From: a virus
IMG/VR virus record: IMGVR_UViG_3300038825_000861
Span: 1 to 23,957 of that record
DNA length: 23,957 bases
Strand: one strand, 5' to 3'
Shown: one piece after another, positions 1-23,957 of the stretch
Position numbering within the stretch: position 1 is the first letter of the stretch
Layout of the letters: each line of letters opens with the position of its first letter
Program-made: the position numbers and the translations under genes
The notes under the pieces: generated by a model
What the model was told of the DNA's origin: nothing
Databases searched by the model: none
Seen by the model: only the letters and a program-made list of their open reading frames with translations

Positions 1-46
1 AATTTCAACGGCGGATGCGACGGCCTTGGCCGTGGCGCTTGGTTGA
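1..46 (+). CDS. C-terminal end of an upstream tail gene (partial)
   Basis: An open frame enters from the left edge and ends at TGA 44-46, with visible tail ISTADATALAVALG. It is co-directional with the virion genes that follow and lies 33 bases before the next start. The fragment is too short for a family call. A tail or structural protein is inferred from position only. Confidence 0.4.
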   Translation, partial: ISTADATALAVALG

Positions 47-79
47 TCAGGGGGGAAGCATCCCCGAAAGGAGCAAGAC

Positions 80-430
80 ATGGCAAACACTTTCAAGGTA
101 GCGACGCGGGCGTCTGTAGATCACAGTAGCGCCGACACAATTTACACCGTTCCAAGTTCGACAACGGCGGTGATCCTGGGAATGACGATCTGCAACCGTC
201 ATTCCGCCGCAACGGATATCGATGTGATCCTTGTGTCAGACACGGGTGGCGGCAATCCAAACACGAATGCCAATGTGTATTTGTTGAAAGACACAAGCAT
301 CCCAGCCGGTTCGACGTTAGAGGTGTTTGGCGGGCAAAAGATCGTCTTGCAGACAACCGATAGCATTACCGCTCAGGCGGCTGCGGATAACTATATCGAC
401 ATCAGCCTCAGCTTCATGGAGATCACTTGA
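80..430 (+). CDS. Small virion structural protein, tail-associated beta-sandwich type
   Basis: 116 residues. The pattern 'IYTVPSSTTAVILGMTICNR', then 'YLLKDTSIPAGSTLEVFGGQ', then a closing 'SLSFMEI' strand matches a small beta-rich structural protein seen in many marine podo- and myoviruses, where it sits among the tail genes. AAGGAG lies about 6 bases before the ATG. The stop overlaps the start of the putative tail fibre (TGATG at 428-432), so the two are translationally coupled. Virion membership comes from family resemblance and context; its exact position in the particle is unknown. Confidence 0.8.
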   Translation: MANTFKVATRASVDHSSADTIYTVPSSTTAVILGMTICNRHSAATDIDVILVSDTGGGNPNTNANVYLLKDTSIPAGSTLEVFGGQKIVLQTTDSITAQAAADNYIDISLSFMEIT

Positions 431-1146
431 TGCGGTACCTCGGCGCACAACCGACTTCAACAAGCCTGAATCAAGGCGCGTTAGCCAATGACTTTGTGAC
501 AGAAGCGATGATGGCAAATGACGCTATCGGTCTGCCAGAACTTAAATCCGGCACTGATGGGGAATTAATTTCGTGGGATTCGAGCGGGAATCCAACGACG
601 GTTTCGGCTGGCACTTCTGGTCATTATCTTAAATCGCAAGGCGCTGGCAATGTACCCGTTTTTGCAGAGGTCAGTGCTGGCGGAGGTAAACTCGTGCAAA
701 TGGTTTCTTCCGTTGATGGTGCTGTTGCAACAGGAACAACCGTTTTTAACGTGGACAATACTATTCCACAAAATACGGAAGGCACTGAATTTATGACCCT
801 TGCGATTACGCCAACGAATGCAAGCAACAAACTAGTTATTCAGTTTACCGGAAGTTTTGCTGTAGCCGATTCGGGTGGCGCGGGAGTTGGATCAGCTTTA
901 TTCCAAGATTCCACAGCCAATGCGTTGGCAGCAGTAACTCACGATTCCAACGGAAATCACGAAAGATACCAGCATACCATCCAGCATGTTATGGCTGCTG
1001 GCACGACATCCTCGACGACATTCAAGATCAGGGCAGGATATGTCGCCGGTAGCCCGTACACGGTCACTTTTAATGGATCAAATGGAACTCGAGACTTTGG
1101 TGGCGTAAATGCCAGTTCGCTAATCATCTGGGAGTACGCGGTATGA
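430..1146 (+). CDS. Tail fibre or receptor-binding-type protein
   Basis: About 238 residues from the ATG at 430, preferred over an in-frame TTG at 427 because it gives a TGATG overlap with the upstream stop. Residues 40-85 carry the Gly-rich 'GTDGELISWDSSGNP' and 'GTSGHYLKSQGAGNVPVF' repeats typical of phage fibre shafts. The rest (about 90-238) is a beta-rich head with 'TLAITPTNASNKLVIQFTGS' and a terminal 'SLIIWEYAV' strand, a C-terminal domain frequent in marine phage fibres. It probably trimerises and contacts the host surface. Host specificity cannot be read from sequence. Confidence 0.75.
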   Translation: MRYLGAQPTSTSLNQGALANDFVTEAMMANDAIGLPELKSGTDGELISWDSSGNPTTVSAGTSGHYLKSQGAGNVPVFAEVSAGGGKLVQMVSSVDGAVATGTTVFNVDNTIPQNTEGTEFMTLAITPTNASNKLVIQFTGSFAVADSGGAGVGSALFQDSTANALAAVTHDSNGNHERYQHTIQHVMAAGTTSSTTFKIRAGYVAGSPYTVTFNGSNGTRDFGGVNASSLIIWEYAV

Positions 1147-1439
1147 GTAACATCGGAGCCGTAATCGGCTGGAAATTTCCAAATCAAGAGGGGATCGCAA
1201 CGAAAAGCGGCGTGATCACGGCCTTTCCCGGCGGCATCCCAAGCGATAGCGATATCAATACTTGGAAAACCGAATATGAGGCGCACCTTGCGGCCACCGC
1301 CTACGTTAGCAAACGTCAAGCCGCCTATGCCTCAATCGGCAATCAACTTGACATGCAGTATTGGGACGCAGTGAATGGCACGACAACGTGGAGAGATCAC
1401 GTTGCCAAGGTTAAGTCGGATAATCCAAAGCCCGACTAA
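1143..1439 (+). CDS. Conserved tail-associated protein (YxSIGxQLD family)
   Basis: 98 residues, with start overlapping the upstream stop (ATGA). The core 'AYASIGNQLDMQYWDAVNG' followed by W and 'VAKVKSDNPKP' is the conserved signature of a small protein common beside tail fibre genes in many phages. An N-terminal segment (about 1-45) resembles the linker of longer fibre-associated homologues. Its function is not established. Position between the fibre and a virion membrane-type protein supports a tail role. Confidence 0.75.
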   Translation: MSNIGAVIGWKFPNQEGIATKSGVITAFPGGIPSDSDINTWKTEYEAHLAATAYVSKRQAAYASIGNQLDMQYWDAVNGTTTWRDHVAKVKSDNPKPD

Positions 1440-1451
1440 GGCAGGTGTGTT

Positions 1452-1988
1452 ATCGATCCTCTTACAATCGCCGCAGCCGTCGCGGCTACTAAGACTCTGG
1501 TTAAAAGCGCGAAGGGTGTGCAGGAAATTGTCCACGGCCTAGATGGCGTTTTCAGCGCACAGGATGAACACGAAAAGAATAAAAATCACAAGCCGGGTAG
1601 TTCTATCGGCCAAAAGAACAAAAGCATTTTACAGAAGCGGGCCAAAGATGATGGCGGTGATGAGAGTATTAGTGCGGCAGCCGCAGCGGTCATCGAACAA
1701 AAGCAACTTGATCAGCAAATCTCTGATTTAAAAGACGAAATTAATCGTAAGTGGCCGAGCGGTCCCAACGAGAAAAGCACCTGGGACCAAATCCTGGCTG
1801 AACGTGAAAAGCGAATTGCTGACAAAAAGGAGCGCGCACGTCAAGATAAGATTGACGCGAAGGAGCGTGCAGAGAAACGAAAAGCAATCTTAATCGAAGT
1901 CGCCAAAGGTCTAGCTGTTGCGGCTGTTGCTGGCGGCATTGCTTGGTTTCTTTGGTGGGCGGCAACTCATGGACCGGCGGTGAGGTGA
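1452..1988 (+). CDS. Lys-rich virion-associated protein with C-terminal membrane segment
   Basis: The reading frame is open from the stop at 1437-1439. The first standard start is GTG 1518, but the residues just before it, (M/I)DPLTIAAAVAATK, are the conserved N-terminus of a phage family normally beginning M(I)DPLTI. I therefore place the start near 1452, on a non-canonical ATC with AGGTG (1443-1447) upstream; this is inference. Order: small N-terminal helix, charged coiled-coil middle (about 60-140), one hydrophobic segment 'LAVAAVAGGIAWFLWWAA' near the C-terminus. Relatives sit between fibre and lysis genes in marine phages. Function unknown. If GTG 1518 is used the product is 156 residues. 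Confidence 0.7.
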   Translation: MDPLTIAAAVAATKTLVKSAKGVQEIVHGLDGVFSAQDEHEKNKNHKPGSSIGQKNKSILQKRAKDDGGDESISAAAAAVIEQKQLDQQISDLKDEINRKWPSGPNEKSTWDQILAEREKRIADKKERARQDKIDAKERAEKRKAILIEVAKGLAVAAVAGGIAWFLWWAATHGPAVR

Positions 1989-1989
1989 C

Positions 1990-2340
1990 ATGGAACTAAC
2001 GGCTACCCATGCAATCCAGGGGGTCTTGCTGCTTGCGACTGTAGCGGGTGGATACGCGGTTGTGAAAAGCAACCTTGCAAGAGTGATGGAAGACTTGGAA
2101 ATCTTTCATAAAAACTTTGACAAATTCAAAAGCAATTTTGATGCACGGCTAGATGATGCCGAATCACAACGCGCCGTATTCTCCAGCCAGATTGACGTTC
2201 TCAAAGACATTAATAGCGTGTCTGCTTTGGAGCAGCGCAACCGTGAACTGGCAACCATGCAAGCTGAATTGCGAGTGCTTCGCCAGATGACGGAGCATCT
2301 CATGCACATACATAATTCTAAACACCCAAAAATGGAGTAA
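1990..2340 (+). CDS. Membrane-anchored coiled-coil protein (possible inner-membrane spanin)
   Basis: 116 residues. One N-terminal membrane segment (about 8-27, 'AIQGVLLLATVAGGYAVV') is followed by a long heptad-rich charged helix to the end. GAGGTG just upstream supplies the ribosome-binding site and overlaps the preceding stop. The N-anchor plus coiled-coil layout, with a lipoprotein gene directly after it, is what a two-gene i-spanin/o-spanin pair looks like. No conserved sequence proves it, and it could equally be a minor virion protein. Confidence 0.7.
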   Translation: MELTATHAIQGVLLLATVAGGYAVVKSNLARVMEDLEIFHKNFDKFKSNFDARLDDAESQRAVFSSQIDVLKDINSVSALEQRNRELATMQAELRVLRQMTEHLMHIHNSKHPKME

Positions 2341-2343
2341 GTC

Positions 2344-2724
2344 ATGGCAAGAATATTGGTCCTAGCCCTTGCGTTTTTTCTAGCCGGGTGCCAGACAGAT
2401 AAGGCCGTGCATCCGACAGATTTGATGCGGTCGCAAGCCGACCTTGTTCGCCAGGAGGTGGAAACAACGCCGCCCCCAGACCTGATGGCGCACTGCGATT
2501 CCCATGCCGAGATCGAAAAACTGCTTGAACAAAAATATAAAGAGCAACCCTTGCTGGCAGGTGGGTACATGGATGGATCGGTGATGCAACTTTACGCTGG
2601 CCCAAATGGTGCGTGGTCTTTGTCACGCGAAGTCGGGACTGTGACCTGCATACTTGCGGCTGGTTATGGGTTGCAGATCATTGACCCGCCAACAAAGCCA
2701 GTGATGGGCAAGAAGGAAATTTAA
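2344..2724 (+). CDS. Lipoprotein of the lysis/virion cassette
   Basis: 126 residues with a lipoprotein signal peptide: positively charged start, hydrophobic 'ILVLALAFFLAG' and lipobox LAGC with the acylated Cys at residue 16. A short spacer with 'TTPPPD' precedes a small globular domain (about 50-115) containing 'YKEQPLLAGGYMDGSVMQLY' and 'GTVTCILAAGYG'. Similar domains occur in phage and bacterial proteins of unknown function. Outer-membrane attachment is predicted from the lipobox. It could act as an o-spanin with the preceding gene, but its globular domain is larger than in classical Rz1. Confidence 0.75.
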   Translation: MARILVLALAFFLAGCQTDKAVHPTDLMRSQADLVRQEVETTPPPDLMAHCDSHAEIEKLLEQKYKEQPLLAGGYMDGSVMQLYAGPNGAWSLSREVGTVTCILAAGYGLQIIDPPTKPVMGKKEI

Positions 2725-2726
2725 GC

Positions 2727-2783
2727 ATGGTCGGACTTACGTTTTTATTTTTGCAATTCGTAGTTATAGGAGTGTTGTTGTAA
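2727..2783 (+). CDS. 18-residue hydrophobic membrane peptide in the lysis cassette
   Basis: The complete product is MVGLTFLFLQFVVIGVLL, essentially one membrane helix. AAGAAGGAAA lies 8-17 bases before the ATG. The stop overlaps the holin start (TAATG, 2781-2785), so translation is likely coupled. The spacer of 58 bases between lipoprotein and holin is filled exactly by this frame. It may be a pinholin-like peptide, an antiholin, or only a coupling leader. It is too short for homology; the support is SD, overlap and hydrophobicity. Confidence 0.45.
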   Translation: MVGLTFLFLQFVVIGVLL

Positions 2784-3229
2784 TGTTGTCATTGCTTGGA
2801 TCACTGATGGGATTTGGCACATCGTTTCTTCCGAAAGTAATGGATTACTTTCAAGACAAATCCGACAAGGCGCATGAGCTTAAACTGATGGACAAGCAAG
2901 TCGAGCAACAGAAAGCCTTGGGTGAAATTAAACTTCAACACATGCACGTCGAGGCGGACATCCGCGAAGGCGAGGCGTTGATGAAACATTCGTCGCGCTT
3001 GCAGAGCAAGGCGAGTCCTTGGGTTGTGAACATGGCCGCGAGTGTTAGGCCGGTTCTGACATACTTGCTTGCCCTTGAGTTTGGCGTGCTAACCCTATGT
3101 GTAAGCATGGATTGGATGACCGCCGCTCAATACAACATGATTTGGAATGCAGAATTTCAAGCCGTTTGGGCCGCTGTTGTAAGTTTCTGGTTCGGGAGCC
3201 GTACCTATGCGCGGAAAACTCAAACATGA
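2783..3229 (+). CDS. Holin, GTA-type three-TM family
   Basis: 148 residues. Layout: amphipathic or hydrophobic N-terminus (1-22), long charged coiled helix (25-78), then membrane segments about 88-110 ('RPVLTYLLALEFGVLTLCVS') and 125-139 ('QAVWAAVVSFWFGSR'). The 'ASVRP' entry and 'FWFGSR' exit are hallmarks of the GTA_holin_3TM family (PF11351), common in alphaproteobacterial phages and gene-transfer agents. It would permeabilise the inner membrane and release the endolysin encoded immediately downstream. AGGAG lies at 2768-2772; the stop overlaps the endolysin ATG (ATGA). Confidence 0.8.
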   Translation: MLSLLGSLMGFGTSFLPKVMDYFQDKSDKAHELKLMDKQVEQQKALGEIKLQHMHVEADIREGEALMKHSSRLQSKASPWVVNMAASVRPVLTYLLALEFGVLTLCVSMDWMTAAQYNMIWNAEFQAVWAAVVSFWFGSRTYARKTQT

Positions 3230-3711
3230 GTTTGCATGACGCACTGATTGAATCGCATTCGTGGGACGGTCACTGCAATCAAGCCGGTCTGGATATCATC
3301 AAGAAGTTTGAGGGATGGCGGTCAGAGCCATACCTCTGTGCTGCTTCAAGGCCAACAATCGGATGGGGTAGTTGCTGGGATGATGAGGGCAATCCTGTCA
3401 CCCTTGATCATCCTAGCATTACGAAGGAGCAAGGTGAATATCTCCTCAAGCGAGAAGTGCGCCACGTTGAGAACGCAGTTAGAGGCGTTGTCAAAACGCG
3501 TTTAAACGAGAACCAGTTTAGCGCCTGTTGCTCACTCGCCTACAACATTGGATCAGGAGCCTTCGCCCGATCCACTTTGAAAATGAAACTTTCGCGCAAT
3601 GATTTTGAAGGGGCGGCAGATGAGTTCCCAAAGTGGCGTCGAGCCGGGGGCCGCATCCTCAAGGGGCTTGTCATCCGCCGCGAGTATGAGCGAACTTTGT
3701 TCCTTCTCTAG
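3226..3711 (+). CDS. Endolysin, GH24 lysozyme (muramidase)
   Basis: 161 residues from ATG 3226, which overlaps the holin stop; the frame is open further upstream but that part lies within the holin gene. The catalytic triad is Glu29 (FEG), Cys38 (YLC) and Thr44 (TIGWG), spaced E-8-C-5-T as in ECT-type GH24 endolysins. 'NENQFSACCSLAYNIG' and C-terminal 'RREYERTLF' are further family motifs. It cleaves the MurNAc-GlcNAc bond. No signal-anchor sequence is seen, so release depends on the holin. The last 159 bases are antisense to a leftward gene. A GTTTAAAC site encodes the Leu-Asn of 'TRLNENQ'. Confidence 0.92.
   Translation: MSLHDALIESHSWDGHCNQAGLDIIKKFEGWRSEPYLCAASRPTIGWGSCWDDEGNPVTLDHPSITKEQGEYLLKREVRHVENAVRGVVKTRLNENQFSACCSLAYNIGSGAFARSTLKMKLSRNDFEGAADEFPKWRRAGGRILKGLVIRREYERTLFLL
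3500..3507. repeat. GTTTAAAC site 1
   Basis: In the endolysin gene, flanked c..g (CGTTTAAACG). Codons read CGT TTA AAC. Confidence 0.9.
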
Positions 3712-3891
3712 CTCCTCTAGCCGTGCGACAATCTTAGGGTTCTCCATTTTCGATTCAGCAAAATAACGAACACTCTTTGCCGTGGTCTTAGCTGACACAT
3801 TATAAGCCCTGCGGTATGCCTCATCAGCGTTTTTAGTCCTCATATACGCTTGGCAAAATGCTTCTTGTTTTGCGGTCAAAGTTTTTTTCAT
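3553..3891 (-). CDS. Terminase small subunit-like HTH protein (N-terminal domain only)
   Basis: 112 residues. Residues 4-62 ('LTAKQEAFCQAYMRTKNADE', 'AYRRAYNVSAKTTAK', 'NPKIVARLEELE') are a clear Terminase_2 (PF03592) N-terminal HTH, which recognises packaging sites. The usual central oligomerisation region is absent; the rest is a low-complexity tail antisense to the endolysin. A second protein at 16201 carries what looks like the missing half. It is the last gene of a leftward early operon (ATGA overlap with the LexA-like gene), an odd place for a packaging protein, so a regulatory role is also possible. Confidence 0.75.
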   Translation of the reverse strand: MKKTLTAKQEAFCQAYMRTKNADEAYRRAYNVSAKTTAKSVRYFAESKMENPKIVARLEELEKEQSSLILAADDKPLEDAAPGSTPLWELICRPFKIIARKFHFQSGSGEGS

Positions 3892-4130
3892 AACTCATGC
3901 CCTTTCATTTCAACAGGCACCACCAAAACGCTGCGCGGTTTTCCGTGTTCGCGTGTGATGTGGCCGCGATCCGCCAAGTCATTCATCATTCGCACAATGT
4001 TTGATTTGCATGTGCCTTGAATTGAAGCCAACTCAGCTACGCTGGGCGAGTAGCCATGCGCTTGTATAAATTCGTCAATCGCCATGCGGAGCGACATCTG
4101 TTTCGGCGTGATGCCCATTGGTACACTCAT
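3888..4130 (-). CDS. LexA-like winged-helix DNA-binding protein
   Basis: 80 residues. 'ITPKQMSLRMAIDEFIQAHG', 'YSPSVAELA', 'SNIVRMMNDLADRGHI' and 'KPRSVLV' follow the LexA N-terminal DNA-binding domain in order. The C-terminal S24 self-cleavage domain is absent, so it cannot self-cleave like LexA. It probably regulates phage transcription. It is ATGA-coupled to the genes on both sides. Its DNA target is unknown; it is one of three small DNA-binding proteins that could read the GTTTAAAC palindromes. Confidence 0.75.
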   Translation of the reverse strand: MSVPMGITPKQMSLRMAIDEFIQAHGYSPSVAELASIQGTCKSNIVRMMNDLADRGHITREHGKPRSVLVVPVEMKGHEL

Positions 4131-4933
4131 TTAATTGCTCCTAGCTGCGCGTTTAAACGTATGCGTTCGTCGTACAGAGTCTTTGCTGCGGCCTCTGGCA
4201 ACAGGTCCATGGTCGGTTCATTGTGTTCCTCGAAACGGTGCATGGCCGAAATTCTTTCCTCTGGACTTAGCTGCACATCACCCTTCATCCGTTCTAGCTG
4301 GCTCTTAAAAGCCTCGACAAACTCCAGGCTTGAACCAAATTCTGCGGTGTTCTTGCCATCTGGTGAGATCATAGTAAGAACATCGTCTGTATTGCTCTCA
4401 GATGCCCCAGGAGAAGCATCTGCCTTTTCTGGACCCTTGGCCCCAGGCGCATCAGTGTCGGCCTTCTGACCACCGTTTCCGGGGAAGGCAGCATCCAAAT
4501 CCTTACCAGATGGTTTAGCCTTGCGACTCTTTGGCCGCGAAGGTGGTTCATTGAGTTCGTTTCCGTCATCGTCCGTTTGCGCTAACCCAACCATAGCACA
4601 CACGCCGAATCTTCTAGCGTAAGAAATTGCACTGCCGGTGGCTTGCATTTTGTTCTTGGCGTTTTCGATACCGTCCAACGGCACACCCTGATCACAAATC
4701 CATTGACCAGATTTGTGGATCAGCGTGGTCCGTAGCTTGTTATCATGCACGCCTTGAATGATGCCAATGTCGTGGGCGTTCAGTGCTTGGTGTGCTTGCT
4801 TATTGCATTCCTGAAGTGATGCGTACATCGAGCCATGGAACGAGTTTTTAGAATCTTTGTGTGGGTTTGTCATATTTGCCTGGGCGGCTACGAACGCCGC
4901 GCCAAACTTATCAAGCTGTTCTGATTGGTTCAT
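4127..4933 (-). CDS. erf: ERF-family single-strand annealing protein
   Basis: 268 residues. The N-terminal 130 residues match the ERF family (PF04404): 'KNSFHGSMYASLQE', then 'GSAISYARRFGVCAMVGLAQ' followed by the acidic TDDDGNE. It anneals complementary strands during phage recombination and genome circularisation, working with the exonuclease at 5441. Residues 130-180 are a Pro/Lys/Gly-rich linker; the C-terminal part is charged and helical. The stop and start overlap neighbouring genes by ATGA. A GTTTAAAC site near the 3' end encodes 'RLN'. Confidence 0.9.
   Translation of the reverse strand: MNQSEQLDKFGAAFVAAQANMTNPHKDSKNSFHGSMYASLQECNKQAHQALNAHDIGIIQGVHDNKLRTTLIHKSGQWICDQGVPLDGIENAKNKMQATGSAISYARRFGVCAMVGLAQTDDDGNELNEPPSRPKSRKAKPSGKDLDAAFPGNGGQKADTDAPGAKGPEKADASPGASESNTDDVLTMISPDGKNTAEFGSSLEFVEAFKSQLERMKGDVQLSPEERISAMHRFEEHNEPTMDLLPEAAAKTLYDERIRLNAQLGAIK
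4151..4158. repeat. GTTTAAAC site 2
   Basis: Near the 3' end of erf, full CGTTTAAACG; read as Arg-Leu-Asn on the minus strand. Confidence 0.9.
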
Positions 4934-5148
4934 GTTGTCACCTTATGGAATGGGATTACGTTGTTGGATGCTTCGTATGCTGCACAGGTGCGTTTAAACG
5001 GCACGGCAGTCAGGTAAATGTTTTGCCGCTCTGCCGATTCGATGCACTTGTGGGATAGTTCAACGAGGCTATCAGGGAACAACTCAGGCCGGGATAGCAC
5101 CCGGCCCGCGTTGCGTAACTCACGCTTGATTGCTGTGCGATTGCTCAT
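4930..5148 (-). CDS. Small unknown protein between erf and a wHTH gene
   Basis: 72 residues, charged and mostly helical ('LVELSHKCIESAERQNIYLT'), with no recognised motif. Both ends overlap neighbours by ATGA, which makes translation convincing. Context suggests an accessory role in recombination or its control. A GTTTAAAC site falls in 'PFKR', read in a different frame from that used in erf. Confidence 0.7.
   Translation of the reverse strand: MSNRTAIKRELRNAGRVLSRPELFPDSLVELSHKCIESAERQNIYLTAVPFKRTCAAYEASNNVIPFHKVTT
4992..4999. repeat. GTTTAAAC site 3
   Basis: In the 72-residue gene, full CGTTTAAACG; read as (Pro)-Phe-Lys-Arg, a different frame from site 2. Confidence 0.9.
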
Positions 5149-5444
5149 CGCGCCACCATGACGCGTTGGTTCCGACCACTGCGCCCCTTGCGTTTGCCGT
5201 CAATGTTCACCAGCCCCTTGTCGATGAGCGCTTTGAACCGTGCCGTCACGCTGCTATAGGCCAGATCAGGCAACCGGCTTTGCACTTCATCGCTGATGCA
5301 GCCCGTGGTACCGAATGAGCGAATCGTATCAAACACCAATTTCTCCAGCTTCGTGCTGTCGATACTGTCCGCTGCTTCAAATGACGTTGGCGGGCTTTCG
5401 CGGCGCACCAACTTGTAGGGTTCCGTTCCAAAGAGATCGTTCAT
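5145..5444 (-). CDS. Winged-helix DNA-binding protein
   Basis: 99 residues. The segment 'FGTTGCISDEVQSRLPDLAY', 'SSVTARFKALIDKGLVNID', 'KRKGRSGRNQRVM' is a winged-helix fold: recognition helix around SVTARFKAL, basic wing GRSGR. Small phage proteins with the 'SSVTARFKAL' and 'RSGRxQRVM' pattern are common in early operons. It lies between exonuclease and annealing protein genes, so it could regulate the operon or organise DNA ends. It is coupled to both neighbours by ATGA overlaps. Confidence 0.75.
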   Translation of the reverse strand: MNDLFGTEPYKLVRRESPPTSFEAADSIDSTKLEKLVFDTIRSFGTTGCISDEVQSRLPDLAYSSVTARFKALIDKGLVNIDGKRKGRSGRNQRVMVAR

Positions 5445-6394
5445 GCGCCTTCTCCTTCCGGTTCAATAAGCTGGAACCGTCTGCCTGTGCGTGCGGGTTC
5501 CGCTTTCTTGACAGTGGTGCGTTCCGGCTTCGCCTTGTATTCCACAGTCGAGTGGAAGACTTTTATACCACCGGGTAGCAGCACCTTTTCCACGCCACCC
5601 ATGGCAGCTTTCAGCCGCATCTTGCATGACTCTTCAATAGACGCGGTGGATTCCTTTGTGTGATTGCACGCAACCAACGTTTCCGCTGCGTCGATCATGT
5701 CTTGGCGAGCGTCATTCATAATCAGTTCAGACGGCCCGTCAGTCAGGTCATGGATGCCCGGCTTGCGGTTGCCAGGGATCATGCTCGAATACTCGCTTTG
5801 TGTGATCGGCGGGTAGTTGGTGCCGTCTTCCATGTGCTGCCAGAAGACATTGACCGCTTCACGAATCGCCATGATGGTTGGTTCGTGTCGATGCACAATT
5901 GCGATTCGCCACTTACAATCGCTCTGTGCCAGTTCCGCAATCACACCAATGTCAGCGTCCGCGCAATCCAGTTGGGCTTGCACTTGGATGACACGCTCCA
6001 GGCTATCCGTAGGATCACCAGGAAAACGTGGCAGCTTCAATTCCCAGACTGATCCTTTGGGTATCGGTAGGTTTTCATACTCCCAATCGTCTTTGAAAAA
6101 CCCGTCGAGTGAGGCAACCAGATTGCAATGTTCGTTGCGGTATCCAGTTTTCGGGTGGTCTAACTCTACGACAAATTCATCTTGAAACCACTGCCGCGCT
6201 CCATCCTCGAAATAGTTTCCCCGCTTCATTATAGGCGTGGCTTTGTTCGTGTCTTCGCCATCGCGTGCGGCTCTGTGCCGGGCGAGCATGTCGTTGGGTG
6301 TGAGTTTAAACGGCGTTAGATACTCGCCGTTGATGGGTGTGATGATGGGCGCATCTGACGCGCCAGACTCCTGGCCGGTGATGCTATGCTTCAT
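5441..6394 (-). CDS. YqaJ/lambda-type phage exonuclease (PD-(D/E)XK)
   Basis: 317 residues from ATG 6394, chosen because it overlaps (ATGA) the stop of a small membrane ORF that has its own strong SD; an in-frame GTG at 6424 has none. The PD-(D/E)XK core is visible: 'GNYFEDGARQWF' (Glu63), 'ASLDGFF' (Asp97), 'WELKLP' (Glu118-x-Lys120), then 'IQVQAQLDC' (Gln137-Gln141). It resects DNA to 3' single strands for the ERF protein, a Red-like pair. The C-terminus (about 260-317) is basic. One GTTTAAAC site encodes 'PFKL' near the N-terminus. Confidence 0.88.
   Translation of the reverse strand: MKHSITGQESGASDAPIITPINGEYLTPFKLTPNDMLARHRAARDGEDTNKATPIMKRGNYFEDGARQWFQDEFVVELDHPKTGYRNEHCNLVASLDGFFKDDWEYENLPIPKGSVWELKLPRFPGDPTDSLERVIQVQAQLDCADADIGVIAELAQSDCKWRIAIVHRHEPTIMAIREAVNVFWQHMEDGTNYPPITQSEYSSMIPGNRKPGIHDLTDGPSELIMNDARQDMIDAAETLVACNHTKESTASIEESCKMRLKAAMGGVEKVLLPGGIKVFHSTVEYKAKPERTTVKKAEPARTGRRFQLIEPEGEGA
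6304..6311. repeat. GTTTAAAC site 4
   Basis: In the exonuclease gene, flanked a..g; read as Pro-Phe-Lys-Leu. Confidence 0.9.
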
Positions 6395-6486
6395 AGCACC
6401 AGCCCCCACAGGGACATCACCCACATGCTGCCAAACAGTAGTAGGACCGTGAGAAATTCGGCGGCGTAAGTAAGGTATTTTTTCAA
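6391..6486 (-). CDS. 31-residue membrane peptide upstream of the exonuclease
   Basis: A TTG start at 6486-6484 has a near-ideal AGGAGTG (complement of 6493-6499). The product begins with a basic MKKYL, followed by one long hydrophobic stretch ('FLTVLLLFGSMWVMSLWGLV') and a stop that overlaps the exonuclease ATG. It is below usual annotation length. Signal-anchor topology with N-terminus in is likely. It may be a toxin-like, superinfection-exclusion or regulatory peptide, or simply a coupling leader; nothing in it decides. Confidence 0.6.
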   Translation of the reverse strand: MKKYLTYAAEFLTVLLLFGSMWVMSLWGLVL

Positions 6487-6579
6487 CGTCTTCACTCCTT
6501 TTCTATTTATATTTTGTTTGTTGTTCTCTATTTCTGGCATCAACAACGTTCATAACAAGATCGTTTAGCGAATACAACA

Positions 6580-7431
6580 CTACTTTTTCGCCTGTGCAAT
6601 AATCCGCTTCACCTGTTCAGCGCTCCATTGCGGCAAATCTTCCTCGCGGATGTCCTCTAGCTTCTGCCGCTGTCGTTGCGCTTGATAGGTCAACACTGCC
6701 CGGCCTTCACCATGAAGACCGTTGCGGTTATTGAGTTCGCGGGCCAACGCACGCAATCCCGTAACCCCTTTTTTCTGTAGCTTTTCGATAATCGGGTAGG
6801 TCCGCAGGGCAAAGGCGCGGGTGTTACGCTTCATTGCTTCACCGCCGAGCGGTGACGCCTTCTCTACGTTGGGGTTGCCCAGGCGTATAATGCGCCGTGA
6901 AGGCTTATCCTTCTTAGGCCGGGTGTCGTAGTACCCTTTTTCCTGAAGGTCGGTCTTGGCGACGTTTAAACGGTCTTTGGTGTGCGCTTGAATGCGCTTC
7001 ACTTCTAGCTCCGCAACCGCCGCCATGATGCGCCAGATAAATTGTGTCTGATTCGGGTCCGACATTTCGGGAATGTCGCACGCGACTAGCTTAGTGCCGT
7101 CGCGTTCCGTTCTCCGCATGATGTAGCTCATCACGTCGAAGTTACGCGTTAGGCGTGTCAAGGCGCTGACGATCACAACGCCGGGCGGATCACACTTCGC
7201 TGCTGCATCCAAGGCGGCGATAAGCTGCGGCCTTTCGGGCTTGGTTCCCGATTCGACTTCCTTAAATATTTCGATCAGTTCCAGCCCAAGTTCTTCTGCC
7301 TTGGCGCGGATGGTTGCGTTCTGTGCCCGGATGCCAAGGCCATCAATGCCCTGTTCTTCCGTACTCACACGCGCAAGGCCGAATGCTTTTTCTGGTGGTC
7401 CGCTGCTGCGGGTTCGCTTCCGTTTAGCCAT
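6580..7431 (-). CDS. Serine recombinase (resolvase/invertase family)
   Basis: 283 residues from ATG 7431. The N-terminal catalytic domain has 'ARVSTEEQGIDGLGIRAQ' (nucleophile Ser23), 'SGTKPERPQL', 'LTRLTRN' (Arg93, Arg96) and 'AAVAELEVKRIQAHTKDRL'. After a Lys-rich linker, residues 215-283 ('TGLRALARELNNRNGLHG', 'WSAEQVKRII') resemble the Recombinase DNA-binding region. It is much shorter than large serine integrases, so it could be an integrase-like recombinase, a resolvase or an inverter. No crossover site was found beside it. GTTTAAAC encodes its 'DRLNVAK'. The start shares TGATG with the upstream stop. Confidence 0.87.
   Translation of the reverse strand: MAKRKRTRSSGPPEKAFGLARVSTEEQGIDGLGIRAQNATIRAKAEELGLELIEIFKEVESGTKPERPQLIAALDAAAKCDPPGVVIVSALTRLTRNFDVMSYIMRRTERDGTKLVACDIPEMSDPNQTQFIWRIMAAVAELEVKRIQAHTKDRLNVAKTDLQEKGYYDTRPKKDKPSRRIIRLGNPNVEKASPLGGEAMKRNTRAFALRTYPIIEKLQKKGVTGLRALARELNNRNGLHGEGRAVLTYQAQRQRQKLEDIREEDLPQWSAEQVKRIIAQAKK
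6964..6971. repeat. GTTTAAAC site 5
   Basis: In the serine recombinase gene, full CGTTTAAACG; read as Arg-Leu-Asn. Confidence 0.9.
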
Positions 7432-7441
7432 CACTCCCCCC
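7429..7441 (-). repeat. Coupled junction GGGGGGAGTGATG, copy 1
   Basis: One 13-base block supplies SD, stop (TGA) and start (ATG) between the 62-residue gene and the recombinase. Identical blocks occur at 7617-7629 and 7784-7796. Confidence 0.75.
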
Positions 7442-7619
7442 CCTTGGTTTCTTGGTCTGACAAAGCATCTGCCAGAGCCATCAACTCGGATCGCGTAAGC
7501 CGCATCAAATTCGGCAACGAGTGAGTGCTGTCCTTCGTTAGATCACGGACTAGCTCTCTGACATCGTCAGCCCAGTATTGTTTTTCACCAGACGTTTGCC
7601 AGTGGCTTCCCCTACGCAT
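7431..7619 (-). CDS. Small unknown protein upstream of the recombinase
   Basis: 62 residues from ATG 7619 (the GTG one codon earlier is less likely). It is charged; residues 18-56 are helical with 'LMRLTRSELMALADALS'. No family recognised. It starts and stops in nearly identical TGATG junctions preceded by GGGGGGAG, shared with the two genes upstream, so this block of four genes is translated as a coupled string. Confidence 0.65.
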   Translation of the reverse strand: MRRGSHWQTSGEKQYWADDVRELVRDLTKDSTHSLPNLMRLTRSELMALADALSDQETKGGE

Positions 7620-7629
7620 CACTCCCCCC
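7617..7629 (-). repeat. Coupled junction GGGGGGAGTGATG, copy 2
   Basis: Junction between the 55- and 62-residue genes. Upstream codons end in Gly-Glu as in the other copies. Confidence 0.75.
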
Positions 7630-7786
7630 TAGCGGCACGGTCAAGGTGCTTACAAAGCACTTGGACTTCTTTAAGCCGCTGCTCCATGCTTTCGATGTAG
7701 ACAATCGCTTGTCGGATGATCGGTTTGATTTTTTGGTATTCAGGATCAGATCGTATTTCGATCAGTTGTGCTTTTGTATCAGGCAT
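7619..7786 (-). CDS. 55-residue helical protein
   Basis: Complete frame from ATG 7786 to TGA 7619-7621, too short for many gene callers. The product starts MPDTKAQLIEIRSDPEYQK and continues as one amphipathic helix rich in Gln, Glu and Lys, ending 'HLDRAARGE'. A GGGGGGAG SD and TGATG overlaps at both ends support translation. The spacer between the neighbouring genes is exactly filled by it. Function unknown; a short coiled-coil adaptor is plausible. Confidence 0.65.
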   Translation of the reverse strand: MPDTKAQLIEIRSDPEYQKIKPIIRQAIVYIESMEQRLKEVQVLCKHLDRAARGE

Positions 7787-7796
7787 CACTCCCCCC
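7784..7796 (-). repeat. Coupled junction GGGGGGAGTGATG, copy 3
   Basis: Junction between the HTPGPW-family gene and the 55-residue gene. Confidence 0.75.
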
Positions 7797-8118
7797 TCGC
7801 TTTGGCGATTGCGGCTTGGATTTCGGAGTCCATTTCATCCAAAATTTTTAACGCCCAGCCGATGTCATTACGATTCCCGGTCTTAATTCGGCGAATTAAC
7901 TTGTCCCGCTTACGGTCAAATAATTCTAACGCCGCCAACAAATCAGGCGCGGCGGCTATCAACCGTTGATTTGCATAGCCTTCGTCAAGAGGATTTTTAC
8001 TGTAAATATGAGCGATGCCGCCACGCCCCTGCGCGAGCAGTTCTTTACTTGGTTCAATAGCTGCCGTTTGGTTGTCGGTATTGAATTTAACAACCCACGG
8101 TCCCGGTGTATGTGTCAT
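7786..8118 (-). CDS. Conserved phage protein, HTPGPW family
   Basis: 110 residues. The N-terminus 'MTHTPGPWVVKF' and central 'GYANQRLIAAAPDLLAALE' are hallmarks of a family found in hundreds of phages and prophages, function unknown. The C-terminal half adds a charged helix pair ('IGWALKILDEMDSEIQAAIA'). The start lies in a 27-base repeat also present at the gene starting at 8724, and the upstream mini-ORF stops on its ATG. Confidence 0.82.
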   Translation of the reverse strand: MTHTPGPWVVKFNTDNQTAAIEPSKELLAQGRGGIAHIYSKNPLDEGYANQRLIAAAPDLLAALELFDRKRDKLIRRIKTGNRNDIGWALKILDEMDSEIQAAIAKARGE

Positions 8119-8139
8119 AACTGACTCCCTTGCTTCATT
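8113..8139 (-). repeat. 27-base gene-start repeat, copy 1
   Basis: Holds SD GGGAGTCAG, ATGACA start and the upstream mini-frame MKQGSQL-stop. 26 of 27 bases match copy 2 at 8719-8745. Confidence 0.8.
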
Positions 8140-8168
8140 GCTTCCGTTTCGCTAAACAGAGCCATCAT
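8115..8168 (-). CDS. Possible 17-residue leader peptide
   Basis: ATG 8168 follows GGAGTCAG and reads MMALFSETEAMKQGSQL, stopping on the ATGA of the HTPGPW gene. The last seven codons (MKQGSQL) lie in the 27-base repeat and are mirrored as MKQRSQL before the gene at 8724. It may be only a translational-coupling leader. There is no independent evidence that the peptide itself works. Confidence 0.3.
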   Translation of the reverse strand: MMALFSETEAMKQGSQL

Positions 8169-8201
8169 TGCTGACTCCAATTAGCACATGGTGATACAAG
8201 C

Positions 8202-8233
8202 GGCGGGCCGGGGCGTGCATTCCCTGGCCCGCC
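8202..8233. other. Strong GC hairpin after the gene at 8241
   Basis: GGCGGGCC pairs with GGCCCGCC and the stem extends by GGGG/CCCT to 12 pairs with an 8-base loop. No U-run follows on either strand, so it is not a standard terminator. It may protect the 3' end of the message or act as a processing site. Confidence 0.6.
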
Positions 8234-8240
8234 ATTTGTT

Positions 8241-8468
8241 TTAGTCGATGCGCTTTGCGTCCGCGCCGTTGCAGCCGTTGCCGTCCTGCGTGTGCGCGTT
8301 AACCTCGCCGTTCGTTTCTGTATCAACAACGAATCCAATGGCACCCTTCCATAGTGGCATGGTGCGGATGGCATCGACGGCGGTTTGAGCGTGAACAATT
8401 TCACACGTCTCGCGGTGCGGTGTGACGTTTAAACAGTACGTCTTAAGTTCGTATTTATTCATCGCCAT
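8241..8468 (-). CDS. Small unknown phage protein
   Basis: 75 residues. 'YELKTYCLNVTPHRETCEIV' and 'AVDAIRTMPLWKGAIGFVVD' suggest a small alpha/beta fold. GGGGAGGA lies 8 bases before ATG 8468; ATG 8462 is an alternative. It follows the gene at 8473 by four bases, so the two are likely co-translated. No family recognised. It ends just before a strong GC hairpin (8202-8233). GTTTAAAC encodes 'CLN'. Confidence 0.7.
   Translation of the reverse strand: MAMNKYELKTYCLNVTPHRETCEIVHAQTAVDAIRTMPLWKGAIGFVVDTETNGEVNAHTQDGNGCNGADAKRID
8427..8434. repeat. GTTTAAAC site 6
   Basis: In the gene at 8241, flanked c..a; read as Cys-Leu-Asn. Confidence 0.9.
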
Positions 8469-8472
8469 TGTT

Positions 8473-8724
8473 TCAATCCTCCCCGTCGAGTCGCTGGACC
8501 GCGTGGTATAGCTTCCATTTCAAGGTCATCAACTCGCGGAAATCCGACATATACATATCGCCTTCCATGCTTTCCATTGAGTTCAGTGGTTCCAATGCCA
8601 TATCCGCAATCCGACGAATAAATTCTTCCGCGTTGATTTCTTCTCTATGCGCCCACGGCAGCATGATTTCCTTCTTTGTTGCGGGCTTGCGTTTCTTGGT
8701 GGTAGGCTTCTTTGCTTTTGTCAT
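8473..8724 (-). CDS. Small Lys-rich unknown protein
   Basis: 83 residues. The N-terminus (1-18) is strongly basic (KAKKPTTKKRKPATKK); the remainder is acidic and helical, with Met-rich 'LEPLNSMESMEGDMYMSDF'. The basic tail could bind nucleic acid; the body is unrecognised. AGGAG lies before ATG 8724, within the 27-base repeated start module. A leftward terminator (8780-8806) just upstream separates it from the gene at 8819. Confidence 0.7.
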   Translation of the reverse strand: MTKAKKPTTKKRKPATKKEIMLPWAHREEINAEEFIRRIADMALEPLNSMESMEGDMYMSDFRELMTLKWKLYHAVQRLDGED

Positions 8725-8745
8725 AACTGACTCCTTTGCTTCATT
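8719..8745 (-). repeat. 27-base gene-start repeat, copy 2
   Basis: Same module as 8113-8139 with AGGAGTCAG and mini-frame MKQRSQL-stop ending in the ATGA of the next gene. Confidence 0.8.
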
Positions 8746-8779
8746 TCTACATCTTCACCCAACCAGATGACGGCTGGCG

Positions 8780-8806
8780 AAAAAGCCCGGACGCGAGTCC
8801 AGGCTT
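8780..8806 (-). terminator. Rho-independent terminator after the gene at 8819
   Basis: Read leftward: AAGCC-U-GGAC, loop UCGC, GUCC-G-GGCUU (10 pairs, one U-G), running into five U residues. It lies 13 bases after the stop at 8819 and before the gene starting at 8724, splitting the small-gene region into at least two transcripts. Confidence 0.72.
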
Positions 8807-8818
8807 GATCGTCAACCG

Positions 8819-9133
8819 TCACGCGGCGGCGGTATTCAAATCTTCCCACGCCCACGACCAATAAAAGCATTCATCAAAGCATAAGCCCGGCCCGCTCACG
8901 ACGGCCCGCTGGTTACGCTTTGCCGCGAAGTCGGCCATGTGCTTGTCTAGCCATTCTTGGGCCGCTGCGGCATGGTTCGCGTCAATGTTCAATCCGTAAT
9001 CCCATTGCGTGATTAGTCGTCTAGTCGGTCCGCCCATCACGCTCGAATCTGTTACGCTCACACGCCCGCCGCGATAGTTGGTCGGGCCTAGGTATTTGGT
9101 GCGGATCGAAGCCCGCGTGTCGATGTGTTTCAT
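8819..9133 (-). CDS. Conserved phage protein (KYLGPTNYRGGR family)
   Basis: 104 residues from ATG 9133, chosen over an upstream in-frame ATG at 9250 because GGAGTCAG sits 3 bases before it and homologues begin 'MKHIDTRASIRTKYLGPTNY'. The order 'GPTNYRGGRVSVTD', 'TQWDYGLNIDANHAAAAQEW' matches a small protein widespread in phages of Proteobacteria, function unknown. It is followed by a Rho-independent terminator on the same strand. Confidence 0.78.
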   Translation of the reverse strand: MKHIDTRASIRTKYLGPTNYRGGRVSVTDSSVMGGPTRRLITQWDYGLNIDANHAAAAQEWLDKHMADFAAKRNQRAVVSGPGLCFDECFYWSWAWEDLNTAAA

Positions 9134-9177
9134 TGTCTGACTCCATGTTACACCACCCGTGCCGGTGGCACCCGAAA

Positions 9178-9204
9178 CGGCCCGCCACGCAATGCGCCGG
9201 GCCG
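9178..9204. other. GC hairpin in the spacer before the gene at 9133
   Basis: CGGCCC pairs with GGGCCG over a 15-base loop that contains further GC symmetry. It sits between a GTTTAAAC site (9226) and the GGAGTCAG module of the gene at 9133, the same order of parts as in spacer C at 10632-10687. Confidence 0.55.
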
Positions 9205-9225
9205 AATGGGCGATAGACTCGCGAT

Positions 9226-9233
9226 GTTTAAAC
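9226..9233. repeat. GTTTAAAC site 7
   Basis: Intergenic, upstream of the gene at 9133. Part of CGCGATGTTTAAACGC, shared exactly with site 8. Confidence 0.9.
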
Positions 9234-9266
9234 GCGGTTAGTATTTCCAATCAGGACCAATTCGGC

Positions 9267-9791
9267 TCAGTAGATTTCCTGAAGTAATTGGTCCCCAACG
9301 GCTTCGGGCATGTCGTCATGCCGTGCCGCAAAAACTGAGACCCAAACGTCTTGGCAATACTGGACGCGCTCACCAGTTCCCATGTGGAGCCAATGTTCCG
9401 TCACGGCTTCCCACTGCTTTTCGGAATAGGCGTCTTCGTCATAGACAGGATAGTCGGCCAGGGCTGAAACGATCTCCGCTGACGCGATCAGAACGTCGTC
9501 TGGCGCTTCGGGTTTCACCATCAGGTATTCGACCCAACCACATGCCCAGTGACGCGCCCGGAAATCGTAAACGGTGTCTTCAATCTCTTGATTGTAGGGA
9601 TAGGGATAGCCGGACTGCTTGAGGTCTTCGAGGATGCGGCTATAGTTCACGTCTTCGAGGATGCTGCTATCTCGCGTTCTAGTGGTGATGACGTACTCTC
9701 CAACCGGGTTATGCCCGGCGTAATCGGATGGCCGGGTCCAGGCGGTTTCGGCCAGGATTTCTTTTGCTCGCTCTATGCGCATGGTGGTCAT
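9267..9791 (-). CDS. Conserved phage protein of unknown function
   Basis: 174 residues, acidic and Tyr/Trp-rich. 'YDFRARHWACGWVEYLMV', 'ADYPVYDEDAYSEKQWEA', 'ERVQYCQDVWVSVFAARHDD' and 'MPEAVGDQL' recur in a phage family seen in small-gene regions. No catalytic motif is evident. The start has AAAGGAACA upstream and ATG 9791; Met4 is an alternative. It lies between two hairpin-bearing spacers. Confidence 0.75.
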   Translation of the reverse strand: MTTMRIERAKEILAETAWTRPSDYAGHNPVGEYVITTRTRDSSILEDVNYSRILEDLKQSGYPYPYNQEIEDTVYDFRARHWACGWVEYLMVKPEAPDDVLIASAEIVSALADYPVYDEDAYSEKQWEAVTEHWLHMGTGERVQYCQDVWVSVFAARHDDMPEAVGDQLLQEIY

Positions 9792-9840
9792 TTCGTTTGT
9801 TCCTTTCGTCTGCGACTTTCCGCTCTAACGGGTTGGGCGA

Positions 9841-10035
9841 TCAAGATCCGCCATATCCAACAGCCTCATTTAATGCTGATGCTAGAGAGATGCGATCAGT
9901 CACTTTGATTTTATTTATGTCACTAACAAGGTCTTGGTCATCTTCACGCCGAAATTTTTCAGCATCAGCTTTTCTTTCGAAATAAACCGCACCAGTGCCA
10001 TCGTGATCATTTCGTATGTATTGCCAGACAATCAT
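9841..10035 (-). CDS. Small unknown protein
   Basis: 64 residues from ATG 10035; an earlier in-frame ATG at 10071 lacks an SD, whereas AGGAGAGAGGAAA stands 5-17 bases before 10035. 'MIVWQYIRNDHDGTGAVYFE' and 'DQDLVSDINKIKVTDRISL' suggest a small beta-alpha protein. No family recognised. It is preceded by hairpin module A (10073-10119). Confidence 0.65.
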   Translation of the reverse strand: MIVWQYIRNDHDGTGAVYFERKADAEKFRREDDQDLVSDINKIKVTDRISLASALNEAVGYGGS

Positions 10036-10072
10036 CTTAGCTTTCCTCTCTCCTAAAGTTTGCAGCAGCAAA

Positions 10073-10119
10073 GCCCCGCGCTGGTGGTCGGGGCAATGCG
10101 GCGCTAGTGCGCGATGGGG
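10073..10119 (-). repeat. Intergenic stem-loop module, copy A
   Basis: Stem GCCCCG/CGGGGC (10073-10078, 10089-10094) next to the palindromic GCGCTAGTGCGC (10101-10112) and GATGGGG. In leftward order it is: stop, GCGC motif, hairpin, SD, next gene. TTT follows the hairpin leftward, so weak termination is possible. Confidence 0.75.
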
Positions 10120-10125
10120 ATTAAG

Positions 10126-10329
10126 CTAGATAATTTCGTAGGCGTGTGGTTCGACCTCACAGATGACGCCCTTCTTTAAAAGTGAGCTAACGCACCCCTC
10201 AATTTGTTTTTCAGAAAGGTCTGAATGATTAGAAATCATATAGGTGTCGGCGCAGTAGCAAGTTTCTTTGAGTGCCTTTGTAAGCGCGTCGAGTGTTTTT
10301 TGTTCCTTGGGTGTAATTACGTTTGTCAT
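10126..10329 (-). CDS. Small HTH-like unknown protein
   Basis: 67 residues. 'KEQKTLDALTKALKETCYC', 'SNHSDLSEKQIEGCVSSLL' and 'KKGVICEVEPHAYEII' read like a short winged helix (helix, helix, recognition helix, wing), with Cys residues near the first helix. DNA binding is a guess. AAGGAGAGAGAAA precedes the ATG, nearly the same initiation module as the next gene upstream. It ends at hairpin module A and starts after module B. Confidence 0.65.
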   Translation of the reverse strand: MTNVITPKEQKTLDALTKALKETCYCADTYMISNHSDLSEKQIEGCVSSLLKKGVICEVEPHAYEII

Positions 10330-10359
10330 TTTCTCTCTCCTTAATTACCTACGCCGTGA

Positions 10360-10407
10360 CCCCGGCCACCTTGCGGCTCCGGGGCTGGGCGCTAGTGCGC
10401 GATGGGG
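10360..10407 (-). repeat. Intergenic stem-loop module, copy B
   Basis: Stem CCCCGG/CCGGGG (10360-10365, 10379-10384) with GCGCTAGTGCGC at 10389-10400 followed by GATGGGG. The GCGCTAGTGCGCGATGGGG block is identical to copy A although the hairpin loop differs. It lies between the genes at 10416-10601 and 10126-10329. Confidence 0.75.
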
Positions 10408-10415
10408 TTCCCGTG

Positions 10416-10601
10416 TCAAACATCTCTTAGCTCAACGGTAAAAACTCCGTAGGCATCGTCGTTGTAAATATCCGCATCTTTCACAGCCAACCGCTTTGCG
10501 CAATTTACGTCACCACCTGCATATGAGAGGTACACTGACGCATGGATAAACTCGTCGCCGTTCTCATCGATGACTGCCCAGCTTTGTTTTACATTTGTCA
10601 T
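10416..10601 (-). CDS. Small unknown protein
   Basis: 61 residues from ATG 10601 with AGGAGCGAGAAA upstream; an in-frame ATG at 10661 lies inside hairpin module C and is unlikely. 'VKQSWAVIDENGDEFIHASV' and 'VFTVELRDV' suggest a small beta-sheet protein. No family recognised. Its N-terminal MTNV codons repeat those of the gene at 10329, part of a duplicated start module. Confidence 0.65.
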   Translation of the reverse strand: MTNVKQSWAVIDENGDEFIHASVYLSYAGGDVNCAKRLAVKDADIYNDDAYGVFTVELRDV

Positions 10602-10631
10602 TTTCTCGCTCCTAAAAGTTCCTACCCCGAA

Positions 10632-10680
10632 GGCCCCGCCATCCTTTCGGACCGGGGCCAAGGGGCGCTGCTGCGCGATG
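10632..10680 (-). repeat. Intergenic stem-loop module, copy C
   Basis: Stem GGCCCCG/CGGGGCC (10632-10638, 10653-10659) with the variant GCGCTGCTGCGC (10665-10676), then GATG running directly into GTTTAAAC (10680). It lies between the SprT-like gene and the gene at 10601. Confidence 0.75.
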
Positions 10681-10687
10681 TTTAAAC
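10680..10687. repeat. GTTTAAAC site 8
   Basis: Intergenic, 3 bases beyond the SprT-like stop, fused to stem-loop module C. Confidence 0.9.
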
Positions 10688-10690
10688 GCT

Positions 10691-11275
10691 TTATCCGATA
10701 GTCATCATGCTACCGCAGCCGCACGTCGGGATTCCCGCATCACCTATCGCGGTCCGTGATCCGCGTAGGATGCACCCGCATTGATCGTCCAGGCATACGA
10801 TCTTAATCATGCGCGTGGTCTGTTTCTTGCGGTCCTGCAAATTGATTTTCGCGTGGGGGTACGGGCCAAGCGCTTGCGATATCTTTTCAAGCTTCACGGT
10901 CAATTCAGGGCCGCTTGTGGTAGCGGTCATTTTGCCTTCAAGGCCAATGGCGAGCGCCATGGTGCGGAACGGACCACGGTGTCCGTTCTCGCAATCGTCA
11001 ATGGCGTGGATCATCTCATGTGCGACGATGCCCAGCACTTCCAGCGGATCGTCTTCCGCCGGACTGATGAACATTTCGCGTGTCGCGTCATCAGATGAAC
11101 CGGACGGCCAGCATTCGCCAATGCGCTTACGAGCGCTGCCGCCGCCCGGCCATGAACAGGCAATGCGCCAGGAAGCGTTTAAACGGTCTATGCCGGCGGG
11201 TTCAAATACGTCGGCATTCAGCATGTTGACGGCGGCGGTCAACCATTCGTCGCGGGTTGCATATGTGTTTGTCAT
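10691..11275 (-). CDS. SprT-like zinc metallopeptidase domain protein
   Basis: 194 residues from ATG 11275, which overlaps the upstream stop (TAATG); the longer frame to 11443 is not needed. The active site is 'VAHEMIHAIDDCENGHRGPF': His86, Glu87, His90 and third ligand His99. A C-terminal zinc ribbon is formed by Cys161, Cys166/168 and Cys185/187. 'IGLEGKMTATT' is typical of phage SprT-like proteins. SprT/Spartan proteins cleave DNA-bound proteins; here it may process host or phage DNA-protein complexes. GTTTAAAC encodes 'DRLNA'. Confidence 0.83.
   Translation of the reverse strand: MTNTYATRDEWLTAAVNMLNADVFEPAGIDRLNASWRIACSWPGGGSARKRIGECWPSGSSDDATREMFISPAEDDPLEVLGIVAHEMIHAIDDCENGHRGPFRTMALAIGLEGKMTATTSGPELTVKLEKISQALGPYPHAKINLQDRKKQTTRMIKIVCLDDQCGCILRGSRTAIGDAGIPTCGCGSMMTIG
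11177..11184. repeat. GTTTAAAC site 9
   Basis: In the SprT-like gene, full CGTTTAAACG; read as Arg-Leu-Asn. Confidence 0.9.
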
Positions 11276-11547
11276 TAGTCGCACCCCACACAAAGCATGA
11301 ACATGAAGAAAAGCATCATTGTGGATGAAACCAGCCACAGGATGGCATGGCTCATTGCATCGAAGATGAAACCGCCCATAACGAAAGGCGCGACGGTCAG
11401 ACCGCAGAATAGCAGCGTGGTGACGATGTACGCCGCCAAGCACAAGTCGCGATCAGCGCCTTGTAATGCGCGTCTGGCGTGAGGGTGAATGGGTGCGGGA
11501 CGTTTGGTGCCGCGTAGCCGCTCAAGGCTTCGTGATGTGTAGCTCAT
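11275..11547 (-). CDS. Small two-TM membrane protein
   Basis: 90 residues from ATG 11547 with AGGAGTCAG upstream; homology of this initiation module with that of the gene at 12009 supports the start. A basic N-terminus (1-32) is followed by two membrane segments (about 36-60 and 64-88, 'ILWLVSSTMMLFFMFMLC'). A positive-inside rule suggests both ends in the cytoplasm. It may modify the host envelope, for example in superinfection exclusion. That is inference from its early position. Confidence 0.65.
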   Translation of the reverse strand: MSYTSRSLERLRGTKRPAPIHPHARRALQGADRDLCLAAYIVTTLLFCGLTVAPFVMGGFIFDAMSHAILWLVSSTMMLFFMFMLCVGCD

Positions 11548-11563
11548 TAGACTGACTCCTGTT
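11543..11563 (-). repeat. 21-base gene-start repeat, copy 1
   Basis: Contains AGGAGTCAGTCTAATGAG, the SD and start of the membrane protein gene. Identical over 21 bases to 12005-12025. The following codons (MSYT) also match. Confidence 0.8.
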
Positions 11564-11580
11564 AAGTGCATTCAGCCGAA

Positions 11581-11620
11581 ATGCCGGGCGGATAATCCCC
11601 GGCATCCGGCGCTAGTGCGC
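11581..11620 (-). repeat. Intergenic stem-loop module, copy D
   Basis: Stem ATGCCGGG/CCCGGCAT (8 bp) with GCGCTAGTGCGC at 11609-11620; the GATGGGG part is replaced by AATTG. It lies between the gene at 11634 and the membrane protein gene at 11547. Confidence 0.75.
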
Positions 11621-11633
11621 AATTGTGTTTGGG

Positions 11634-11801
11634 CTAGCAAGGCTTTAGGGCTTGCCGTTTTTCTTCCAGCTTGTGAGCTAATTTATCCAATTTAGGAAAA
11701 TCGTTTGGATCGAGATGTTTATGATGAAATGCCCAACAAAGCTCATCTAAAACATCAAGTGCGTTATCATCAAAAACCCCGCTTTGATTTGTGTTAATCA
11801 T
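11634..11801 (-). CDS. 55-residue unknown protein
   Basis: Start ATG 11801 follows AGGGGGGAGAGAAA directly; a longer frame to 11927 overlaps the upstream gene. Product MINTNQSGVFDDNALDVLDE, then 'LCWAFHHKHLDPNDFPKLDK' and a Lys/Glu-rich helix ending in LKPC. Mostly helical and acidic. No family recognised. It is followed by hairpin module D (11581-11620). Confidence 0.6.
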   Translation of the reverse strand: MINTNQSGVFDDNALDVLDELCWAFHHKHLDPNDFPKLDKLAHKLEEKRQALKPC

Positions 11802-11814
11802 TTTCTCTCCCCCC

Positions 11815-12009
11815 TTAAAAACGAGACTCACACACCGACTTGCGTAACTTAGCCTTACCAAAGGCTTGTTCAGCCGACATGCGCTGTTCCATTGCGCCGT
11901 TGCAATATGTAGCGGTGCCGTCGCCATGTATTGTGACCTCGGCTACGATGACCGAACGTCCGTCCTCAAACGTGCGGTATGTGTATGTTTTTTCCTTGGT
12001 GTAACTCAT
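11815..12009 (-). CDS. Small beta-rich unknown protein, first gene of the leftward operon
   Basis: 64 residues. 'YTYRTFEDGRSVIVAEVTIH' and 'GDGTATYCNGAMEQRMSAEQ' suggest a compact beta sheet with a terminal helix ('AEQAFGKAKLRKS'). AGGAGTCAG precedes ATG 12009. It is the promoter-proximal leftward gene, facing the replication operon across a 113-base control region, so it is likely expressed first. Function unknown. Confidence 0.68.
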   Translation of the reverse strand: MSYTKEKTYTYRTFEDGRSVIVAEVTIHGDGTATYCNGAMEQRMSAEQAFGKAKLRKSVCESRF

Positions 12010-12025
12010 TAGACTGACTCCTGTT
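12005..12025 (-). repeat. 21-base gene-start repeat, copy 2
   Basis: Identical to 11543-11563; drives initiation of the first leftward gene at 12009. Confidence 0.8.
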
Positions 12026-12037
12026 GTGTGTGCATTT

Positions 12038-12054
12038 AGATCGTAAAATGATCT
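12038..12054. repeat. Inverted repeat AGATC-N7-GATCT
   Basis: AGATC and GATCT flank GTAAAAT, centred 30-odd bases upstream of the leftward start. The size and symmetry fit a dimeric repressor operator. It is only 5 bp per arm, so it could be chance. Confidence 0.4.
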
Positions 12055-12066
12055 CGTATGCTTGTT

Positions 12067-12093
12067 TTGACATATGTGGTATCAAGTGTCAAT
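12067..12093. promoter_or_regulatory. Mirrored TTGACA boxes (inverted repeat) in the divergent region
   Basis: TTGACA at 12067-12072 and its reverse complement TGTCAA at 12088-12093 give consensus -35 boxes on both strands, facing past each other with a 15-base gap. They could be back-to-back, mutually exclusive promoters, or an operator. Matching -10 boxes are weak on both sides. Confidence 0.5.
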
Positions 12094-12122
12094 AGGCTAA
12101 ATGATTTGGTTGAGTCAGTTAT

Positions 12123-13115
12123 ATGACAGATGAACCCGTGATAGGTGCCGCACAAGGCGGGCCGCCTTCATTATATACACGCATCCCAACGCGAGTGATT
12201 TGGGAGAGCAAGGGAACGCGTGGTAAGGGGAAAGGATTCACGCCGGGTGAATTGCGCCAGTTCGCTATGTTGTGCGCTTATGCGAATAACCAGGGATTCG
12301 CGTATCCGAACCAGCAAACAATAGCTGACGTGGCGAACACAGATCGTGGGTGCGTGCAACGTATGATCTCGAAGGCAAAACGCCTTGGCTATATAGAGAG
12401 AGTGTCAGTCTATAGAGATCACCCGGCATGGCGTCATGTTATGGGAGCCGTATGGCGCATCATATATGACAGCCGATTGACGCAGGATGATTTGATCGAC
12501 GATCTTAACAAGAATGATCCGGTCCCTATTATAGAAGACGATCTGCCCGCGCCGGAAATCACGGCGGGCCAGGACTCTAGTAAGCACGGGATGGAAGGGG
12601 ATGGGTTGTCACTAGTTGATGCTCATTCATTAGCGCATTGGTATGTGCATCAAGTGACCGCCACAACAGGCGAGGTCCGCATAGTAAATGAGCGCGCCAT
12701 CGATGACGCCAGCCAATGCCTGGACATTGAAGGCAGCAAAGCGGCAGCGATAGCGGCCCTATCAGAATGCCGCAAGGCTAAATGGTCAAATGGATTTGTG
12801 ACAGATGATAAAAAAGATCAGCAATTACAATGGCTTGACCCACCCTTTGCCCCCCCGGCCCCGCCGGCCATGTATAGGGGGTCTCACAAAAATATTTCGG
12901 AGTTTTTCATGCTAACCGCCGCAACCCGCGCAATCAAAGCGCTTCCAGAGAGCCAGCGACTACCCGTTGCAATAGCCCTTCTCGTTCACTTTGCGGGCCT
13001 TACAGCACGCATGGACAAGCTTATCAGCGCTGGATATGCGCGAAAGCAACCTGATCGTGAGGAGTTCGACATAGCCGAATTGATACGAGCCACAGCGGAG
13101 GAGTGTAATGACTAG
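12123..13115 (+). CDS. HTH replication-initiator-like protein
   Basis: 330 residues. Residues 40-95 ('FTPGELRQFAMLCAYANNQG', 'FAYPNQQTIADVANTDRGCV', 'QRMISKAKRLGYIERV') form a winged helix-turn-helix of the HTH_36 type used by phage and plasmid replication initiators. A Pro-rich linker (about 240-252) leads to a helical C-terminal part. As first gene rightward of the divergent region, followed by RusA, DUF1376 and helicase-loader-like genes, an origin-binding or regulatory role is likely. ATG 12123 has only GAGTCAG upstream. No origin iterons were recognised. Confidence 0.75.
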   Translation: MTDEPVIGAAQGGPPSLYTRIPTRVIWESKGTRGKGKGFTPGELRQFAMLCAYANNQGFAYPNQQTIADVANTDRGCVQRMISKAKRLGYIERVSVYRDHPAWRHVMGAVWRIIYDSRLTQDDLIDDLNKNDPVPIIEDDLPAPEITAGQDSSKHGMEGDGLSLVDAHSLAHWYVHQVTATTGEVRIVNERAIDDASQCLDIEGSKAAAIAALSECRKAKWSNGFVTDDKKDQQLQWLDPPFAPPAPPAMYRGSHKNISEFFMLTAATRAIKALPESQRLPVAIALLVHFAGLTARMDKLISAGYARKQPDREEFDIAELIRATAEECND

Positions 13116-13308
13116 CTTTCACCAGACAACGGTGCGTTTACCTGACGATTTACGCGCAGCATTGAAGGCGCAAGCCGCTTTGGAGCGCAGATCGATGGGT
13201 AACTTGATTATCGACCTGTGCGTGAACGGGTTAAAGGTCCGCGAGGAATCGAATGAGGACCGTTTAAACCAGTTCAAGCGGCTTATTCGAGCAACGGGGC
13301 AAATATGA
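13108..13308 (+). CDS. Arc-like ribbon-helix-helix DNA-binding protein
   Basis: 66 residues. 'TTVRLPDDLRAALKAQAALE', 'RRSMGNLIIDLCVNGL' is a textbook Arc/MetJ ribbon-helix-helix: beta strand TTVRLP, two helices with RSMGN turn. RHH dimers bind short palindromes in the major groove, so this is a candidate reader of GTTTAAAC. One such site lies in its own gene, encoding 'DRLNQ'. It overlaps the preceding gene by 8 bases and the next by 4. Confidence 0.82.
   Translation: MTSFHQTTVRLPDDLRAALKAQAALERRSMGNLIIDLCVNGLKVREESNEDRLNQFKRLIRATGQI
13262..13269. repeat. GTTTAAAC site 10
   Basis: In the RHH gene near its 3' end, flanked c..c; read as Arg-Leu-Asn. Confidence 0.9.
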
Positions 13309-13679
13309 ATGAACGCGTCTATCTGCTTCGCTATCCGCCTTCTGTCAATCGCCTGTGGCGCTACACATCGCGTGGTGTTTACCGCACGAAGCAATACCGG
13401 GCGTATTTGGACGAGTGTGCAGCGTTGCACAGGACGCTTGAACCGCCTTTCGACATACCTGTCCGGTGCGAAATCTTGGCAGCACCACCCGACAAGCGCG
13501 TGCGTGACTTGGATAACCTAGCGAAATGCCTGTTAGACACACTCCAGCACATCAACGCGATCACGAACGATCACTTAGTTCACGATCTGCATATGAGGTG
13601 GGACCGGCAGAACGTCAGCAATGGCGTGATGGTTATGGTAGCGCCTTTGAATGCGACAGATGCAGGGACGAACACATGA
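13305..13679 (+). CDS. rusA: RusA-type Holliday junction resolvase
   Basis: 124 residues. 'YPPSVNRLWRY' at the N-terminus and 'PPDKRVRDLDNLAKCLLDTL', 'NAITNDHLV' give the RusA (PF05866) active site: Asp68, Asp70, Asn71 and Lys74, with Asp89 in the second acidic motif (ND where many have DD). It cleaves four-way junctions formed in recombination or replication before packaging. It overlaps the RHH gene upstream (ATGA) and the next start downstream. Confidence 0.9.
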   Translation: MNERVYLLRYPPSVNRLWRYTSRGVYRTKQYRAYLDECAALHRTLEPPFDIPVRCEILAAPPDKRVRDLDNLAKCLLDTLQHINAITNDHLVHDLHMRWDRQNVSNGVMVMVAPLNATDAGTNT

Positions 13680-13849
13680 TCTGGCGCGATGAGCGGGTTG
13701 AAGACTACTTGGCGAGCATCGAAACACATGGGCCAACCGGTGTTTTCAGGCAGCTAGAGCCACGGTCACGGGTGATTGCGGGTGGTTGGGATATTTGTCC
13801 GGTCTGTGTTCGTAAGAGTGAGGTTGAGTACGGAACGGAAAGTCTATGA
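13676..13849 (+). CDS. Small protein with CxxC, possible zinc ribbon
   Basis: 57 residues from ATG 13676, which overlaps the rusA stop (ATGA). 'WDICPVCVRK' near the C-terminus is a zinc-knuckle half. The frame continues upstream inside rusA, where it reads 'FECDRCRDEH', a second CxxC with zinc-ribbon spacing. A GTG at 13598 would include it and give an 83-residue, four-Cys protein. I keep the short start for its overlap but consider the longer form possible. It ends in ATGA with the methylase. Confidence 0.6.
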   Translation: MIWRDERVEDYLASIETHGPTGVFRQLEPRSRVIAGGWDICPVCVRKSEVEYGTESL

Positions 13850-14382
13850 GTGGGTATGGCGTGGTGTTAGCGGACCCACCGTGGAGTTGGAAGGCGCGGA
13901 GTGCGAAGGGGGAAGGTCGAAGTGCGAAAAACCATTACAACGTTATGGAACAGGATGATCTTCATCGTATGTCTGTTAGCGGTCTTGCCGCTGATGACAG
14001 TGTTTTATTTCTGTGGGTACTCAATTCGATGCTTGGTCAAGGCTTGCAGCTTATTGATGCTTGGGGATTCACATTTAAGACGATTGGGTTCTGCTGGGTT
14101 AAAACGAATAGTCGATCCGGTTCTCTGTTCATGGGGCTAGGCTATCACACGCGGCAGAATGTTGAGCTTTGCCTGATTGCAACTAAAGGCAAGCCCAAGC
14201 GTGTCAGTGGTGGCGTGCATCAGGTGGTGATGGCCCCCAGGCGTGAGCATAGCCGTAAACCTGACGAAGTGTATGAGCGCATCGAAGCGCTATATCCGGG
14301 GCCGTATCTGGAGTTGTTCAGTCGCACCAGCCGCACGGGCTGGGACGCGATAGGTGATGAAGTAGGGCAGTGGTCAGCATGA
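13846..14382 (+). CDS. MT-A70 family adenine methyltransferase
   Basis: 178 residues. The catalytic motif ADPPW (Asp10-Trp13), the 'VLFLWVLNSML' and 'TFKTIGFCWVKTN' core strands, 'GLGYHTRQNVELCLIATKGK' and the C-terminal SAM-site 'YPGPYLELFSR' define MT-A70 (PF05063). Phage members usually methylate N6 of adenine in DNA. No restriction gene is nearby, so it is an orphan methylase, perhaps shielding phage DNA from host nucleases or marking regulatory sites. Its recognition sequence is unknown. It is coupled to genes on both sides by ATGA. Confidence 0.9.
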   Translation: MSGYGVVLADPPWSWKARSAKGEGRSAKNHYNVMEQDDLHRMSVSGLAADDSVLFLWVLNSMLGQGLQLIDAWGFTFKTIGFCWVKTNSRSGSLFMGLGYHTRQNVELCLIATKGKPKRVSGGVHQVVMAPRREHSRKPDEVYERIEALYPGPYLELFSRTSRTGWDAIGDEVGQWSA

Positions 14383-14504
14383 CTTGTGCTAAATGCTATG
14401 GCGACGGTTACGTCGAGCGGGATGGGATTAACGGACCATATGAAGTCCCCTGCCCGCATTGTTATGAAAGTTTGGGAGAAGTAGAGGAGGGCAACGATGG
14501 CTAG
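14379..14504 (+). CDS. 41-residue zinc-ribbon protein
   Basis: The frame starts MTCAKCYGDGYVERDG and continues 'YEVPCPHCYE', a DnaJ-like CxxC...CxxC zinc ribbon (Cys3, Cys6, Cys25, Cys28). The ATG overlaps the methylase stop and the TAG overlaps the next start, so it is tightly coupled. The length is below common gene-calling cut-offs. It may be an adaptor for the neighbouring methylase or replication proteins. No catalytic residues are seen. Confidence 0.65.
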   Translation: MTCAKCYGDGYVERDGINGPYEVPCPHCYESLGEVEEGNDG

Positions 14505-15258
14505 TTACCCAAGTATGCCGCTGTGGACGGATGCGTATCTTGCAGACACACGGCATCTGTCTACACAGGAGCATGGCGCGTATTTGCTTTTGCTGATGGT
14601 GGCATGGCGCAGACCCGATTGTAATCTGCCTGATGACGATAAATTGCTGGCAAGATTTGCAGGGTTAGGGCCGCGACAGTGGAAGAATGTAAAGGATGCG
14701 GTGCTGGAGTTTTGGACGCTTGAAGACGGTTGTTGGACGCAGAAAAGATTACTTAAAGAGCGGTCGTTCGTTGTCAACCGATCCAAGATAAACTCAGCCA
14801 ACGCGCACAAGAGGGACTACACTAAGTCACGGAAAACAAAGAAAACTAAGAATGCGAACGCATCTGTGGAGGAATGCGAAACGGATGCCCCCACACCCAC
14901 ACCCATACCCACACCTAAGAAGAAAGATACTAAAGTATCTTTATTTAAAGAAACTAACTTTGAAGAATTTTGGACACAGTACCCAAGGCGTGAAGGAAAG
15001 GGCGCAGCAAGAACGTCTTACCAAAAAGCAATTAAGAAAGCGAAGCACGAAGTCATCATGGCTGGCGTTGCGCGTTACAACCCGGACCCAGCGTTCACAC
15101 ACTTGCCCGCAACGTGGCTAAACCAAGAGAGGTGGTTGGATGAACCAGATAATCGAGTCAAAGGAGTCACAGCAGAACGCGTTGAGCCTAGACCGGGACG
15201 CGGTGACATCATTGGAGCAGCACAGCGGTTTCAAGATCGAAGAAAGATTATCCAATGA
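14497..15258 (+). CDS. DUF1376 replication (primosome-type) protein
   Basis: 253 residues. The N-terminus 'MPLWTDAYLADTRHLSTQEH' to about residue 75 is DUF1376 (PF07120). A charged linker with a PTPTPIPTP stretch follows; 'FEEFWTQYPRREGKGAARTS', 'YNPDPAFTHLPATWLNQERW' is a C-terminal module common in phage replication initiators of the DnaT/O type. It probably loads replication factors at the origin, with the helicase-loader-like gene that overlaps its last 119 bases. AGAGGAGG precedes the ATG. Confidence 0.83.
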   Translation: MASYPSMPLWTDAYLADTRHLSTQEHGAYLLLLMVAWRRPDCNLPDDDKLLARFAGLGPRQWKNVKDAVLEFWTLEDGCWTQKRLLKERSFVVNRSKINSANAHKRDYTKSRKTKKTKNANASVEECETDAPTPTPIPTPKKKDTKVSLFKETNFEEFWTQYPRREGKGAARTSYQKAIKKAKHEVIMAGVARYNPDPAFTHLPATWLNQERWLDEPDNRVKGVTAERVEPRPGRGDIIGAAQRFQDRRKIIQ

Positions 15259-15649
15259 GTTCGATCTGGTTGGCATCCAACTTCCCGCTGACATGACTGT
15301 GGCAGATTTACAACGTGCCAGAGATTACGTCTTGCAGACCACTAAGCCCGCTGATGAAGGGCGGCTGGTGCAGCTATTGGCGCAGATGCAGATGATGATG
15401 AAGCATCGCAATCTGGATGCCGCGCACATGGACCTGATGCTGGCCGGTTATGTAGACAAATTGCGGGAGTACCCGGCAGATGCCGTCGAGGAAGGTTTAA
15501 ACAGCCTCTTGGATTCCTGTGAGTGGTTTCCGGCCTGGGCGGAAATGCGCGATGCCATAGCGTGGCGTTGCCAGCGGCGGATGATGACGTTGACGGCAAT
15601 AGATCACGCTATTACCCAGCGACAGATGCAGAGTATCCGCAGTGCGTGA
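15140..15649 (+). CDS. Helicase-loader-like replication protein
   Basis: 169 residues. The C-terminal region 'YVDKLREYPADAVEEGLNSL', 'CEWFPAWAEMRDAIAWRCQR' matches a phage family next to replication initiators, thought to load DnaB-type helicase. AGAGAGGTGG lies 6 bases before ATG 15140, supporting this start although it overlaps the DUF1376 gene by 119 bases in another frame. The N-terminal 45 residues may therefore be recently evolved. GTTTAAAC encodes 'GLN' (15495-15502). Confidence 0.72.
   Translation: MNQIIESKESQQNALSLDRDAVTSLEQHSGFKIEERLSNEFDLVGIQLPADMTVADLQRARDYVLQTTKPADEGRLVQLLAQMQMMMKHRNLDAAHMDLMLAGYVDKLREYPADAVEEGLNSLLDSCEWFPAWAEMRDAIAWRCQRRMMTLTAIDHAITQRQMQSIRSA
15495..15502. repeat. 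GTTTAAAC site 11
   Basis: In the helicase-loader-like gene, flanked g..a; read as Gly-Leu-Asn. Confidence 0.9.
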
Positions 15650-15839
15650 AACTCAAGACCCTGTAGTGAACCGCGTGCTGGCAAAGTTTATCCGGCGCAG
15701 CGACGAAGGAATGCAGCGATTCGGTGTGTCCATGGCCGATGCTGACAAGCCCGTCCTCGAATGGATTGAGGACGCGCAAGAGGAATTGATGGACGCAATC
15801 TTGTACCTAGAAAAACTGAAGGAGCGATTTAATGGCTGA
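15642..15839 (+). CDS. Small conserved phage protein (MazG-like helical pattern)
   Basis: 65 residues from GTG 15642 overlapping the upstream stop. 'DPVVNRVLAKFIRRSDEGMQ', 'RFGVSM' and 'EWIEDAQEELMDAILYLEKL' resemble a small phage family whose 'EDAQEELMDAI' helix is reminiscent of all-alpha NTP pyrophosphohydrolases (EExxD). Activity is unproven, and the protein is shorter than MazG. Context with replication genes would suit nucleotide pool control. Confidence 0.7.
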   Translation: MRETQDPVVNRVLAKFIRRSDEGMQRFGVSMADADKPVLEWIEDAQEELMDAILYLEKLKERFNG

Positions 15840-16044
15840 ATATTTTGAAGTGAAGACGATGAAGAAAGACCGTGAAGGTAAGGAGCGCGGCCACAAGATA
15901 GGGGCGATGTTCCCGTGGAAGTCAGGCGAGGGGTTCAACATTGTTCTGGATTCTGTGCCGTTGCCGAAAATGAACGATAACGGGGAACTGGAATGCGTCC
16001 TGATGGTTGCCAAGCCTTATGACAAAAACAAAGCGCCGTTCTGA
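15832..16044 (+). CDS. Small conserved protein of the replication operon
   Basis: 70 residues. 'KERGHKIGAMFPWKSGEGFN', 'IVLDSVPLPKMNDNGELECV' is a beta-rich pattern found in small proteins of rhizobial and phage origin, function unknown. GGAGCGA lies 5-11 bases before the ATG. It overlaps both neighbours by a few bases. A nucleic-acid-binding role is possible but unsupported. Confidence 0.68.
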   Translation: MAEYFEVKTMKKDREGKERGHKIGAMFPWKSGEGFNIVLDSVPLPKMNDNGELECVLMVAKPYDKNKAPF

Positions 16045-16201
16045 TGACTGTCACCAAGCCAAAGGGGATTGGCAAGAATTGACAGCGCGGTATATTGGAT
16101 GGCATGAGATTGATGCGTATGTCGAGGATGGCTGGCGCATCAACAAGGACATTGGGCATCACGCAGCCCATGCCGTTCTGGCGACAAAGGTGGTGAAGTA
16201 A
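16019..16201 (+). CDS. Small unknown protein before the terminase genes
   Basis: 60 residues from ATG 16019 (a TTG at 16007 is also in frame); the stop overlaps the next ATG (TAATG). 'ELTARYIGWHEIDAYVEDGW' and 'HHAAHAVLATKV' are the only features: a short aromatic-rich helix pair. It overlaps the previous gene by 26 bases without a clear SD, so the start is uncertain. The terminal overlap and filled spacer support the frame. Confidence 0.55.
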   Translation: MTKTKRRSDDCHQAKGDWQELTARYIGWHEIDAYVEDGWRINKDIGHHAAHAVLATKVVK

Positions 16202-16638
16202 TGTCTGGCAGCCCAAGCCCAACAGGTCGATTCGGTGGTGTGCGGAAACTTGAAGACCGGTTGAAAGGCCGGTCCCAAGTTATCGCCCAGAACAAGGAAG
16301 GTGTAGCGCAAGCGTTGATCGATATAGCGCGGGCTAACATTACGGATGTACTAAGTTGGGATGCGGAAGGCAACGTGAAGGTGAAGGCAAGTGCCGACAT
16401 ACCGGACAACGTAGCCAGTGCCATCAAAAAGATTCGCGTGTCGAAATCGGAGAATGGCGAGCCATCGTTAGAGTTGGAAATGCACGACAAGATTAGCGTC
16501 TTGCGCGTGCTGGCAAAGAGCGCGGGGCTTCTGGAGCAACACAAAGCAGATGTGAACACGCCTAGCGTTGTCGGCATTACGATGGTTGGGCCAGAGGTTA
16601 CGCAAGTTCAAGAACAACAGGAAAAAGTCGCGGAATGA
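16201..16638 (+). CDS. Terminase small subunit-like protein lacking the HTH
   Basis: 145 residues. Residues 38-112 ('LIDIARANITDVLSWDAEGN', 'NVASAIKKIRVSKSENGEPS', 'MHDKISVLRVLAKSAGLLE') match the central/C-terminal part of Terminase_2 small subunits. The expected N-terminal HTH ('LTxKQ...NATxAAxRAGY') is missing; a basic 35-residue stretch replaces it. A protein at 3553-3891 has just that HTH. Its position directly before the large terminase is standard, and it should form the ring that feeds DNA to TerL. Confidence 0.72.
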   Translation: MSGSPSPTGRFGGVRKLEDRLKGRSQVIAQNKEGVAQALIDIARANITDVLSWDAEGNVKVKASADIPDNVASAIKKIRVSKSENGEPSLELEMHDKISVLRVLAKSAGLLEQHKADVNTPSVVGITMVGPEVTQVQEQQEKVAE

Positions 16639-16651
16639 GCCGCGATAACGG

Positions 16652-16699
16652 GGATGAGGGGTTTTAACTTTAAGGTAGGTCTTGGGTTGCCCCTCATCC
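16652..16699. repeat. 10-bp inverted repeat in front of terL
   Basis: GGATGAGGGG (16652-16661) and CCCCTCATCC (16690-16699) are perfect complements around a 28-base loop. They fill the only spacer between the terminase genes. Candidate packaging (pac/cos) element or translational control hairpin for terL; no U-tract, so not a typical terminator. Confidence 0.6.
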
Positions 16700-16713
16700 T
16701 TATGAATTGAGAT

Positions 16714-18240
16714 ATGAATAATATTGAAGCTGCAAATCTAAACTTAGATTTCTCGACGGCACCGACTGTCTGGAAGTTTCTACGCGATGATAGTTTCGTG
16801 CGTGGGATCATGGGACCAGTGGGCAGCGGCAAAAGTTACGCTTGTGCTGCGGAGATCATGCTGCGGGCCGTCAGGCAAAAGCCTAGCCCCCGTGATGGCA
16901 TCCGTTACACGCGATTCGCCGTGGTCCGAAACAGTTACCCGATGCTGAAGACAACGACACTGAAAACGTGGATGGAGATTTTTCCAGAGAACATCTGGGG
17001 AAACGCGCACTGGTCGCCACCTATCACGCATCACATCAAGTTGCCGTCCCGTGGTGACGCGCATGGTGTGGATTGCGAAGTTATATTTTTGGCTCTCGAC
17101 CAGCCCAAGGATGTGCGGAAGTTACTTAGCCTTGAATTGACCGGCGCTTGGATCAACGAGTGCCGCGAGTTACCTAAGGCAATTATTGATGGCCTGTCGC
17201 ACCGTGTCGGCAGATACCCGACACAAGCGGATGGCGGAGCAACGTGGCGGGGGATATGGGCCGATACCAACCCTATGGATTCAGATCATTACTGGTACAG
17301 GCTGGCGGAAGGCAAGGAAGCGCCGGGCGGAAAGTTTGCGTGGCAGTTTTTCCGGCAACCACCGGGCGTTCTGGAAACGTCGAGCGATAACTTGCCTGAC
17401 CAGCCCGAGTTTAACGGCTTTGTGCAGAGCGCGGGCAAGTGGTGGATGACCAACCCAACAGCGGAAAACATTCACAATCTACCTGACGGTTACTATGAAC
17501 AGCTTGTCGGCGGCAAAAACCTTGATTGGATTCGCTGTTACGCGAAAGGCGAATACACATACGTTCAAGAAGGCAAGAGCATTACACCCGAATACGATGA
17601 TGACCTGATGACGGTAGACGGGTTGCAGTACGATCCAAGTCTGCCGGTGCAGATCGGTTTAGATTTTGGACTAACGCCCGCCGCGTGTTTCGGTCAGCGC
17701 CACCCGTCCGGGCAATGGCGCATACTGCATGAACTGGTGACGTTTGATATGGGCCTGGAAAGGTTTTGCAACAGCCTCAAGGCTGAATTGGAAATGATGT
17801 TTCCAAAAGCAGAAGTGATGATATGGGGCGATCCAGCCGGTCAACAGCGCGATCAGATTTATGAAGTGACCGCGTTTGATTTCTTGAAGACCATTGGCAT
17901 GTTAGCGCGGCCCGCCGCAACGAACGATTGGAAGACACGGCGCGAAGCTATGGCGGCACCGATGATCCGGTTTATTGACAAGAAACCCGGCTTGCTTGTG
18001 GACAAAAAATGCAACCGTACTCGTAAGGCGCTGGCTGGCGGGTATCATTTTAGCCGTGTCAGTATGGGCAGCGGTCAAGAGCGGTTCCGCGATGTGCCGA
18101 ATAAGAACGAACACAGCCATATTGGTGATGCGTATGGTTATTTGGTTCTAGGTGGTGGTGAGCATAAGCGCATGACCAGACGCCCGGCGACGTGGGCAAA
18201 GCTGCCGGTTGCAAATAGTGATTTCAATGTCTTTGCTTGA
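16714..18240 (+). CDS. terL: Terminase large subunit (packaging ATPase/nuclease)
   Basis: 508 residues. ATPase: Walker A GPVGSGKS (34-41), coupling/Walker B region 'LELTGAWINECRE' with Glu149. RNase H-like nuclease: Asp317 (IGLDFG), Asp373 (IWGDPAG), Asp472 (HIGDAYGY), the three metal ligands. It pumps DNA into the prohead and cuts concatemers. A 10-bp inverted repeat occupies the 75-base spacer before its ATG. The last bases overlap the gp13-like gene. Confidence 0.93.
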   Translation: MNNIEAANLNLDFSTAPTVWKFLRDDSFVRGIMGPVGSGKSYACAAEIMLRAVRQKPSPRDGIRYTRFAVVRNSYPMLKTTTLKTWMEIFPENIWGNAHWSPPITHHIKLPSRGDAHGVDCEVIFLALDQPKDVRKLLSLELTGAWINECRELPKAIIDGLSHRVGRYPTQADGGATWRGIWADTNPMDSDHYWYRLAEGKEAPGGKFAWQFFRQPPGVLETSSDNLPDQPEFNGFVQSAGKWWMTNPTAENIHNLPDGYYEQLVGGKNLDWIRCYAKGEYTYVQEGKSITPEYDDDLMTVDGLQYDPSLPVQIGLDFGLTPAACFGQRHPSGQWRILHELVTFDMGLERFCNSLKAELEMMFPKAEVMIWGDPAGQQRDQIYEVTAFDFLKTIGMLARPAATNDWKTRREAMAAPMIRFIDKKPGLLVDKKCNRTRKALAGGYHFSRVSMGSGQERFRDVPNKNEHSHIGDAYGYLVLGGGEHKRMTRRPATWAKLPVANSDFNVFA

Positions 18241-18823
18241 AGACATAGAGCGTTTAAACGAACACGTTAAGATTAAACCGCCGCACAAAATCATAGATTT
18301 TGAACCGGCCTTGGTGCCGATGTTGAAACCAAGGGGCACGGATCAGTTGTATTTCGATCATATCCCCAATTTTACACAAGTTTTAGAGAGCTACGCGCAG
18401 ATTGGCTACGCGCATATGGGCGTATGCCATGGCAAGCCGATGTGTATGTTTGGGTGCGTTCCCTTGTGGGCTGGGGTTGCGGAGCTATGGATGATTACCG
18501 ATGTCAATTTGGGATCATCTGCACGCACGTTTCACCGTGTTACTAAAGAAATGTTCGACATTTATATGTCAGAGTTATCTCTGGTTCGCATACAAATCTG
18601 GGTTCATTCACAAAATGAACGGGCTATCAAGTGGGCAAAGTCTTTGTATTTTGAGGAAGAAGGCATTGCTCGGAAGTTTGGACCGGATGGTGCAGATTTT
18701 TATTTGTTAGCGAGGTTTAAAAATGGGCGGACTAGTAACCGGACTATTTTCGACTCCAGAGGTAGCAACTGCGCTACCGGGGCCAGACCCAGAGATGGAG
18801 CGCGCACAGCGGGAGCAAGATGA
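18227..18823 (+). CDS. T7 gp13-like (DUF2833) acyltransferase-fold virion protein
   Basis: 198 residues from ATG 18227 (TTG 18209 also in frame), overlapping the terL end by 14 bases. 'MGVCHGKPMCMFGCVPLWAG', 'VAELWMITD', 'HSQNERAIKWAKSLYFEEEG' follow the GNAT-like fold of T7 gp13/DUF2833 proteins, encoded between packaging and connector genes in many podoviruses. They are internal or assembly proteins; enzymatic activity is unproven. The last 34 residues overlap the next gene and look unconserved (Arg/Gly-rich). A GTTTAAAC site sits 25 bases into the gene ('ERLNE'). Confidence 0.75.
   Translation: MSLLEDIERLNEHVKIKPPHKIIDFEPALVPMLKPRGTDQLYFDHIPNFTQVLESYAQIGYAHMGVCHGKPMCMFGCVPLWAGVAELWMITDVNLGSSARTFHRVTKEMFDIYMSELSLVRIQIWVHSQNERAIKWAKSLYFEEEGIARKFGPDGADFYLLARFKNGRTSNRTIFDSRGSNCATGARPRDGARTAGAR
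18252..18259. repeat. GTTTAAAC site 12
   Basis: At codons 9-11 of the gp13-like gene, full CGTTTAAACG; read as Arg-Leu-Asn. Confidence 0.9.
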
Positions 18824-19001
18824 GCGGCTGGAAGCTAGAGAGCGCCAAAATCAAAAAGAGTTAGCATCGCGTAAACGCGCACGGCGAACAGGCGGAAACA
18901 GGTTGCTTTTGGCAAACCGTGACAATCCGTTTATGGGCGTGCCACCGCAACAAACGCTTGGCCCAACCTATAGCCGCTCAAGGGCCGGAATAAACGTCTG
19001 A
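18723..19001 (+). CDS. Small charged virion-assembly protein
   Basis: 92 residues. 'MGGLVTGLF' start, a long charged helix ('RAQREQDERLEARERQNQKE'), then 'RRTGGNRLLLANRDNPFMG' are typical of a small protein encoded just before the connector in T7-like and marine podoviruses; role unknown. It overlaps the gp13-like frame by 101 bases, and its last base is the first of the connector ATG. The spacing before the ATG is AT-rich (GGTTTAAAA). Confidence 0.72.
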   Translation: MGGLVTGLFSTPEVATALPGPDPEMERAQREQDERLEARERQNQKELASRKRARRTGGNRLLLANRDNPFMGVPPQQTLGPTYSRSRAGINV

Positions 19002-20566
19002 TGAAGATGTCGGCGGGCATGTTGACCAAGCGGTATAACGCTGCTTGGTCACGAAAAGAGAATTGGCGCAATCTCTATGAGCAGTGCTATCAGTATGCTT
19101 TGCCGCAACGCAACCTCTATGATGGCTATTGGGAAGACGGTCAATCCGGGCGTGTAAAGAACCTACAGGTTTTTGATTCTACTGCCGTCCATGGCGTACA
19201 GCGTTTTGCTAACCGCTTACAATCGGGTTTATTCCCGCCTGATAAAAGCTGGATGGAGTTGTTTCCTGGCACTGACATTCCGCCAGAAAGCCAGCAAGAA
19301 GTTCGCCAGGGCTTGCAAGTTATTTCGCAAAAGTTCTTTAGCATTTTGCGGCAGACCAATTTCGATCTTGCCATGGGCGAGTTTCTTTTAGACCTAAGTG
19401 TCGGTACCGGGATCATGCTTGTGCAACCCGGAGATGATTTACAACCGATACGGTTTCAGTCAATTCCGCAATACCTCGTAGCGCTTGAGGAAGGCCCGCA
19501 AGGCACTGTTGAGAACGTGTACCGCAAGATGCGCGTTGCAGCGGAAAACATTAAAGTGATTTGGCCTGACGCAAATCTACCCGCTGTTCTTGAAAGAAAG
19601 ATCGTAGACGCACCGCAAGAAATGATAAACTTGCAAGAGTCTACTATCCTCAACGTCAATGATGGCGGATATGGATATTACGTTTGTTATAAATCTAGCG
19701 ACAACGAATCGTCCATGTTGGTCTACCGTGAACTGACAATATCACCGTGGATCGTTTCAAGATTTAGTAAGGTTGCCGGTGAGGTTATGGGCAGAGGCCC
19801 GGTTGTTTCTGCGCTTGGTGACATATTGACGTTAAACAAAGCTGTGGAGTTGTTGCTTAAAAACGCCAGTCTCAACATTAGCGGCGTTTACACGGCTGTA
19901 GACGATGGTGTTCTCAACCCGCAGACGATCCGTATTGTGCCGGGTGCCGTCATTCCTGTGGCGTCGAACGGCGGTGCGCGGGGATCATCCTTGCAACCGT
20001 TGCAACGCGCTGGCGATCTACAATTGACACAGATTGTTTTGCAAGATTTACGCATGAACATTAAGCGCACGCTGCTTGATGACTCGCTGCCGCCTGACAA
20101 CATGAGCGCCCGCAGCGCTACCGAAATTGTGGAACGGATGCGTGAGCTTGCAACTAACTTGGGGTCAGCTTTCGGCAGATTGATAACGGAAACCATGGTG
20201 CCGTTAGTCCGCCGGTCAATGTACATTATGAACGAGGCGGGCTTAATTGCATTACCGTTGCGGGTGAACGGGCTAGAGGTGCGTGTCGTTCCGGTTAGCC
20301 CGTTAGCCAAAGCCCAACACTTGGATGACATTCAAGACGCCATGCAGTGGGCGCAGATTAGTTCGAGCCTTGGCCCGATAGCGCAAAGCACGATCAAAGC
20401 AGATGCGGTTGCCGACTATGTTGCAGACAAGCTGGGCGTGCCGACAAGTCTGCGGACCAGCGATGAGGAACGCCAAGAAGTTGAACAACAAATGATGCAG
20501 ATGATGCAGCAATCTCAAGGGGGACAAGCCCCGCCTGAGCAAGCTGCGCCGGAACAACCTGTTTAA
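19001..20566 (+). CDS. Portal / head-tail connector protein, T7 gp8 type
   Basis: 521 residues. 'QVFDSTAVHGVQRFANRLQS', 'GLFPPDKSWMELFPG', 'YRELTISPWIVSRFSKVAGE', 'MGRGPVVSALGDILTLNKAV' and 'SARSATEIVERMRE' are diagnostic of Head-tail_con (PF12236). It forms the dodecameric portal for packaging and tail attachment, and places the phage among podoviruses. The C-terminus is Gln/Met- and Pro-rich (about 490-521). Its TAA stop lies inside a GTTTAAAC site, and GAGGAG after the stop serves the next gene. Confidence 0.93.
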   Translation: MKMSAGMLTKRYNAAWSRKENWRNLYEQCYQYALPQRNLYDGYWEDGQSGRVKNLQVFDSTAVHGVQRFANRLQSGLFPPDKSWMELFPGTDIPPESQQEVRQGLQVISQKFFSILRQTNFDLAMGEFLLDLSVGTGIMLVQPGDDLQPIRFQSIPQYLVALEEGPQGTVENVYRKMRVAAENIKVIWPDANLPAVLERKIVDAPQEMINLQESTILNVNDGGYGYYVCYKSSDNESSMLVYRELTISPWIVSRFSKVAGEVMGRGPVVSALGDILTLNKAVELLLKNASLNISGVYTAVDDGVLNPQTIRIVPGAVIPVASNGGARGSSLQPLQRAGDLQLTQIVLQDLRMNIKRTLLDDSLPPDNMSARSATEIVERMRELATNLGSAFGRLITETMVPLVRRSMYIMNEAGLIALPLRVNGLEVRVVPVSPLAKAQHLDDIQDAMQWAQISSSLGPIAQSTIKADAVADYVADKLGVPTSLRTSDEERQEVEQQMMQMMQQSQGGQAPPEQAAPEQPV

Positions 20567-20568
20567 AC
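20561..20568. repeat. GTTTAAAC site 13
   Basis: Contains the last codon (Val) and TAA stop of the portal gene; flanked t..g. Confidence 0.9.
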
Positions 20569-20580
20569 GAGGAGATTGGT

Positions 20581-20703
20581 ATGCCAAGCGTTGGTGGAAA
20601 AAAATTTAGTTACGGCAAAAAAGGCATGGCGGCGGCGAAGAAAGCTAGCGCCAAGTCAGGCAAGCCAATGAAAATGGCGAAGCCGCGTAAAGGTAAAAAG
20701 TAA
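20581..20703 (+). CDS. 40-residue Lys-rich basic protein
   Basis: ATG 20581 follows GAGGAG (20569-20574), and the stop shares TAATG with the next gene. Starts MPSVGGKKFSYGKKGMAAAK; about one third of residues are Lys, with no acidic residues. Similar tiny basic proteins occur after the portal in many podoviruses. It may bind DNA or the inner capsid. It is the first of three such genes in a row. Confidence 0.72.
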   Translation: MPSVGGKKFSYGKKGMAAAKKASAKSGKPMKMAKPRKGKK

Positions 20704-20954
20704 TGGCAACGCCAGCGAAAGGGAAGGCGCGTGTCAAAGTAACAAGCAGTGGCAAGCGTGTTTCCTACGGTCAAGCTGGCAAAGCTAAAGGTGGCGGGCC
20801 GCGTGTTCGTCCTGGCACATCGAAGGGCAATGCTTATTGCGCCCGTAGTGCAGGGCAAATGAAGAAGCATCCATCCGCAGCAAAAAATCCTAACAGTCCA
20901 TTACGTCTGTCGCGCAAACGCTGGAAATGTTCTGGCAAAACATCAAGGAAATAG
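20703..20954 (+). CDS. 83-residue basic conserved podovirus protein
   Basis: The C-terminal block 'SKGNAYCARSAGQMKKHPSA', 'AKNPNSPLRLSRKRWKCSGK' is strongly conserved in podoviruses; two Cys residues (46 and 76) flank it. Very basic, lacking acidic residues. It is coupled by TAATG to the previous gene. The invariant NPNSPLRLSRKRWKC motif suggests a structural role, possibly nucleic-acid binding; function is not known. Confidence 0.8.
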   Translation: MATPAKGKARVKVTSSGKRVSYGQAGKAKGGGPRVRPGTSKGNAYCARSAGQMKKHPSAAKNPNSPLRLSRKRWKCSGKTSRK

Positions 20955-20956
20955 GT

Positions 20957-21106
20957 ATGGCGAAGCCCGGTTTATATTCTAACATTCATAAGAAGCGAGC
21001 CAGGATTAAGGCCGGTTCTGGTGAGCGCATGAGAAAACCCGGCAGTAAAGGAGCGCCAACTGCAAAGGCGTTTAAACGTTCCGCTAAAACTGCAAAGAAA
21101 AAGTAA
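20957..21106 (+). CDS. 49-residue basic conserved podovirus protein
   Basis: Sequence begins MAKPGLYSNIHKKRARIKAG and continues 'SGERMRKPGSKGAPTAKAFK'. The 'GLYxNIxxKRxRIxAGSGExM' and 'KPGSKGAPT' motifs are conserved in a tiny protein encoded before the scaffold in many T7-like and marine podoviruses. Function unknown. AGG stands 3 bases before the ATG; TAATG couples it to the next gene. GTTTAAAC encodes 'AFKR'. Confidence 0.8.
   Translation: MAKPGLYSNIHKKRARIKAGSGERMRKPGSKGAPTAKAFKRSAKTAKKK
21070..21077. repeat. GTTTAAAC site 14
   Basis: In the 49-residue basic gene, full CGTTTAAACG; read as Phe-Lys-Arg. No further copy to the right edge. Confidence 0.9.
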
Positions 21107-21393
21107 TGGCAGAAATCATCGATATTAATACGGATGGATGGGAAGGCGTAAACGCGCAAAGCCCGTTGCCAGAGGAAGAAGGCGAAGGGTTCCAAGCAGA
21201 ACTTGATCGGTCCATTGCCCGGATTATGGAAAGTGATGATGGGCGGGTAATGATTGATTGGCTGTGCGGGGCATTCTTGCATCAACCAACATGGGCACCG
21301 GGATACTCCACAGACTTTGGATTTTTCCGCGAAGGTCAAAACACACTAATTCGTGAAATTTTATTAAGAAGTGAGAGAGCAAAGAATGGCTGA
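21106..21393 (+). CDS. Bbp19-like small phage protein
   Basis: 95 residues. An acidic N-terminus (1-32) is followed by 'SDDGRVMIDWLCGAFLHQPT' and 'FFREGQNTLIREILL', the pattern of the Bbp19-like family found between portal and scaffold genes in podoviruses. A helical capsid-assembly role is inferred from position. The stop overlaps the scaffold start. Confidence 0.75.
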   Translation: MAEIIDINTDGWEGVNAQSPLPEEEGEGFQAELDRSIARIMESDDGRVMIDWLCGAFLHQPTWAPGYSTDFGFFREGQNTLIREILLRSERAKNG

Positions 21394-22207
21394 AGAAAAC
21401 GCTGAGGTAAGCGAAACTGCGGAAGCAGCACCAGAGCCAGAAGCGGGCCTGTTAGACAACGTTGAAACACCTAATCCCGATGCCGCTGAAGCGGCAGAAG
21501 ACGATGAGATAGATCACCGTGAACCGGGCGGCGATGGAGAAAAGCCGGAATGGTTGCCGGATAGATTTTGGGATTCAGATAGCGGCGAAGCCGATTACGA
21601 GGGCTTGGCGAAAAGCCAACAGGAACTTTATAAGAAACTCCGCAACGGAAAGCATCAAGTGCCGGAAGGCGGCGAGTATGATATACGTTTTGTTAATGAG
21701 AGAATTGCAGATGACGATGAACTTCTGGGTAAGTTCAAAGAGGTCGCTGCCGACAGAGGGTTGTCGCAAGACGATTTTGAAAAGATTGTTGGGCTGGTTA
21801 TGGAAACGATGCCGGAAGATGTGGGAGAACCGGAACAGAAGTTTGACCGCGAAGCAGAGTTTGCAAAGCTAGGCCCGAATGGTGAGAACATCGTCAACGG
21901 TGTAGTCAAGTGGGCAGAGGGGCTTGTGAACAACGGAGCTTGGACCGCAGAGGATTTTGACGAATTTAAATTTATGGGCGGCACGGCTTCCGGCATTCGT
22001 GCGCTAAACCGGTTGCGCCAATACTACGGCGAGAAAACTATTCCCGTTGATGCAACGCCTGATTCAGAAGCGATGCCGACAGAAGAAGAATTGCAAGCCA
22101 TGGTCGCTGATCCGCAATACAACAAAGACCCATCGTTCCGGCGCAAGGTTGCAGACCAGTTTGTCAAAAAATATGGCTCGGACCCTAACAGTCCGCAAAT
22201 TATGTAA
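21386..22207 (+). CDS. Capsid scaffolding protein
   Basis: 273 residues from ATG 21386 (GTG 21371 is an in-frame alternative). Highly acidic, low-complexity N-terminus rich in Glu/Ala; 'GEKPEWLPDRFWD' and 'YEGLAKSQQELYKKLRNGKH' are typical of podovirus scaffolds; the rest is helical, with 'FRRKVADQFVKKYG' as a basic C-terminal helix that would bind capsid subunits. It directs prohead assembly and then leaves. A strong terminator follows (22242-22267). Confidence 0.82.
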   Translation: MAEENAEVSETAEAAPEPEAGLLDNVETPNPDAAEAAEDDEIDHREPGGDGEKPEWLPDRFWDSDSGEADYEGLAKSQQELYKKLRNGKHQVPEGGEYDIRFVNERIADDDELLGKFKEVAADRGLSQDDFEKIVGLVMETMPEDVGEPEQKFDREAEFAKLGPNGENIVNGVVKWAEGLVNNGAWTAEDFDEFKFMGGTASGIRALNRLRQYYGEKTIPVDATPDSEAMPTEEELQAMVADPQYNKDPSFRRKVADQFVKKYGSDPNSPQIM

Positions 22208-22241
22208 CTACCTCCCTGTACGTTAACCTCCTAGACTCTCC

Positions 22242-22267
22242 CCCCCGCTACGGCGGGGGTTTTTTTG
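22242..22267 (+). terminator. Rho-independent terminator after the scaffold gene
   Basis: A perfect 7-bp stem, CCCCCGC paired with GCGGGGG, closes a TACG (UNCG-class) tetraloop and is followed by a run of eight T residues (22260-22266 plus adjacent). It ends transcription from the packaging/head genes before the capsid gene. The capsid therefore needs its own promoter, which is seen at 23019-23048. Confidence 0.9.
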
Positions 22268-22281
22268 TCTATAAGCTAAAT
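22245..22281 (+). repeat. Direct repeat copy 1 (terminator plus GTCTATAAGCTAAAT)
   Basis: 37 bases covering the terminator stem, U-tract and GTCTATAAGCTAAAT. They match 34 of 37 positions in copy 2 at 22967-23003. The identity beyond the U-tract indicates duplication of the same DNA and not two independent hairpins. The copies bracket a leftward gene. Confidence 0.85.
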
Positions 22282-22337
22282 ATTGATTGTAAATAGGAAA
22301 CCGTGCTACCGTAGCGAGGTTAAGAAAAGTTACTTAG

Positions 22338-22367
22338 AGGCGTCTAGGGTTGCAGCCCTGGGCGCTT
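22338..22367. terminator. 12-pair stem-loop at the 3' end of the leftward moron
   Basis: AGGCGTCTAGGG pairs with CCCTGGGCGCTT around a TTGCAG loop (three G-U pairs when read rightward, mismatches when read leftward). CTTTATT follows on the plus strand. It abuts the stop of the gene at 22370-22729. It is probably a weak rightward terminator or a 3'-end structure for the leftward message. Confidence 0.5.
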
Positions 22368-22369
22368 CT

Positions 22370-22729
22370 TTATTGAGAGGCCAGAACAGCCTGCTTTAGC
22401 TTACGGCGAAAGGCATCGCCGGTTGCACGTTGGTTCTTTCTGAGCGGAGGCATCTGAACAGAAATTTCCTCAAGCTCAAAAAGATGTTCACCACCGTCCT
22501 CGGTGTCGGCCCAAATACCTTTGCCGGGTCCGAATTGAACTTTGTCAAATCCGGTGATCTCAGCAAGGTAGCCTTTGATCTCTTGATTGAAGACATCATA
22601 CATGCTGCCCCAATCACTTGTGAAATATCGAAAGGCCATAAGGACCGCTTCACTCCGATTTTCATGGCGACCATATGAGCCACCCGTCATCATCGGAATG
22701 TAGCAAAGGAAGTCTTTTGAGTTAGCCAT
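22370..22729 (-). CDS. Moron-like unknown protein, opposite to the head operon
   Basis: 119 residues from ATG 22729 with AAAGGAAAA upstream. 'KDFLCYIPMMTGGSYGRHEN', 'RSEAVLMAFRYFTSDWGSMY', 'FELEEISVQM' and a basic C-terminal helix; a mixed alpha/beta protein with no family recognised. It is the only leftward gene in the head region, has its own extended -10 promoter (22821-22829), and is flanked by terminators and by a 37-base direct repeat. That is the classic moron layout, so expression from a prophage is plausible. Function unknown. Confidence 0.68.
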   Translation of the reverse strand: MANSKDFLCYIPMMTGGSYGRHENRSEAVLMAFRYFTSDWGSMYDVFNQEIKGYLAEITGFDKVQFGPGKGIWADTEDGGEHLFELEEISVQMPPLRKNQRATGDAFRRKLKQAVLASQ

Positions 22730-22820
22730 GGCATTTTCCTTTCATGGCGAAGGCCACGGCGACACGGTTACCTATTCACAATGTAAAATAGCGGCGGGCT
22801 TTTCCCCGCGTTGTTGACCT

Positions 22821-22829
22821 ATTATAACA
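22821..22829 (-). promoter_or_regulatory. Extended -10 promoter for the moron gene
   Basis: The minus strand reads TGTTATAAT, a consensus extended -10 (TGnTATAAT). No good -35 lies 16-18 bases upstream, which extended -10 promoters tolerate. The predicted transcript starts near 22814, about 85 bases before ATG 22729. Confidence 0.6.
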
Positions 22830-22856
22830 CACGCATTTTTCAAAAATGGCTGAAAG

Positions 22857-22878
22857 CCCCAGAAACGCTGGGTTTTTT
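22857..22878 (+). terminator. Second rightward terminator
   Basis: CCCAG pairs with CTGGG around AAACG and is followed by six T residues (22873-22878). The stem is short but fits an intrinsic terminator. It lies upstream of the moron promoter and would stop rightward read-through into the capsid promoter region. Confidence 0.6.
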
Positions 22879-22966
22879 GAGAGTCGAAAAATTAAGTCAC
22901 TGAATTAAAACGCTTACTTATCATTTCATTTTGAAAAAAAACGCTTTTTTGGATTTTTCGGAATTA

Positions 22967-23003
22967 CCGCTACGGCGGAAGGTTTTTTGTCTATAAGCTA
23001 AAT
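22967..23003 (+). repeat. Direct repeat copy 2 (degenerate terminator plus GTCTATAAGCTAAAT)
   Basis: 34 of 37 bases match copy 1, 722 bases upstream. The stem is only CCGC/GGCGG with the same TACG loop because two G became A, so this copy is a weaker terminator. It sits 15 bases before the TTGACA box of the capsid promoter. Confidence 0.85.
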
Positions 23004-23018
23004 GATGCGTTAAGAAAC

Positions 23019-23048
23019 TTGACAGATAACACAATATGCGAATATACA
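23019..23048 (+). promoter_or_regulatory. Sigma-70-type promoter for the major capsid gene
   Basis: TTGACA (23019-23024), an 18-base spacer and TATACA (23043-23048). The start would be near 23055, giving a leader of about 115 bases. Being downstream of three terminator-like hairpins, it is the likely source of capsid mRNA and suggests use of host RNA polymerase. No phage RNA polymerase gene is in the window. Confidence 0.72.
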
Positions 23049-23117
23049 CGAAATGACCCTACCCTCTTTTGAGGTCGGTCTGTTCCGGGCGGAAGCCTAG
23101 GCACAGCCGGACCAGCC

Positions 23118-23162
23118 GGTCCCTACACTGATGCCGATAGTTTTTCATCAATGTAAGGGACC
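23118..23162 (+). promoter_or_regulatory. Long leader hairpin covering the capsid ribosome-binding site
   Basis: GGTCCCT-ACA-c-TGATG pairs with CATCA-a-TGT-a-AGGGACC: 15 pairs with one mismatch and one bulge, loop 23134-23145. The 3' arm includes AAGGGA (23155-23160), the only good SD for ATG 23169. A competing small hairpin GGACC(agcc)GGTCC at 23109-23122 uses the same 5' arm. It may be an RNase III site or an SD-sequestering switch. Confidence 0.65.
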
Positions 23163-23168
23163 AGTAAA

Positions 23169-23957
23169 ATGGCAACTTCTCTATCGACCAACTTTACAAA
23201 GCTCTTTGAAGCTGAAGTAAAGCAAGCCTATCAAGGCGAGAGGAAGCTGGCTGGAACTACGCGCACGCGAACGGGTGTTGTAGGGTCCACTGTCCAATTT
23301 CCTAAAATGGCTAAAGCACAAGCGCAACTGCATGTGCCACAGTCGGAAGTCACCGCGCTTAATGTTACTCACAGCAACGTAACCGCGACTCTCAGCGATT
23401 ACGCCGCACCGGAGTACACCAGCATATTTGACCAGCAAAAGGTCAACTATGACGAGCGCCGTGAACTCGTTGAAACTCTTGGCAAGGCTATAGGACGCCG
23501 CGCTGACCAGATCATTCTCGACGCTTTGGCGAACTCAAGCTCATCGCTGACGGTTGCCAATTCAATCGGCGGATCAAACACCAACATCAACGTTGCGAAG
23601 GTGTTGGAAGCTGCCCGGTTGTTGAACGCCAAGAATGTTCCGGCAACGGATCGTTACATGGCAATTTCGGCGGATGGTCTTTCGGCCCTTCTGGCGGAAG
23701 AAAAAGCCGCATCGCAAGACTACGTTCTCCACAAAGCCATGACTGATGGGAAAATCGACAACTTCCTTGGTTTCTCCATGTTGATGATTGGTGACATGGA
23801 CGAAGGTGGACTTGCCATTGATGGCTCCAGTGACCGCACATGCTTTGCTTGGCACAAAGACAGTGTCGGCTATGCGGAGGGGATTTCGATGAAAACCGAA
23901 ATCAATTATGTGCCAGAGCGGGTCAGCTACCTCACCAACGTAATTCTTTCTGCCGGG
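23169..23957 (+). CDS. Major capsid protein (partial, runs off the window)
   Basis: 263 residues are visible with no stop. It starts MATSLSTNFTKLFEAEVKQA; 'VGSTVQFPKMAKAQAQLHVP', 'YTSIFDQQKVNYDERRELVE', 'RYMAISADGLSALLAEEKAA' and 'NFLGFSMLMIGDMDEGGLAI' fit the podovirus HK97-fold capsid family (Phage_capsid_2 type). The E-loop, spine and P-domain segments appear in order; the end is missing. Position after the scaffold fits. SD AAGGGA stands 8 bases before the ATG inside a leader hairpin. Confidence 0.88.
   Translation, partial: MATSLSTNFTKLFEAEVKQAYQGERKLAGTTRTRTGVVGSTVQFPKMAKAQAQLHVPQSEVTALNVTHSNVTATLSDYAAPEYTSIFDQQKVNYDERRELVETLGKAIGRRADQIILDALANSSSSLTVANSIGGSNTNINVAKVLEAARLLNAKNVPATDRYMAISADGLSALLAEEKAASQDYVLHKAMTDGKIDNFLGFSMLMIGDMDEGGLAIDGSSDRTCFAWHKDSVGYAEGISMKTEINYVPERVSYLTNVILSAG

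Follow-up and report, generated by a model that had tools for sequence, protein, structure and literature searches.

In phage P1 and plasmid RK2, one regulator (C1 and KorB, respectively) serves many operators dispersed over the phage or plasmid. The stoperators of cluster A mycobacteriophages (L5, Bxb1) are likewise dispersed short sites, mostly off promoters, that are read by one phage protein (PMC6550527), and HIP1 (GCGATCGC) in cyanobacteria is an exact, highly iterated octamer palindrome that occurs together with methyltransferases (PMC4390886). On the protein side, ArdC of plasmid R388 is a DNA-binding protein with a Spartan-like zincin domain, and its antirestriction activity does not need the protease centre (PMC7213743). 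In the window, by which we mean the whole 23,957-nt stretch of viral DNA analysed here, the exact palindrome GTTTAAAC is present 14 times:

3500..3507, site 1, in the endolysin gene; conserved in G002, G005, L130 and L132, lost in L133/L134
4151..4158, site 2, at the 3' end of the ERF gene; conserved in six relatives including L133/L134 (66-68% local identity)
4992..4999, site 3; conserved in six relatives including L133/L134
6304..6311, site 4, in the YqaJ/RecE-like exonuclease gene; conserved in six relatives including L133/L134
6964..6971, site 5, in the serine recombinase gene; exact match, compared with relatives
8427..8434, site 6; exact match, no alignable relative
9226..9233, site 7; conserved in G005 and L132
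10680..10687, site 8, intergenic, directly beyond the stop codon of the SprT-like gene
11177..11184, site 9, within the 5' part of the SprT-like gene; conserved in G002, G005 and L132
13262..13269, site 10, in the RHH gene; relatives have GTCTGAAC, with a synonymous Leu codon
15495..15502, site 11; G002 has GTTTGAAC, synonymous
18252..18259, site 12; exact match, compared with relatives
20561..20568, site 13, across the portal stop codon
21070..21077, site 14; exact match, compared with relatives

An earlier, sequence-only reading of this DNA had listed the same 14 coordinates, all of which are exact, and had counted seven copies within the 10-mer CGTTTAAACG, with which our count agrees. Its estimate of about 0.4 copies by chance is close to our values from a trinucleotide Markov model (0.39) and from dinucleotide shuffles (mean 0.34, maximum 2 among 100 shuffles). 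Ranking all 8-mers of the window by enrichment places GTTTAAAC first, and every other palindromic octamer has at most three copies. Across the window and two nearly complete relatives of 34.8 and 35.5 kb, which have 17 and 18 copies, there are 49 exact octamers vs. 1.7 expected, whereas all one-mismatch variants pooled are at chance level in the same three genomes (41 vs. 40.8 expected). The trait is all-or-none, the exact octamer being enriched and its near-variants not, with a weak outward extension to YGTTTAAACR.

Site positions are kept between relatives even at 62-79% DNA identity, and in the relatives' alignments this conservation exceeds the background 8-mer rate. The sites cluster in the early region of the relatives, and the fragments L130, L133, L134 and L179 have sites and do not span the SprT-like gene. 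The statement that positions 1-3499 and those after 21077 are free of sites is correct for the 24-kb fragment but does not extend beyond it, since the sites of the two nearly complete relatives continue into a structural region that is absent from the window. Twelve of the 14 window sites are intragenic, in the phase Arg/Cys/Gly-Leu-Asn or Phe-Lys and with a TTA codon in eight of nine 'xGT-Leu-AAC' contexts; the other two lie across the portal stop codon and in the spacer right after the SprT-like gene. While the intragenic majority could suggest codon or composition bias, or chance, we give this a negligible probability: expectations are below 0.4 by both models, octamers with one mismatch are no commoner than by chance, the sites fall in either permitted phase and include a rare Leu codon, and conservation is above background.

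Like stoperators, GTTTAAAC forms a few tens of short sites across a phage genome (14 in the window, 17 and 18 in the relatives). Stoperators, however, are asymmetric 13-bp sites aligned with transcription, with a motif that varies among related phages and an immunity repressor as reader, whereas GTTTAAAC is symmetric, keeps exactly the same eight bases in unrelated phages and plasmids, and has as its candidate reader a SprT-like zincin that carries a zinc ribbon. The general idea, in which a phage protein reads palindromic sites dispersed over the genome, fits, but the proposed analogy to L5 fails on two defining points: the symmetry of the sites and the constancy of the motif among relatives. 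P1 C1 and RK2 KorB differ from the SprT-like case in having other folds and longer sites, and each is known in one element family. HIP1 is, like GTTTAAAC, an exact and highly iterated octamer palindrome, but it fills host chromosomes and accompanies orphan methyltransferases, whereas GTTTAAAC fills mobile elements and accompanies the SprT-like gene.

A blind pattern search with GTTTAAAC brought up numerous unrelated contigs of viral origin in which the octamer is dense, reaching 4 per kb. They form several otherwise unrelated groups that have essentially only the SprT-like gene in common with the window. Named records with the gene agree: Venkman contains 34 copies vs. 1.67 expected; R26L has 20 in 79.5 kb (14 in the first 50 kb vs. 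0.01 expected) and Pan1 16 in 72 kb (10 in 47 kb vs. 0.01 expected). Mica has 7 vs. 0.10 expected, the Magnetospira plasmid MGMAQ_p 18 vs. 0.39 and pPDL2 5 vs. 0.06, and the E. coli phage HeidiAbel_Bas97 is a weaker case with 6 vs. 0.66. The reversed octamer has 0-1 copies in each of these seven elements. Hosts of site-bearing elements extend from Methylophilales, Rhodobacterales and Sphingomonadales to E. coli and one recorded cyanobacterial host; some site-bearing phages (Bas97, Mica) are temperate by annotation, and others have no recognised integrase. Among 289 alphaproteobacterial genomes there is no comparable enrichment, the highest density being 0.043 per kb vs. 0.5 in the phage.

The one gene common to unrelated site-dense lineages (phrog_6361) is absent from the candidates of the sequence-only reading:

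10691..11275, minus strand, SprT-like gene, 194 aa; proposed reader of GTTTAAAC, common to unrelated site-dense elements
10868..11275, minus strand, predicted SprT/Spartan-like zincin domain, residues 1-136 (AlphaFold model and alignment)
10697..10813, minus strand, C-terminal KKQxTRM segment and zinc ribbon, residues 155-193; candidate DNA-reading part

Across unrelated phages and in some plasmids, there is a statistical association between the octamer and this gene. When 80 loci were picked by the SprT-like gene alone, they contained 302 copies of GTTTAAAC vs. 15.0 expected, with an excess at p<1e-3 in 33 of the 80, while 74 control loci of the terminase family without the gene had 9 vs. 8.6 expected. 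With an HMM, the gene is found in 10 of the 11 pattern-found contigs analysed whole (at least 30 kb, gene absence from partial contigs not being conclusive) and in none of 17 relatives without enrichment, MEP301 included. The exception is the dense 36-kb G396, in which the HMM has no match, as in the shorter G373, G374 and L182. As fetched, 29 of the 72 enriched pattern-found loci contain the gene, a low count that may be explained by short fragments. The gene also occurs without the octamer: many actinophage relatives have it and no sites, as do Bordetella FP1, Pseudomonas Epa5, Microbacterium Franklin22 and plasmids (pBN5, P. viciae), and GTTTAAAC is essentially absent around seven longer phrog_6361 matches on alphaproteobacterial chromosomes. 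A switch of specificity was considered for the site-less SprT clades, and no convincing replacement motif was found there. A weak lead for an alternative motif is TTGCGCAA, present in some actinophages.

None of the readers named in the sequence-only reading follows the sites in this way. Homologues of the RHH protein (13108) are 42-62% identical in unenriched relatives, several with the same predicted beta-strand contacts, the contact residues being assigned through presumed homology to Arc. The LexA-like protein (3888) is not common to unrelated site-dense phages, save for a weak match in G363, and the wHTH protein (5145) is confined to the window's own clade and absent from unrelated site-dense phages. 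In favour of the orphan MT-A70 methylase (13846) are its gene within the window and the resemblance of an all-or-none 8-bp palindrome to HIP1 with its methyltransferases (PMC4390886). A methyltransferase-linked repeat of this kind is nevertheless very improbable: 13 MT-A70 loci from outside the window's clade and without the SprT-like gene have 4 sites vs. 2.26 expected, G007, G012, G014 and G041 keep the methylase at 69-73% identity and are unenriched, and no sampled host chromosome is octamer-rich. Other readings were rejected as well. A serine recombinase target is at odds with retention of the recombinase gene in site-less relatives and MEP301, a programmed frameshift (TTTAAAC is a slippery heptamer) with the occurrence of sites in various phases, on either strand and in spacers, and a host HIP-like repeat with 0 enriched chromosomes among the 289 genomes. 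Tandem palindromic arrays in G007, G009, G012, G014, G041 and G023, considered as analogues, are single-locus only and are probably origin iterons.

In the alignment of the SprT-like protein, HEMIH (residues 86-90) and H99 are near-invariant, and H99 is probably the third zinc ligand of the zincin domain. The AlphaFold model is confident (mean pLDDT 92.9), and alignment and predicted model place HExxH and the third His within a zincin fold. Likeness to known folds is weak, with a best PDB match at E=0.014; a PDB sequence search gave no useful match, NCBIfam and PADLOC searches gave no named family, and for Pfam SprT-like PF10263 the window protein scores 13.3 bits and its best homologue 22.2, below the cut-off of 25.6. 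SPRTN/Spartan and SprT proteases share with the window protein the HExxH zincin core, the third histidine and a zinc-binding part that follows. No reading of base sequence is known for SPRTN, whereas the gene of the window family accompanies a fixed octamer, and two family members are without HExxH. ArdC is also a mobile-element protein with a Spartan-like zincin domain, but its N-terminal domain binds ssDNA non-specifically, it lacks a zinc ribbon, and no dispersed octamer is reported for it; in the SprT-like protein the zincin is N-terminal, with no ssDNA-binding domain ahead, and is followed by the ribbon (alignment and model).

An intact first CxxC knuckle of the ribbon tracks site enrichment (46/52 vs. 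11/27, phylogeny uncorrected), and presence of HExxH does not. HExxH is entirely absent only in the homologues of G354 and G363, both dense genomes; since their ribbon has also diverged, these two are evidence only for a dispensable catalytic centre. An alternative is that the octamer is read by some other factor, e.g. a conserved DNA-binding protein of the host, and that the SprT-like protein acts on this factor or its crosslinks. SPRTN-type proteases target DNA-bound proteins (PMC5127644, PMC5128726), and reader and partner are indistinguishable by sequence comparison alone. We nevertheless consider this alternative improbable, given hosts as diverse as Methylophilales, E. coli and the recorded cyanobacterium, the 289 alphaproteobacterial genomes without comparable enrichment, the persistence of sites in the two genomes whose homologue lost HExxH, and the link to the ribbon knuckle. 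The SprT-like protein itself probably reads GTTTAAAC, as the comparisons across elements suggest.

What the sites do is a separate question. In 32 gene-selected loci, the 150-bp upstream flank of the SprT-like gene contains 11 sites vs. 3.1 expected, the gene itself 25 vs. 13.6, and a downstream flank of equal length 13 vs. 3.3. Bas97, Arya and Mica have one site ~15-20 bp ahead of the start codon, and a site directly beyond the gene is also present in G002 (23608) and Venkman (457). The sites could be dispersed operators or elongation roadblocks, similar to stoperators, with which the SprT-like protein times or silences expression, protection and proteolysis being incidental. In line with this, there are sites at and just upstream of the gene, an intergenic excess in four annotated records (41 vs. 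8.6) and a concentration of sites within part of the Venkman, G354, G357 and G364 genomes, besides the early-region clustering in relatives of the window. However, coding constraint alone also predicts an intergenic excess, convergent gaps carry sites as well as divergent ones, and the related phages R26L and Pan1 have an even spread (CV 0.36 and 0.34; P<0.001 and 0.0013). In addition, sites of Bas97 and Mica lie within terminase and other structural genes, as well as in the Bas97 tape measure gene. On balance, we view a purely regulatory role as possible but rather unlikely.

In the explanation we prefer, the SprT-like protein would bind the octamer symmetrically via the conserved KKQ-x-TR(M/L)-x-K segment and the C-terminal zinc ribbon, and selection at the DNA level would keep GTTTAAAC scattered over the entire element, in genes and spacers alike. 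The extra copies within and next to the gene that encodes the protein look like autoregulation. The protein may coat or mark the DNA of its own element and, where HExxH is intact, would represent a Spartan-type protease tethered along that DNA, so that host restriction, silencing or crosslinked proteins could be kept off. Taken loosely, as a zinc-ribbon protein that binds selected sites and protects the DNA, this account is somewhat favoured by the comparative data; we infer the direct binding, the identity of the DNA-reading domain and the protection, and the protective role on its own is a tentative proposal. The most specific version is more doubtful still: a one-gene module of unrelated phages and some plasmids, in which the protein on element-wide octamers might act as a self-mark addressed by sequence, clearing or blocking host proteins, and as a bare binder where HExxH is lost.

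An open-access literature search found no paper describing the pairing of octamer and SprT-like protein. The tendency of unrelated phages and some plasmids to have both suggests that mobile DNA marks or controls itself in a manner not yet described. In many phages and plasmids the family goes by the annotations 'hypothetical', 'SprT-like protease' or 'transcription elongation protein'; if the proposal is true, it would gain a DNA target legible directly from sequence, and every element with the gene would carry a predicted binding map. As the gene and the sites occur together in HeidiAbel_Bas97, a laboratory phage of E. coli, the question is directly testable. The same DNA word would then have been under parallel selection in mobile elements that are unrelated and span very diverse hosts and base compositions.

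The octamer palindrome GTTTAAAC ranks top of all 8-mers in the window, with 14 copies (3500–21077) against a chance expectation of 0.34–0.39. All 14 positions given by the sequence-only reading were exact on recount, and with all 8-mers counted no other octamer palindrome in the window exceeds three copies. The window is a whole virus record of 24 kb (host not stated), and its genes (ERF, YqaJ/RecE-like recombination, replication initiator, terminase, T7-like portal, capsid) are those of a podovirus akin to Methylophilales phage MEP301. The window features referred to here are as follows.

10691–11275, minus strand: gene for a 194-aa SprT-like protein
10087–10116, 10375–10404, 10653–10680 and 11595–11624: copies of a GGCGCTAGTGCGC-type element, possibly serving as promoter or terminator, that lie between small early genes; one of them adjoins the GTTTAAAC site at 10680
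8121, 8171, 8727, 9137, 11552 and 12014: GGAGTCAG (coding strand; CTGACTCC as read in the window) ahead of early-gene start codons, enriched in close relatives G002 and G005 too, probably an extended ribosome-binding motif
22245–22281 and 22967–23003: 37-bp direct repeat (92% identical) on either side of a segment of ~700 bp with a reverse ORF (22370–22729, 119 aa); the segment looks like an inserted cassette because it is missing from the corresponding place in G002 and G005

GTTTAAAC occurs 17 times in G002 (34.8 kb) and 18 times in G005 (35.5 kb), with sites also in a structural region that the window lacks; MEP301 has none, nor do relatives with a ~84% identical terminase. Alignable window sites are intact in 9/11 cases in G002, 11/12 in G005 (background for any 8-mer, 48%) and 3/4 in the more distant L133 (background 14.5%). 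Between the window and its relatives octamers are gained and lost by point change: at site 13262 the relatives have GTCTGAAC, a synonymous Leu change, and TTA is the codon used in 8/9 'xGT-Leu-AAC' contexts. Summed over the three genomes, exact octamers number 49 vs 1.7 expected and one-mismatch forms 41 vs 40.8, i.e. chance level; a degenerate operator set would be less sharply defined. C predominates at position -1, with C or T there in other lineages. Tandem palindromic repeats with a period of ~16–33 bp occur at a single locus per relative, different in each (22498–22550 in G007, 2483–2550 in G009, contig ends in G012, 12746–12840 in G014, 2906–2980 in G041, 7339–7490 in G023); they lie near MT-A70/replication genes in several relatives and are probably origin iterons.

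The RHH and MT-A70 proteins, proposed from sequence inspection as possible readers of the octamer, do not fit that role. Both genes are kept in several octamer-less relatives, the RHH beta-strand residues predicted to contact DNA are identical in the closest of these, and MT-A70 loci sampled outside the clade (13) hold 4 GTTTAAAC vs 2.26 expected. The SprT-like gene (row 10691–11443 of the relatives comparison) is present in G002, G005 and locus L132, and in none of the unenriched relatives compared.

Viral contigs were also scanned for octamer pairs 130–160 bp apart. Among the matches listed, many contigs are octamer-dense end to end (up to 4 per kb), with G+C from 0.33 to >0.5. Eighteen of the dense contigs among the matches listed, compared protein vs protein, form several groups that have few or no genes in common with the window except one family, that of the 194-aa SprT-like product. 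A profile finds this gene in all fully fetched pattern-found contigs of at least 30 kb except G396, and in 0/17 site-less relatives checked; several fragments with sites are not long enough to reveal it. G396, a 36-kb viral contig with 28 GTTTAAAC in which the profile found no SprT match, is either incomplete or has a different reader. GTGTAAAC and GTTTACAC are likewise enriched there (8 and 7 copies vs ~0.3). Two 6.8-kb loci, L264 and L289, hold tandem GTTTAAAC arrays (periods 16–17 bp and 29 bp), a layout that differs from the dispersed sites elsewhere.

As an unbiased test, loci were gathered by the SprT-like protein alone and octamers then counted. The 80 loci hold 302 GTTTAAAC vs 15.0 expected, with an excess at p<1e-3 in 33, and GTTTAAAC is the top palindrome in most of the enriched loci; 74 control terminase-family loci outside the clade hold 9 vs 8.6 expected.

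GTTTAAAC counts in named elements
Methylophilales phage Venkman: 34
Dinoroseobacter phage R26L: 20
Magnetospira plasmid MGMAQ_p: 18
Pseudanabaena phage Pan1: 16
Burkholderia phage Mica: 7
E. coli phage Bas97: 6
Sphingobium plasmid pPDL2: 5

These seven gene-bearing elements are in line with the locus counts; the reversed octamer has 0–1 copies in each. Enterobacter phage Arya has 7 GTTTAAAC, a raw count with no model expectation beside it. Site-less SprT-like members are mostly one actinophage clade; FP1, Epa5, Franklin22 and two plasmids also have the gene with sites absent, and seven chromosomal phrog_6361 matches have essentially no sites nearby. Mapped onto the protein tree, presence or absence of sites is clustered (16 changes vs 29.9 shuffled), with near-copies adding to the clustering. 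Microbacterium phage Caron (L342) carries four TTGCGCAA vs 0.06 expected (19473, 35655, 37997, 38802), one ~65 bp ahead of the SprT-like gene and another immediately before the serine integrase, possibly as the operator of another regulator.

The SprT-like protein matches phrog_6361 (unknown function); its match to the Pfam SprT-like family scores under the family cut-off. Its confident AlphaFold model has two parts, a zincin domain (HEMIH plus a third histidine) and a small zinc-ribbon-like domain; it resembles known folds only weakly, with a minimal zincin and CapP as top matches. Family members conserve KKQ-x-TR(M/L)-x-K, then CxxC. In counts that ignore relatedness, an intact first CxxC tracks sites (46/52 vs 11/27) and HExxH has no association with them; two octamer-dense lineages, G354 and G363, are without HExxH. 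These counts point to the C-terminal part as the putative determinant, short of proof because they are uncorrected for relatedness and G354 has lost the first CxxC as well.

Across 32 gene-selected loci, sites gather at the SprT-like gene: its upstream 150 bp contain 11 vs 3.1 expected, the gene 25 vs 13.6 and the downstream side 13 vs 3.3; Bas97, Arya and Mica each have one ~15–20 bp ahead of the start codon. Spacing is more even than chance in R26L and Pan1, and sites are clustered in Venkman and the G354 group. Sites are over-represented in intergenic DNA, an excess that may merely reflect freedom from coding constraint. The simplest account is that the SprT-like protein would bind the octamer, regulate its own gene and occupy the element at many places. 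ArdC, a zincin of mobile elements, does not need its protease centre to counter restriction (PMC7213743). Because of this parallel and the Spartan-like core, the function of such occupancy that we favour for a first test is protection of the element's DNA, its main rival being dispersed transcriptional control.

Follow-up and report, generated by a model that had tools for sequence, protein, structure and literature searches.

Abutting hairpins in the spacers of a phage small-gene block keep their layout and pairing while neighbouring genes change

Results

Accessory genes and hairpin spacers of the window

The stretch of DNA analysed here, called the window, comprises all 23,957 bases of an IMG/VR virus record, and the 56% identity of its portal protein to the portal of Methylophilales phage MEP301 makes it a MEP301-like phage. 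Its leftward block of small genes, from about 12.0 to 7.4 kb, holds four spacers (A to D) for which an earlier sequence-only reading had described a common leftward layout; all four lie on the minus strand as described, and we add a fifth, E. Spacers of this layout are called cassettes below, with P1 and P2 as their first and second hairpins; SD denotes the Shine-Dalgarno site. The features needed for the argument are the following:

11548-11633, minus strand: cassette A spacer; P1 11609-11620 (GCGC-ACTA-GCGC), P2 about 11575-11608, SD AGGAG 11556-11560
10602-10690, minus strand: cassette B spacer; P1 10665-10676 (GCGC-AGCA-GCGC), P2 about 10625-10664 with a GAAA loop, SD 10609-10613
10330-10415, minus strand: cassette C spacer; P1 10389-10400 (GCGC-ACTA-GCGC), P2 about 10353-10388 with a GCAA loop, SD 10337-10341
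10036-10125, minus strand: cassette D spacer; P1 10101-10112 (GCGC-ACTA-GCGC), P2 about 10066-10100, SD 10050-10054
9134-9266, minus strand: cassette E spacer; P1 9210-9222 (GCGA-GTCTA-TCGC), P2 about 9171-9209, SD 9141-9144, additional hairpin at 9153-9168
8725-8818, minus strand: S2, a spacer with a hairpin that looks terminator-like by eye, kept in four related phages with changed neighbours
8119-8240, minus strand: S1, a hairpin spacer of another type, stem near 8202-8233
11275-11547, minus strand: accessory gene (90 aa) downstream of cassette A; in the relative G012 preceded by a different member, X
10691-11275, minus strand: accessory gene of unknown function (PHROG 6361), no Pfam match
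10416-10601, minus strand: accessory gene (61 aa) between cassettes B and C
10126-10329, minus strand: accessory gene (67 aa) between cassettes C and D, without DNA match in the relatives G011-G013
9841-10035, minus strand: accessory gene (64 aa) downstream of cassette D, without DNA match in G011-G013
6580-7434: serine resolvase gene
5441-6424, minus strand: RecE-like exonuclease, candidate partner of Erf
4127-4933, minus strand: Erf-like single-strand annealing protein that may drive the exchange at the cassettes

A HEMIH motif suggests, in our own reading, that the product of the 10691-11275 gene is a metallopeptidase. Each cassette consists, in order, of the upstream stop codon, about 14 nt, the 4-bp mini-hairpin P1, the GC-rich hairpin P2, which contains an internal loop, abuts P1 with no linker and has a short run of 1-4 T behind it, an open leader that bears an SD of the AGGAG type (read by eye, for example, as TTTAGGAGAGAG or GGAGTCAG) and the next gene. 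The P1 sequence GCGCACTAGCGC occurs exactly three times in the window (10101, 10389 and 11609), and its variant GCGCAGCAGCGC once (10665). Three occurrences of the exact 12-mer compare with 0.0046 expected under a first-order Markov model. When two mismatches are allowed, the five occurrences in the window (2.6 expected) are not beyond chance, 16 of 100 shuffles reaching five. The real signal is the entire repeated and covarying layout rather than the motif alone. Spacer E, whose hairpin, at 9178, the sequence-only reading had also thought related, truly belongs to the family: held out of covariance model R1, it was matched at 20.4 bits (E=0.0018), and its P1 is altered to GCGA/TCGC, a compensated change. 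The covariance models of Rfam 15 matched none of the window cassettes up to E=5.

Copies in other viral contigs

Searching other phages with a covariance model, as that reading had proposed, did recover copies in other viral contigs. Pattern scans of viral contigs, two protein searches and the covariance searches together yield at least 28 copies in at least 16 distinct viral contigs from a group of uncultured phages: five in the window, four in L119 (the same contig as G013), two each in L004, L165, L172, G011 and G012, and one each in L005, L006, L008, L010, L041, L042, L174, L176 and L286. Four further contigs (L007, L043, L044 and L177) repeat or overlap counted ones and stand outside the 16. 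The tally of 28 probably under-counts the family; copy X of G012 (24696-24787), which was recognised by eye, obtains a model score of only 13.5 bits (E=0.44). The contigs that bear cassettes belong to the window's own lineage and to phages with an integrase (Pfam PF00589 in L008 and L165) and a putative tRNA-Met-like attP (L005, L008 and L010); outside the cassette, the latter phages have little DNA in common with the window.

Of the best 80 of 85 loci encoding relatives of the 10691-11275 protein, taken with flanks of up to 4 kb, 77 are without a cassette, and the only three that carry one encode proteins of 88-95% identity. The named phages gave no near match to the window DNA. The L008 cassette and cassette D found no convincing match among 50,697 phage records, D giving only three short ones at E=0.8, and the covariance search gave no match in the parts of MEP301 and Hodr that were examined. 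Among the titles listed by our literature search of open-licence papers, none is on these linker elements.

Several candidates were set aside. In L009, L040 and the other loci of the pattern scan, apart from L119, L165 and the known members, the layout is missing; it was not seen by eye in the pattern candidates L078, L105, L289, L290 and L291. The sequence common to L079 and L109 (20.8 bits, E=0.048) shows P1 and a second hairpin together with an SD and a start codon; as a terminator-like hairpin stands directly before them, this borderline case was left out. Among bacterial genome contigs, 29 exact 17-mer matches were found, none with the full layout by eye; in L014 and L039 (Shimia) a hairpin does stand behind the match, but the stop codon lies inside P1. 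Covariance model R2 gave nothing at E<=0.01 in the genome of L014. At E<=0.001 it gave one match in 385 genomes of the class of L014 and two in 274 of that of L011, for about 0.7 expected altogether (E-values rough, at most the best 12 or 17 candidates per genome scored), and none of the R2 matches shown for these genomes has the layout by eye.

Pairing is kept while the stems change

The sequence-only reading held that the stem sequences change while the pairing is kept, and the 24 copies aligned to the model (A2) bear this out. Standard pairing is present in 86.0% of pair cells (75.8% after shuffling), both sides have changed in 9 of 13 pairs (5.2 after shuffling) and the covariation value is 0.242 (0.086 after shuffling); none of 500 shuffles reaches the observed pairing, double-change or covariation value, and all six slid controls are lower, in an alignment which, being fitted to the structure, is biased towards it. 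P1 is able to form in all 28 copies when G-U pairs are allowed, with the stem kinds GCGC/GCGC, GCGA/TCGC, GAGC/GCTC, GTGC/GCGC and GGGC/GCCC. Some of the copies had been located by means of the P1 sequence itself; the informative cases are therefore the ones reached in other ways, namely GCGA/TCGC (the E group and L172), GAGC/GCTC (L165) and GGGC/GCCC (X of G012). The predicted folds give P2 about 9-16 bp. Although the P2 region of spacer E in G011 is unlike that of the window and G013, a possible stem can be traced there by eye. The L005 cassette is a hybrid with a poorer P2. Two further pairings were considered by eye and dropped: a three-way junction of the upstream CCCC with the downstream GGGG, which fails in many of the 26 copies inspected, and a pairing between the P1 loop and the tail.

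Such an element could be a processing site, the P1-P2 stack being a target of RNase III or some other host RNase, whose cut would give separate, hairpin-ended mRNAs, much as cutting of the T7 early mRNAs by RNase III leaves separate mRNAs with end hairpins. The strictly intercistronic position, the paired stem with its internal loop and the SD right behind it agree with processing, which is the main rival of the explanation we favour below; the predicted P2, however, is short for a substrate of RNase III, and we regard processing as unlikely.

The abutting hairpins, and the AUC that stands just before P1 (A in 27, T in 28 and C in 24 of the 28 copies), might also be expected of a regulatory RNA which would bind a phage or host protein or a ligand, as a translational operator or antiterminator; the put RNA of HK022 is likewise two-stemmed. 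A specific binding site should hardly tolerate the variation seen in the loops of both P1 (nine kinds) and P2, and put sites are not known to be used as one copy per gene, the manner in which the cassettes are distributed, so that a regulatory RNA appears rather improbable.

Distances to the flanking codons

The distance from the upstream stop codon to P1 is 12-16 nt in 26 of the 28 copies, the outliers being 24 and 44 nt; the P2 end lies 21-32 nt from the start codon in 24 of 27 (median 24 nt), and the stop and start codons are 80-92 nt apart in 23 of 27, all codons having been set by script and the upstream frame of L006 being cut by the contig end. The outlier of 44 nt is window E, for which the relatives G011 and G013 have 15 nt; a TAA still stands 15 nt before its P1, as if the preceding gene had been replaced. 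The flanking genes fall into 21 unrelated groups upstream and 20 downstream (blastp E<=1e-3), which implies that the spacing was kept through many joinings. All 28 copies are in sense orientation between two genes. As a control, among the 109 pattern matches listed in non-member loci, only three (L079, L109 and L125, the first two being one sequence) have both a long ORF whose end lies 10-18 nt before P1 and, behind, a start codon led by an SD. Judged by the usual footprints of ribosomes, a structure at these distances would lie just clear of a terminating ribosome and immediately upstream of one that initiates.

Genes are exchanged at the cassettes

The relatives G011, G012 and G013 (the last a fragment of 11.7 kb) share most of the window backbone in blocks of 72-96% DNA identity. 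When the accessory block is compared with them, 46 of 66 spacer-by-relative cells are matched and 32 of 108 gene-by-relative cells, a match being at least half covered, the cells not being independent and the gene borders being our own. Four of the 46 spacer matches join one cassette to another (window B and C to the E spacer of G011; C to b of G013 and back), and 42 of 66 are left without them. The hairpin spacers thus outlast the neighbouring genes in close relatives, and the comparison of gene order suggested by the sequence-only reading comes out in its favour.

Individual exchanges can be followed. A cassette stands directly behind the 10691-11275 gene in the window and in all three relatives; it is of the A type in G011, G012 and G013 and is cassette B, not of the A type, in the window, where the A-type cassette precedes the 11275-11547 gene. 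Viral contigs contain two relatives of the 10416-10601 gene, at 87% and 53% protein identity, and in all three phages a cassette comes directly after the gene. Cassette D has no match in G011-G013 and is 91-96% identical over about 71-84 nt to sequences in the distant phages L005, L006, L010, L042, L043 and L044, which points to its import. L172 and L173 form a pair with 97.1% identity up to the event. L172 has an additional gene and an additional cassette (704 against 274 nt from the start of gene 1 to that of gene 3), and in L173 a fused remnant joins the beginning of one cassette to the leader of a second; because the flank behind gene 3 aligns poorly in a global alignment (78.1% identity, 286 gap positions in 1200 nt), near-identity is shown only upstream. 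L005 and L008 have 96% identical backbones on both sides and different genes beside the cassette. In L044 the cassette is followed directly by a gene from which, in L008, another gene separates it. The copies combine P1 loops and P2 types in many ways, so recombination seems to occur inside the cassettes too. The Erf/RecE pair of the window would be a plausible motor of the exchange.

These observations could be those of mere homology anchors, short repeats spread by favoured recombination with no RNA function: the mosaic of P1 and P2, the fused remnant of L173 and the near-identity of cassette D across distantly related phages would all follow. An anchor acting only as DNA would not, however, be expected to show compensatory changes, a fixed distance from stop codon to P1 and the same sense orientation between two genes in every copy, and we consider it quite improbable.

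The proximity of recombinase genes raises another possibility, that of sites of site-specific recombination carrying integron-like cassettes moved by a tyrosine or serine recombinase. The arrays adjoin the tyrosine integrase in L008 and L165 and, by sequence likeness, an integrase in L005 and L174, and the window has its serine resolvase gene. Integron attC sites carry a conserved recombination core of the GTTRRRY type at each site, whereas in the 30 nt before P1 only a C-rich stretch and the AUC are common, with no core present in all 28 copies. The absence of a shared core at a fixed place and the joining of unlike halves in L173 make this the least probable of the explanations considered here.

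Expression signals and folding

The consensus scans covered the five window cassettes. None of the three promoter-like sites found by the promoter consensus on the minus strand from 7700 to 12700 is at a cassette, nor is a cassette among the eight terminator-like sites found by a terminator consensus with loops of up to 8 nt. PeSL cassettes of T4-type phages are reportedly the subject of work by Arbiol in 2010 and Comeau in 2014. In the excerpts of two papers (PMC4503421, PMC3950731), T4 PeSLs combine a promoter with a stem-loop, and genes are shuffled there. The proposal that the spacers are an independent equivalent of the T4 cassettes that helps gene shuffling is upheld as a pattern, both being intergenic stem-loop modules of hypervariable small-gene regions with genes shuffled between kept cassettes. 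It does not hold as an exact equivalence, for the linkers described here have no early promoter or terminator stem-loop detectable by these scans, carry an SD leader and consist of two abutting hairpins. A terminator, attenuator or mini-promoter of the PeSL kind, to which the GC-rich hairpin and its T run might be ascribed, is therefore very improbable, the 24 nt that typically separate P2 from the start codon also speaking against it.

We also asked by folding whether the cassette insulates the SD (22 of the 28 copies, 8 contexts, 5 shuffles each). The mean cost of opening the SD is slightly lower with the native cassette, at 3.93 kcal/mol, as compared with 4.23 with shuffled (p=0.017), 4.44 with coding sequence (p=0.005) and 4.26 without the cassette (p=0.063). 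Sensitivity to the upstream context is not reduced in this test (variation of 1.10 against 1.03 for shuffled, p=0.37, and 0.96 for coding sequence, p=0.23). The result is mostly negative and leaves the simple version of insulation by folding unsupported. Furthermore, 4-nt overlaps make up 7 of the 19 junctions in the leftward block 3888-12009, so that expression as such does not require linkers.

Discussion

The explanation which we consider the probable one is that of a family of mobile, structured intercistronic linkers, in which a gap-filling role in the RNA is combined with that of an anchor for recombination. The common layout, the covariation, the fixed spacing, the spread among phages and the exchange of genes at the cassettes are the observations from which it proceeds. 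Each copy would lie between two co-directional genes of a presumed polycistronic phage mRNA, P1 starting about 14 nt past the stop codon, P1 and P2 standing back to back and some 24 nt of open leader bearing the SD. The linker would fill the ribosome-free gap between the terminating and the initiating ribosome, each cistron would be translated independently, and the junction would resist 3'-5' decay and Rho. As a compact and nearly identical element, it would in addition anchor homologous recombination by phage or host functions (for example Erf/RecE of the window), whereby units of a gene plus a cassette would be gained, lost or swapped. A role in the protection and separation of cistrons, which we propose with moderate confidence, is what remains since simple insulation by folding is unsupported and the junction hairpins of cellular operons offer a precedent. 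The hairpins may have been selected for shuffling, or the shuffling may be a by-product of a conserved RNA element. A more specific formulation, advanced tentatively, is that of a 'cistron linker' free of promoter and terminator and sized to the room between terminating and initiating ribosomes, with which phages would assemble their accessory genes into arrays and reshuffle them by plain homologous recombination.

Hairpins at such junctions have precedents. The T7 sites for RNase III are hairpins between the early genes, just before SDs, and resemble the linkers in both respects; we know of no mobility of the cassette kind for them. According to parts of PMC9239205, the E-hairpin of galE lies at a cistron junction, blocks 3'-5' decay and stabilises the upstream mRNA 3' end, and puf, cited there, has an intercistronic hairpin in a cellular operon. 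The linkers share this placement at the junction with the hairpins of cellular operons. To our knowledge, the latter are neither mobile nor members of a family. Repeats before start codons are also found in other viruses. In extracts of PMC3203893, the SAS/ESAS of Cluster K mycobacteriophages are repeats that directly precede the start codons of non-structural genes, an inverted repeat accompanying about half of them; its authors see little support for an mRNA hairpin, and the ESAS are mostly conserved per gene family with one exception. A later survey also touches on them (PMC12699233). In the linkers, by contrast, the pairs covary and the neighbours change, the 13-bp GGGATAGGAGCCC of the SAS was not found before the start codons (leaders read by eye), and two separate stems, one of 4 bp and one of about 9-16 bp, stand in place of the 17-bp imperfect inverted repeats upstream of the SAS. 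The haloarchaeal virus HGTV-1 has, in the section of PMC3950731 concerned, a repeated motif of a TATA box and an inverted repeat before many genes, for which gene shuffling was proposed; this motif bears a promoter and belongs to an archaeal virus, and its likeness to the linkers is the inverted repeat before genes. Gene shuffling at stem-loops was already known from the T4 PeSLs; what is new is the mobile two-hairpin linker without an Rfam family.

If the 'cistron linker' formulation is true, these phages would have an integron-like modularity with neither a dedicated recombinase nor a promoter. Far from T4, the cassettes show how unrelated genes can be slotted into one operon by way of an RNA linker placed at a set distance from the stop codon. 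Do they serve expression or shuffling? The question can now be put to the test, the linkers being short, their covarying pairs known and natural pairs (L172/L173 and L005/L008) available. The linkers can also serve to track down mobile accessory genes, and as a natural model for joining the parts of synthetic operons.

Another type of spacer in the same block behaves in a similar way. The hairpin at 8202, in S1, had also been thought related to the cassettes, but it is matched by neither R1 nor R2 and is not a recognisable homologue, so that only its behaviour is alike: the S1 spacer keeps 92-97% identity across four related phages, the genes flanking it differ on either side, and the downstream gene is another one in each of the four.

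Spacers and leaders

Beside the cassettes A-E, the intercistronic spacers formed by a mini-hairpin (P1), an abutting GC-rich hairpin (P2) and an open leader with its SD, the window holds two hairpin spacers of unlike sequence (8119-8240 and 8725-8818), which are conserved while the genes beside them change. They make a second and a third spacer type that behave like A-E.

The leaders of cassettes B, C and D read AGGAG(A/C)GAG, as in integrase-bearing phages, and are unlike the GGAGTCAG leaders found before several accessory genes of the window's lineage; this fits an import of the B-D block.

In five other viral contigs with one cassette each (L005, L008, L010, L042 and L176), the array's first gene comes with a promoter-like region of its own, and its 5' leader carries a different hairpin: GTGGTTGAGGGACCAC in the first three, a variant form in L042 and L176. 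In L005, L008 and L010, this region stands behind a tRNA-Met 3'-half, about 270-600 nt upstream of the cassette.

Two further viral contigs, L079 and L109, which are left out of the 28-copy family count, share an identical cassette-like sequence:

L079, near 1030, minus strand: cassette-like sequence
L109, near 9970: cassette-like sequence

A terminator-like hairpin is followed there by a P1-like mini-hairpin, a second hairpin, an SD and a 305-codon frame. The sequence would be either a distant member of the cassette family at an operon start or a chance likeness.

Other repeated and structured elements

The palindrome GTTTAAAC occurs 14 times in the window, versus 0.4 expected and 3 copies of the next most frequent 8-base palindrome; its one-mismatch neighbours number just 9.

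Sites of GTTTAAAC in the window
3500, 4151, 4992, 6304, 6964, 8427, 9226, 10680, 11177, 13262, 15495, 18252, 20561, 21070

Many copies lie inside genes, and two adjoin cassettes, one at B and one at E. The close relatives G011, G012 and G013 (an 11.7-kb fragment) carry 18, 17 and 9 copies, respectively, and the examined parts of phages MEP301 and Hodr carry none. In the window's lineage, the palindrome may be a protein site, whether of repressor/stoperator-like type or of another.

Near the right end, one region gives a weak match to the suhB/mmgR sRNA family (23.9 bits, E=0.45, under the gathering threshold of 41):

22203-22274, plus strand: the motif CCTCC twice, and a strong terminator-like hairpin

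G011 and G012 have this region too. It may encode a phage sRNA that contains anti-SD stretches.
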